Shown: positions 1 through 64,000 of the stretch, piece by piece
Layout of the letters: the number at the start of each line of letters is the position of its first letter
Position numbering within the stretch: position 1 is the first letter of the stretch
Translations under genes and position numbers: made by a program
Notes under the pieces: generated by a model
What the model was told of the DNA's origin: nothing
Seen by the model: only the letters and a program-made list of their open reading frames with translations
Databases searched by the model: none
From: Bactericera cockerelli
Lineage: Eukaryota > Arthropoda > Insecta > Hemiptera > Triozidae
Assembly: GCA_024516035.1 (NCBI GenBank)
Contig: CM044957.1
Span: 44,863,547 to 44,927,546 of the forward strand
Direction: 5' to 3'
Length of the DNA stretch: 64,000 bases

Positions 1-585
1 ACAACTAAATAAAATAATTAGGAGATGAATTTCCCGTATTAGTTTGAATACTTAGCGAATTACATGATTTGAGCGCACCTTTATTAGCTCAGTGATTGGA
101 TAATTTTATTTTGACAGTATGGTTTGACAACAATTGATAGATATAAACCCTTCATTACAAGAAAAAAATGTAGATACTCTCTTACCATGCGGAAGATATA
201 TTGCGAAATTCAGAGCCGGTTTGTATTCATATTTTATTTATTTTTTAATGAAAATTTATTAAAAGAGGTCTATAACATTCAGAGTCCTTGTCCCATTCAT
301 AATTTGGTTACAGCTGTTCGTAAAGGACAACTTCGGTACGATCGTGTTGACCCAGCACCTAAAAAATGTGCAGTATTGTGTCACTTTTCGCACATCAGAG
401 GGAAGGCATACTACAGGATGGGTAAGCTACAGCACAGACAACAAGCGTCAACACAGTAGCTGCTCCTTCATGACTATGAAAAAAAGGCTGTGAAACAGTA
501 ACACTATTTTTTTTTTTTTTAAAGAAAAAAAGGTACCCATACAAATTAAAGAAAAATGTGAGGATGTAGATTTTCACATTAACAG

Positions 586-751
586 GCTTCACAGCTTTTC
601 AATCAAACTATCAGTTGAAAGTTCAGTTATTGAACAAAGAGAAGTTATTCACCTAAAAGTTATAAATCGCACTGGCAGAAGTTTCATAGACTGCACAGCC
701 TGGGGGCTTGAATTTGATTCGCCAATGAACAATTCATCAAAGACTCGAGAA
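586..751 (+). CDS. Exon-like block of an unrecognised plus-strand gene
   Basis: After TTTTCACATTAACAG the frame reads LHSFSIKLSVESSVIEQREV, then IHLKVINRTGRSFIDCTAWG and LEFDSPMNNSSKTRE, ending phase 0 at GAA/GTAAAG. The alternating hydrophobic pattern suggests a beta-sandwich or OB-like fold. I do not recognise the protein. It follows a SINE directly, and the frame is also open back to about 520. With the block at 2452-2565 it may be the 3' end of a gene lying to the left. Confidence 0.42.
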
Positions 752-960
752 GTAAAGTATTGTTGATGCGAATATTCCACAACACAATCCATATGGGCAT
801 GTTAACATGGACGCCGGAGCAATCAGTGGTGTAGTGTGGTAACCACATCCACCAAGCACTGGTAGTGGATGTGGTCAAGGCGCTAGACTTGTAAACAATC
901 CAGCGCATGGATCCGTGGATCGGATCCCACGCAATGCTTGGATTATTTCATTTATTTTGT

Positions 961-1171
961 CTGTCCCGGTAGCTCAGTGGTAAAGGCGGCACTCTGTGAA
1001 TCCAAAGATTCCAGAGGTCGTGGGTTCGAAACCCATCCGAGACATGACAAGTTATTCTCCCATTTGAGATTTTTACCACATAATAATATGTCTTGGGCTT
1101 ACTTCTGGAATAATGGGACATTAATAGTCCTAATCGGGCAGTTTAAATAAGGCGATATTATTATTATTATT
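961..1171 (+). mobile_element. Family A tRNA-derived SINE (reference copy)
   Basis: The head has an A box (TAGCTCAGTGGTAAAGG) and B box (GGGTTCGAAACCC) like a tRNA, then the body GACATGACAAGTTATTCTCC, the centre ACCACATAATAATATGTCTT and an (ATT)n end. Other copies: 3616-3817, 9611-9820, 14268-14520, 17391-17572, 18953-19139, 22564-22772, 29093-29434, 44011-44212 (plus); 8695-8831, 39812-40003, 41177-41243, 63560-63776 (minus). Confidence 0.92.
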
Positions 1172-2451
1172 TGAGCATCTAACTGCATAATAATAAGACT
1201 CTGAGAGGGTTACGTGGTATAAAATTCTTTGAGCATTAACCTCGCCCTGGTGATTAACTTCCAGATTGTATTTTCTCCTATTTCAGGAGACGTCTTTTGC
1301 GTATGTACTGACCTCAGTAGATTGATCACTAATGGCCGGACTTGTGATCTAAAGGTCGATGGTTCAAGTCCCAAGTTAAGCAAAAATTTAAACACGTTTT
1401 AAGGTCCCTAGAGCTTTAATCCAAAGTTTCAGCCATATAGAGAGAACCCATGTAGGGAGAGAAAGCGACACGAATTTTTTCGTACAAATACGCCCCAATG
1501 ACGTTATTTTGACAGCTTTTTATAGCCGAATTGAGACCCGACCTTTTTCTGACCGAATTCCGGCCCAAACTGCATGGGTGATATTTGGCCCGACAATAGT
1601 ACAGTAAACATGAAAACGTAAATAGAAATTCGAAACTGGAAGATAAGCTTCTTATTAGTAACATTTCATTTTTTTTAATGCAGGGCATTGTCTTTGGTGC
1701 ATTTTAGAGTAAGGAAAATACTTATAGGGCCATGTTTACGAGTATGAAAATACTTATAGGGCAGATGTTTTAGTCTGCCTGTAAGCGGATAAGTCTCGAC
1801 AGGTGCCGCGCCCCGAAATTTAAGCTACAGAGGGCAGATGTTTAAGAAACATCCTAAAGAAATGCGCTTTTACTGACCAATTATCACCTAAAGTGGAAGT
1901 ATTGTGTCACTTCTTGCACATCAGTAGGGAAAGTATACGACGGGATTCGCAAACTAAAACACAGACCACACGACCACGTGTCTAAAGTAGCTGGTTTTTC
2001 ATAGCTACGAACTAAAAAAAAAGAAGGTCATGCCTTTTTGTACATTTTATAATTTTCTGAAGTAGCGTGATCTATTTCATGGTCTCAATTTGCTTCAAAA
2101 TTTCTCTATCTGCTGTCGTTTCAATATTAGCTGAGACAAGGCCGTACTGGTATAGAAGATACATTGTTTAGGGCGGGGGGGGTCAATTTTCATCAATTCG
2201 ATATCTATCATCATTTGGGCTGTGGTATTGATAACAATCAACTAAGATAAGTTAGTATTCTAATAGATGGAGATAGGCACAGATTTAGGATATAATAATA
2301 GAGGTTATATCATTGAGAGTGCTACTGTCATATTTTTTTTTCTAAAAGTTACTATTTCACAAGTCCACCATAGACATTTTCTTTCCTTTTTCAGTTTGGT
2401 CTGACAAAATGAATATTTATTACTGAAAATAAATATTGATAAATTTCACAG

Positions 2452-2565
2452 AAGCGTCCGCCTGATGACAATAATGAGCAAAATATGATTCGTGTCTGGC
2501 AGTTCCGTGACGGACAAAATGAACCATGGTCCATGACACTGATGAATCTCACAGATATAAATTAG
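2452..2565 (+). CDS. Possible terminal exon of the same unrecognised gene
   Basis: The acceptor is AAATTTCACAG. The phase 0 frame reads KRPPDDNNEQNMIRVWQFRD, then GQNEPWSMTLMNLTDIN and TAG. It joins in phase with the block ending at 751. An AATAAA lies at 2662-2667. Composition looks coding and the splice signals fit, but there is no family match, so the function is unknown. Confidence 0.42.
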   Translation, partial: KRPPDDNNEQNMIRVWQFRDGQNEPWSMTLMNLTDIN

Positions 2566-2982
2566 CACTTTATAAACCAGTTCCTAATAATGACTCTGTA
2601 ATTCGTGGAACTCTACCAAACCAGTCTTATATTTTCTTTGCAGCTCCCTCTGTTACGCCGAAATAAATTCCTTCAGTCCTTATGGAACTTCTCAGTTATT
2701 TCCTACCGTGGACAATTGTACACAACTGACCAAACCGTGAAACGTGAAGAATGAAATTTCATGTGTGATGCAACGTCAATGGTCATCCAGGCATTCACGT
2801 TGATCTTCTGGTAAGCTGGCTACACACTGCAGGATTTATGCGTCTGATAAAAACAGATAAAACAATAAAAAAAAAATGATGGAGAGCTAGCTGATCTACC
2901 GAATATTTTGGGCTGATAATAATATCGTCTTTATACTGTCCAATCAGAACTAACGAGTACCGTTATTCCAGCAGTATAAGCC

Positions 2983-3148
2983 TTAAGTCTGAATTATGAA
3001 ACAGGATTAAAATTAATCTAAGTGGACACTATCCCAGCTAACTAGGCTATAGTGCGCTGTGATTGGTTGAAACTCCCACTAGAGGGCGTGATAAGATATA
3101 GTGTCCACTTAGATTAAACCTAATCCTGCATCATAATTCGGCTCTTAA
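2983..3148. mobile_element. TTAA-flanked MITE (piggyBac type)
   Basis: TTAA at both ends. The inverted arms contain GAATTATGAAACAGGATTA and the inner pair AATCTAAGTGGACACTAT. Relatives lie at 49305-49440, 61166-61262 and 62771-63350. Confidence 0.8.
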
Positions 3149-3395
3149 CATGACGTATTTATTATGTGGTCAAAATCCCAAATGGAAGATAATACCAGCC
3201 CGACGTTTTGGCCACTGAGCTACCGACACTGACCGATCATCCGGGGACTGATCCGTCATATTACTTAATACAAACTATCGGTTTTATCCTTCAGATTTAC
3301 ACTGCGATGCAAGCTACACATTAGTGTCGCAGCTATAAGTGTGCAACTGTGCATACACCACGGTAATTTTTTATCCACTTCGGCTAATATCTTTT

Positions 3396-3614
3396 GCACT
3401 GGTAGTCAAGTGGTTAAGGCGCTACTCTGGTAATCCAGGTAGCGTAGGGATCCGTTGGTTCGAATCCTACCCAGTGCATGAATTTTTCCTCATTAATTTC
3501 AGTTTGTGACCACATAATAATAAGACTCTTCTATGGATTATTTGGTAGACAATGCTTTGTACATTAACCTCGACTGGTGGTTACCTTCCACTAAAGAGTA
3601 TTATTATTATTATA
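3396..3614 (+). mobile_element. Family B tRNA-derived SINE (reference copy)
   Basis: The head GCACTGGTAGTCAAGTGGTT with B box GGTTCGAATCC is Ser/Leu-tRNA-like. The body carries GTGACCACATAATAATAAGA, then TGAGCATTAACCTCG and (ATT)n. Other copies: 5627-5845, 31293-31505, 49566-49777 (plus); 18590-18802 and partial 21323-21402, 26120-26160, 35630-35710 with 35828-35850, 36166-36250, 40023-40106, 53520-53590 (minus). Confidence 0.92.
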
Positions 3615-4188
3615 TCTGTCTCGGTAGCTCAGTGTGACCACTGATCCGTCAGTCTGGTAATACAGAGGTCCGGGTTCGAAACCCCCCGTGACATGACAAG
3701 TTATCCTTCCCTTTGGGATTTTGACCACATAATAATACGTCTAGTTTTTACTGCTAGAATACTGGGAACTCATTAGTCCGGTTCGGACAGCATAAATAAG
3801 GCGATATTATTATTATTCTTTCTGACGCACAAAACCGACAGTGTGTAGCCAGCTTTACTTTTATTGTGGTTTTAGTTTTTTCATTTAATTTCACACAAAC
3901 ATACACGTGTGCTGACTATTGAGAAGAAATTATAGTTACTTGGATGGATCGGTGAAAGATCCTTTACTCCTGGACTCCCCAATTATCATGTACTTATATA
4001 CTTATATGCTATTAAATTAATGAATTCATACATCTTCCTTCACTTTGCCTTTCCCAAACCTACTTGAGGTTGGCATTGTTCAACCTCTTCCTTCTTGGTT
4101 GAGGTTGGTTGGTTCTGTGCCAATCCTAATGCCACTTTTTACAGCTGGATTTTAAACATTTTAGATCAAGTTTTATTTACATAGAATA

Positions 4189-4422
4189 CTAGCCGTTTGC
4201 CCGTGCTTTGCAACGGGACTAAATTTCAAATTTACTAAGGCATGGCCGTACTGCTGGACAGCAATGCCTTTTTCTGGACAAAGCGATAATGGTTTTGGGG
4301 GGGTCAATTCTGAGACATTTTTCGCTATCTCTTACCGTTTTGGCTAAACAACTCCGGACAAACAAACAAACAAACATAGGTAGGTAGGTAGGTAGTCCTT
4401 TTTTCTGTTTTATATATATGGA
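4189..4422 (-). mobile_element. Helitron-like non-autonomous element, copy 1
   Basis: On the minus strand it has a TC 5' end (TCCATATATATAAAAC), internal (CTAC)n and (TTTG)n runs, a CCCGTTGCAAAGCACGGG hairpin, and CTAG at the 3' end. These are the hallmarks of a Helitron. It is inverted relative to the copy at 55062. No Rep/helicase coding is present. Confidence 0.78.
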
Positions 4423-4962
4423 TATACATATACATACATGGAAATTGACATTATTAAAACAAAACTTGATCAAGGGCGGTGCTAATGCCAACGGCATTCT
4501 CTTCCCTTCGGCTAGATGCCCTTTCTAACCCCAACCCTGTTAAGGGCACCAAAGATTTGTGTTATTGTCTTTTGGCCTGACAGAGCTAGTAGAAATCAGA
4601 CCTTTATAATTATGTATGGTTAGTCATTCAACAAGGATGTATGAGTAAACTTCCGGTGCGCTCGTGTTGACCCAGCACCTAATTGGAAACTTCTCGCCCA
4701 TCAGAGGGAGGCATACAGGCATACTACGGGATGGGCAGGCTACAACACAGACCACAAACGTCTACAGTAGCTCCTGTTTCATGGCAACGAAATAAAAAAG
4801 GCTATGAAACACTCGTCTTAAAAAAAAGATCAACGGGTAAATGTCAGAGCAGTCATACAGTTGGTGATGCAGCAATAAGAGCGGTCAGGAGAAAAAATGA
4901 CGCACACTTTCATCACTGGGGAAAATCGGATGTTTATTACCCTTGCATGTGAGCCGTGGAGC

Positions 4963-5088
4963 ATGGGCGTAGCCAGGGGGGTACATGGGAGAGCAGCTGC
5001 CCCCCCCTAGAAAATTCAGTTAATATGCAATTTCTAGGTATTATTGATTTTCCCCCCTATCCAAAATCCTGGCTACGTCATGCTGTGG
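4963..5088. mobile_element. Short MITE with GGGCGTAGCCAGG end
   Basis: The arms CATGGGCGTAGCCAGGGGGG and, inverted, CCAAAATCCTGGCTACGTCATG surround about 80 bp with poly-C and AT-rich sequence. Confidence 0.7.
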
Positions 5089-5845
5089 AGTAATAAGGAG
5101 TTGACATTTTTTTCAACATCTTGGTGATGACTGGCTTCGTCTCTCTACCAATAGCCCGCCAAGGCTTTCCATGACGATCTAATGTTGACCCAGCACCTCG
5201 ATGCTCACTTCTCGCCCATCAGAGGGGAGGCATACGCATACTACGGAATGGACAAGCTACAACACAGACCACAAGCGTCTTCAGTAGCTGCTGTTTCATG
5301 GTTACGAAATAAAAAATACTGTGAAACATTCATCTAGAAAAAAAAACACCGAAAAAAACGAGATAATGGTACCTACATGTTAGGTATATTGCTTCATGCA
5401 AGTGTGGATTGGATCAAGTCTGCCACCAATGATGTTTTATGTACGTGTACACTGTACATTATATGATCTGTATTTTTTTTTTTTATATATAAAATAAGTG
5501 TTTATTTAGAATCATAAACAGTTTACAAAGCAACACTTTCCTAAGCTAATGCAAAAAATGTGGACTTCTAAGGAAAGATTATTAAAAATAAAAGAAATGA
5601 CTGTTAAGTATTCATTAAAATATTAATACTGGTAGTCAAGTGGTTAACGCGCTAGTCTGTAATCCAGGTAGCGTAGGCATCCGTTGGTTCGAATCCCACC
5701 CAGTGCACGAATTTTTCCTCATTAATTTGAGTTTGTGACCACATAATAATAAGTCTCTGAGGCTTAGGTGGTAGATGGTAGACAATGCTTAGAGCATTAA
5801 CATCGCCTGGTGGTTACCTTCCACTAAAGAGTATCATTATAATTA

Positions 5846-6726
5846 ATACTGCCTTAACTACTCGCCCACCAATGCACGTGTATATTACCGGGCAAACTGT
5901 TTATTAGGACAAACTGTATTGTATCGGAAAGTTTTAAAAGTGAAAAAACCACAAGAGAAGAAAACAAACTTAAAAACAAAGACTCTCGTCAATATTTAGA
6001 AGAGGCAGCGAGATAATATTTTCAAATATCATATTCAGTACTCTCATGCCATGGTATGAATTAAGTTTGCTCTGAAAGTTTGTGCCTACTCGGATATTAT
6101 GTCTCCTGTATTTCGTAATCTTTGAAGTAGCGTAACTATGTACAATTGTATAGAATTATGTACTTACAATTGTACATAATTATGTACTTGCAATTTATTT
6201 ACGAAAAAATTGAGTTACCTGTTAAACTGGAGTTTCGATTAGTTATTATTTCTAGGTAAATACTTTTTATTTTACTTTTAGAGAAAAGTGCCTTCTATTC
6301 ATTTAAAGGAAATCGCTAAAAAAATCTTTCTTTCTAGAATTTAACTTTTAACAATTTTGGACAAATTAAACATAGAAGGACCAAAGACCGACACTTAGGT
6401 TTAGGCTCTGGTGATTCTCAAAAGTATGGACACTGAATATATTTTGTGTGTGTGTACTTATGTGTGTGTAATAGCTTTGTGAAGTTGGTTCCCTAGTTAT
6501 ATTATATTTGAATGGGTGAGTAGAAGAACATGCTATGTGGAAAATTGCAATGTACTCTTTTCTATCATCTCCTTGAATATGAAGAAGAAATACCCCCTAC
6601 AACTATGGAAAAAATTATTTTAGAGTGGAAGGATCCTACAGCAATAATCTAGTATTATTGCTCTCCTGAAAAGTTAATTTTTGACAAAGCATGTTCTTCT
6701 ACTCAAGTACTCATTCAATTTTTTAT
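5846..6726. other. No gene seen
   Basis: AT-rich. Contains a short repeat of ACAATTGTACATAATTATGTAC (6130-6190, written here as its core) and a GT-rich stretch near 6450. Nothing else recognised. Confidence 0.5.
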
Positions 6727-8065
6727 TCTATTGCTCTCCTGAAAAGTCAATTTTTGACAGAGCTTTATTATTATTATCATGAGTCCATTACTCACTATTG
6801 TGGTTTGAAATGCCTACCGTGAAAATCAAGGATTGAAGGGGTGCCTAAGAAAGCACAGGGTTGTTTTCTTAACACTGAAAGTTCTAAAACAAAACTTGCA
6901 AATATTTGAGAAGTTCAGTAAAAACGCTTAAAATAAGAAGGTTGCGGTGAGGTGAAAGAATTAGAGCTCAACGCTGTAAAGGTAACTTGAGGAATGTAAA
7001 TGAAAAATTCAAAACCAAACAAGTAGAAGATTTGGAAGAAAACATAAGCAAAATCTAAGAGGGTTCCAATTCACTCATACTATATTCATAATTATATTGA
7101 GTGAGATCCATAGGAACTGAATTGCTCTACATCTACATGAATAGTTTGCTGTGAGATAATTTGGAAATAATTCAATAATTAACTCACACACTCTCTCTCT
7201 CTCTCTCTCCTTGCTTAATCAGTTCAAGATTTTACCACTTAGGTGGGTTGGTTCAAGTTCAGATAAAGGTTGGGTGGAAGAGAATGCCATAGGCAATATA
7301 ACCCCTCCTTTGAGTTAAGACAATGTATTTATCTATTTCTTTCCATTTTATTGTTTATACTGTTTCCAATTTTTCTTTTTTACTTTCCTTATCCTATATA
7401 AGCAATAATTTAGTATTATTGCTCTCCTGAAAATCAATTTTTGACAGAGCTTTATTATTTTTATCATGAGTCCATTACTCATTACTGTGGTTTGAAATGC
7501 CTACCGTGAAAATCAAGGATTGAAGGGGTGCCTAGAAAGCACAGGGTTGTTTTCTTAACACTGAAAGTTCTAAAACAAAACTTGCAAATATTTGAGAAGT
7601 TCAGTAAAAACGCTTAAAATAAGAAGGTTGCGGTGAGGTGAAAGAATTAGAGCTCAACGCTGTAAAGGTAACTTGAGGAATGTAAATGAAAAACTCAAAA
7701 CCAAACAAGTAGAGGATTTGGAAGAAAACATTAGCAGAATCTAAGAGGGTTCCAATTCACTCATACTATATCATAATTATATATTGAGTGAGATCCATAG
7801 GAACTGAATTGCTCTACATCTACATGAATAGTTTGCTCTGAGATAATTTGGGAAATAATTCAATAATTACTCACTCTCTCTCCCTTGCTTAATCAGTTCA
7901 AGATTTACCACTTGGGTGGGTTAGTTCAAGTTCAAGATAAAGGTTGGGTGGAAGAGATTGCCAGAGGCAATAACCCCGCCCTTTAGTTAGGACATATGTA
8001 TTTATCTATTTCTTTCCATTTTATTGTTTATACTGTTTCCATTTTTCTTTTTTTTTATAATAATT
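6727..8065. repeat. Two-copy 0.67-kb tandem duplication
   Basis: Units at 6727-7404 and 7415-8065 are over 95% alike by eye. They start GCTCTCCTGAAAAGTCAATT and end in the retroelement tail (GGTTGGGTGGAAGAGA and beyond). Differences include the (CT)n length near 7190 and small indels. No ORF is supported. Two partial GCTCTCCTGAAAAG copies precede it (6660, 6730). Confidence 0.88.
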
Positions 8066-10212
8066 ATTTTGTATTGTACATATAATTATAAGTCTTTTTA
8101 TCTAATAAAGGATTTAATAATAATAATAATACCACTCGTGACCAAACTTTTTTACTTTCTATTACCAGTAAGGTATACAAAGTATTTTTCTTTTTGAAAA
8201 AACCCAAAGGATAAGTAGATGCGCACGTGAGAGAATTTTGAATCCCGAATATTTCTAAAAGTTAATCCCTGGTAATGCAGTTAACGTTTTTCTGCCTAAT
8301 CCCACTCGTTACAACCTCACCCTCATCGCCTGATTGCTGGGCTTAACTTCTTGAAATTATTCGTCATGTTTACAATTTCTACCTTGTTATTTTTTTGCGC
8401 CTCTCAAAAATTAATAAGATGAACTTTTTGGTGGGAACATAGCAGCTGATGAATTTCTTCCGCTTTTTTTTTTTTTTTACTTTCCTCCGGCTATAATAAG
8501 GAAAGTCCCAACTAATGTAATAGCCCGAAATTTTGATAGTTTCAATGGTCAGTTTTCAGATTATCTCAAAAATGGAGAGAACAAAAGACGTGAAATTTGC
8601 CACACAGATCAAATCATTTTTGAAGTACCTGAAAATAGTGAGATTTGAGATGCCACAATTCTTATCCAGAAAAAAAAAACATAATTCCCCCAAAAGTCAA
8701 TGAATCCCATTATTTTATGTGGTTTAATTCCCATTATGGAAGGATAACTTGTCATGTCCCGGCTGGGTTTCGAACCTGCGATCTCTGGCTTACCAGACCG
8801 ACGCGTGATGCCTTGATCACCGGTACCGAGCTTCGATTCAAATATCTTTATGGGTGCTTTCGATCCAAAGAAATAAAATTGTGCCACAGCCACATTCAAA
8901 TAGACACACATATCGCTAATTTTACGGTGTTATTTAATCTTTCTCGAAAGGCTGAGACACAATAAAGAAAAAGCTCACCTCTCCTGTCTTGTGCTGGGGA
9001 ATAATGAAAATGTTCTCTCTGAATTTTATTAATGAAATGCCTCCTAAATATACACAAAGGCCTAGAAACATTCACTGGTAAGTCTGTTAATCGTGCTACT
9101 GCTTCTCCAAGTTCTGTTAATGAAAGTCCTGATCATTACTTATCCTTTATTTATCTCTTCTCTCTCTCTCCCTCCCTCTTCTACCTCCCTCCCTTCCCTC
9201 TCTCTCCCTCCCTCCTCTACTTTTAACTCTTAAGACTTCGACTTGAAATTGAAATTTACATAAGAAACATATTAGCTACAAAAGCTCCTCTGCATGAAGT
9301 GAATTTCATGGCGATTTTTCCGAGAGGTCGTGTAAAGCTGCATAGACCGACCTCAGCAGCTTGATCGATAAGGCGACGGACTTGTATTCTGGAGGTCGGT
9401 GGTTTGAGTTCCAAGTTGAAAAAAAAAAAAAATAGAAAACTTATAGAAGTTGTATAGTGTAGTACCTATGTAAAGTATGTATATTACAAGAGTTTTATTT
9501 AAAGTTGGTCAGAATCTAGGGGGGGGGGGGGGGGAAATGTTCTCTTTTAAGCAAGGTAAATCAACCTGGAGGTTGGTTTTTCGAGTACTAAGTTTGGAAA
9601 AAACATTATGGTCTGCCCCGGTCTGTCAGTGGTAAAAGCGGCACTGTGTGAAACCAGAGATTCCAGAGGTCGCGGGTTCGAAACCCAGACGGGACATGAC
9701 AAGTTATCCTCCCATTTGGGATTTTTATCACATAATAATACGTCTTGGGTTTACTGCTGGAATAATGGGACTTAATTGTCCTAATCGAGCAGTATAAAGA
9801 AGGCGATATTATTATTATTTTTGTGATAAACTGAAAATATGATAACATTTCTAAGACGTAAGTAAAAAATTCAATCAGGAAAAAAGTCACTATTGTACAG
9901 ACTAATTTTATTTCTTTCTTGTAATTTGCTGTTTCAATATTTCCATCTAGAGCCGCACAATCGTTTACATTTTTATGAATCTTCACACTTTTTTCCTACC
10001 TACCCTTTTTTCGGTCAATCTTTTGTAAAAAGTTTTGTTTTATTTTAAACAAGTTAGTTTTGTTTTTATTGTAATTTTATTTAAAACGTCATGTTGGCAG
10101 TGCGAGTTGAAATTAAAGAGCCTTATTACATATAAAAAAAATAAGACTGCCATCCCATGGGGCTCATGGCGGTTAAGTTGTTATTTTGAAACCTATATAA
10201 ACTATTTCTACC

Positions 10213-10462
10213 TCCGCCAGCCTTCGTGGCGTAACGGTTGTGACTACTACCCGTGGTCCAGAGATCCTGAGTTCGATCCCCGGTCGGAGCAGATTTTTCA
10301 CACAGACAGTTCTGTTCCCTCCATACATATGAGGCTGGCATTTCCGGCCCTACATAGGCTGGGTGAGGTTAATGTGAGTAGCTGGTACAACTCCCAGCAA
10401 ATGGAGGGTAAAACCCCCGTCCTAATTCAGGACGTTAAATCAAATAGAATAGAATCGTTGGA
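10213..10462 (+). mobile_element. Family C tRNA-derived SINE (reference copy)
   Basis: The head CTTCGTGGCGTAACGGTTGT has B box GAGTTCGATCCCCGG. The body includes GGCTGGGTGAGGTTAATGTG and GGAGGGTAAAACCCCCGTCC. Other copies: 16912-17153, 33136-33377 (plus); 48127-48442 full and 26864-26970 partial (minus); fragment 61380-61475. Confidence 0.9.
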
Positions 10463-10543
10463 GTGAGTAGGTTGAACATGAACAACATCGACCCTGCTTA
10501 AGCGGGATAAGACAGAGTAAAAAAAGAAGAAGAAGATAAACTA

Positions 10544-12170
10544 CACTTGCGAGCAATGAAACTAGGACACTTAAAAATTCCAAATTTTAAACTCTCCGAT
10601 AATTTTCTCCTGAAACATATTGATTTCATGTGAAAGGTAATTTTGTTTTTTTTTATTTTAAGAAAAAATTAGGAAGATTGGACAACTCATTTCAAAGTAA
10701 CAGGGTGGAATGTAAAAAATGTCAAAAAAAGAATACATTTGGGTTTAACAAAGTCATTATAAACATTTTATTTTTTTACAAATTTATAACATTTTCAAGG
10801 TTTTCAGTAGTTTGTGATTCCCCCCTGGTCCTAATTACTGCTTCCAGTCGGTTTTTCATTGAAAAGATCAGATTTTTACCAACATCTTGAGGTAAATTGT
10901 CTCACTCCTCCCTTAGTGCCATTTTGAGCTCCACTGTGGTCGCAGGAGACGGATTTCTAGCTCGGACTTTTCTCTTTAGCATATTCCATAAATGTTCAAT
11001 CGGATTTAGATCCGGACTGTTTGCAGGCCAGACAAAAGTATCAATTCCAACATCCTCTAGGTAACTAGTGACAATGATTGCCTTGTGCGGTCGGGCGTTG
11101 TCATGCATGAGGACAAATTCTTCTCCATAAAATGCAGCGAAAGGTATCACCTGGTCTACAGCACTTCCTCTATGTACCTTTCTGCCGTCAAACTTCCCCC
11201 CACTAGTCCACAATTGATGAAAACAATGTCCGATTTAACTTCTGCTGTAATTCCACCCCAGAACATACAGGAACCACCACCAAATGCTACAGTTTCCTTG
11301 ATACAGCATTGAGCAAACCACTCCCCCGGTCTTCAATATACTCTTTCTCCCCTGTCATTCACATACAAGCATGCCCAGCTCTCATCCGTAAACAATACGT
11401 GGCTCCATTGCTCATGGGTCCAATTGACATGTTGGAGTGCGAAGTCCAGCCGTGCTTGTCGGTGATGTGGGGCCAGCCTGAGGCCTGTAGAAGCTCTTTT
11501 GGGGGTCAAGTTTTTCTCCTTCAGTCTTCTCCTAACTGTCCACTCGCTAACAGCTACATCCCGTGTCCTCTGCAGCTCGTGCTGGACACCAACTGCGGAA
11601 ATGTGACGATTTCTCAGAGAGGCCATCATGATGAATCGGTCATCTCGAGCTGTTGTTCTGCGGGTACGACCTGATCCTGGTCTGCGATTGAAGCTATTGG
11701 TCTCCCTGTACCTCTTAAATAGTCTGCTGACGGTAGATTTGCTGATGTTGAGCTGATTTGCAACATTTCTCACTGATAAACCACTTTCAAGCAAAGCAAC
11801 CACACTTGAAGGTACTTCAGGAGCTGTGTCCATTTTCACAGAACAAATGATACTGATTTGATGTGAGAATTCATCATTTGAATTGCAAAAGAAAGAAAAA
11901 TACTGGCCATAATTGTTTAAAATGATTTTTTTACGTATTCTACAGATTTTCAAAAAAAGGCTACCTTCTTGTTTATTTGGAGTTGTCTGCCTAAAATAGC
12001 CATAACTCGGTAAAAATAAAGCCGATTCGAATGAAACAAACTGTGTTTGAGAGATGAAAAAAATTACTTTTCAGTAAGGTATAACACTGGGCCTAAAAAG
12101 CATGCATCGCGTCACAGCGATAGTAGAATTTAGAAGGAAACAAGTGTCCTAGTTTCATTGCTCGCAAGTG
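10544..12170 (-). mobile_element. Tc1-like (DD34E) DNA transposon
   Basis: Terminal inverted repeats of about 29 bp start CACTTGCGAGCAATGAAACT at both ends, flanked by TA target duplications (10542-10543 and 12171-12172). The element is 1627 bp, normal for Tc1, and has one minus-strand transposase relic. It sits next to a family C SINE. Confidence 0.93.
10804..11833 (-). pseudogene. Tc1 transposase, decayed
   Basis: The N-terminus has paired helix-turn-helix DNA-binding segments (SVRNVANQLNISKSTVSRLF, then the GRPR-like GSGRTRRTTARDD). The catalytic core shows D in FTDESW, D in HDNARPH and E in DLNPIEHLW, with 34 residues between the last two, which defines DD34E. Breaks: in-frame TGA at 11333-11335 after GERVY, a 1-nt deletion near 11156, TGA at 10902-10904 where Trp is usual (EEWD), and a slip in a G run near 10820. 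With four lesions it cannot make an active enzyme. Confidence 0.92.
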
Positions 12171-13095
12171 TATTTCCACCTAACATAACATGAGCCGTTT
12201 CATATGCCAAAATGAAACTTGTAAAGCTGTAAGGGGATAAAATATAGTGTAGATACATAACTACATATGTACTTACAAACCTACTTTTTGGAATTGTAAT
12301 TTTTTCTTTACATTTTAATACCTAATAAAAAAAAAACTTTTCTTATTGTTCTTGAAAAGTTCACCAGTTTACATTCCTACTTTTCGACAGAACTTTCTAA
12401 CCCGAGAATATATCGCCAGGGCTAAATGACAAAAACGTACCCCAAAGACTCATCCCAGATCTCCATGTCCCTTTATTACACAGGAGCATCAGGACGAGGG
12501 AAACTTTATCGCTCCATAATTATTGCAGAACAAGTTCGCCGAAATTATTGGCGTCTCTATGTATTGACGCTGTTGGAGAAATGTTTTATTGAGAAAACAT
12601 TCAACTTTTCACCAGAAGTTTAGAAGTGTAAATAAATAAGTTCCTTCTTGTTTGAAATGAGTGCTTTAGTTTTCCAAGATTATTCTTCTCTCAAGAGTTG
12701 GAGATAACTTTTCACAATGGTGATGAAATATTAATTTAATATTTATAGCTTTGGCCCAGTGTACAAATTGTGCAGGGGGAAACTCGGCATCCTTGTGTTA
12801 TACAAGCAGTTCATATTAGCTCTTTTTGTTGTTGTCACAAGCATGGTGACAACAACTTTAGTTGGCTCGTCCTGAAACAGATATTATGACGTATTTTTAG
12901 GTGCGATCAACCAACCTGAGAATATTCGCTTTTTCTACGTAAGCCATTAAACCCTTGGGAGAACTGCAAGCTAGTCTGGCTTGTTAGGGTTGGTTAGTCT
13001 GTTATCTGTTTGGTCCTCTAGCGGGACGCTGGTCTTCTTCCTGTTTAACTTTCCTCAGTCAGATATAGATTTTGATGTTTGATACCGTTTGAAAT
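12171..13095. other. No gene seen
   Basis: Unique-looking AT-rich DNA between the Tc1 element and the 160-bp MITE. Open frames are short and without family resemblance. Confidence 0.5.
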
Positions 13096-13255
13096 ACTGT
13101 ATGGATCTGCATATCAGCACTAGAGTTTGTGTCTCCAGTGTTGTAGATCGCATAATACATGGATAAGGAAAGTCCAAGACAGAGAGGGTTGGCGGACATA
13201 CGATCTGCAACACTGGAGAGACAACTCTAGTGCTGATATCACAGAGCCATACAGT
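13096..13255. mobile_element. 160-bp MITE, probably hAT-type
   Basis: The inverted ends read ACTGTATGGATCTG and CAGAGCCATACAGT. Inner arms are ATATCAGCACTAGAG and CTCTAGTGCTGATAT. Imperfect direct repeats of TTTGAAAT flank it. Confidence 0.75.
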
Positions 13256-13585
13256 GATTTGAAATACTATAAGACCATAATTATCTGAAAAAAATTAGTA
13301 TTTTGTTTTATCAATGCTGAGAATTCAGAAACGGGGGACTCTCCTTGGATTATGGTGAAATTAGGTAACACGAAATGGAAACACTTTGGACACGGAGGAA
13401 GAAGATTTCCCTTGAGTACCTCTGCCAGAGGTCGAAAAGAAATTACGTAAGGGTGCGTTTCAAAACGTAAAAATGAGTGTTTGTTCAATTTAGATTTCCA
13501 GCTGGTTTTTATCGCTCAATTTGATAACTTTTATTTTTTTTAATTTTATCTGATAAATTTGGTCTTAACATTTTGAAGAAAAAAA

Positions 13586-13770
13586 ATGAATGATGGTCCC
13601 CCAGTCAGATTGCTGGTCTACTCCCTGATGTTGATAGTCCCCCAGCCAGACTGCTGGTCAACTCCCTGTTTAAAGTCCCCCAGCCAGACTGCTGGTCTAC
13701 TCCTTGTTTATAGTTCCCCAGCCAGACTGCTGGTCTACTCCCTGTTTCTAGTCCCCCAGCCAGACTATTT
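13586..13770. repeat. 38-bp minisatellite from the GGGTGGCGTC element tail
   Basis: Five units of CAGACTGCTGGTCTACTCCC plus TGTTTATAGTCCCCCAGC. This is the tail motif of the 166-bp insertion at 63151, here expanded. Confidence 0.85.
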
Positions 13771-14584
13771 CATATTGTACAACTTAAAACTCTTATTTTT
13801 TTAAAATCTGAGTAAAATAGTATTTCAATACTTTATTCTTACGTGAAAAAATATATATGTAAACTTAAAACAAAACCTATATGAACTTAAAACATTCAAG
13901 ATGAATGACGGCGACTGGCACCTATCTCGTTAATACCTAGTGTTTTTTTCTTTCTTATTTTATTGTTGGAAAAACACTAAAGAGAGGGTTTCAAAAGCAA
14001 GAAGTCCTAAGGTATTACCTAGGAGACTTAAACATGAAACATATTAAAAATTCAAGACGACATACGACTCGACAAATAGTTTTGGTCTGGCTACAGAGAA
14101 CTTTAATTAAAAACCTCTCCTAGACATACAATTTCTTCCGAGGAAAAACCATCACAATGGTTTGAATTCGAACGAAATATAATGAAATACATGGTTTTGA
14201 TAATTTTGAATGTGCAACAAAAGCTACGTAAATGTGTTTAATAGCAGCCAAGACCCGGTCGAAGTATGCCTGTCCCAGTAGGTCTATGTTCAAGGTTTTG
14301 GTCTGGTAATCCAGAGTTCGCGGGTTCGAAACTTAGCCGGGACTTGACAAGTTATACATACTCCCTGACTTAAAGGGATTTTCATCACTAAGAGAGACGA
14401 TTTTAAGAAATGTTGAAATAAATCTTATTATTATTATTTGGGATTTTGACCTCTTAATAATACGTCTTGGGCTTACTGCTAGAATAAAGGAACTAATTAG
14501 TCCTAATCGGGCAGTATAATTGGTTTCATACATCATACATTATTGGTTTCATACATCATAGACTTAACCGACTTGACACTACAA

Positions 14585-15665
14585 ATACTCGTAGTTTATT
14601 ATTATTATTATTATACAACGCTTTATTAGATATAAATGGACATTTTGTACATAGAAATAATTAATTTAACAATGAAAAAAATGGAAACAATATACAGGGT
14701 GGGGCAAAAGTCTGGAAACCCCTGAATAACTTTTGAATGGCTTCTTCGGTAAAATTAAAATTTTGTACGGTAAACCGGGCTAATAAGACCTTCTCTTAGA
14801 GTGGGGTCGATTTCTGTTACCGGCCCTCATGTCGGGGCCAGGGGGGCCAACTTCATTTTTTTAAATACGAACCCCACCCTTGCGATACATTTTTGAAAAG
14901 GTCTTTAAATAAGAAATACATTGGTGCAATTTTTTTTTTTTTTTTAATATTAACTGTTTGCAAATGGCGTCCAACTTTGTGTATGCAGTAAAGTCTGGAA
15001 ACCCCTGAATATCTTTCGAAAGGGCTTTCTCAGTAAATTTAAAATTGTGTACGGTAATCCTTGGTAATTAGACCTTTTATTAGAATGGGACCAATTTTTT
15101 TTTACCGGTCCCCATGTTGGGGCCAGGGAGGCCAACTTCATTTTTTTAAATACGAAACCCCACCTTGCGATACATTTTGGAAAGGTCTAATTACCCCGAC
15201 TTACCGTGTACAATTTTAAATTTACTGAGAAAGCCTTTTCAAAAGATATTCAGGGGTTTCCAGACTTTACTGCATACACAAAGTTGGACGCCATTTGCAA
15301 ACAAGTAATATTAATTAAAAAAAAATTGCACCAATGTATTTCTTATTTAAAGGCCTTTCCAAAAATGTATCGCAAGGTGGGGGTTCGTATTTAAAAAAAT
15401 GAAGTTGGCCCCCTGGCCCCGAAATGGGGGCCGGTAACAAAAATCAACCCCACTCTAAAAGAAGGTCTTATTAGCCCGATTTACCTTACAAAATTTTAAT
15501 TTTACCGAAGAAGCCATTCGAAAGTTATTCAGGGGTTTCCAGACTTTTGCCCCACCCTGTATACAATGAAAATGAAAAAGAATAGAAAATATAAAACAAA
15601 AACATAAGTCCTAACTAAAGGGCGGGGATATTGCCTATGGCAATCTCTTCCACCCAACCCTTATG
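14585..15665 (-). mobile_element. Retroelement 3' tail split by the palindromic MITE
   Basis: Minus strand: GGGTTGGGTGGAAGAGATTG, then GGCAATATCCCCGCCCTTTA, an AT-rich stretch, then after the MITE a poly-pyrimidine part, AATAAAGCG and (ATA)n. The same tail occurs intact at 7270-8125, 39405-39560, 40387-40552 and 62622-62755. It looks like the 3' end of a LINE-type or SINE element. Confidence 0.8.
14695..15559. mobile_element. Palindromic mariner-type MITE (foldback), 865 bp
   Basis: The two halves are inverted copies of one another for most of their length. The ends are CAGGGTGGGGCAAAAGTCTG, and TA target duplications stand at 14693-14694 and 15560-15561. The internal motif AAGTCTGGAAACCCCTGAAT recurs nearer the centre, so each arm itself contains a nested repeat. 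No ORF is supported. Typical of a non-autonomous Tc1/mariner derivative. Confidence 0.92.
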
Positions 15666-15967
15666 TGTATTTTCATTTGTATTTCTGACCTTCTTAATTA
15701 TATTGGACAAAAAAATCACTGCATGTACGCTTACACAGTGTCATGGTATTAAAACACAACTCTGTAAGTGGAAGCCACACGACTCTCTTCGATCGTACAG
15801 GAATACCTTAAGACAATAAATATGCATTTATAATTTCCTTATCTTATTGAAAAGGCTGGTCATGTAATGGGGTGAAATTTTCAATGTCCAGTTTTCAGTG
15901 CCAAAAAATGTTTTAGCGTCCCCCAGAGCCTTGAAAGGACTCTTCAGTCCTACGCTGCGCACCGGCA

Positions 15968-16115
15968 GTTTTAATAATGTAAAGGTCAATTGATTTTTTA
16001 AATAATGTATAGGTCAATTGATTTTTTGTATAATGTATATAGGTCAATTGATTTTTTGTATAATGTATAGGTCAATTGATTTTTTAAATAATGTATATAG
16101 GTCAATTGATTTTTT
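15968..16115. repeat. 33-bp minisatellite
   Basis: Five units of GTATAGGTCAATTGATTTTT with TAAATAAT or TGTATAAT. No gene is associated. Confidence 0.85.
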
Positions 16116-16189
16116 TTTTCATCCGAAGTTTAAAATTCACTGGCCCAGGTCCCGTTGGTGTGTGTGCTTAGAGAGGGGTCCCTACTGCC

Positions 16190-16685
16190 ATATAAATATT
16201 GGATTTTGGTCTCAAAGATACCAAAAAACGTATATTGATATTGGACATTTGTCCTGAAGAAACCTTAAAACGTGATAAAATATTGGACATTGATCCGAAA
16301 AAACGCATATTAATATTGGATATTTATTTTGAAGAAACCTTTAACACTTAAAACGTAATTAATATATTCGACATTAGTCCTGAAGAAACATAAAAACGTA
16401 ATTAAATATTGGACATTAGTCCTGAAGAAACCTAAAAACGTAATTAAATATTGGACATTAGTCGTGAAGAAACCTAAAAACAAAATAAATATTGCACATT
16501 TTTCCTGAAGAAACCTAAAAACATAATTTAATATTGCACATTTGCCCTGAAGAAACTTAACACTTAATTAAATTATTGAACATTTATATGAAAAAACATA
16601 ATTAAATATTGGACATTTGTCCTGAAGAAAACTAAAGACTCAATTAAAAAATTGGACAATAGTCCTGAAGAGGACGTGCTCTATG
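16190..16685. repeat. 43-bp minisatellite
   Basis: About 12 diverged units of ATATTGGACATTAGTCCTGA plus AGAAACCTAAAAACGTAATT. Spacing is regular, but units drift by substitutions and small indels. Confidence 0.88.
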
Positions 16686-17572
16686 AATTGTTTTTCTGTC
16701 CAAGGGAGCCCACGAGGGGTTCAAGTAATTCCAAAGGATAAGAGATTAACTTGATACACAAATTTCAATTTATAATTAATTTTCTTGTAACTTTCGAATT
16801 GTATGCTTTTAATATTATTATAACACTCATTGGTTACCAAACTTTGCCAAAACGACGCATGTGTTGGTTTGAATTAGGAAGCACATAATTGTACATGCAT
16901 ATAAGATAGATCGGTACTCCGTGACGTAATGGTTGCAACTACTGGCCGTAGTCCAGAGATCTTGAGTTCGATCCCCGGTAGGAGCAGACTTTTCGAAGAA
17001 AATTCTGTTCTCTCCAAACACGTGAAGCTGGCATTTCCGGCCCTACCCAGGCTGGGTGAGGTTAATGTGGGTAGCTGGTACGATTCCCAGCGAATGGAGG
17101 GTAAAACCCCCGTCCTGACTTTCTATCTCAATCAGGACGTTAAAACCAAATAGAATCAACTGATCACAATAGATCTAATTAGGTTGCAGTGTTAATTGTT
17201 AGGGTTTCACTGAAAACCCTGCAACCTGATCAGATAATAATAATACGTATTATTATAAGACTCATTGGTTACCAAACTTCGCCAAAATGACGCATGTGTT
17301 GGTTTGAATGTCGGAAGTACATAATTTTACATGCATATTAGTTAAATAGGTACTGCTTTTGAAGTGGTAACAAGGTACATACAGTCGGTCACGGTAGCTC
17401 AGTGGTCAAGGCGTCGCGATCTTGTAATCCAGAGGTCGCGGGTTCGAAATCAAGCCATGACAAGTTATCCTCCCATTTGGGATTTTGACCTCACGTCTTG
17501 GACTTACGGCTGGAATAATAGGACTTATCAGTTCTAGTCGGTCAGTATAAATAAGGTGATATTATTATTATC

Positions 17573-18589
17573 TTTTATTTTGTTCGAGAGCATATTACGG
17601 AAGAATTTACATCCTTTAGATATTGACTATGATATTGACTCGTGCTATGATAAGCTACATTCAAGTTTGATCTTATCCGATGAAATCATGGAACTGTCTA
17701 GGATATTAATTAAGAGCCAAACTTTTGTCGAGAAATAAAGCTGTTCGTGTCACAATGCTAAAGTTGGCGGGATCAAGTTCCTTGGAAGGTGAGCGCTCGT
17801 CAAGAGAGTATAAGCATAAGGCTCAACGTTTTGTGCTCGTTTTGTGCCAACAAAAATTTATTTTGTACCTCTACCGTTCTCGAGATATAGACCGCCCGCG
17901 CCTGGCGAAATATACATATTTCGTGTTAATATATTCCCTGTTCTCCCCCTCCTCTCACCTCCGGCGCTTACTACTTGCTTAAATTCTACGATGTACGATG
18001 TATTCTTCGAGTTTTACATAGTAAAAATTCCTCCAGTGTAGAGTAGAGTAGGGTTAGGAAATGGGATCATGCCTCCTTACGCCACTAGTGCACAGCCTTA
18101 TTAAAAACTTATTCAATAAATCTGCAACTCTAGCAGCGAATTGCATATTATTATAAGAGAAAAAAAGTTCATTCAGTATTTTCATCACATTTTTGTTGTT
18201 GTTGACTTTTTTGTTATCAGTACTTTTGTGTCATCCTACGGCTTGACGAAATCCACAACACGAAGTGTATTTTTGGCGGTGTGACTTATCTCAACCACTC
18301 TCCTCTGTATCCTCGAGTAATAATTTTATGTTCCTCCTGTCTCCTGCTTTCTGAACTCGGAGATAATTAATCTTGCCGAGGAGAAGAAAATTATGAGGCT
18401 CTCAAACAGCAGAATTCATTCCGAATTTCAAAGTGTTGCTCGGGAGGTTGGAACAGAGAAGTGAGTTTAATTTATGATCAAATCGTAAATAATAGGTAAG
18501 CTACGTGGTCCCTTTAGCAGAGCAAGTTGAATGGTGGACATCTTTGATGGTGGCAGAATTGAATATCAGATCTACATAATTTTTTACCA
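17573..18589. other. No recognised gene; one short open frame
   Basis: A frame from 17556 to 17738 (plus) includes LDIDYDIDSCYDKLHSSLIL and SDEIMELSRILIKSQTFVEK. Composition is protein-like but no family is recognised, and the start lies in a SINE tail. The rest is unique AT-rich sequence. Confidence 0.35.
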
Positions 18590-19139
18590 ATAATAATAAC
18601 ACTCTTTAGTGGAAGGTAACCACCAGGCGAGGTTAATACTCAAAGCATTTTCTACCACCTAACCCTCAGAGTCTTATTATTATGTGGTCACAAACTCAAA
18701 TTAATGAGGATTAATTCATGCACTGGGTGGTATTCGAACCAACGGATCCCTTACGCTACCTGGATTACTAGTCTAGCCCTTTAACCACTTGACTACCAGT
18801 GCACGGTAGTCTATTAAACTCCTTGGTTCAGAATTTTGTTCGTAATTAGTTCAAAACCAGTTGTGTCGTTTTAACCGATTTCTACGGTATAGAGATCGGT
18901 CTAAAACTCCACATATACATAAAAGAATTAAAAGATAGATAATCTTCCTGACTTCTTATGGCTCAGTGATCGAGGCGTCGCGTTGGTCTGGTAATTCAGA
19001 GGTAGCGGGTTCAAAACCCAGCCGGAGCATGACAAGTTATCCTCCCATTTGGGATTTTGACCACATAACAACATGTCTTGAGCTTTCTGCTGGAACAATG
19101 GGACTTATTAGTCTTAGTCGGAGGAGTATAAATAAGGCA

Positions 19140-19345
19140 CTAGTATTTCTTCAGTGTGCTCATTACGGATGCCACATTTCCTCTTTGTACCGCGAAACTC
19201 ACTCTTTGTCGGAAGTACTCCTCTGCACGTCTCTCTTTCGTTTCAAGTACCAGAGACTTGGAAATAGAATTGAATAGATCCAAGGCATCTGGTCCAAAAG
19301 ATCCGAAAGTTTCGACGGCAAAGGGAGAGAAAATGAATATAGTAT
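19140..19345 (-). pseudogene. Reverse-transcriptase C-terminal remnant
   Basis: The minus strand reads FSPFAVETFGSFGPDALDLF, then NSISKSLVLETKERRAEEYF and RQRVSFAVQRGNVASVMSTL before a stop. The P-F-A-V-E-T-x-G-x-F-G-P-x-A motif is common at the C-terminus of reverse-transcriptase-like ORFs found in many invertebrate genomes. No RT core is present. It abuts a family A SINE tail. Confidence 0.6.
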
Positions 19346-21320
19346 TATTGTTCTATACATATTAGATTCAAGGTATTTCCTTCGTAACTAAAAAGTTATC
19401 ATATTGGTGTTATTCAAAATCGTGATATCACAATTACTCAAACTCGCTTTACTAAATGTTTGCTTAGCTTTGGACTTGAACTCCAGATTACAAGTGCCTT
19501 ATCGATCAAGCTACTGAGGTCTGTTTAATCGAAGATGGAGCAGGAGTACCTTTTTAAAATATTGTTACATGTTTTATTAATTTTACTAATGTTAAAAAAT
19601 AAATATATACCAGACGTGCCCCGGCACACGCAAAAAAAAACTGAGGTCTGTTTCTCGCTATTTCTGACCATTACATCTTTTCCATCAGTTTTCTTATCCA
19701 TAAATTCTAATTCATTAGACTTTAAATTACGAGACCACGAGTCGTAAAGAGGGTGAGTCCTTTCGGTAAAACTTGTGTATTGGTTTTCATAAATTTCACT
19801 TCCTTAATTTCATGAAATGTTTGAATGTGGGCCTCTTTAAAAGTGTAAATTATTGTTTTATATGTTTGTCAGTCCTCAATTTCTCTTTGGATCTCAGTCG
19901 GGTGGGTCGAAGTCTCTCACCTCCTTCTCTCTTGATTGTCTTGTGCTGTATTTTTCTTCCAACCCATACGTTTGATTAAAGTTTCATATTTATGTGTTTT
20001 GTTTTAATTTTCTCTCCGTCCCTTGCAATAATTTTCAGTTTATCTCCGTTTGATCTTGTATTATTTGTTTTACTTAGTTACTTAGTTGTCCTTTGGAAAA
20101 GAAAAGTAAAGTCCTTCGATGTTCAGTTGCCAAAACAAGCTTTAGGGTCCACGGAGGACCCGAAAAAACCCTTTTCGGGTTACAAAACAAATGAAACATG
20201 GATGATATACTCGTATAGTTCAAAAAAACTTTAACGTCGACTTAAATTTTGTTTATTATACGTTGATATTTCCGAGTGCGAGTACATCTATAGATAGATG
20301 TCGGAAGTACCTATTGTGTTCGGATTTGTAAAAAAATCCTTTATTTTTTTTAATCATACATTGGACATGGTGTAACCTCCTGAGCATGGATTTGTGTCTG
20401 TCTGTTGGTCCGTCTGTTGAATTGATAATGTAGGAAAAGCGCTTATTCTGTTACTAAATAAAAATTAAAGAAAATCAATTGAGACTTTGGAGATCCAAGT
20501 TATCGAAGTGATATGGCGAAAAATCTCAGAATACTCGATGATGTAATGTCGATATTTTTTTTGCGCCACATCCTATGTGCATTTTCACGAGGAAAGTGGC
20601 GTGTTCGATAAATTGGCCGTGTATTTTTAACTGAAAAGTAAATAATTTATAAACTCAATAATAGTATGTTTAGCGAACTACATAATTTTTTCTTTCCTTA
20701 TTTTGTTGTCTTGAAATTTTCAAAAATACGTTTTTTATGCAATAGGTAAATCGGCATCGTAAAATTTTGTTTCGATGGCAATTTTGTTTAGGCCAATTCA
20801 GTTTCTTCCTTAGGGACTAAGGAGACTACACATTCATCAACTGTATCGACGCATCTGAAATCCCAACATGATTTGCACTTTGGACTTATGAAATAACTTA
20901 AGCACAGAGAAGGAAGAAGATTAAAAGTTCCTTTTTTATCTTGGTTTTTTATTCTGTGTATCATCGTTCCTTCTTATACGCGATGATGGGTGTTTTTTAA
21001 TTGAAAAATTTCTAAACTTTTAGTTAGTTAATTAAAATTAGCAACAGCAAAAAAGGCAACATATTCTCTGGTTTACATCAAAACAAAAAGAAAATGGGTT
21101 TCTGTCTCCTTTTAACTTCCCTTACACTAATTTATGAAATAAGGTAAAATGAAAATTGAACACAATGTTCATTTGAACACAAAAACACTCTTTGCATTTC
21201 AGCATTTTTGTTTTACTTCCGAGACATTTCTAATATTAGAAATCGGAAGTATTGTGTTCGCTTTTGTAAAAAATAAATAAATATTTTTTTGCTCCGAATT
21301 CAATTTTTTGTTACAGTATT
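19346..21320. other. No gene seen
   Basis: AT-rich sequence with a family D SINE (19390-19528) and two pieces of a small repeat with CGGAAGTA and TTGTGTTCGGATTTG (20277-20345, 21222-21300) that is also part of the exon 13 array. The short open frames have no coding character. Confidence 0.6.
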
Positions 21321-23133
21321 ACAACAATAACACTCTTTAGTGGAAGGTGACCACCAGGCGAGGTTCAAGCTCAAAGCATTTTCTACCACCTAACCCTCGG
21401 AGTCCTCTTTCGGGTGTTTTCTGTGGTTTAAGGTCACTACATGATTATATCACGACGGGGGTTTTACCCAAAATTTGCTGGGAACATAACCCAGCTACTC
21501 AAATTAACCTCACTAAGCTTGAGTTGGGCCGGGAATAGCCAGCAGATCGTGGATTGTCACGATGACCAGGGGTGGATTCGAAACCGTTCTGGTTTCAAAC
21601 GGTCACCAAATCATGTTCTCACCACGCTGGGTGTTGCTCATAATTTCAGTGAACTGATGAGAAGTGGTGTGTTCAACGTGTATCTCTGGCGGCTTCTCGG
21701 TGTTGACCACTGCTATGATTTATGATGACTATTGTACAGAGCGTTCTCTAAGCAGTTACAGATATTTTAGGGGTAGCACCAATTTGTGTGTGTATTTGTC
21801 TTTTTTAGTTTAACGTCACTTTCAACAGCAAGGTCATTTCATGACGGGGTTGTTAGCTTCCATGCGTAGGAAACTCACAAACCTGCTACCAACATTAACT
21901 TCACCCAGCCTGGGTTGGGCTGGAATGCCAGCATAATATTTTCCAAAGGACAACTAAGTAAAAAAAATAATGCAAGATCAAACGGAGATAAACTGAAAAT
22001 TATTGCAATGGGACGGAGACAAAATTAAAACAAAACACTTATATTTGAAACTTTAATCAAACGTATTCACCTCGCTGGACATTGCTGAACTTCGGTGATC
22101 CTAAGAGAACCGATGCATTCAACGAGCCATCGACGCTGGTGTGTGTGTGTGTGGATTTCGTTCAACACTTGTCACAACATGAAACATTCAAAAATGCAGA
22201 TGTGTTAAATTTTTCTTCCCGATATTTCCAGCACAAGATTTTCTTCCGAATAATCTAAATATTATAAACTTAACCCAGTCAAATAAGTAAAAAAAAAACA
22301 CTGCCAATTATGCAGAAAGCCATTTGCTCATAATACCTACGAATTCTGAGATAAAATTTTTCACAAGAACACCTGTATTTCCAAAATTATAAATTTAAAA
22401 CTTTGACAAAGCTAGGGAATTGTATGTCACTTTTGAGTATAATACCTAATAATAAATCATTTTTGTTTTTTTGTTCATTTTTTTTTCAGGATTTTACCAC
22501 TACCAATCGTACGCTCATATATTTATCTGGATATAAGAGGACTCAAGGGACCGGAATATTTTTGTCTGTCCCGGTAGCGCAGTGGTAAAGGCGGCACTCT
22601 GTGAATCCAAAGACTCCAGAGGTCGTGGGTTCGAAAACCAGCCGGGACATGACAAGTTATCCTCCCAATTGGGATTTTTTACCACATAATAATATGTCTT
22701 GGGCTTACTGCTGGAATAATGGGACTTTAATAGTCCTAATCGGGTAGTATAAATAAGGCGATATTATTATTCTCTTATATCCAGGTTTCTCTTATAAAGA
22801 GGATATTTTCTCATATGGATACATATATTGGAGCTGGAATTTTTTTCTTATATCCAGTTTCGACCGAATCCTTTCCGAGTGAAGCGCTAGTTGACTGGAC
22901 TAATTAGCAATTATGCAAATGAGATGGACGGGACCCCCCCCGCCCCTCATATTAGATGATGAGTACCACAGGGTGGTGAGGCTCTCATTCTGTCATTAGC
23001 TCCCTCACACTCTGCTGGTTTAAAATTTCAAGAAAACCCCTTTTTGAAAATGCGAAAATATACGGAAAACTGAAAAATCAGACTAATTATGTGTTTCGTA
23101 AGGAAAATTTACCCAGTACCAGCCCCTAAAGCC

Positions 23134-23475
23134 GGCGGAATCCCACTGAGTGCAACATTTTGTTTCGAAACGTTTCGCAACATTTAGGGTGGAATTAATA
23201 GACATTTTTGTTATACCTCTGTGGCGCTAAGTCACGGACTGCGTACTATGTTAAGATAGGGAAAACCGACGCTTAGCATTGATGACATGAGTTATAGAAT
23301 GTGTCTGTTAATTTCGCCCTCAGTTGAATTTTGAAGGAGAAGTGTTAGGGATTAATGTTTCAGTCGGTGGGATTTGATCTCATTTGATTATAAGGAAAGA
23401 CCGGAGAGTGAAACGTTGCGAAATGCTGCGAAGCGTTGCTGTCGAAACAGAACTTGCACCCAGTGGGATCCCGGT
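23134..23475. mobile_element. Inverted-repeat element with a nested MITE
   Basis: The outer arms read GGCGGAATCCCACTGAGTGC...GTTTCGCAACATT and, inverted, CACCCAGTGGGATCCCGGTC, with another MITE inserted at 23190-23325. Related arms flank 26703-27100. Confidence 0.72.
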
Positions 23476-24800
23476 CTAACTCTCTTCATTTTAAAACTTG
23501 TCCTTCTTTCCTTGGTCTTCTTAACATCTGTAGGGTTTTGAGAACCCTATGGACCTAACTATTAACACATCTCGTGCCACGTCAGTTAAAAACGCCTGAC
23601 AGCCGGTTACCAAAAAAGTGACTGTCAGTTGAAAAGGCCTGACACGTTGTTGCTCACTTTTAATCAGTGTCAGTCAGGCTATTCCAACTGACACTACAAT
23701 AGATTTTACAATGTTGTTTAAACTCTGGGGCCTATAAGGATTTTTTTGCAATTTACATCATTAAAATATATTTAAAACTTAAGATTTTAGAGGCAAAACA
23801 CTAAATAAATCAATTTTACTGAACAAATAAAGAGGCCTCAGGCGAAACACAGAGAAATACCTTTGGCACGAGATGTGTTAAATCTGTTAGATTTGTTCGG
23901 GAAAAATTGAATCGAGGCTCTGGAGAACCTAAACCGTACGTGTTTTGGCACTGGAAACTGGACACCGAAATTTTCAGCCCTTCATAATAGCTTCCCCTTT
24001 CCCAATAGGATAAGGCGAGTAACACCGAGTTCTTACCATGGAGTAAAACTTTAAACAACCCCCCCCCCACCACACCCTTCTCTCCCCCCCCTTGTATTTA
24101 CCCTTCAACTTTACCCATTGCCTTCACCCTCTTTGTTTTTGTTTTTTTTTTCTTCTTCGCACAAAAAACTTCTCCCGACTCTTGTGGATGCTGTCTTCTC
24201 GCATTTGTTTTTTGTCCACTTTCTGACCGGCCAAGATATGAAAGTAACAAATTTCAAGTTGTTAATCATGTTTTGTCCAACACACTCGCACACTGAACCC
24301 TCCTCCCTGCCATCCAGAGAAGTCCCGTTCCTTGAATTTAAAATTTTCGAAATATTAATGATTAAGTATTTTTGGGGTTTTAATCTGCCTTCCCCCCCCC
24401 CCCCCCCCCCCCCCCCCTCTCTCCTTGTTGTTTCTCGACTTTCTGTTGTGAAGAAGACGCAGAGGTCTTGACAAAGCAGAGGCCATTTAGTAATTTAGTA
24501 ACAGGAAGGAGAGAAAAAATTCCATACACGTTTTTCATCTTCCTAAGCTTTCTTTTATCTGCCCCGGATGTTATATCTAGATTAACGCTTTATCCACTTG
24601 AACTAAACTTTCCTGCTTTTGTTTATATTTTAGAACTATTTTATTATTCATCCTACTCGTAGATGGGAGTTGTGAACTTGTGACATTCGTACGTACTCAT
24701 CAGTTCCATATTTTCAGTTAAAATATTGGAATTGATACCTCATTTTTATAAATATAGTTAATGTTTTTGTTTTATGATGAATGAATGTGTTTATATTATA
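23476..24800. other. Low-complexity region without a recognised gene
   Basis: Has C-rich tracts (24061-24090 and 24393-24418) and a possible small IR around 23575-23690 (CTGACAGCC / GGCTGTCAG type). No splice-bounded coding block found. Confidence 0.5.
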
Positions 24801-24809
24801 GGGATATTA

Positions 24810-24955
24810 GCCGTCTTGGCTAATATCCCTATGTTTCTGACCCACAACTCGTTGACTGTAAAATTCAGAAGGATAAATTTTGTTGATTTATCCTTCTGAA
24901 AATTACAGTCAACGACTTTTAGGTCAGAAACATAGGGATATTAGCCAAAACGGCT
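24810..24955. mobile_element. Foldback MITE with about 65-bp arms
   Basis: The arm GCTAATATCCCTATGTTTCTGACC continues into GTTGACTGTAAAATTCAGAA and is mirrored after a short loop near 24875. A perfect 17-bp inner hairpin (GGGATATTAGCCGTC/GGCTAATATCCC) starts at 24801. Confidence 0.85.
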
Positions 24956-25448
24956 GAGCCTGTATCTCGAGAACGGTACGTCGTAGCTCACTGAAATTTG
25001 TTGCAATGAACTTCTCTTAATGAGGCTTTTAAAACAGTATGCCACAAGACATACTGTGTCCACTGTCCAGTCTGACTGGGGTAGTGTAGACAATTTTTTT
25101 TTTGCTAAAACTTAATCCTCTAAAAAATTAAGGAATACGGGTTTCTGAGTTTTTCTATATTTTCGGCCGTTCTTGAGATACGGGGGGTGGGGTGGGACTT
25201 TATGGACACCCTTTTTTACAATGATAATAATAATACCAATGAGAGGACTAGTTGGATATCCAGTCTTCGTGACCCTTAAACTGTTCGAGGGGCAGTTGGA
25301 TTCTCATTAAATTCAATCCGTCCACTTTTTCAGGAAATTCATTTTCCCTAGCTTCAGCACATCAGAGCCTTTCTTGACGATACATCTATTGTTTTTCATT
25401 ATGTCATTATGAAAATATTTTGCATGTCATTCAACATCATCGTAAAAA

Positions 25449-25780
25449 ATTAATAAAGGAGAGCTAAGTTCGAGAGGGAGTGAGAGGGAAGAGAAAGATA
25501 GACAGAGACAGAGAGTCGGAAAGGGACAGAGAGAGAGAGGGGGGGGATAATAGGAGAGGGACAGAGAGAGAGAGAGAGAGGGGGGGATAATAGGAGAAAT
25601 ATGGGGATAGAGAGAGAGAGAGAGAGGGGGGAGAATAGCAGAGGGACAGAGAGAGAGAGAGAGGGGGGATAATAGGACAGGGACGGAGAAAAGAAAAGAG
25701 AGAGAGGAGGGGGCAAAGGAGAGAAGAAAAGAGGGGAGAGGGCGAAGGAGAGAAGAGAAGAGGAGAGGGAGATCAAGACC
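25449..25780. repeat. Polypurine (GA/GGA)n tract
   Basis: About 330 bp almost free of pyrimidines on the plus strand, built from GAGAGAGAGAGG, GGGGGGATAATAGGA and GGGACAGAGAGA subunits. The long frames on the opposite strand are low-complexity Ser/Leu/Pro strings and not genes. Confidence 0.9.
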
Positions 25781-28432
25781 TTTAACTTCCTCCATTCTCT
25801 ATCTTGACTTAACGTACAAGAAGATGTTCAGGGTATAAAATGAAAAGGGGGAGAGACGATGTCTCTTGTCGTGACAACTAATTATGAGTGATTAATTGAA
25901 ACCTCGGAAGTGCTATTTTCTGTCAGCTTCATGATGGTATTGTTATTATTACTATGTAGCTGATTCTCTTATATATATATTTATGTGTATGTATAGAGAT
26001 AAATACGGATTATCACAGATTGGAGAGAAAGAAGGTAAATAGGGAAAGGGCGGAGAGATGGCTTATGGCTGTGCTTACGGTCAAGTTGACCGGGCGAACT
26101 GAAGCATCACATTCTTCTTCTAATAATAATAATATTAACACTCTTTAGTGGAAGGTAACCAACTTTTTTTGTCGCCTCTGGGGTTCGAACCCGGGACCCC
26201 GTAAGCCCTTGTAGCAAATTTAATAAGCAAGAAAAAATAGAGAAAAATAGATTTTTATACATAAAAAATTCATATTTATTATTATTGAATAATACATAAC
26301 AATTTAATATGCTATATAGATATAAAAATGTGGCATCCCTGCTCCATCTTCGTTAGACAAGCTTCTGATCAATCTCCTTGAATCAATCCCTCTAGTTTTT
26401 GTAGTGAAACTGATCTGATGATTGACATCTCCCCTTGTGCCCTGACTATGAAACCTATAGTTATGGTACACTAACACTAATAATCTGACTAGCCAACCCT
26501 TACAAGCCAGGCTAGCTTACAGTTTCCTAAGGGCTTAATGGCTTATAATGAAAAAGTGCAAGTCCTCACAATAGTTGATCGCTCATAAATTAATGTGGGT
26601 GAGACGAAGCCAACTTTGAAATAAAGTTGGCTGGAGACCATCATGCACCCTCCAGCTGCAGCCAAGCTGGCTACAACAACAGCAATATATATACAATAAT
26701 ACGAAAGCTGGGATTCCACTGAGTGCATCATTTTGTTGCTCCACTCTTTCTTCTTCTTCTTTCACATTGCCTTTTCCCAAACCTACTTGGGGTCGGCATT
26801 GTACAAGCTCATGGTTGAGATTGGTTGGTTTTGTTACGGCTGGATGTCCTTCCTAACGCCAACGATTCTATTTGATTTAACGTCTTGATTAGGACGGGGG
26901 TTTTACCTTCCATTCGCTGGGAATCGTACCAGCTACCCACATTAACCTCACCCAGCCTGGGTAGGGCCGGAAATTTATTTAGGATCAAATGAGATCGAAC
27001 CCCACTGACTTCGCAACGCTTTACAGCACTTTCCATTTAAAATTCGAGACAAAACGGTGCGCACTGTTGCGCAACAAAATGTTGCACTCAGAGGGATCTC
27101 GGCTTCAGGCAGAGACACGCATTAAAAATAACCACACTATAAAAAAGATAACAAGAAAGTAATGATAATGATCAATAACAAAATTTGTGCATTTAAATAC
27201 CTAATGATGATCGGAGTAATAAGTAGATAGAGGCTAGAGGTTACTTTAAGTCGGAGGAATAGGTGTGTCTCAACTTAGGTAGACTAAATTTTTTGTTATA
27301 ACTTATAACAACAACGCAAAATATGACGTTTTAGTATGACGTCATGACTTTATGTCTTTTGACAGTCTATAACATCAACAACAAAATTTTAAGAGGAGCA
27401 ATGGACTCCAGAAAGGATACTCATTAAATCGGAAGAAAAGGATGCTGGCCCAAAAAAGTAAATCAATCGCTCCGATATAATTATATTTTTTGTTTTACAA
27501 AATACCTCTTCGTTTTTCGGGGTCCACTCATACCTCGTGAGGAAAAATGAGTAGTTACTTGTATGAGTAACGACCAGTGACGGCATTACCAGAGTAAAAA
27601 AAAATTAATGTGATGGAATAATTCGAAAAGTAAAGGAGGCTCTTAGTAATGCTGCGGTACCCACAAAAATTGTGAAGAGGCTTTGAGCTTCCCAAATCAA
27701 ACCATACATACATACCTCTTCGTGTTGTAAACATTACCCCAGTGTTCGGCCCAAAAATGTAACGAAATGTAGTTACAAGAAGATCAATGCTAATAGTAAG
27801 GGTTGGTACATACATGGTATTTTATTTCATTCAACGAAAAGGTATACACACAAAAATATTGTGTGTTTTGAGAGTTGTCTTTCAAATTACTAGATTACTT
27901 TTCAGAATAAAGAAGAAAAGCTCTGGATATAAGAAGCTCGTGGAAAATAACATTATAAACAACAGAAATTCACATTCATCATATTTGTAACACAGTTTCT
28001 ACTCACCCATAAAACACTGAACACGTAACCTGAAGGTCGCAGGTTCAATTCTTCAGCGTGGCAAATTTAAGTTGGGTTTGTATTATTTTTTTTCCATTGG
28101 GATTTAACGTCGCTTTGAACTACATTTTTTTTTTTTTTACATACATCTACACTGACATATCCTTTGCGAGGATATATCAGCAATAGCTCACGACGGGGAT
28201 TTTACCCACCATTCGCTGGAACTGGAAACTCACAAACCAGCTACTCAAATTATCTCATCCAGCCTGAGTGGGTCCAGAATAGCCAACATCACGAGGGTTC
28301 GAATTTGAATGGTCACCCTGACACCTTCTAACACCGCTGAACGTTGCTTAACTTCAGTGACGGAACAACAAGAACTATTGACGGCGACGCTGGCTGTGAT
28401 TCTCTTGTGAAAAATGATCACCTCAAACCATA

Positions 28433-28438
28433 TTTATT
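28433..28438 (-). promoter_or_regulatory. Candidate IPO13 polyadenylation signal
   Basis: An AATAAA on the minus strand, about 40 bp past the IPO13 stop codon. It lies inside a degenerate SINE-like repeat, so the 3' UTR may have recruited repeat sequence. Position is the only support. Confidence 0.4.
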
Positions 28439-28476
28439 ATGACTACCTTTCAACTCGAAGACGTGTTTGAGAGTTT

Positions 28477-28585
28477 CTAAGCGTATTTGAAGAAGGGTTT
28501 GGCCGTCGTGTCAGTGACGATGCCTCGACATATCAACGCAAACTCTCGCACAATATCCAGTAGCTTCCTTTTGTTTGTTCGTTCC
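28477..28585 (-). CDS. IPO13: IPO13 exon 16 (stop codon)
   Basis: The acceptor is AATCCACAG. Completing the Arg codon left by exon 15, it reads ERTNKRKLLDIVREFALICR and GIVTDTTAKPFFKYA followed by TAG. This matches the C-terminal NKRRVKEMVKEMTLLCRG motif of IPO13, so the gene's 3' end is in the window. Confidence 0.9.
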
Positions 28586-31500
28586 CTGTGGATTAGAAAG
28601 ACGTAAGATATCAAATTAAAAAAAAAAACAGAGTAAAAAGGGTAGATAATAAAATAATTATCAAATTTAGAACAGAGTAGATCATAAAATATTAAAAATA
28701 ATAATAAAAGGGTAGATAATAAAATGATTAAAAAAGTACTTCAAAAATTTGAAACACACTAAGCAAAAGAAAAAAAATCAAGGGCCAATTATATTTTCTT
28801 CGTAGTTTAATGGGCACCTGTAACTAAAAGTTCATGGTTTAATAGACGTTCAGTACACCTGTTATTTTTTTATTTTATTTTTTGCAGGATCAATATTTTG
28901 ACGTCGCTTGGAAAATTCGGTCTTTGTCCCGAAAAAAAACCCCCACAGCCCCTTGTTTAAAGAGCATTTCCCAGATATTATGATTAAATAATACCTAGTA
29001 ATGATTTTGAATGTCTCAGAGGAATTACTTATTGAAGAACCTAGTACATTTACTTCCAGTTGCGCAGTCGCTTAAAACAGTTAAAATGGATTATGTACCG
29101 GTAGCACAGTGGTAAAGGCGACATTCTGTGAATCCAGACATTCTAGAGGTCGCGGGTTCGAAACCCAGCCGGGGCATTTTTTTTTTTTTTTTAACAAGAA
29201 CTGACAAGAACTTATTTTTTCCCCCCATTCATTACAATATTATTAACATAAAAAAAAAAAAATGACATGTATAATTCATTTTTACAACAACTAAAAAAAA
29301 TTTCTACTTTGACAAGTTATCCTCTCATTTGGAATATTTACCACAAAATAATATGTCTTGGGCTTACTGCTGGAATAACGGGGCTTAACAGTCCCAATCG
29401 GGCAGTATAAATGAGGCGATATTATTATTATTACTTACAGTCGCGTAGTCGCTTAAAACAGTTCAAATAGATCAGAAGACATCCCTAATAAAAACAAGAA
29501 CATACTCAAATCCCCTACAAAATCATGCATGAAAAAATTCAATGATATGCCCCAACAACCCTCTTTAACACTTTGAGCCCCAGAGCTGGGATCGGCGAGT
29601 GAGCACGAGGGACCAAGGCAAAAATGCGTTTTGCACCCTTCGTACCAAAGTTTTTTAACTGTAATATTGTGTTTTTTTTCGACAAAATTCGATAAATTTA
29701 CGTTTTTCAGCTGTACCTTATATACTTTATGATTTAACTTCAAAGTAAGGAAGGTCGTGAATACCATAAATATAGAGTACTCATGTCCACAGTCAAATTT
29801 TGGGTGAGGGTCATATATGGTACTCATTTGATTTATGAAATGTCAGCTGAAAGTCATATATGGTATTCATGGGCTCAAAGTGTTAAATGAATACATGTGT
29901 GAATGAATGAGCATACCAGTTATTGCTTGATTGTTGTAATATATAACTTTCAAGTGTAGGTATTTGAAAAAAAAAACAAAACAAAAAAAAGACTCACCTC
30001 AACACAAACTTGAGGAACTGCTGCTTGAGCTCGGAGGAGGCGCGGGGGAGGGGAAGTCGTCGTCGGCCAGCACAACGCTCATCCACCTGTACAGAGAGTC
30101 GCAGTACTTCTTGTTGAGGGAGAGCACAATGTCGGACAAGCTCTCCAGACAGCTCTGCGGCGAGCTGTCGCCTGGGGGGGGGAGGGGGTGCGATAATAAA
30201 TAAAAGGGTTGGGTGGAAGAGATTGCCACAGGCAATAACGCCGCCCTTTAGTTAGGACATATCGCTCATCCACCTGTACAGAGAGTCGCAGTACTTCTTG
30301 TTCAGGGAGAGCACAATGTCGGACAAGCTCTCCAGACAGCTCTGCGGCGAGCTGTCTCCTGCGAGTGAAAGGGAGGAGGTGCGATAATATAATATAGGGT
30401 TGGGTGGAAGAGATTGCCACAGGCAATAACCCCGTCCTTTAGTTAGGACATATCACTCATCCACCTGTACAGAGAGTCGCAGTACTTCTTGTTCAGGGAG
30501 AGCACAATGTCGGACAAGCTCTCCAGGCAGCTCTGCGGCGAGCTGTCGCCTAGGAGGGGGGGGGAGGAGGTGCAACAATATAAAAGGGTTGGGTGGAAGA
30601 GATTGCCATGGGCAATAACCCCGTCCTTTAGTTAGGACATATCACTCATCCACCTGTACAGAGAGTCGCAGTACTTCTTGTTCAGGGAGAGCACAATGTC
30701 GGACAAACTCTCCAGACAGCTCTGCGGCGAGCTGTCGCCTAGGAGGGGGGGGGGGAGGAGGTGCAACAATATAAAAGGGTTGGGTGGAAGAGATTGCCAT
30801 GGGCAATAACCCCGTCCTTTAGTTAGGACATATCACTCATCCACCTGTACAGAGAGTCGCAGTACTTCTTGTTCAGGGAGAGCACAATGTCGGACAAACT
30901 CTCCAGACAGCTCTGCGGCGAGCTGTCGCCTAGGAGTGGGGGGGGGGGGGGGGTAGGTGCGATAATATAATATAGGGTTGAGTGGAAGAGATTGCCATGG
31001 GCAATAACCCCGCCCTTTAGGTAGGACATTAACTTTTTTTTTGAAAAGTTATCATATTTGTGTTGATCACTATCGTGATATCACAACTACTCAAACTCGC
31101 TTTACTAAATCTACACTGAAACCGGGACTTGAACCACCGACCTCCAGGATACGAGTCCGCCGCCTTATCGATCAAGCTGCTGAGGTCGGTTTTCAACTGA
31201 CACAGTATAAAATCTGACAGTCTTGTTATTTGTCAATCAAAATTTCAAGGACTAATAAACTTTAATAAAGATAAATTTAATCATAGATCTTCGTGCACTG
31301 GTAGTCAAGTGGTTAAGGCGTTGGTCTGGTAATCCAGGTAGCGCAGGGATCCGTTGGTTCGAATCCCACCCGATGCAACAATTTTTCCTCATTAATTTGA
31401 GTTTGTGACCACATAATAATAATACTCTGAGGATTAGGTGGTAGAAAGTGCTTTGAGCATTAACCTCGCCTGGTGATAACCTTCCACTAAAGAGTATTAT

Positions 31501-34500
31501 TATATAATGCTTTTTCTTTGTGTTATTATGTCACAATTTTAGTGGGTAGCGCAGAATCATAGGACTTTACCACTTTAATTTACAATATCTTGTATTATTT
31601 TTTTGCCTAAAATTCTGCCACTGGTCGCTGCTTCACATTAAAGCAGCTACTCATTTTTCCTCACGAGGTATGAGTGGACCCCGAACATCCAAGTACAGAG
31701 CGGAAAAAATCCTCCCCCGCTGGGAATCGAACCCAGGTCACCATGTGTGCAATGCCTAGCGCGCTAACTCGCTCTGTCACAGTGACTAAAGAGTATTATT
31801 ATTAACAATACAATTATAATATGAATATTCTGACTATGAAACCTACAGGGTCCGCCAAAAAAAGGAGCCTCTCGAAATATCTAGAGAACCGATTAAATTT
31901 TTATAACACGTGCACCATTATATGAAGGGAAAAACCTTTTCTACTTGATTTTGGTTTTTTTTTTTTTTTAAATCATAATCAGGGGTGGCCCCAGTGGGTT
32001 CAACTTTGGAAACTTTAAAGGAACCAACCTTTTTGTAATACATTTTTAAAAAGTAGTTGACAAAAAAGTATTGTAAGACAGGTTAGAATTTTTAATCAAA
32101 ACAGGGCCGGAGATATCGTACATTTCATTTCACAGGTTTCAGTAATTTTTTAAAATAAAGTCATTGTATTTTTGTAAGAAAATGTTAAAAACATGTTTTC
32201 CATTTGTAATAAATTTTCATACCTTTTTGATACCATTAGCTTTACCAGAGGAGGAGGTCTTAATTTGAGTGGAGGTGTTAATATTTGAGTTCAGTGGTAA
32301 AATTTTGTGATCGTGAAAGCTGAGGGGGGCCGCACTGTAGTAAAAAATCGAAAAAGGGCTGGTTGATATTTTTCAATTAAAACCTATCGAGTGGGGTATT
32401 GAATGAAAGGTCTCGATGTCCTCATGCTTGGATTGAACATTTATAATGCGATAGTGGAATCTGTGTGAGGTTGACAGTTCACAGAACCACTAGTACTAAC
32501 CTATACATCGTACGAGGGTGTACACAAGCAGCTGGCCTCGGTTCTGAATTGCCGTCAACATGTTGGACCGATCCCGACTGATGCCGACGTAGGTGACGAG
32601 AAATGTGGCCACAGAACTCACTGTGCTAGCTTCTTGCGCGTTCAGACTGGAGATAGCTGGAAATAAGAAAATAAAACACTCATTTTAATGTGAAATAACA
32701 TAAGTGTGGCCACAGAAATCACAGTGCTAGCTTCTTGCGTGTTCAGACTGGAGATAGCTGGAAATAAGAAAATAAAACACTCATTTATTTACAGAAGTGT
32801 AGCCACAGAACAGAAGTGTGGCCACAGAACTCACAGTGCTAGAGTAGGCCCCGACATCCAAAGTACAGAGACGAAAAATTCCGACCCCAGCCGAGCATGC
32901 TACGGTCTAGCTGGGGACGTCAAACAGGGAGAAGACCAGTGTCTCGCTAGAGGACTATAAACAGAGAAGAGACAAGCCAACACTTACAATACAGGCTAGT
33001 TTGCAGATTCCTAAGGGTTTAATGGCTTAAAAAGAAAAGTCCAAGTCCTCATGATGGTTAATCCCACATAGAAATATGTGGTTCAGGACGAGCCAAAATT
33101 GCTATAAAGTTGGCTGGAGACCATTGCCCCCCCCCTCCAGTGGCGTAACGGTTGTGACTACCGCCCGTAGTCCAGAGATCCTGAGTTCGATTCCCGGTTG
33201 GAGCAGACTTTTCGCACGGAAAATTCTGTTCCCTTCGAACATGTGACGCTGGCAATTACGGCCCTACCCAGGCTGGGTGAGGTTAATGTGGGTAGCTGGT
33301 ACGATTCCCAGCGAATGGAGGGTAAAACCCCCGTCCTGTCAACCTCAAAGTCAGGACGTTAAAACCAAATAGAATCAATGGACATGAATGGAGCCTAGAC
33401 ATTGGATCAGGGCGCCCATTCCTCTCACCACCGTGATTTAGGTATCAATACCTCCTATCTCACCACCGTGATTTAGGTATCAATACCTATCTCACCACCG
33501 TGATTTAGGTATCAATACCTATCTCACCACCGTGATTTAGGTATCAATACCTATATCACGGACACGGTATTATTAGGAAAAATAATAAAAAATAATAAAA
33601 ACTCACCACACATGAGCAAGGTGTCGAAGTTGACGTTCTCATTCTCCATGAGCACGGGCGAGCTCTTCTTCATCAGGCTGTACATCAGGATGAAGAACGT
33701 CTCCAGCACGTCTCCCTGCTCCGCCACTTGCGCATGCGCATCAGAGGCGGAGAAGATGGTCAGGGTGGCGCTGATCAGCTCCAGGACCACACAGGACAGG
33801 TAGCTGCGGAGCTGAGCGTTGCTGCCGTACAAGAGGAATAGCTGAAACACATTCCAATTAAAAATTCCTGCTAGAATTTTAAAATTTTAAACATCAAAAT
33901 TTCAAGTCAAAATTCTAGGAAGACATGACATCCAAAGAGCGTTTCAAAGACAAGCTCAATAAGGAGATGAGTGGAGAAAAACTGATTTTTTAATAAAAGG
34001 CAAAAATGATTGCGAAACAATATAATAAAAGAATTAAAAATTTCGAGTAGGTATAGTAGATTTATCCTTTTGATCAGCCACCTAGATTGAAAACTACCTG
34101 CACATACTTAATAAATCTTACTGGAACTGATCAGCTCCAGGAGCACACAGGACAGGTAGCTGCGGAGCTGAGCGTTGCTCCCGTACAGTAGGAAGAGCTG
34201 AAACACATTCCAATTAAACATTTCCGAGTAGGTATAGTAGATTTATCCTTTTGATCAGCCCCCTGAGCATTGCTGCCGTACAGTAGAAATAGCTGAAACA
34301 CATTCCAATTTAAAAAAAAAAAAATTGAAATCGGAGCAATAAAGTATTTTTTTTTTTTTTTTTTTTTTTACAAAAACGAACACAATACTTCCGATTTCTA
34401 ATATTAGAAATTTCTCGGAAGTAGACTGAGTAGGTATAGTAGACTTATCCTTTTGATCAGCCTCCTAGATTGAAAACTACCTGCACATACTTAATAAATC

Positions 34501-37500
34501 TTACTGGAACTGATGAGCTGAGCATTGCTGCCGTACAGAAGGAATAGCTGAAACACATTCCAATTAAAAAAAAAAAATTGAAATCGGAGCAATAAAGTAT
34601 TTTTTTTTTTTACAAAAACGGACACAATACTTCCGATTTCTAATATTAGAAATTTCTCGGAAGTAAAATGAGTAGGTATAGTAGAATTATCCTTTTGATC
34701 AGCCACATAGATTGAAAACTACCTGCACGTACTTAATAAATCTTACTGGAACTGATGAGCTGAGCATTGCTGCCGTACAGAAGGAATAGCTGAAACACAT
34801 TCCAATTAAAAAAAAAAAAATTGAAATCGGAGCAATAAAGTATTTTTTTTTTTTACAAAAACGAACACAATACTTCCGATTTCTAATATAAGAAATTTCT
34901 CGGAAGTAAAATGAGTAGGAATAGTAGAATTATCCTTTTGATCAGCCACCTAGATTGAAAACTACCTGCACATACTTAATAAATCTTACTGGAACTGATG
35001 ACCTCCAGGAGCACACAGGACAGGTAGCTGCGGAGCTGAGCATTGCTGCCGTACAGTAGGAATAGCTGAAACACATTCGATTTAAAAAAAAAAAATTGAA
35101 ATCGGAGCAATAAAGTATTTTTTTTTTTTTTTTCAAAAACGAACACAATACTACCGATTTCTAATTTTCGAAATTTCTCGGAAGTAAAATGAGTAAGTAT
35201 AGTAGCATTATACTTTTGATCAGCCACATAGATTGAAAACTACCTGCACGTACTTAATAAATCTTACTGGAACTGATGAGCTGAGCATTGCTGCCGTACA
35301 GTAGGAACAGCTGAAACACATTCGATTTAAAAAAAAAAAATTGAAATCGGAACAATAAAGATTTTTTTTTTTTTTTTTACAAAAACAAACACAATACTTC
35401 CGATTTCTAATATTAGAAATTTCTCGGAAGTAAAATGAGTAGGTATAGTAGAATTATCCTTTTGATCAGCCTCCTAGATTGAAAACTACCTGCACATACT
35501 TAATAAATCTTACTGGAACTGACCAGCTCCAGGAGCACACAGGACAGGTAGGTGCGGAGCTGAGCATTGCTGCCGTACAGTAGGAAGAGCTGAAACACAT
35601 TCCAATTAAACATTTCGAGTAGGTATAATATTAACACTCTTTAGTAGAAGATAACTACCAAGCGAGGTTACTGCTCAAAGCATTTTTCACCACCTAACCC
35701 TCAGAGTCTTACAGCCGTATTTATTTAATTTGAGCAATGTCTCAAGCATGATTTCCTTTAATATTATTGGCTAATACCTTGCTTGAGACATTGCTCAAAC
35801 AAATTTCTCTGTTCATAAATAGGGCTGTTTTTATTATGTGGTCGGAAGAATTTTTTTCCTTCTAATATTAGAAATCGGAAGTATTTTTAAATGAGAGGGT
35901 ACTGACACATCTTTGATATACTTAATAGTTTATAAAGTGAAAATTACTTACGGACCTAATAGAAGGCTCTGTTTTAACACAAGAGTTAATTTTTTTTTTT
36001 TTTTAGGCTTTAATGGCAGGATTCTCAATACAAATAATTATTATAACAATGAAAAACTGGAAACAATATATACAATAAAAATGAAAAAGTATATAAACAT
36101 ATGACCTAATGGCAATAACCCCACCCTTTAGTTAGGTCATATGTTTATAATTTTCAATTCTTCCACCCAACTCTTTAGTGGAAGGTAACCACCAGGCAAG
36201 GTTAATGCTCAAAGCACCTTCTACCACCTAACCCTCAGAGTCTTATTATTATAATAATTAACATTGTAATATTTTTTGCTTAAAAATAAATACAATTATT
36301 TTTTATCTATCTATCTATCTAATTAACATTAGAATTAGACAAAGATTTTTCAGAACCAACCTGTCTGGAGATCTCGAGGGTTGCTTTGTGCAGATGGAGC
36401 TTGTGAGCAGATACGACAAGATTAAGTAACGTGGGTACACAAGGAACAGCTTTGTCGCCTAACGTGATCAGGCCGTATTTTAAAGCATTACACAGCACCT
36501 GAAAATAAGATGAACATTCACAATAATAATAATAATAATAATAATAATGTGTTTCTTTGTGTTATTATATCACAACTTTAGTGGGTAGCGCAGAATTATA
36601 GGACTTTTCCGTACCTTTAATATCCCAATATCTTATTTTTGTCTATAATTCCGCCACTGGTCTCTGCTAACATTAAAGCAGCTACTCACTTTTCCTCACG
36701 AGGTATGAGTGGACCCCGAATACCTAAGTACAGAGCAGAAAAAATCGTGCTCCGCTGGGGATCGAACTCAGGTCACCTGTGCGTGCAATGCCTAGCGCGC
36801 TAACTCACTCGGCCACGGTGACTAATGAATATATTCACAATAAAATAAATAGTTTTGTAAAGCAATAGTCACCGTGGCCAACCTGGGATCGATCCCAAGC
36901 AGCGCAGAATTTTTTGGGCACTGTACTTGGATATCCGGGGTCCACTCATATGTACCTCGTGAGGAAAAATCAGTAGTTACTTGGTTGCATGAGTAAAGGC
37001 ATTACCAGAGTCTTAAGTATAGTGTAAAATAAACAGTGTAAGTGTCTCTTAGTAATGCTACGCTAGCCACAAAAATTGTGCAGAGGTCTTGTGCTTCATA
37101 AAAAATCATACTTTCTTTACTTAACTTCAAATTTGTAAAACACCTATAAGAGAAATTGGTTTTTTGTGTTTTTCTCTCAATCAGATAGGTGTTTCTGAAA
37201 ACACATCACTGAAAAAAAACCACATAATTTTAAGACTCGGTTCTTTACTTTCAAAAAAACACCGTGTTTTTCGAAAAATGTTAGTTCCAAAGGATTCTTC
37301 AAGATAGCGCCAGTAGAGTTTTGCTTTCGCGAAACGGAGTTGGCGTATTTTTTGTGAAATACGCCAAAGGTAGCAAAAAAGTAAAAGCGCCAAAATTTAA
37401 AAAAATCAAGAACATAAACAGAAAGCATAAAAACAAGAAAAGCTAATGTACCCGAAGCTACCAACGTGTTGAAATTTTTATCGAAATTTCTACAGGGTAC

Positions 37501-40500
37501 GGCAAAATATTTTAACTCTTATTGCTGAAGTTACCAAAGAGGTGTACTAATTATACATACCTCAGTCACAAGATTTTTTTACTAAGATATTTTTTCTCGC
37601 AGAGTAAATATAATCCCACTACTAGCAGTAGTCATTTGCGTTCTATTTTTATGATATAAATTTTTAAATCAATTTTGTAATTTTTATAAACTTACACGCG
37701 CACTAAAACTTTTTTTATAATTGTTGCGAATACAATTGACTGTAATTTAAGGCAAAATAACTCGATTATAACCTAACGGCACGCAGTCATATCCGACATT
37801 GAAGGAACCAAAAGGTCTGTCGTAATCGTCTGTCGTAATCTTAGTTCCTTCAATGTCGGATATGACTGCATGCCGTCATCTATAACATTCAATACTATTT
37901 GCAACAAGAATATAAAAAGATTTAGGGCGCGCGTAACTTAGTAATAATTACAAAAAATTATTTTACAAATAGTATACAATTATATAATAATAATTCCGTG
38001 TCCGTGAGATAGGTATTGATACCTAAATCACGGTGGTGAGAGAATTATATGGACGCCCAAATCCAATGTCCAGGCTCCTTTCATGTCCATAGTATACAAT
38101 TGATCACAAGCTAGATTACGACAGACCCTGGTTCCTTGACAGTCATATATAATTATACATATATGACTGCGTCCCGCCAGGTTTAAAGCAATAATCTTTT
38201 AGGGCGATCCGAATTTCGTTAAAACAAAATTCGATTTCGACGAATTTAAATTTATGCACAAAAATAGACCAAGTGCCATGCGCGATCTCCAAAACATTAA
38301 TCTCAGCGACTTCACTTTACCTCATCGGCAAGTTAACAGATGAAGAAATATAAAAATATGAAGCTGGGAAGCAATGGTAAAAGAGAAAAAGGGATAGTTT
38401 AATGAGAATTAATAATGAATTATTCTAGAGAATTTTTCGTAAATAATGTTTACGGTTATTTGTTGAACCCTGTTGAATAATCAAATTCGTTGTTTATTTC
38501 TATAGAGTAAAGATTATTATATTTAATTATTTGACAAATGATCAAACACCAAATACGCCTCAATTTCACATAATGAAGGTTTTTTTTTTAAAATTACCGC
38601 CACAATTTTGTTTATATTCTTGTCAATCCCTGAATTTGCAAAAAGTAAGCGTATTTCGAGCGAAACGCTGATTTTGAGGTTAGGTGGTTCGTGTTTTTCG
38701 CAAAAATGAAGAACCGAGCATAACTATCGCCAGAATGCTCATGACGGGTTCTACCAAAAAACACTTTTCGCGAAACCTTCTTTGTTTACAAAACTCGGAT
38801 TCACGTGAATCAATCTCAATCCTTACAAATTCTCTTAACTGTGATGGTTTACTTGATTTCGACATATTCTATCTCCTCAGACATGGGATGGATTACTTGG
38901 ATATGAAAATGGGATATATGCGTAGAAAAGAGGCTTTTATTTTAAAAGTTTTTTGTTTCATTTTGTTTTAAAAGTTTTTTTATGATTATTAATAATAAAA
39001 TATTATATATTATGCTCGTCATGCTTTTAAATGTTAGGAGAGAAAGAGAGAATGACTTACCTACTGTCAAGGGAGAAAGAGAGAATGACTTACCTATTGT
39101 CAATGGAGAAAGAGAGAATGACTTACCGACTGTCAAGGGAGAAAGAGAGAATGACTTACCGACTGTCAAGGGAGAAAGAGAGAATGACTTACCGACTGTC
39201 AAGGGAGAAAGAGAGAATGACTTACCGACTGTCAAGAGAGAATGACTTACCGACTGTCAAGAGAGAAAGAGAGAATGACTTACCGACTGTCAAGGGAGAG
39301 ACAGAGAGAATGACTTACCGACTGTCAAGGGAGAAAGAGAGAATGACTTACCGACTGTCAAGGGAGAAAGAGAGAATGACTTACCTACTGTCAAGGGAGA
39401 AAGAGATTGCCAAAGGCAATAACCCCGCCCTTTAGTTAGGACATATATTATGGATATATTTATTTATTTTTTCTTTATTTTTTTCTTCTATTATATTTTA
39501 TTTTAATTTGTAATTGTATAAAATATGTCCTATTAATAAAGTGTAAATAAATAAAGAGATAATGACTTACCTACTGTCAAGGGAGAAAGAGAGAATGACT
39601 TACCTCAATAATATTTACATCTGCGTGCCACACTTTCACGATATTATCAAGCGCGGGCAGCAGGGATTGTAGAATTTCCATGATGATAACAGGTGGTGAG
39701 TAATCGGTGTCCGGACTTTGCAAGCCTTGAAACAGAGCGCCCAGTATCCTCAAGTGAAAAATAATGCTCGTTTTGACATCAGGCAACGTCTGAAATATAG
39801 AATAATAGTAACGCCTTATTTATACTGCCCGATTAAGAATATTAAAGTCCCATTATTCCAGCAGTAAGCCCAAGACATATTATCTGGTAAAAATGCCAAA
39901 TAGGAGGATAACTTGTCATGTCCCGGCTGGGTTTCGAACCCGCGACCTCTGGAATCTCTGGATTCACAGAGTGCCGCCTTTACCACTGAGCTACCGGGAT
40001 GATCTTCTCTTTTGGACAGTAATGATTCTCTTTTGTGGAAGGAAACCACCAGGCAAGGTTAACGGTCAAACCATTTTCTATCATTTAATCCTCAGAGCAT
40101 TATTATGTGGTGAATGTCGTCACATTCACATACCTATTCTTAACATTGAAAATTCATTTACATTCTTCATTCACAATCAACGTGGCTCTGAAACGGTTGA
40201 ACCAAATGTCTCCAAATTTGGCACAGTCGCCTTTTGGTATTTAGTTGCGTACTATTTTTTTTTTTTTAATTCCAAATAGGACGCCAGACACGGGAAAAAC
40301 CTTGACAGCGGCGAAGTGCCGGGTTTCAGGTAGTACTCTCAAATATGGGAAAGCATTGGTTGGGATCGAATCCACAGATTACGGCGGACCTTTTTTTTTA
40401 TTTAGAAACTCTTTATTAGTAGAACATATATACAGACAAATAATGATAAAAATTAAATATAAAAATTGACAATATTAATAATATCAAGAAAAGTCCTAAC

Positions 40501-43500
40501 TAAAGGGCTGGGTTATTGCCTATGGCAATCTCTTCCACCCAACCCTTGTATGCGCTCGAGTGTTCAAATTACAAGTCTAGCGCCTCATTAACTGTTTTCA
40601 ATCAGTTCAAGACTTGCCTCTTTCTTTTCGGCCAGCTGGTGCAACCTCTGCGCGTAGGGTTGAATCAAAGAGCTCAGAGCTTCTATCACAGCGGATTCAG
40701 TCAGGAGCGTGCACACCTTGCCAATGATGTACATCAGTCTCGCACATTCTCCCAGCTTCAGGGTGTCAGAGGATAAGGCTCCCTGAAATTAAAAATAAAT
40801 AAAAATAAGTAGCCAAACTTTTTTTTGGCATTGGTTGGCAAGGACATAAAATTTTATTTAATTATTTTACATTCTAGGAATAAAATATGCCATACTTTCC
40901 TTATTATAGGATACGGAAAGTAAAAAAAGTAATAATAGGTACCTACAAAGTATTGAAAAATATTGGAAAGAGTAAAAAAAAAAACATATATGTGAATTTT
41001 GTTTTGCTGTATGAAAGAAAAAATAAAACCAGGATAAATTCTGGTATCCTGCAGCATTGTTTCATATGTAGCTAAACTTATAAAAATAATAATAAATGTC
41101 CATATGAAACACAACCCGAACTGTCCGGAAGGTTTTAAGTATATGAGGCTGCTTGACATTGCCCCCCCCCCCCCCCCCTATTAATACTGCCCGATTAAGA
41201 CTATTAAGTCCCAATACTCCAGCAGTAAGCCCAAGACGTAATATTATTTGTTTCCTTTCTAAGTCATTCCTCCAGTGTCTGGCTACCATCGTTCACAATG
41301 ACGCCACCCTAATGAATGATGATGAAATAAAAAATGAATAATAGTAAACCAGTACCTGACAGGCGAACAATATCAGGGGAGTAAAGGGTCGCAGCGAGGG
41401 GGCACAGTCCCGGGTGATGAAATGAATAATAGTAAACCGGTACTTGACAGGCGAACAATATCAGGGGAGCGAAGGGTCGCAGCGAGGGGGCACAGTCCCG
41501 GGTGATGAAATGAATAATAGTAAACCGGTACCTGACAGGCGAACAGTATCAGGGGAGCAAAGGGTCGCAGCGAGGGGGCACAGTCCCGGGTGATGAAATG
41601 AATAATAGTAAACCGGTACCTGACAGGCGAACAGTATCAGGGGGGCAAAGGGTCGCAGCGAGGGGGCACAGTCCCGGGTGATGAAATGAATAATAGTAAA
41701 CCAGTACCTGACAGGCGAACAATATCAGGGGAGCGAAGGGTCGCAGCGAGGGGGCACAGTCCCGGGTGATATAATAATAATAATAACAAACCAGTACCTG
41801 ACAGGCGAACAATATCAGGGGAGCAAAGGGTCGCAGCGAGGGGGCACAGTCCCGGGTGATATAATAATAATAATAGTAAACAAGTACCTGACAGGCGAAC
41901 AATATCAGGGGGGCGAAGGGTCGCAGCGAGGGGGCACAGTCCCGGGTGATATAATAATAATAATAGTAAACAAGTACCTGACAGGCGAACAATATCAGGG
42001 GGGCGAAGGGTCGCAGCGAGGGGGCACAGTCCCGGGTGATATAATAATAATAATAGTAAACAAGTACCTGACAGGCGAACAGTATCAGGGGGGCAAAGGG
42101 TCGCAGCGAGGGGGCACAGTCCCGGGTGATATAATAATAATAATAAACCGGTACCTGACAGGCGAACAATATCAGGGGAGCGAAGGGTCGCAGCGAGGGG
42201 GCACAGTCCCGGGTGATGAAATGAATAATAGTAAACCAGTACCTGACAGGCGAACAATATCAGGGGGGCGAAGGGTCGCAGCGAGGGGGCACAGTCCCGG
42301 GTGATATAATAATAAACCAGTACCTGACAGGCGAACAATATCAGGGGGGCAAAGGGTCGCAGCGAGGGGGCACAGTCCCGGGTGATATAATAATAAACCA
42401 GTACCTGACAGGCGAACAATATCAGGGGGGCGAAGGGTCGCAGCGAGGGGGCACAGTCCCGGGTGATATAATAGTAAACCAGTACCTGACAGGCGAACAA
42501 TATCAGGGGGGCGAAGGGTCGCAGCGAGGGGGCACAGTCCCGGGTGATATAATAATAAACCAGTACCTGACAGGCGAACAATATCAGGGGGGCAAAGGGT
42601 CGCAGCGAGGGGGCACAGTCCCGGGTGATATAATAATAAACCAGTACCTGACAGGCGAACAATATCAGGGGGGCAAAGGGTCGCAGCGAGGGGGCACAGT
42701 CCCGGGTGATGTCCTTCAGGGCCATGCTGGCGGAGGGGGCAGCCTCTGCGTGACTCAGGCCCGCCACTAGGAGGGGCAGCATGTCCGCCATCACGTCCTC
42801 GTTCACGTCTATCCACTCCGCGTACGCCCCTGTGATGAAATCAGTCGGGGATCAACAACACAAAGGGGTGTTTAAAACACTTTTAGTTTAAAAAAAGTAA
42901 GTTTAAGTAAATTTGATAGTTATAAGTTTTAATTTATTGACTTTTTGATTTAATAATTGTTTTACTGACACTTTGGTAAGGATATTTGCCATGTCTGTTG
43001 ACTTAAAAATTTTTATCATATTTATGTTAATCAAGATGTGTTATCACTACTCTAACTTTCCCGTCGTCATATGACCATGTAATTGAAAGCGACGCTGAAG
43101 CCAAATTAAAAAAAAACTACTCGAACTCGCTTTGCTGAACTTGAAACTTGAATCACCAACCTCCAGGTTACGAGTCCGCCGCCTTATCGATCAAGCTACT
43201 GAGGTCTGTAAATATTTTTAGTACAGAAGATATTCTACTTCCAAGGGATTTTCAATGAATAAAAGTAAAAGAAAAAAATCTACATTCACGTGTGTATGCG
43301 GTTTCTTTGGGTTATTCTGTCACAAATTTAGTGGGTAGCTTTTACAATAAAAATTAAAAGCTCAATGATTAAAAGCTCAACTTTCAATAACAAACATTAA
43401 GTAATATATTTACCTATAGCATCAAGGTAGTACCTACCTATAGCATCCAGCACGGTGATCACAATCCTCGTGTTCAGCTCTGCAAGGGGCAAAGTCTTGA

Positions 43501-46500
43501 TTGTCTGGAAAACCGAGTGAACCCACTTGTCGGAGGTTTCGCCCGAAATGTCTTCGGCCACTGCGTAGAAAGCGTGAATCAAGGATTCGAGAGGCTGCCA
43601 GTGAGTTTTGAAATTGCCGTCGGAAAGCATTTGCATGAGTTTACAGAGAAGAAACTCGAACAGTTCTTCACGCAGGATGCTGGAACAATGCAGCTAAGGA
43701 AATAACAAACTTCTATTCATCATCATTTGTAATTTGTAATTTATTTGCATTAATAATTGTACATAATAGGTAACATTATATTTAATGCGACTACCCCACA
43801 ATAAGGGGATGCAGTCCTCTTGTTTTGTGGGGTCATATCATCATAGGGTGGCGTCATCGTGGACGATGGTAGCCAGACAGTGTGGAGGAATGACTCAGCA
43901 CTTCTACCACTGTCTTTACAAGGAGTAAAAACTTCTATTGCAAAACAAAATTCCGTTCTTTTCTCTACACAATTCAGAGCAGAACGATTAGTTTCTTCAA
44001 GTTCAAAAGATCAAGTCTGTCCCGGTAGCTCAGTAAAGGCGGCACTCTGTGAATCCAGAGATTCCAGAGGTCGCAGGTTCGAAACCCAGCCGGGACATGA
44101 CAAGTTATCCTCCAATTTGGGATTTTTACCACATAATAATATGTCTTGGGCTTACTGCTGGAATAATGGAACTTTAATCGCGCAGAATACATAAGGCATT
44201 ATTATTATCATCAAAAGCCAGCGTCGATAGCGCGTTGAAAGCACCGGTTCTCGTAGAATCAGCGAAGCAGAACGTCACAAAAAATTGAAAAAAAGCTAAG
44301 CAACGTCCAGCGAGGTGAAGACTTCGTGATGCTGGCATTCCGGCGCTGGGTGAGGTTAATGTGGATAGTAGGTTTGTGAGTTTCCTACCTATATAAACTG
44401 TTCAACACCTAGGTCCGCCCTTGATAATTCCTGGGCACCAAGGTCCACCCTTGAGGAACCCTCCTACACAACCGAGGCACCTGGTTGAATTGTTAAATAC
44501 AAATTCTGACAACAAGGTCAAATCGAAAAATGCATGCGAGCTAAATCCCTATCGAACGCAGATAGAAACAGAGGAGAGCAAATATCCTTACCAAAGTGTC
44601 AGCAATATCCTGGCGGTAGCAGCGGAACTTCTCCTTATCGTCAGCACTCCACGTGCTGAAGGCCTCCGAATATGCTGACTTCCTCAGCAAAATCTCCAGT
44701 AAGTTCTTGTAGATTGGAACAATGTCTTTGGTCAGTTTGAGTCGGACGTGCGTGGGTTGAGACGACACCTCCGCCTGATGTAGAAGAATTAAATTGAATT
44801 ATATAATTATTTTTATTCTTGTAAATCAACAAAACAGAGAGTTTTTTAAAAGTTACAAGCTACAAGTTACAAGCCAGTTTACACTTGAGAAATTCAGACA
44901 AATGAACTTGAGTGAAATTTCAATTTTACTTCCGGGTTCATCCTAAAGATCTCTCAGCAGTTAGTTAATGCTAAAAATGAATTTCTAACTTGAAAAATTA
45001 TTTGAAAAAAAGTGTTTTTGTTAATCACTTTCGTGATACCATAGCTACTAAACTAGCTTTACTAAATCTACGCTGAAACCGGGACTTGAACCACCGACCT
45101 GTAGATTACAAGTCCGCCGCCTTATCGATCAAGCGACTGAGGTCAGTCATTATTTGTGACTTGTAAAATGATTTTGACACAGAGCCCAGAAAGGTGTTTC
45201 CGAAAATATAATAAAAAAAGCTAATCCTAACCAGAAAATGATTTGCATTTTGCATACCTGTAGGATATACCAGAAACTGAAGGAGCTGGCACTGTAGGTT
45301 TCATGAACGGGGTACTCTCCCGGGGCATTGGTGCAAGACAACACCACTCGCACCAGGGTGCTACACGCGGTCCTGTCTTCTTGTTTCTCCGACAGAAGAG
45401 ACCGGATGATGAGAGACGTGTGAGTTTCTCCCAGACTGATGATCAGTGAGTAAATGGCTGCGAGTACTTTCTGAAAGGGTATGAAAACCAACGATGCAAA
45501 GGCCTGTCTACAGAATGGCGCGTGGGAGACGCATGAATTTGATCTGGTTCATCATAGGGTGGCCTCATCGTGAACGATGGTAGCCAGACAGTGGAGGAAT
45601 GACTCAGCACTTCTACCACTGTCTTTACAAGGAGGCTAATAATTGACAAGGGCCCCCAGAACCAAGCCAATGCAGGTCTACTCCCTGTTTACAGTCCCCC
45701 AGCCAGACTGCTGGTCTCCTCTGGTTATCTCTCAGAATTATTAAGTGTATAATTTTCAAAGGGAAGTTTATTATGAACAAAAAAATATGTCAGACGGCAA
45801 AGCTTGCTAGATCTGCATTACTAAATCCAACATATCCTGTGTCCAATGAAATTTTAACTAACCTGGACCAAGTATTGATTTTATTTTTTAAACTATTTTA
45901 AATTACATGGGATGATAAGTGGGAAAAAATAAATATAATATCTGAAGCAGTTTTATTCAACCGATAATTTCTGTTTAATTAAACCAGGCAAAAGCAGTTG
46001 AAAACGACGCAACTTTTTCTTTAATAACAGGCAGATAGATTATGAAGTCACATAGAATAATAATAAATACTTGTGAGTAAGAGCATAGAAATATTATTAA
46101 AAAACTGTATTATTATTATTATCTTTACATCTGGAAATGGAGGGAAAGAAATAATCAAAGGGGTTTTTATTAAACAAATAATTTCTGATTAGTAAGACCA
46201 AGGCAACTTTTTCCTTTATTTCAAAAGGATACCAATATCCGCCTAAAGGAGGTTGAGGAGGATACACAGATAACAGATGAAAGAAAACTAAAAATTAATG
46301 CACATCTGGAAATGACTAATATTGAAGGGGTTATATTGCACAGAGACTAATTGAAGGGGTAAGAAAAATCTCTTTTCTAAACTATAAATACGCTATGCTA
46401 TAACTATAAGAGAGGGAAATAATTTATTGAAGGGGTATTAGTCCACAGATTTCTGTTAATGGAGGCAAAACATTTATTGAAAGGGTTTTAGGCCACAATG

Positions 46501-49500
46501 CGGGATAGTTTAGCAAAACAGATTTTATCTACGGACTAAAACTCCTTCAATTATTATATTCCGACCATTTCTATTTGTATATCATATCATTTTTTTTAAA
46601 ATCTCTTTTTTGTGTGTAACTGTCTATCTATTCTTCTAAACCTTCTTAAGGTAGGTAACGGTATCGTTTTGAAATAGGTATTTTTATTTTGAACGATTTA
46701 AAGAAAAGCATGACTACTGTCTTCTTGAGTCACACTCGTGTCTGTGTATTTCGCTATGGCACTAGAGTATCATCTCTGCAAATGCATGAGAACTCTCATA
46801 GTGGTAGGTGATTGATGTGCGTTAGTGTGATCAGGTCCATGTGCTCGAATATCTGATGCAAGTTTCAAAGTGTTAAGGGGACTTCAAGTGGAGGTTTGAT
46901 GTGTGTTAGGATGTGTCAGGTCTCCATATTGCTTCGAATAACTGATGCAAGTGTTAAGGTAAGGTCATAGAGGGTGATGTGTTAGATGTGTCAGGTCTCC
47001 AAATCTCGATAATCTGATGGGAATGTTTCAAGTGTAGGAGACTCTCATTGTTAGGTGTGTTGATGTGTGTTAGGATGTGATTCAGGGTCTCCAATGTTGC
47101 TTCGAATAATCTGATGGCAAGTGTTTTCAAAGTGTTAAAGGAGACTTTCATAGTGGTAGGTGTTGATGTGTGTTAGGATGTGATTCAGGGTCTCCGATAT
47201 TGCTTCGAATAATCTGATGGCAAGAGTTTTCAAAGTGTTAAAGGAGACTTCTTTCTATTAGTGTGTTAGAGTGATTGTAATGTGCTTCGATAATTTAGGT
47301 TTTCAAATGTAAAGAGATTCATAGTGTTGTGTTGTTAATGGCAGGTCTCCAATGTTGCTTCGAATAATCTGATGGCAAGTGTTTTCAAAGTGTTAAAGGA
47401 GACTCTCATAGTTTGTTAGGTGTTGATGTGTGATGGCAGGGTCTCCAATGTTGCTTCGAATAATCTGATGGCAAGTGTTTTCAAAGTGTTAAAGGAGACT
47501 CTCATATAGGTGTTGATGTGTGTTAGGATGTGGTGCAGGGTCTCCGATATTGCTTCGAATAATCTGATGGCAAGTGTTTTCAAAGTGTTAAAGGAGACTC
47601 TCATTGTGTCAGGTGTTGATGTGTGTAGGATGTGGTGCAGGTCTCCGATATTGCTTCGAATAATCTGATGGCAAGTATTTTCAAAGTGTTATTTAGATTT
47701 TTTAAACAATACTTGAAATAACATATTTATTTACAAATAAACATATTTATTTATTTAGTTTCTTCTCTTTTAATCACAAAGTTTCAATAGGGCCCTGAGT
47801 GCGTTAGCATGTGTTGCACCCATGCCAACTATCAAACATGCTAACTACAACTAAGTGCGCGGACACAACGGAGGCCTATACCCTGAACCCTGGGGGATAA
47901 CCAGTACATCTTAAGATAAGCTAACTATGCTATTGAATGTAAGCGGCCACAACGGAGTCCCGAAAATTGTCTATATCAAGTTATAGGTACCAGGGTCTGG
48001 GGTTGAGGCCAGGGTCCTCGTTGTGGCCGCCTGCTCAGGAACAAATAAACCTATCCAAGAGTAGTCACACGCTGTCGGTCATAGTTAATGATTATAACAT
48101 ATAACATCATAACTCTTATTATTATTATCTGACCTGGTTGCAGGGTTTTCAGTGAAACCTTACAATTAACACTGCGACCTAATTAGATCTATTGTGACCA
48201 GTTGATTCTATTTGTTTTAAACGTCCTGACTGAGATAGATAGTCAGGACGGGGGTTTTACCCTCCATTCACTGGAAATCGTACCAGCTACCCACATTAAC
48301 CTCACCCAGCTCGTAGGGCCGGAAATGCCAGCCTCACGTGTTTGGATTGAACAGAATTTTCGTCGAAAAGTCTGCCCAACCGGGAGTTGAACTCGGAACT
48401 CTGGACTACGGGCAGTGGTCACAACTATTACGCCACGGAGGCATCATAACTCTTGAAAGTAGTCACCATGGCCGAGAGGAGTAGCGCACTGGCTGCACGA
48501 ACGGGCACGGTGAACTGGGTTCGATTCCCAGCAGTCAACAAAATTTCTACTCTGTACTTAGATGTACGGGGTCAATTAGCTACTCATTTCTCCGCGATGA
48601 AAAATGAGTAGCTATTTGTATGAATAGCGAGTAGTGGCGGCTTTACGAGAGGGAAAATTACACAGATGTTAAAAAATGATAAAATTACGACCCCCCCCCC
48701 CCCGCCGGGTTGACTACTGTTCATTTAGTTTAGGACGAGCCAACAAAACTTGACAGTAAAATATTAAAAAAAAAAAAATATAAATTATTGACATATTTTG
48801 ACCACTAAAACTAATTCGTATAGATTATGAATATATTTTTTGATTTTTGGCCATTCACTTCATTACTACATATATCTAACAATTCAAATTCATGAAAAAC
48901 ACAAACCCAACTAAAAATTCACAGTTCTCTTTAAATTATTTTTGGTATTAAAAAATTCCAATCCAGGAAAAGGATTACAACAGATACAAGGATTACCGAG
49001 GACAACTCGGAAAGAGATTACAAGGAGTCCACTAAAGATGGAGCAAAAACTCGTGCGTATCCTTCATGTGGTGAAAATGAGGTGAGATGGTTCAACACCA
49101 CCATCAGGTATTTATGTGCGATTCTAAATAATTGATTTTTCTTATGAGTGTTTCACAGACTTTTTCATTTTGTAGCCATGAAACAGCAGCTAATGTTGAC
49201 ACTTTTGGTCTGTGTTGTAGCTTGACCATATCATAGCAGGCACGCCTCCCCTCTGATGGACATAGAGTGACAATATTTCATTTAGTTTTCTGGATCAATA
49301 GGGCCGAATTCTAAATAGTATTCGATTTAATCTACATGTTTACTATCCCTCAACTCGGTGTATAGTGCGCTGTGATTGGTTGAAAACTCCGACTTGAGGG
49401 CGTGTCAGGCTTAGCTTAACTTTAATCCTGTTTCATAATGTGATGATTTTTTGTTGGCTATACAACAATAACTGAAAGCTAATGATTACAAAATATACAT

Positions 49501-52500
49501 CAAACGTTGACAGATTTAAAAAAAAACAATCAAAAGGATAAATAATAATAATAGATAAATAATAAAAGTGCACTCTGATGGTCAATTTTTAACGCGCTAG
49601 TCTGGTAACCCAGGTAGCGTAGAGATCCGTTGGTTCGAATCCCACCCAGTGCATGAATTTTTCCTCATTAATTTGAGTTTGTGACTACAAAATAATAAAA
49701 CTCTGAGGGTTAGGTGGTAGAAAACGCTTTGAGCATTAACCTCGTCTGGTGGTTACCTTCCACTAGGTGTTATTATTATTAATAATTAAATTTTGTGTTT
49801 CTTTAATTATTGCAAACTTTAGAATTCTTAGCATAATTATACAGACTCTGTTTTCCTGTAGCACTATTATGCCCAACTTTTTCTCGTTTATGATATTTAT
49901 TTTTTAATCAATATCACTCGTTATGTAACCTTTCAATTCCAATTCTAATTTTCTTTTTTTCTTTTGTATCTAATTCTTTCTAAACCCAAACCTATGTATT
50001 CCATTAAACTTGAAATAATAAATTCATAAGATGAAAAAAAAAAAAAAAAAGTTACAAGATCAGAGCTATTGTATGTATGAATGTATTAAAAACCGTCATC
50101 AAGAAACAGGCAAGAGGAAGAAGTCCTCAGTCAAAGTAAGTCTATTTCATTCATTCTCACATAACCTAGCAATTAAATACATGATTACATGATTAAATAC
50201 ATAATACTTCATTATTGTCATGAACATTTTTTTGTAAATGGCAATACTGTTTATAAGAGTTTTCTCTTTCTAACATAACAGAGAAACATCATGAAACATG
50301 ATAGGTGATTCGAAATGAGTATTCATTACCTTTGCTAGTAAACATCAGAAAAACTTTTGCTAGAGAAAAAAAAAACCAACAAACAAAAGCAAACAAAAAT
50401 GGATTTATAAGTAGACCACTCTACATGATATCTTTAACAGACTATTGGTTGAGTAGATACAGCCTGATTAAGCACAGCCATTAGCCATTTGATTGTGTCT
50501 AAAGTTGGTTGATTTAATCTGCTCATTAGCAACTATGGGGTTATATCTGAGGAAAAGTAGACTGTTTATTGGTGTTTATAACTAATTAATGTCATCCATT
50601 GTTTTTCAGTTGTTATAGATGAAATTACGAGTATCAGCATTTGAAAGAAAAATGAAGAAATGATCTGGATGAAATTACTAGTGGTTGAAAGAATAACAAA
50701 GAAAAGCGATACAATCGCCACTGATTACATGGAATAAATGTCAAATTTAAAAACAAAAAAATTTAGGATCAATAAACTAAGGGAAAAGTAGATACAAAAA
50801 ATAAAAATATAGTTAGTTATCTAGAATCCTAATAACAACGATCTGATGAGCTAATACAAACCTTCCAATGTGCCAATGTTTACAACAAAATAACTTTAAA
50901 AGTCACCATAGTTTTACATTTTTAAAAACTCAGAGTATGTACTCTTGGGATATCGAATAAATAAAACTATTTAAGGTTTTGTAACTGAAAATACCTAAAT
51001 TAACTGAAATGACATATATTAATTCTATTTTTGATTCCTCCTCATTCTCCAGGTATCATACAATCCAAATCACCAGTTCAAATTCAAAGTTCCAGCACAA
51101 ATCCAAATCACCAGTTCCAAATTCAAAGTTCCAGCACAAATCCAAATCACCAGTTCCAAATTCAAAGTTCCAGCACCAATCCAAATCGCCAGTTCCAAAT
51201 TCAAAGTTCCAGCACAAATCCAAATTCATCAGTTCAAAATTCAAAGTTCCAGCACCAATCCAAATCGCCAGTTCCAAATTCAAAGTTCCAGCACAAATCC
51301 AAATCACCAGTTCCAAATTCAAAGTTCCAGCACAAATCCAAATCACCAGTTCAAAATTATAAGTTCCAGCACCAATCCAAATCGCCAGTTCAGCCAGCAC
51401 AAATCCAAATCACCAGTTCAAAATTCAAAGTTCCAGCACCAATCCAAATCGCCAGTTCCAAATTCAAAGTTCCAGCACAAATCCAAATCACCAGTTCAAA
51501 ATTCAAAGTTCCAGCACAAATCCAAATCACCAGTTCAAAATTATAAGTTCCAGCACCAATCCAAATCGCCAGTTCCAAATTCAAAGTTCCAGCACAATCC
51601 AAATCACCAGTTCAAAATTTAAAGTTCCAGCACCAATCCAAATCGCCAGTTCCAAATTCAAAGTTCCAGCACAAATCCAAATCACCAGTTCCAAATTCAA
51701 AGTTCCAGCACAAATCCAAATCACCAGTTCAAAATTATAAGTTCCAGCACCAATCCAAATCGCCAGTTCCAGCACAAATCCAAATCACCAGTTCAAATTA
51801 TAAGTTCCAGCACCAATCCAAATCCCCAGTTCCAAATTCAAAGTTCCAGCCCCAATCCAAATCACCAGTTCAAAATTCAAAGTTCCAGCACAAATCCAAA
51901 TCACCAGTTCAAAATTATAAGTTCCAGCACCAATCCAAATCGCCAGTTCCAAATTTCAAAGTTCCAGCACAAATCTAAATCAACAGTTCCAAATTCAAAG
52001 TTCCAGCACAAATCCAAATCACCAGTTCCAAATTCAAAGTTCCAGCACAATCCAAATCGCCAGTTCCAAATTCAAAGTTCCAGCACAAATCCAAATCATC
52101 AGTTCAAATTCAAAGTTCCAGCACCAATCCAAATCGCCAGTTCCAAATTCAAAGTTCCAGCACAAATCCAAATCACCAGTTCAAATTATAAGTTCCAGCA
52201 CAAATCAAAATCGTTACAAGTTCCAAATCTACAGTTCCCCAAAATTAAAGGTAAGTTAAAATTATCTTTCATTATATGTTTAAAGTCATGAATTTAAATC
52301 ATGGTGACTTAAAAAATTATTTATGTATTTAAAAAAATCAGTCGTTGTGTTAGGATTCTCTTATTCACGTCTTCTTTATAAAATTCATATTGTTAAAAGA
52401 TCTGAAGAATAATTTTGAATGTAATAAAAACAAAAATTATTTTGTACTTACCTCAATACCATATTTTTGTTTTTATTAAAAACCCTGTTGTATTTTTTTA

Positions 52501-55500
52501 AAACAGAATCGATCTTTCAAAGATAAGTAATATGAAACATAAACATATGCTATGTATAGTACAGCATCATAAAACTTTGACAGTAAATAAATGTGTGTTC
52601 TTTGTGTTATTATATCACAATTTTGGTACGTATAGCGCAAAAGTATAAGACTTTACCGTTTCTTTCATATCCTTGTAATCATTTGCCTATATTTTCGCCA
52701 CTAGTCGTGCTTACATCAAAACAGCTGCTTATTGTTCCTGACGAGGTATTAGTGGACTCTGAAACACTCAAGTACAGAGTAAAGAAATCCTGACTGCTGT
52801 AATCACAAACAGGAGCAGATGTTACAAAAGCAGATGACAATAGTTTGTCTAGTGATAGGATATGAAGGATTTTTATTTGGTCTTTTAATGATGTTTAAGT
52901 TCCAATTCTTTTAGAGGCATGGCCCTACATAACTTACCTTATCATAGAAACCTAAAAACATGGACCCACATGTATTTTTCCTAACCCCTACTTCCCAATT
53001 CACTTTCATATGATACGAAACAAATGCTATCAGAACTCAGCAACTCCAAAGAGTGAATATCAGTATTCAGTGTCTTGCTAGAGGATTATAAACAGATAAT
53101 GGACTAGCAAACCCTTACAAGCCATGGCTGGTTACAACAACAATATTTCTGATAATCATGGTTGACTATTGATAGTCACAGGATTATCAATACTCACGGT
53201 AAAATGTATTTAAGAACCTCTGACCTTGCTTTGTTTCTAAAAATACAAATTAAATTAATTTTCACAACAAACATAAATTTAAATTATATCATAAAATGGG
53301 GCAATCAATATTTGTGAGAAATTTGCTTCGTTTTCTAGAAATACAAATTTAATTAATTTTCACAAAAACATAAATTTAAATTATATTAGATAATAAGGCA
53401 ATCATTAATTGTGAGACCATTAAATTTGACTTTGCAATAGCACCAATAAATGATACTACGTTTAGACTAAGAGAGTAAAGGGATTCTTTAGTCTCATTCT
53501 TGCAGGATAAACATAATAATAATACTCTATAGTGGAAGGTAATTACCAGGCAAGGTTAATGCTTAAAAAAATTCTACCACCTAAGAGTTTAGTTATTTCA
53601 GAGTTTTAATTATTATAGAGAACATACAATACAAAATACAGTATGGTTGTATGGTTTTTTTTGTGGTGAAGCACAAGGCCTCTTCACAATTTTTGTGGGT
53701 AGCGCAGCATTACTAAGAGCCTCCTTTATAAACTATTACATTAATCTCTTTTTACTCTGGTAATGCTGCCACTGGTCGTTACTCATGCAAGAAACTACTC
53801 ATTTTTCCTCACGAGGTATGAGTGGACCTTGAACATCCAAGTACAGAGCAGAAAAATTCCTGCCCCGCTGGGGATCGAACCCAGGTCACCATGCATGCAA
53901 TGCCTAGCGCGCTAACTCACTCTGCCACGGTGACTACTTACAAAATATAGTATTGTATTAATTTTTCACGAAGGAACTTACTCGCTGCTCTCCTTGGTCC
54001 AAGAGCCCAGAGCTATATGTATGAGATGAGAGTATAGCGGTTCACAGGATGGCAGAGGAATACCTAGCTGAGACCAAGCTCGAGCACATTGAACACTCTC
54101 CATTACAACCTGTGGGTTATTGTGCTGTAGGAGCGAGTCAATGAGAGATGTCACTGCAACAAAACAATGGTGGGTAATTTATGGCATGTTGAATACACCA
54201 ATTCTTGTACTGTCACTGAAGATAAGAAAAGTCCAACGAGGTTAGGAATTTGATGGGTTACCATTCCAATTTGAAGCATTGTGATGCTGACTATTCCTGG
54301 CCCCACTCAAATGAACTGCTAATGAAGGACAAATCAGTTCTTTGTACAAACATCTTTAGATGATTTAGGTATTTTTTTGAAAAGTATAATACATAGTAAA
54401 AATGTATATTTAATAATCTAAAAACATTACAAAACAATAAATGCCATATGTGTTTATTAAGGGCAAGATTGGGATCACTAGTTCCAGTTAGAACTTACAT
54501 TTCCCCATTTAAAAACAATAGGTACCCAAAATCTACACTTAAGTCCACACATTTTACAAATTTGTCTATAAATCTCACCCCAAGTCTGTTTCTATGACTG
54601 AACAAAGCCAGGTACTCTGTTCTTATAATCAGAATGCTTGAAAGTGGCTCCTTACCTAGAGTAATACTTGATTCCAGTTCATGATGCACCAAGGACTTGT
54701 CCGCATGTGGTAAGTTGACTGTCTGAAACTAGATTTAGAAGCAAATCCAAGTATGTAATAGAATTCAAATGTGCAATAACAAGTAGCATTTGAGGGTTAA
54801 TACAAATCAAATAATGAGTTTTTCTGTTACATTTTTTTTTCCAAAAAGAACTTTCTGATAATAAGAAAAACACTAATTTTTTATTTAGGTGTTTTCACAC
54901 ACCCACCTCTTTTTCAAGTGTTTTACAATCTAGAAATTGTAAACAACTTTTTACCATCATATGTTATATCTAGAAATTCTTCAAACAATCAATTTTGTAG
55001 TGTGTTTTTTGTTTCCCATAAAAAATTGTCTATTGTCAAAAAAAATGACTGTTTCTGATTATCTCTATATATAAAACAGAAAAAAGGACTACCTACCTAT
55101 GTTTGTTTGTCTGAGTTGTTTAGCCAAAACTGTAAGAGATGGCAAAAAATGTCTCAGAATTGACCCCCCAAAACCATTATCACTTTGTCCAAAAATTATA
55201 AAAAGTTCAAAAAGGTATTGCTGTCCAGCAGTACGGCCATGCCTTAGTAAATTTGAAATTTAGTCCCGTTGCAAAGCACGGGCAAACGGCTAGTTTTAAA
55301 TATAATAAAAGTTTCCCAACTAAATTGGTAGCTCTCTATAAGGATATTTTAAGGCAGAATATAATGTGAAAAGAGTTACAAAAATTGAATCTGAAAGAAA
55401 CAGTACATTACCTCTTCAGGAATAACCTTCAGAATTTCCAACACAACACAGGCAGCTCTCTCAGGAGGAATGGCAGATGTTTTTTGAAAAAGAGACAGAA

Positions 55501-56987
55501 TATCTTGTATAGGGTTCTTCCATGTGTTCTGAATTGTGCGAAGTATGAAAGATGCAAGCTGGAAAAGAATAATGAATTTCAATGTAATGGTAATAGAAAA
55601 AATGTAAACCTAAAAAATTGGTGATAGAGACCCTGGGTGCTTGGAGTGTTACTTCGACAGAATGGCTGGGCTAACTGGGTAGGCAATTGTTTAGAGATGT
55701 ACGGGTGAACCCCAAATCAAAACTATTTCTTGCCCAGAAAATTGGCTTGACCATTCATAAGGATAATGCTGCATTCATCCTTGGGTCATGGAATGAATTA
55801 ATTATTATTATTTTTAATTACAAAAAAAAAACTTAGAAGTTTGGCTTATTTACATTATCAATTTCTAGTAGATAGTGCTTTAAATTTAGATATGTGATCT
55901 TTATAGTCAGTCAGCAAATGAGCAGTAAAATGAAAGTTGTTGAATTATTAGTTTATTGGATAAAAAACAAAGCTTTTGATTTGGGTTACTAGTGAAAATG
56001 AAATTACATAAATCAGTAATTCATTGATGCACCATTTCTTGTTGTCACTGAAATTAATCTATATCCGGCAAGTTTAGGACTATTTCTGGACTAAGCCATG
56101 ACTTTTTGTAAAATGGGCAATTTTAATCTAAATTTTAAGGGTCCCTACAAATTTAGCAATGTTTCAGTCATGTACAAGAAGGCTGAGTATTGTTATAACA
56201 TGCTAATTTGGGCTTACAGAGATACACAGCCTGTTAAAGACAACTTTGGGTCCATTTGCATAATACAGCACAGCATCCAATATTTTCCTCTTCAGTGTTT
56301 CATAGTTTTCATTGGGAATTTCTTTCCAGTCTCGGGAAATTTTCATATGCAGAGTAGTGGCAGCAAAAAATTGAGCCTCTGATGCCTGTAAGAGAAATTG
56401 TAATAATGTATGTATGAGTTCTCTTTTAATTAGTATATTTTAGAGGGTAGTGCAACATTACAAGTCACCTAACAACATTACCTAAATTTGGAAATGTTCA
56501 ACTACATAACCAAACCTTGGTCCTTAAGACTTGGGAGAGACATGCAGGGGAATATTGCCTCAACTTTAAGTAGACTGTCTGGGGAAGACTGGAAGAGTTT
56601 CTGGAAAAAGTTTTTTATGTATTTTAATACATAATAAAAAGCTTCACCTTATCAGCCTGCAGTAGATCCCATAGTACAACCCAAATGTGAGAAGAGCCAA
56701 ACCTTGGTCCTTGAGACTTGGGAGAGACATGCAGGGGAATATTGCCTCAACTTTAAGTAGACTGTCTTGGGAAGACTGGAGGAGTTTCTGGAAAAAGTGA
56801 TTCATGCATTTTAATACATAATAAAAAGCCTCACCTTATCAGCCTGCAGTAGATCCCATAGTACAACCCAAATGTGAGGAGAGCTCTGCACCCTGTTCAA
56901 CCATTCATGGGCCTCAGCTTGAGATTTGTCAGTCGAGTGGTAAAACTGAAATATTGCTTGTTCCAGGTTCTGTACAGAGATCTCCAT
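28477..56987 (-). CDS. IPO13: Importin-13 gene, whole coding span (16 exons located)
   Basis: Importin-13 is a karyopherin-beta receptor that carries cargo both ways through the nuclear pore under control of RanGTP. Conceptual splicing on the minus strand gives about 900 residues, against roughly 960 in vertebrate IPO13. Family landmarks appear in order: an N-terminal importin-beta-like segment (exons 1-2), the Xpo1-like helical region (exons 3-6, ending in a FWYILQ motif), STWSADDKEKFRCYRQDIAD in exon 7, HEAT-repeat helices in exons 8-14, and a C-terminal NKRKLLDIVREFALICRG motif in exon 16. All introns except intron 10 (GC-AG) have GT-AG ends, and exon phases agree except at exon 15. A TAG lies in frame five codons before the start. 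About 30-45 residues between exons 5 and 6 are not securely placed. Transportin-3 is the nearest alternative family, but the matched blocks fit IPO13 better. Confidence 0.9.
29177..29308. repeat. AT-rich insertion inside a family A SINE
   Basis: A 130-bp stretch of poly-T, poly-A and TTTTCCCCCCATTCATTAC splits the SINE exactly between its tRNA-like head (ending CCGGGGCA) and its body (TGACAAGTTATCC). No clear target duplication is visible. Confidence 0.65.
29998..30171 (-). CDS. IPO13: IPO13 exon 15 with apparent 1-nt deletion
   Basis: It reads GDSSPQSCLESLSDIVLSLN, KKYCDSLYRWMS and VVLADDDFPSP, matching the SLMDCFADILFALNKHCFSL...WI block. After FPS the reading frame breaks in a run of five C (rev-comp of about 30045-30055). 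The next frame gives RASSELKQQFLKFVL and joins exon 16 in correct phase. The exon length (174) is one short of what the flanking phases require. The unshifted frame runs into a poly-Ser string and TGA. The donor is TTGAG/GTGAGT. Assembly error and true lesion are both possible. Confidence 0.85.
30245..30960 (-). repeat. Exon 15 acceptor-end array (4 extra copies)
   Basis: Units of about 190 bp. Each holds a C-rich acceptor, the first 95 bp of exon 15 (CLESLSDIVLSLNKKYCDSL then YRWMS), then a jump into a retroelement 3'-end motif (CCTAACTAAAGGACGGGGTT on the minus strand). All decoys stop at WMS, where the real exon goes on to VVLADDDFPS. C-run lengths differ between units. Confidence 0.93.
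31040..31186 (-). mobile_element. Family D tRNA-derived SINE (reference copy)
   Basis: Minus strand: ACCGACCTCAGCAGCTTGAT, AGGTCGGTGGTTCAAGTCCC, then TAAAGCGAGTTTGAGTAGTT and GTGATATCACGATAGTGATC. Others: 1305-1400, 9346-9432, 61617-61710 (plus); 19390-19528, 43012-43205, 45016-45145 (minus). Confidence 0.88.
31845..32400. other. Possible single-ended mariner-type relic in IPO13 intron 14
   Basis: Starts ACAGGGTCCGCCAAAAAAAG next to a family E SINE and contains TCTCGAAATATCTAGAGAAC, phrases typical of mariner-MITE ends. The inverted partner end is not evident. Confidence 0.4.
32501..32656 (-). CDS. IPO13: IPO13 exon 14
   Basis: It encodes AISSLNAQEASTVSSVATFL, VTYVGISRDRSNMLTAIQNR and GQLLVYTLVRCIG. 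This aligns with the ALKFPEAPTVKASCGFFTEL...LLIAVLEAIGG segment. The acceptor is TTTCCAG and the donor ATAG/GTTAGT, phase 1. The acceptor end is repeated once fully and once partially upstream (32704-32845). Confidence 0.9.
32704..32845 (-). repeat. Exon 14 acceptor-end duplicate
   Basis: A second copy of the exon 14 5' end (TTTCCAG then CTATCTCCAGTCTGAAC and ACTGTGATTTCTGTGGCCAC) with its upstream intron sequence, then a shorter third piece at about 32817-32842. None continues into the rest of the exon. Confidence 0.85.
33420..33560. repeat. 33-bp palindromic minisatellite near exon 13 donor
   Basis: Four units of CACCACCGTGATTTAGGTAT plus CAATACCTATCT. Each contains the hairpin AGGTATCAATACCT, and on the minus strand GGTG/GTGAG and ATAG/GTATTG resemble donors. 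A single-unit copy of the surrounding element lies inverted at 37995-38097. Confidence 0.85.
33607..33841 (-). CDS. IPO13: IPO13 exon 13 (acceptor end amplified)
   Basis: It encodes 78 codons plus one base: LFLLYGSNAQLRSYLSCVVL, then a stretch including VLETFFILMYSLMKKSSPVL and ending FDTLLMC. This fits the HPDIVDSFMQLLAQALKRKP region. The acceptor is GTGTTTCAG and the donor GTGTG/GTGAGT. It is GC-rich compared with its surroundings. The acceptor and first 40-75 bp recur seven times upstream. Confidence 0.9.
34125..35612 (-). repeat. Exon 13 acceptor-end array (7 extra copies)
   Basis: Units of roughly 245 bp upstream of exon 13. Each has the acceptor GAATGTGTTTCAG, the first 40-75 bp of the exon (LFLLYGSNAQLRSYLSCV), and an intron block. 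Most also carry a small palindromic element with TTACTTCCGAGAAATTTCTA. The copies begin near 34200, 34303, 34554, 34799, 35068, 35315 and 35600. Long units keep the exon's CTGTCCTGTGTGCTCCTGGA; short ones stop after about 40 bp. Confidence 0.9.
35711..35827. mobile_element. Hairpin MITE inserted in a family B SINE
   Basis: The arms ACAGCCGTATTTATT / AATAGGGCTGT and TTTGAGCAATGTCTCAAGCA / TGCTTGAGACATTGCTCAAA pair inversely. The SINE's CTCAGAGTCTTA...TTATTATGTGGTC is split by it. Confidence 0.78.
36361..36498 (-). CDS. IPO13: IPO13 exon 12
   Basis: It encodes 46 residues: VLCNALKYGLITLGDKAVPC, then VPTLLNLVVSAHKLHLHKAT and LEISRQ. This matches AVCAIFEKSVKTLLDDFAPM. The acceptor is TTTTCAG, the donor CAG/GTTGGT is weak, and both ends are phase 0. 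Confidence 0.91.
37111..37689. other. IPO13 intron 11, unique part
   Basis: Includes TACAGGGTACGGCAAAATAT at 37491, which resembles one end of the mariner-type MITE; no partner end was found. The bases 37177-37464 are open on the minus strand but have no family match. Confidence 0.4.
37690..37955. mobile_element. Nested inverted-repeat element in IPO13 intron 11
   Basis: The inner hairpin arms CGCAGTCATATCCGACATTG and AATGTCGGATATGACTGC span 37783-37870. The outer arms have ACGCGCACTAAAACTTTTT and, inverted, AAGATTTAGGGCGCGCGT. A shorter relative lies at 38120-38175. Confidence 0.72.
39041..39406 (-). repeat. 33-bp array of acceptor-plus-donor units in IPO13 intron 11
   Basis: Eleven tandem units on the minus strand. 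Each has a polypyrimidine-AG (TCTTTCTCCCTTGACAG), then three bases TCG or TAG, then GTAAGTCATTCTC. A twelfth unit lies at 39557-39590 next to the true exon 11 donor, separated by a retroelement tail inserted at about 39407-39556. In the TAG-type units AG lies directly against GTAAGT, the form of a recursive-splice site. Confidence 0.92.
39604..39789 (-). CDS. IPO13: IPO13 exon 11
   Basis: It encodes 62 residues: TLPDVKTSIIFHLRILGALF, then a helix LQSLLPALDNIVKVWHADVN and IIE. It corresponds to the LAIVHILGLLSNLF and LQQVFQLIQKVLSKWLND helices. The acceptor is TATTTCAG, the donor GAG/GTAAGT, and both ends are phase 0. The donor is the first member of a 33-bp repeat series in intron 11. Confidence 0.92.
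40618..40782 (-). CDS. IPO13: IPO13 exon 10 (GC donor)
   Basis: It encodes 55 residues: GALSSDTLKLGECARLMYII, then GKVCTLLTESAVIEALSSLI, ending QLAEKKE. This matches the CMWLMQALGFLLSAL...LHSLISPYIQQLEKLAEE region. The acceptor is AATTTCAG. The only donor in register is GAG/GCAAGT, a GC-AG intron. Reading past it gives nine non-conserved residues and a stop. Confidence 0.9.
41350..42647 (-). repeat. Exon 9-end / 5' splice-site array (15 extra copies)
   Basis: A 79-90 bp unit repeated directly after the real exon 9 donor. Each unit has about 62 bp of the exon 3' end (encoding ITRDCAPSLRPFAPLILFAC and Q), a donor GTACTGG or GTACCGG, and 16-30 bp of (TTA)n-rich intron. One copy (near 41441) has CAAGTACC instead of CAGGTACC. 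Reading straight on from exon 9, the frame stays open for over 1.1 kb. No copy carries a convincing acceptor. Confidence 0.95.
42648..42829 (-). CDS. IPO13: IPO13 exon 9 (source of the 16-donor array)
   Basis: It completes the split Gly codon and reads GAYAEWIDVNEDVMADMLPL, then ALKDITRDCAPSLRPFAPLI and LFACQ. This matches IGALSEWLADHPVMINSVLP and the LKKICRECKYDL helix of IPO13. The acceptor is CATCACAG, and the donor CAG/GTACTG is phase 0. The last 62 bp or so of the exon plus the donor recur 15 more times downstream in intron 9. Confidence 0.93.
43411..43431 (-). repeat. Second copy of the exon 8 donor
   Basis: The exon 8 end GATGCTATAG followed by GT is repeated 24 bp into the intron as GATGCTATAG/GTAAAT. 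Use of the distal donor would add 24 bp, keeping frame, so both sites are usable in principle. Confidence 0.7.
43438..43693 (-). CDS. IPO13: IPO13 exon 8
   Basis: It encodes 85 residues plus one base. LHCSSILREELFEFLLCKLM is followed by WQPLESLIHAFYAVAEDIS and ends NTRIVITVLDAIG. It aligns with the TEALLYGFQSIAETID and DTVMFTIGA helices of IPO13. The acceptor is CCTTAG. The donor TATAG/GTAGGT has a second copy of the exon end plus a donor 24 bp further on (43411-43431). Confidence 0.92.
44217..44400 (+). mobile_element. Family G degenerate SINE-like repeat
   Basis: Marked by AGCAACGTCCAGCGAGGTGA, GATGCTGGCATTCCGG, GGGTGAGGTTAATGTG and GTTTGTGAGTTTCCT. Relatives: 54225-54312 and 59033-59165 (plus); 21430-21725, 21840-22160, 28150-28420 (minus). 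The last overlaps the IPO13 3' flank. Confidence 0.75.
44592..44774 (-). CDS. IPO13: IPO13 exon 7
   Basis: It encodes 61 residues, starting AEVSSQPTHVRLKLTKDIVP and ending with the conserved block FSTWSADDKEKFRCYRQDIA and DTL. This is the IPO13 signature GFWSSDEKEQFRIYR. The acceptor is ACATCAG, the donor TTG/GTAAGG, and both ends are phase 0. Confidence 0.93.
45258..45470 (-). CDS. IPO13: IPO13 exon 6
   Basis: It encodes 71 residues: KVLAAIYSLIISLGETHTSL, a middle helix with RVVLSCTNAPGEYPVHETYS, and SFSFWYILQ at the end. The NAPGEYPVHET...FWYILQ block is diagnostic (human has GIPGHYPVNET...FWYTLQ). The acceptor is CCCTTTCAG, the donor CAG/GTATGC, and both ends are phase 0. Confidence 0.93.
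45721..46739. other. IPO13 intron 5, no feature recognised
   Basis: AT-rich with loosely repeated phrases (TTTATTGAAGGGGT, AACAAATAATTTCTG, GCAAAA-CAACTTTTTC). Suggests an old degenerate tandem repeat. No exon with acceptable splice sites found. Confidence 0.4.
46740..47690. repeat. About 95-bp degenerate minisatellite in IPO13 intron 5
   Basis: Eight to ten diverged units including TTGCTTCGAATAATCTGATG and CAAAGTGTTAAAGGAGACTC. Many single-base indels give it the look of noisy assembly. The minus strand reads NTLKTLAIRLFEAISETLHH in several units. This lies where IPO13 is missing 30-45 residues, so it may descend from the missing exon, but no unit has clear splice sites. Confidence 0.75.
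47940..48035. repeat. Inverted repeat GCGGCCACAACG
   Basis: AAGCGGCCACAACGGAGTCCCG and, inverted, GGTCCTCGTTGTGGCCGC face each other over about 50 bp. A third GACACAACGGAGGCC lies at 47860. Probably a small unclassified MITE. Confidence 0.55.
49778..51052. other. IPO13 intron 5, no feature recognised
   Basis: Unique AT-rich DNA. A plus-strand donor-like CAAA/GTAAGT at about 50138 and an acceptor-like GTTTTTCAG near 50610 are present, but no coding block lies between them and the 39-bp array. Confidence 0.4.
51053..52250 (+). repeat. 39-bp minisatellite in IPO13 intron 5
   Basis: About 30 units of CAAATCCAAATCACCAGTTC plus CAAATTCAAAGTTCCAGCA. Because 39 is divisible by 3, several frames stay open over 200-500 bp with Ser/Pro/Gln/Asn-rich strings. 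It is bounded on the left by ATTCTCCAG and on the right by AAAG/GTAAGTT, like an exon on the plus strand. No full-length frame is open and no homology is recognised. Confidence 0.9.
53198..53236 (-). CDS. IPO13: Candidate 39-bp IPO13 micro-exon between exons 5 and 6
   Basis: A possible exon with acceptor TATTTTTAG and donor ACC/GTGAGT. In the phase left by exon 5 it reads NKARSEVLKYIL, an amphipathic helix-like string where the family expects the helix after the DSSVEAI position. It leaves phase 2, so a further exon would still be needed before exon 6. The acceptor side is part of a local two-copy duplication (53240-53400). No homology is decisive, so it may be chance. Confidence 0.3.
53240..53415. 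repeat. Two-copy duplication beside the candidate micro-exon
   Basis: Two copies of about 105 bp sharing AAATTAATTTTCACAA and ATAAATTTAAATTATAT. On the minus strand each ends at a TTTGTATTTNTAG acceptor-like site, and the second adjoins the candidate exon at 53198-53236. Confidence 0.7.
53660..53937 (-). mobile_element. Family E tRNA-derived SINE (reference copy)
   Basis: Minus strand: GTCACCGTGGCAGAGTGAGT, GACCTGGGTTCGATCCCCAG, GGTCCACTCATACCTCGTGA, and GCACAAGGCCTC near the end in inverse sense. Others: 31507-31788, 36549-36823, 52592-52795 (partial), 59196-59478, 62335-62618, 63400-63555 (minus); 27510-27720, 36868-37110, 48460-48660, 61500-61600 (plus). Two body types exist (GAAGCACAAGGCC and TTTGTGTTATTATGTCACAA). 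Confidence 0.9.
53982..54153 (-). CDS. IPO13: IPO13 exon 5
   Basis: It starts with the last two bases of a Val codon and runs VTSLIDSLLQHNNPQVVMES, then a segment ending IPLPSCEPLYSHLIHIALGS and WTKESS. The IPLPSCEPL segment matches VPLQDCEAL of IPO13. The acceptor is TGTTGCAG, and the donor AGCGA/GTAAGT leaves phase 2. Confidence 0.87.
54656..54722 (-). CDS. IPO13: IPO13 exon 4 (short)
   Basis: A 67-bp exon reading TVNLPHADKSLVHHELESSI and then TL, split after one base of the next codon (donor CTAG/GTAAGG). The acceptor is TTTCAG. It fills the position of the helix after LPEE in human IPO13. Conservation is weak, but the frame joins correctly on both sides. Confidence 0.78.
55062..55293 (+). 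mobile_element. Helitron-like non-autonomous element, copy 2
   Basis: It starts TCTCTATATATAAAAC and ends GGGCAAACGGCTAG before T, with the 3' hairpin CCCGTTGCAAAGCACGGG. It inserted between A and T as Helitrons do and lies in IPO13 intron 3. It shares nearly its whole length with copy 1. Confidence 0.8.
55412..55558 (-). CDS. IPO13: IPO13 exon 3
   Basis: It encodes 49 residues: LASFILRTIQNTW, then LSLFQKTSAIPPERAACVVL, then EILKVIPEE. The last segment matches the LLELLTVLPEE helix of the Xpo1-like domain. The acceptor is CTTTTCCAG, the donor GAG/GTAATG, and both ends are phase 0. Confidence 0.9.
56218..56385 (-). CDS. IPO13: IPO13 exon 2
   Basis: It encodes 56 residues, starting ASEAQFFAATTLHMKISRDW and ending VVFNRLCIS. 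This matches the importin-beta N-terminal domain block of IPO13 (FGASALHIKISRYW in human, recalled from memory). The acceptor is CTTACAG, the donor TCT/GTAAGC, and both ends are phase 0. Confidence 0.9.
56513..56699 (-). repeat. Duplicate of IPO13 exon 1 3' end plus start of intron 1
   Basis: About 187 bp nearly identical to 56700-56885. It carries the last 60 bp or so of exon 1, the AAG/GTGAAG donor and the following intron sequence. The copy has no start codon and no acceptor, so it is not an extra exon. Confidence 0.85.
56835..56987 (-). CDS. IPO13: IPO13 exon 1 (start codon, 51 codons)
   Basis: The exon begins MEISVQNLEQAIFQFYHSTD and ends LLQADK, phase 0, with donor AAG/GTGAGG. The WLNRVQSSPHIWVVLWDLLQ stretch is the typical first-helix pair of importin-13. 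An in-frame TAG five codons upstream supports this ATG. Its last 60 bp or so plus the donor are duplicated just downstream (56513-56699). Confidence 0.88.
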
Positions 56988-58477
56988 GTTGGTAGATCCC
57001 TATAATCAGTTAACTTAACAATTAACAGTTGGGCCCTTCTTCCTTTTCCTCTAGTTAAATTTCAAAATTTTGAATTTAAATTTACACTTTTCTCATGTAA
57101 ATGAAACCAACAACAAATAGTTATCGCAACGAATTACATTTGTCAACAGGGTTCAAAAAACGACGCTGGACATTGGACATCAGTTCAGAAAAAATCCCAT
57201 TATCGTTTTTTCCCTTTCCAAATTTCCTAAATAATTTCTTCATAATGAAAACAAATATTTCATATTATTTTATTCAATTTTGTATACATACAAAAAAATG
57301 TCAAAAAACGCTTGCATACGAGTCTGCAACCATTGGGACATTTTCATGTCGGTTTTCCCCACCTTCCAGGCGGGGAAAACTTTTTTCTCTTCTCTCTTTT
57401 TATAATTTAATATTTCGTTATTGTGCGCATGACACATACTTTTTCTCTTCTCTCTTTTTATAATTTAATATTTCGTTACATAATTTCGTTACATAATTTC
57501 GTTACATAATTTCGTCACATAATTTCGTTACATAATTTCGTTACATAATTTTGGTTATGTGCCAGAGCAAAGACATGAAAATGTCAATTTAATATTTCGT
57601 TACATAATTTCGTTACATAATTTCGTCACATAATTTCGTTACATAATTTCGTCACATATTTTCGTTACATAATTTCGTTACATAATTTTGGTTATGTGCC
57701 AGAGCAAAGACATGAAAATGTCAAAAGGAAAATAAATATTTCGTTACATAATTTCGTTACATAATTTCGTCACATAATTTCGTTACATAATTTCGTTACA
57801 TAATTTTGGTTATGTGCCAGAGCAAAGACATGAAAATGTCAAAAACGCTTGCATACGAGTCTGCAACCATTGGGACATTTTCATCTTTACTATTCAAGGT
57901 CCAAAACCCAACTGACCAAATTTCGTATTGTGCGCATGACACATACCTTCTCTCTTCTCTCCCTCTACAATTCAATACTTCGCCATTGGGCGCATGACAC
58001 ACACTTTCCCTCTTCTCTCCCTTTACAATTCAATATTTCGTTACATAATATCGTTACATATATAATATCGTTACATAATATCGTTACATAATTTCGTTAC
58101 ATAATTTCGTCACATAATTTTGGTTATGTGCCAGAGCAAAGACATGAAAATGTCAATATCGTTACATAATATCGTTACATAATTTCGTTACATAATTTCG
58201 TCACATAATTTTGGTTATGTGCCAGAGCAAAGACATGAAAATGTCAAAAATAATCTTTTCAGCATTGAGAGTCACACGATTTTGACGTACACTGTATAAA
58301 TTTGATAATCTTTTCCCAAACAGTTGGTAACTTCATTGATGGTTACGTTATCAGTGTTATCACTTTTCAAATTTCATTTGAATAGTCTTGTTGATTAGTT
58401 AGCTGAAATTATTAATTTATTTTACTTAAAACACAGTAATAACATTTATTAACAAGTGTAGTTTAACTGAAAGCATA
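56988..58477. promoter_or_regulatory. Divergent IPO13/UBA5 intergenic region
   Basis: The two conserved genes are start-to-start, with 1490 bp between ATGs. No TATA box stands out near either start. The middle is packed with short repeats (57421-58250). A larger pair of related blocks, each including GCTTGCATACGAGTCTGCAA, starts near 57305 and 57845. Shared regulation is an inference from arrangement only. Confidence 0.6.
57421..58250. repeat. Tandem ACATAATTTCGTT array with a longer interspersed module
   Basis: A 13-bp unit around CGTTACATAATTT is repeated in clusters (57465-57550, 57595-57690, 57735-57815, 58040-58115, 58155-58210). Each cluster ends in a conserved module TTGGTTATGTGCCAGAGCAA followed by AGACATGAAAATGTC, present five times. 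The repeated core TTACATAA resembles a bZIP half-site pair (PAR/C/EBP-type TTACGTAA), which is suggestive only. Confidence 0.8.
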
Positions 58478-58542
58478 ATGTCAGTAGAAAGGACAAAAAT
58501 TGAACAAATGTCCGATGAAGTTGTGGATTCAAATCCCTACAG
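58478..58542 (+). CDS. UBA5: UBA5 exon 1
   Basis: It encodes [20 protein letters not shown] and Y, ending within an Arg/Ser codon at ACAG/GTAGGT (phase 2). The [12 protein letters not shown] block matches human [12 protein letters not shown]. The ATG at 58508 is an alternative start. Confidence 0.88.
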
Positions 58543-61500
58543 GTAGGTAAATGAAGTACAGTCCATATGGTGTTGACATACCACTGTAGCCAAGTTGGTT
58601 ATCTATCTTTGTTAAGCATAATATAGCCAGAATTTCGGTAATTTTCACATCCATCACCAAGTCGGTTTTGACCAAATTCTCATTGACCTCCCAATCTTCA
58701 GTAACCTGTTTCAGAAACACTTTCTACTCTCCAAATCTCCCTTTCAACTGTCACACAAGACACTCTGATTGGTTATTGCATTCAAATTAACCAATGAGAG
58801 TGTGTTTAAAAGGGAGATTTGGAGAGTAGAACATGTTTCTGGAACGGACTCCTGGTCTAAGACACATGTTATCATGGTGCCCTGGAGCAAAATGGTGTGT
58901 AAGGCATACTATATGACTGTCAAAGCCCCACAGCAAATATTGTAAGGCATACATAATATATGCTTTACCAGCCTGGAGTAAAACAGAGTAAGCCATAACA
59001 TAGGTTTGCCAGTGTCAATGGCAGGAATGCACCCTTTCTTACAGGATCACCAAAGTTAAGAGAGGTGAAGATTTCATGATGCTGGTATTCTGGCCCAACC
59101 CAGGCTGAATGAGGTTATGTGGGTAGCAGGTTTGTGAGTTTCCTGCAAATGGACCACCGCCGTCATTTATGTCCAGGCAATTAATAATAATAAAAATGCT
59201 TTTTCTTTGTGTTATTATGTCACAATTTTAGTGGGTAGCGCAGAATCATAGGACTTTACCACTTTAATTTACAATATCTTGTATTCTTTTTTTGCCTAAG
59301 ATTCTGCCACTGGTCGCTGCTTCACATTAAAGCAGCTACTCATTTTTCCTCACGAGGTATGAGTGGACCCCGAACATCCAAGTACAGAGCAGAAAAAATC
59401 CTCCCCCGCTGGGAATCGAACCCAGGTCACCATGTGTGCAATGCCTAGCGGGCTAACTCGCTCTGCCACAGTGACTACTATGTCCAGGCAATTGAAAAAC
59501 AATGATAAATCAAACAAGCAAATAACTTGTTTTTTATGCTTTATTTTTGTGGTATTGTTTATTTTATTTTTTGTTATGTAATTACTTTTTTATTTCTTGT
59601 TTCAGTCGGCTAATGGCCTTAAAAAGGATGGGCATAGTGGAGAATTACGAAGAAATCAGAACATTCACTGTGGTGGTAGTTGGTGTGGGAGGTGTTGGGA
59701 GTGTCACTGCTGAAATGTTGACTAGATGTGGTATTGGGAAAGTGAGTTCAAATATATTTTTCCTCTTCAGTTTATTGTTTTATGCCTTCAAGAAATAATC
59801 TTGACACAGCATCTTATAGACCCGGGTCAAATATATTGTACTACAAAATATTATGAAGAAGTAGCCCCCATGCAATTAAAAGTCCCTTTTGTTTGGTCAG
59901 GAATCATTTTGTGTATTCAGGAGTTACAAAAAATGATTTTTAAAAGTCTACTCTTTGACTTAAAATTTAACATATTTCCTGGGCTCAAAAAAAAAAAAAA
60001 AAAAAAATGGAAATCCTTGATATGAACTCTTTCAATAGAGCCCATAAAAAATATGTGTAAGTGACCCATTGTAATATAATGGATAGTCAATTTTTTATTG
60101 CCAACAGTGTAAACCATTCATAAGAAAATGATATTGCCATATATCTTGCATTGTATTTTTTACAGTTTTGCATTTCATTTTCAGTTAATATTGTTTGACT
60201 ATGATAAAGTAGAACTTGCCAACATGAACAGACTATTCTTTCAACCCAGTCACTGTGGACTATCAAAGGTTGAAGCTGCCAAGAAGACTCTTCAAAATAT
60301 TAATCCTGACGTCACTATTGAAGTTCACAACTTCAACATCACTCTTGTTGACAAATTTGATGTTTTTATGAATAGAATCAGGTAAATATTATTCAAAACT
60401 TTGTTTAATTTTTTTAGTCTATTAGTAGTCACTGTGTTTCAGTGGGTAGCACAATGGTTTGCACACACAGTGACCTGGGTTCAAACCTGCTCAAAGTAAT
60501 ACTCTGTTGTTCCAGGGGGATTGCTTAAAAAAAAAAAAAAAAATAATCCAGATCATTGAATTGATTTTTTATATAAATTAAAGATGAGTGTTTCATAGCC
60601 TTTTTTATTTCATAACCATGAAACAGGAGCTACTGTAGATAGTGTAGATGCTTGTGGTCTGTGTTGTAGCCTTCCCATCCCGTAGTATGCTTCCCCTCTG
60701 ATGGGCGAGAAGTGACACAATACTTCCCATTTAGTAGCTGGGTCAACACCAGTGCACCGGAAGGTATCCCTAACAAACAACTGTAACCAAATTTTGAATA
60801 CAAATTTTTGTCGGCGTGGGGGTTCGAACCCGGGACCTTCCGCATGGCGAGCGCGTGATTGACCACTGAGCTATTCGTGCGCTCATAGTGGGAATCAATT
60901 CCATGAGTTTGGCACTTATACTAATAATATTTTCTTTGTGTCATGTTCTTTCCTCAGCCACGGTAGCTTAACAAGTGGGCCAGTTGATCTAGTACTCAGT
61001 TGCGTCGATAATTTTGAAGCCCGCATGACAATCAACATGGCTTGCAATCAGTTGGGACAGACATGGTTTGAAAGTGGAGTTTCAGAAAATGCCGTCTCTG
61101 GACACATTCAGTTGATTGTACCTGGGGAATCAGCGTGCTTCTCTGTAATTAAACCATTCCTAATCATTTAGGGCCATAATATGAAACAGAACTAGAATCA
61201 AAATAAGCCAATAGAGCCAAAATAAACCAGACCGAGTTGTTTTATAATTCGGCTCTTAATAGTTCTTTATTTTAGTATTTTTACAATTAATTTGTGATGA
61301 AGTTAGAGCCTCTTCACAATATGTGTGGGTAGCACAGCGTTACTAAAAGCCTCCTTTGCTTATCTAAATCCTTCACATTTATAAAAATTGGAACTGGCTG
61401 TAGGGTTTTCAGTGAAACCCTTACAATTCTATTTGGTTTGAAAATCCTGATTTGAGATAGTCAGGATAAGGGTTTTACTCTTTTTACACGATGAAAGAGT

Positions 61501-64000
61501 AATCACCGTGGCCGAGAGGTGTATCGCACTGGCTTACACGAACGGTAACCTGGGTTCGAATCTCGGCTGGGTAGAAAATATTGTCTACTCTGTACTTTTT
61601 ATGAAAGATTTTAACCGACCTCAGTAGCTTCATCGGTAAGGCCCCAAGCCAGCGAACTTGTAACTTCGTGGTTAGTAAAGCGAGTTTGAGTAATTGTGAT
61701 TAACTCAAATAAGATAACTTTAAGGGCGAAGTTATAAGACGTCAAACATTTGGTTATTGTGTAACATCCGATCCATGCACTGGCTTCTTTACATTAAGGA
61801 CGAAATTAATTAATTATTAGACGTTTTTATTATATCTCTGTGGACTTAAGTCTAGATTTTGAGTATTTTTTTAAATGCAGAAACTTTTAGTGCGATATTA
61901 ATAGACGTTTTTGTAGTACCTCTGTAACGCTAAGTCACGGATTGCGTTTTTTGTAAGATAGGGAAAACTGACGCCAAGCAATTACTTAAGTTATCGATGT
62001 TGTCTATTAATTTCGCTCTTAATGCTTAAGTCCGAACTTGGGATCTCAATTATCTCGATTAATGTCGCCGTAACTTTCTAAGATTTGACTAAATTTTCAG
62101 TGTGCACCTCCGCTGATAGTAGCGTCCAGTATCGACGAGAAGACGCTGAAGAAGGACGGGGTGTGTGCCGCTAGTCTGCCCACCACCATGGGCGTGGTGG
62201 CTGGATTCCTCGTGCAGAACACTCTCAAGTAAGTTAAACTTGGTGTGATTTCTTTGTGGCAAAGCTCAAGGCTTCTTTTTTTTAACGAATTGATGGGTAT
62301 AACCCATTTTTATTTATTGTATGTATGTATGTATGGTTTTATTTGTGGTGAAGCACAAGGCCTCTTCACAATTTTTGTGGGTAGCGCAGCATTACTAAGA
62401 GCCTCCTGTACTTTTCGAATTATTCTATTACATTAATTTCTTTTTACTCTGGTAATGCCGCCACTGGTCGTTACTCATACAAGTAACTACTCATTTTTCC
62501 TCACGAGGTATGAGTGGACCCCGAACACCCAAGAACAGAGCAGAAAAAATCCTGCCCCGCTGGGGATCGAACCCAGGTCACCGTGTGTGCAATGCCTAGC
62601 GCGCTAACTCACTCTGCTGGAAATGGAAAAAATATATTATAATACAATAAAAATAAAAATGAAAAAGAATATAAAATATATAAAAACATAAGTCCTAACT
62701 AAAGGGCGGGGTCGTTGCCTATGGCAATCTCTTCCACCCAACCCTTGTATGGGTTACACAGTATTTTTAAGGGCCGAATTATGAATCATGATTGGATTTA
62801 GGGCAGAATTAATAGACGTTTTTGTAATACCTCTGTGGCGCGAAGTCACCGATTGCGTACTGTGTAAGATAGGGAAATCCGACGCTTAGCAATGACTTGA
62901 GTGATCGAATTTGTCTATTAATTTCGCCTTTAGGTGCTTTGTTAAACTGTTGGCATAATGGGACTACCTGTCTTGCGCTGACAGTCTAAATAAAGCACTA
63001 CTTATACTTATACTTTAATCTAAGTGGACACTATCAGATGACTGTGACACTGTGACACGGACTGAGGTGCTCTGTGATTGGTTGACACTCCCAATAGAGG
63101 GAGTGTCAAGAGATACTGTCCACTTGGATTAAATCCAATACTGTTTCATAGGGTGGCGTCATCGTGGACGATGGTAGTGAGACAGTAGAGGAATGACTCA
63201 GCACTTTTACCACTGTCTTTACAAGGAGGCTAATAATTGACAAGGGCCCCCAGAACCAAGCCAATGCTGGTCTACTCCCTGTTTATAGTCCCCCAGCCGG
63301 ACTGCTGGTCTACTCCTAAATCCAATACTGTTTCATAATTCGGCCCTACTAGTGTCCATCTGTCCATAACTTTTCTAAACCAATTATATTATTTTATTTA
63401 TTCTCTGATAATGCCCCCACTGGTAGTTACTTATACAAGTAACTACTCAGTTTTCCTCACGAGGTATGAGTAAACAACACATGACCTGTTGGGGATCGAA
63501 CCCAGGTCACCGTGTGTGCAAGTTCAGTGCGCTACACCACTCGGCCACGGTCCTAAATAATAATATAATAATAATAATATCGCCTTATTTATACTGCCCG
63601 ATAAAGACTATTAAAGACCCATTATTCCAGCAGTAAGCCCAAGACTTATTATTATGTGGTAAAAATCCCAAATGGGAGGATAACTTGTCATGTCCCGGCT
63701 GGGTTTCGAACCCGCGACCTCTGGAATCTCTGGATTCACAAAGTGCCGCCTTTACAACTGAGCTACCGGGACAGACTGAGCTACCGGTACTAAAGAGCAT
63801 CTCTTCTTGTTAACTTTCAGAAAACTCCTCAAATTCGGGGAAGTTTCGTGGTACCTGGGCTACAGTGCTCTCACGGATTACTTCCCCAAAATGAAGCTGC
63901 GACCCAACCCTACGTGTGATGATTCTCATTGTGTCCAGAGGCAGAAGGAATACAATGCTCTGCCGGTGACAGTTGCAACCCAAGATGTATCCAAAGTGGA
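58478..64000 (+). CDS. UBA5: UBA5, UFM1-activating enzyme (5' part; exons 1-6, runs off the window)
   Basis: UBA5 is the E1 of ufmylation. It adenylates UFM1 with ATP, holds it as a thioester on a cysteine and passes it to UFC1. Six exons give 297 residues (human 404), so about 100 C-terminal residues lie beyond the window. Visible landmarks are the Gly-rich ATP loop GVGGVGS (48-54), [16 protein letters not shown] (71-86), the [11 protein letters not shown] core (149-159), zinc ligands C193/C196 and C270/C275, and the catalytic-Cys motif [12 protein letters not shown] with C217. An in-frame TAA at 58427-58429 supports the start at 58478. The short N-terminus matches the conserved [13 protein letters not shown] start of insect-length forms. 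All introns are GT-AG. It is divergent to IPO13. Confidence 0.95.
59606..59741 (+). CDS. UBA5: UBA5 exon 2 (ATP loop)
   Basis: It encodes [20 protein letters not shown], then [20 protein letters not shown] and RCGIGK. The Rossmann Gly-rich nucleotide-binding loop of ThiF/E1 enzymes is intact. The acceptor is TTGTTTCAG and the donor AAA/GTGAGT, phase 0. Confidence 0.96.
60185..60381 (+). CDS. UBA5: UBA5 exon 3
   Basis: It encodes [20 protein letters not shown], a helix [20 protein letters not shown], and [19 protein letters not shown]. The Asp of FDYDKVE and the NMNR arginine are the usual ATP/Mg contacts. The acceptor is CATTTTCAG and the donor CAG/GTAAAT, phase 2. Confidence 0.96.
60585..60890 (-). 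mobile_element. Family F tRNA-derived SINE (reference copy)
   Basis: Full length on the minus strand: GAGCGCACGAATAGCTCAGT, B box GGGTTCGAACCCCC, then GTGTTGACCCAGCTACTAAA, CCATCAGAGGGG and CTACAACACAGACCACAAGC. Others: 73-520 (plus, degenerate head), 1890-2030, 4660-4835, 5180-5345 (plus); 49135-49290 (minus). Confidence 0.88.
60958..61144 (+). CDS. UBA5: UBA5 exon 4
   Basis: It encodes [40 protein letters not shown] and [20 protein letters not shown], then CFS. It holds the first zinc cysteine. The acceptor is TTCCTCAG and the donor TCT/GTAATT, phase 0. Confidence 0.96.
62101..62228 (+). CDS. UBA5: UBA5 exon 5 (catalytic cysteine)
   Basis: It encodes [40 protein letters not shown] and TL. 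The Cys of [13 protein letters not shown] is the thioester-forming residue of UBA5, and the leading Cys completes the CxxC zinc pair. The acceptor is AATTTTCAG and the donor AA/GTAAGT, phase 2. Confidence 0.96.
62796..62937. mobile_element. 140-bp MITE with GGGCGAAATTAATAGAC ends
   Basis: The inverted ends read GGGCAGAATTAATAGACG and TGTCTATTAATTTCGCC. The internal part has CCTCTGTGGCGC and AGATAGGGAAA. Copies lie at 23190-23325 and 61885-62027. Confidence 0.8.
63151..63316 (+). mobile_element. 166-bp insertion with a 21-bp target duplication
   Basis: The 21-bp flank (a T, then AAATCCAATACTGTTTCATA) is repeated exactly at 63130-63150 and 63317-63337. The insert reads GGGTGGCGTCATCGTGGACG to CTGGTCTACTCC. 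Relatives lie at 43834-43930, 45553-45720 and, expanded, 13586-13770. The long target duplication suggests LINE-driven insertion. Confidence 0.88.
63821..64000 (+). CDS. UBA5: UBA5 exon 6 (cut by window edge)
   Basis: It encodes [20 protein letters not shown], then [20 protein letters not shown] and RQKEYN. The CDDSHC cysteines are the second zinc pair. The acceptor is AACTTTCAG. The frame is still open at the last base. Confidence 0.94.

Follow-up and report, generated by a model that had tools for sequence, protein, structure and literature searches.

At the loci sampled in the genome of the psyllid Bactericera cockerelli, tandem arrays of three or more copies hold an exon-intron junction at a rate far above the prediction of random placement. 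At loci other than the importin-13 gene (IPO13), a junction was present in 14 of 22 such arrays where 1.92 were expected under uniform placement (P 7e-11), and two-copy repeats at the same loci showed no junction excess (3 of 32, with 2.06 expected; P 0.34). On a possible reading, which we put forward tentatively, tandem repeats would expand preferentially at splice junctions without being born there preferentially, through homology- or splicing-coupled re-copying, in which case the decoys carried by 9 of 38 sampled exons would be kept young by exchange with the working exon.

The stretch of DNA analysed (the window, 64,000 nucleotides) is C3:44863547-44927546 of a 565-Mb genome, in which we encountered 12 chromosome-size contigs of 22-65 Mb; three psyllid assemblies in print have 13 pseudo-chromosomes apiece (PMC12203342). 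An IPO13 gene of 17 exons lies on the minus strand of the window from 28477 to 56987, and was delineated by tblastn with psyllid homologues, a PDB match and reading of the splice sites; the first exon (E1) occupies 56835-56987 and the last (E17) 28477-28585. Its best solved relatives in the PDB match are Drosophila cadmus (2x1g) and human importin-13 (2x19), and its three closest homologues are those of Cyamophila willieti (71%) and Diaphorina citri (67%) and one unnamed sequence (72%). When the E13 region was used as a query against the genome, a single place was matched. Sixteen exons were placed together with their splice sites, and the seventeenth, E6, is indicated by the psyllid homologues. 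The start of E6 is repeated within an array at 46792-47691; its 3' half was not located, a frameshift-tolerant alignment failing to rise above background. The exon-proximal copies of this array differ from the unit almost solely by gaps (26, beside about 3 substitutions, in the copy at 46793-46955), and genuine E6 is therefore probably masked by base errors; its end would probably lie in the low-quality stretch at approximately 46715-47040 of the minus strand, which has deletion-type errors like those of an uncorrected long read. The reading frame of E16 shifts inside a C-rich run (30040-30060), probably through an assembly base error, and this is a further sign of base errors in the assembly. 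Several other features of the region were recorded. The E11 donor is of the GC type (AAAGAG|GCAAGT, 40618). A 13-bp repeat, ATTTCGTTACATA, with higher-order units of 91 and 118 bp, is located directly upstream of IPO13 (57470-58247), and the intron after E5 contains about 29 copies of a 39-bp unit (51062-52213), a multi-copy array without a known exon or junction. Three tRNA family matches (963-1044, 3396-3478 and 31295-31377), one of them within an IPO13 intron, are possibly tRNA-derived repeats.

The 30 mapped IPO13 junctions were each searched by blastn with the ±120 nt around them, and junction-crossing copies were found at five; all of the arrays described here are read on the minus strand. 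The E1 donor has one such copy, 95% identical, within a two-copy duplication of a 187-bp unit (56510-56884, TRF) that consists of the last ~50 nt of E1, the GT and intron sequence. The E10 donor has 15 copies, or 16 with the genuine one (41332-42711; TRF and blastn), in units of 81, 87, 88 or 90 bp made up of the final 62-64 nt of E10, GTACTG and about 20 nt of intron. On the acceptor side, blastn detected seven copies for E14 (33770-35620), each with about 25 nt of the intron end and 30-71 nt of E14; the genuine acceptor is at 33841 and the nearest copy starts about 285 nt away. The E15 acceptor has one copy by blastn, in a 101-bp unit present twice and once more in part (32600-32842), and the E16 acceptor has four, or five with the genuine one, in an array of a 187-191-bp unit (30076-31029; TRF and blastn) comprising about 90 nt of the intron end and about 95 nt of E16. 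A sixth junction array, absent from the first-pass annotation of this DNA, is that at the E6 acceptor (46792-47691), in which a unit of about 100 bp joins some 29 nt of the intron end (...CATCAG) to some 70 nt of exon, its exon-proximal copies being rich in deletions.

The first-pass annotation had reported a copied edge for at least seven of 16 exons, its exons 1, 8, 9, 11, 13, 14 and 15 being E1, E9, E10, E12, E14, E15 and E16 in our numbering. The edges of E1, E10, E14, E15 and E16 are clearly copied, and in these five the unit spans the junction, as had been stated for every case. The remaining two are different. E9 is a weak case, read from the sequence as a 24-bp doubling, GATGCTATAG|GTA (43410-43450), with about 10 exon nt, and blastn gave no junction-crossing match at this donor. 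At E12, a 33-bp array after the donor (39040-39603; GTAAGT...TTGACAG plus 3 nt) repeats the GTAAGT donor and the TTGACAG upstream of it with almost no exon, and the exon ends in GAG where the copies have TAG or TCG. The genuine exon is indeed always the outermost unit, but this follows from how the genuine exon is recognised. The E12 array is interrupted by a stretch of a dispersed motif, TATGTCCTAACTAAAGGG...TTATTGCC..GGCAATCTCTT, for which there were 11 and 12 matches in the window against 0.11 and 0 expected (7952-7996, 15605-15649, 36124-36141, 39401-39445, 40490-40534, 62689-62733 and 30217-31030). The motif is also located in the E16 unit and again within the array of a kinase locus (L037). 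A dispersed element was considered as the source of the arrays and rejected, the motif being missing from the other junction units that were read.

Because IPO13 had been chosen for its pattern, other loci were required. XPO1, TNPO3 and 38 exons encoding kinase domains, with 114 junctions, were picked regardless of repeats. XPO1 (17 exons), which was found through its domain, has exon-edge arrays at donors 2, 6, 11, 12 and 13; the array at donor 2 has 38 copies of a 26-28-bp unit in addition to the genuine site, and that at donor 6 has 19 copies of an 80-bp unit in addition to the genuine site. No arrays at all were found at TNPO3 (9 exons). The kinase loci were hand-picked from 134 matches before their arrays were inspected, on domain cover and, mostly, avoidance of pairs, which gave the 38 partial loci and 11 single-ORF loci; 10 of the 76 junctions of the partial loci had low splice-site scores and were excluded. 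Arrays contained a junction in nine of the 38 exons and crossed 13 of the 66 called junctions, with both edges arrayed in L033, L041, L047 and L052. When the nine loci were read by eye, the copies included the splice site itself; in the acceptor array of L052 only 7 exon nt are copied. Junction arrays are thus not special to IPO13, and the earlier description of them as a property of one gene was too narrow.

The placement of arrays was assessed by collapsing each array to one unit and giving that unit random positions, those lying entirely within an exon being disallowed. Arrays were taken to have at least three copies when three or more repeat pairs fell within 1.5 kb, and the two copies of a two-copy repeat were not necessarily adjacent. 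When arrays of every copy number were combined, a junction was present in 17 of 54 at loci other than IPO13, where 3.99 were expected under uniform placement (P 5.5e-8) and 5.67 under placement weighted by GC content (P 8.5e-6). TRF alone gave 11 of 34 at these loci against 1.68 expected, and none among the 18 arrays with fewer than 2.8 copies. The first-pass annotation had argued that minisatellites born at random should not fall on junctions with such frequency; that argument is borne out by multi-copy and TRF arrays and not by two-copy repeats. At the kinase loci, 11 of 13 junction arrays were multi-copy as against 7 of 31 others (Fisher P 2e-4), some of which may themselves hold a junction, other exons in the flanks being unannotated. 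A simpler test of the kinase loci gave 9-11 edge arrays against 2.6-4.2 expected over six settings. XPO1 alone was weak (4 of 10 arrays; P 0.04 uniform, 0.11 GC-weighted). The XPO1 exon-11 array went uncounted in the placement test, probably through loss to the microsatellite filter. For IPO13 itself, a junction was crossed by 6 of 13 arrays where 1.69 were expected (P 0.003), one of the six depending on the inferred position of E6; TRF alone was weak here (4 of 14, P 0.049) because at E6 and E14 it fails to link the genuine copy with those lying further off. It should be noted that all these P values assume independence of the arrays, and that four kinase exons supply two junction arrays each.

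A different picture is obtained per assembled base, where there is no junction excess: in IPO13, 5 of 30 junctions were repeated, compared with 28.6% of intron positions, and the corresponding values were 4 of 32 and 32.4% for XPO1 and 0 of 16 and 0% for TNPO3. A genome-wide scan comparing junctions with other positions had been named in the first-pass annotation as the result that could overturn its proposal, and at the loci sampled the outcome depends on the unit of counting, being negative per base and positive per array. We think that the per-base count is biased against junctions, since an intronic array is counted once for each of its copies and a junction once only, and for this reason the collapsed per-array test was used in its place. 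Uniform seeding predicts a ratio of intron to junction coverage near the mean copy number, which is about 5 for IPO13 and about 7 for XPO1 in two analyses with slightly different settings; the observed ratios were 1.7- and 2.6-fold.

Composition accounts for part of the excess, since the non-coding arrays are richer in GC than their background (0.415 against 0.359, P 0.0016). Neutral minisatellite instability would offer a fuller explanation along these lines: complex GC-rich DNA would amplify readily, exons would form GC-rich islands in an AT-rich genome, and a constrained exon would keep an array recognisable for longer. Purging may add to the effect, as duplications lying wholly within exons would be removed and those at junctions need not be. 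As a sole cause, GC content was rejected: under GC-weighted placement 2.83 of the multi-copy arrays were expected to hold a junction and the same 14 of 22 did so (P 1e-8), although the weights derive from few non-coding arrays (34 in the comparison with background, the placement test having drawn its own weights from these loci) and complexity was left unmatched. The junction arrays are, moreover, more alike internally than other multi-copy arrays (median 94.8% against 91.6%) and so do not look older, as prolonged recognisability would have them. We consider an explanation by composition and neutral instability doubtful.

The copies vary in the manner of exons. Their exon parts, with the genuine exon excluded, contain 25 synonymous and 13 non-synonymous segregating variants where 29% synonymous is expected, and the skew holds under five mutation spectra, including ones with strong transition and C/G bias (P at most 8e-4); the alignments were gap-free, but short local alignments may conceal gaps, and two of the 19 rows (L033 and L046) yielded no copies. 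Differences from the genuine site were also fewer in exon parts (135/5072, 2.7%) than in intron parts (355/6265, 5.7%) over all arrays, a count to which the L052 acceptor, with its 7 exon nt, contributed no copies. The XPO1 exon 2 and L024 arrays supply 182 of the 355 intron differences, and without them the values are 128/3968 (3.2%) and 173/3993 (4.3%), P 0.01; the exon part is the more divergent in 6 of 22 arrays (E10, E14, E15, XPO1 exon 12, the L033 donor and the L041 acceptor). Since the contrast between exon and intron leans on two arrays, the synonymous skew carries more weight. It would not be expected of dead copies that drift neutrally. Translation of the copies, an idea suggested by it, was rejected on finding in-frame stops right after the exon part in several arrays. 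The simplest reading of these alignments is that the functional exon, or alleles of it, would serve to renew the copies. Unit boundaries were looked over by eye for microhomology, and nothing striking was seen.

These observations can be accommodated if the arrays are minisatellites seeded on splice junctions, by random short duplication followed by expansion through recombination templated on the conserved exon, a reading that we put forward as possible, hold tentatively and rate above the alternatives considered. Duplications of roughly 25-250 bp would arise approximately at random in introns and across exon edges, as the placement of two-copy repeats suggests, and those holding a junction would become multi-copy far more often than others, as the junction bias of the larger arrays suggests. 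Expansion, we infer, would then proceed by repeated recombination or gene conversion templated by the conserved exon, whether that of the chromosome itself or that of its homologue, a step with which the exon-like variation is consistent. If the introns of different haplotypes diverge strongly, exons would be the main long stretches of identity, and strand invasion, unequal exchange and re-invasion at exon edges could yield further copies of exon edge and intron edge together. The arrays may be tolerated because exon definition and the order of transcription would give preference to the site nearest the exon, and in donor arrays with AG|GT, which are the majority, units could be removed stepwise. 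Against this reading stand the six arrays whose exon part is the more divergent and the lack of arrays at TNPO3, and the paired loci described below may be paralogues rather than alleles.

The single-ORF kinase loci, a set of 11 candidate intronless loci, offer a small control. No array was found at their 22 ORF ends, compared with the 13 of 66 splice junctions crossed at the partial loci (P 0.03), and TRF arrays were scarcer around them (3 in 33 kb) than around the spliced kinase exons (43 in 115 kb). Expansion by exon homology would predict about three or four arrays at the 22 ends, and the control thus hints that introns or splice sites themselves matter. This is better accounted for by mutation coupled to splicing or transcription, in which R-loops, bound snRNPs or RNA-templated repair would break and re-copy junctions independently of haplotype homology, than by an exon template. 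Donors and acceptors are both affected, sometimes at the two edges of one exon, as such coupling would have it. We nevertheless regard coupled mutation as unlikely: two-copy repeats are unenriched at junctions, so that the first step would be without junction preference, and the single-ORF set is small, with one of its 22 ends (in L058, lacking an in-frame ATG) resembling an acceptor.

For two loci, a second copy was located elsewhere on the chromosome concerned, at distances of about 120 and 300 kb and with a divergence of ~5-19% in the pieces that could be aligned. The second copies repeat the same junctions at other numbers, with 22 and 8, 5 and 1, and 7 and 3 exact copies in three comparisons, alleles and paralogues being indistinguishable here; the 22 is a lower bound, the array extending past the retrieved piece, and the second comparison becomes 6 and 3 when three mismatches are allowed. 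Similar pairs of kinase exons are frequent on one chromosome (for example L024/L037 and L033/L038), with separations that on visual inspection are often some 70-490 kb; they may represent unpurged haplotypes, segmental duplicates or paralogues. The presence of arrays of other lengths in the second copies makes it unlikely that the assembler invented them, although copy numbers are insecure and the assembly is locally poor; the over-expansion during assembly that the first-pass annotation listed among possible origins is unlikely on the same ground. Its other two suggestions, decoy function and replication slippage primed at junctions, are possible. A broader form of the objection from assembly is that noisy long reads, drawn from a pool of divergent individuals, were wrongly joined where exons are conserved. 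The pairing of many kinase exons would agree with this, as would the read-like stretch at 46715-47040, the frame change in E16 and a mostly synonymous pattern of differences, which would suit stitched alleles; in Diaphorina citri, false tandem duplications are attributed to the use of many psyllids (PMC11659978). Units of 26-240 bp in up to 38 repeats that begin in exons should fit within long reads, unlike joins on the scale of haplotypes, and the error-rich copies of E6 follow one another in tandem and so probably belong to one read. An artefact of this kind is accordingly improbable as the origin of the arrays. Very improbable, finally, is that selection has kept and enlarged the arrays for extra splice sites that tune splicing efficiency or add robustness, which is possible but required by nothing: changes affect 6 of 368 positions in the decoy splice dinucleotides and 355 of 6265 in the remainder of the intron part, but this contrast is no longer significant (P 0.10) without the XPO1 exon 2 and L024 arrays, would also be explained by exchange with the exon, and stands beside the stop codons that soon follow the copied exon part in several arrays.

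Minisatellites, or VNTRs, are a known class of tandem repeats, and the arrays resemble them in consisting of head-to-tail units of about 25-240 bp, inside the range of about 10-250 bp for that class (TRF and blastn; some two-copy blastn repeats are near each other and not head-to-tail), in being GC-richer than their surroundings and in varying in copy number between related loci. Unlike minisatellites in general, the multi-copy arrays here hold a working splice junction far above the expectation from placement. Introns can be gained when DNA with splice-site sequence in it is duplicated in tandem; the duplicated DNA here likewise contains such sequence, but existing introns were enlarged and no new intron was identified. 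Introner elements are dispersed sequences with splice sites that alter many introns in one genome. Many introns of one genome are also altered here by sequences bearing splice sites, but in the arrays that were read the unit is built from the exon edge and the intron of its own locus, and the dispersed motif present inside some arrays does not constitute the unit. One study (PMC10809524) describes 792 human introns located within tandem repeats, and dual-specific splice sites in the tandem arrays of UBC and VCX3A, the AG|GT arrays of UBC being spliced stochastically. As in those arrays, so far as that account goes, the splice sites here are repeated in tandem, and a single AG|GT might thereby act as donor or acceptor; AG|GT was counted by eye at 10 of 14 donor arrays and is present at 8 of 13 other IPO13 donors, which is no clear excess. 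The UBC and VCX3A introns, again by that account, are embedded in repeats and have lengths that are multiples of the unit, whereas here only an exon edge has been copied into a pre-existing intron, acceptors included. Among the matches listed in searches of an open-access library there was no report of junction-centred tandem arrays or expansion, which is weak evidence of novelty, subscription papers lying mostly outside it.

Splice-site choice has classically been studied by experiments in which splice sites are duplicated. If the arrays hold in reads, they would constitute a natural experiment of this kind at many loci, with 2 to nearly 40 repeats that include exon context, at donors and acceptors alike, and living tissue would offer tests of the rules that govern splice-site choice, exon definition and stepwise splicing. 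The arrays are natural test cases for how the correct splice site is picked among near-identical copies, and they carry a warning for annotation, since pieces of exons within the introns of psyllids can lead gene prediction astray. If the pattern is true, exon-intron junctions would be places of concentrated repeat expansion.
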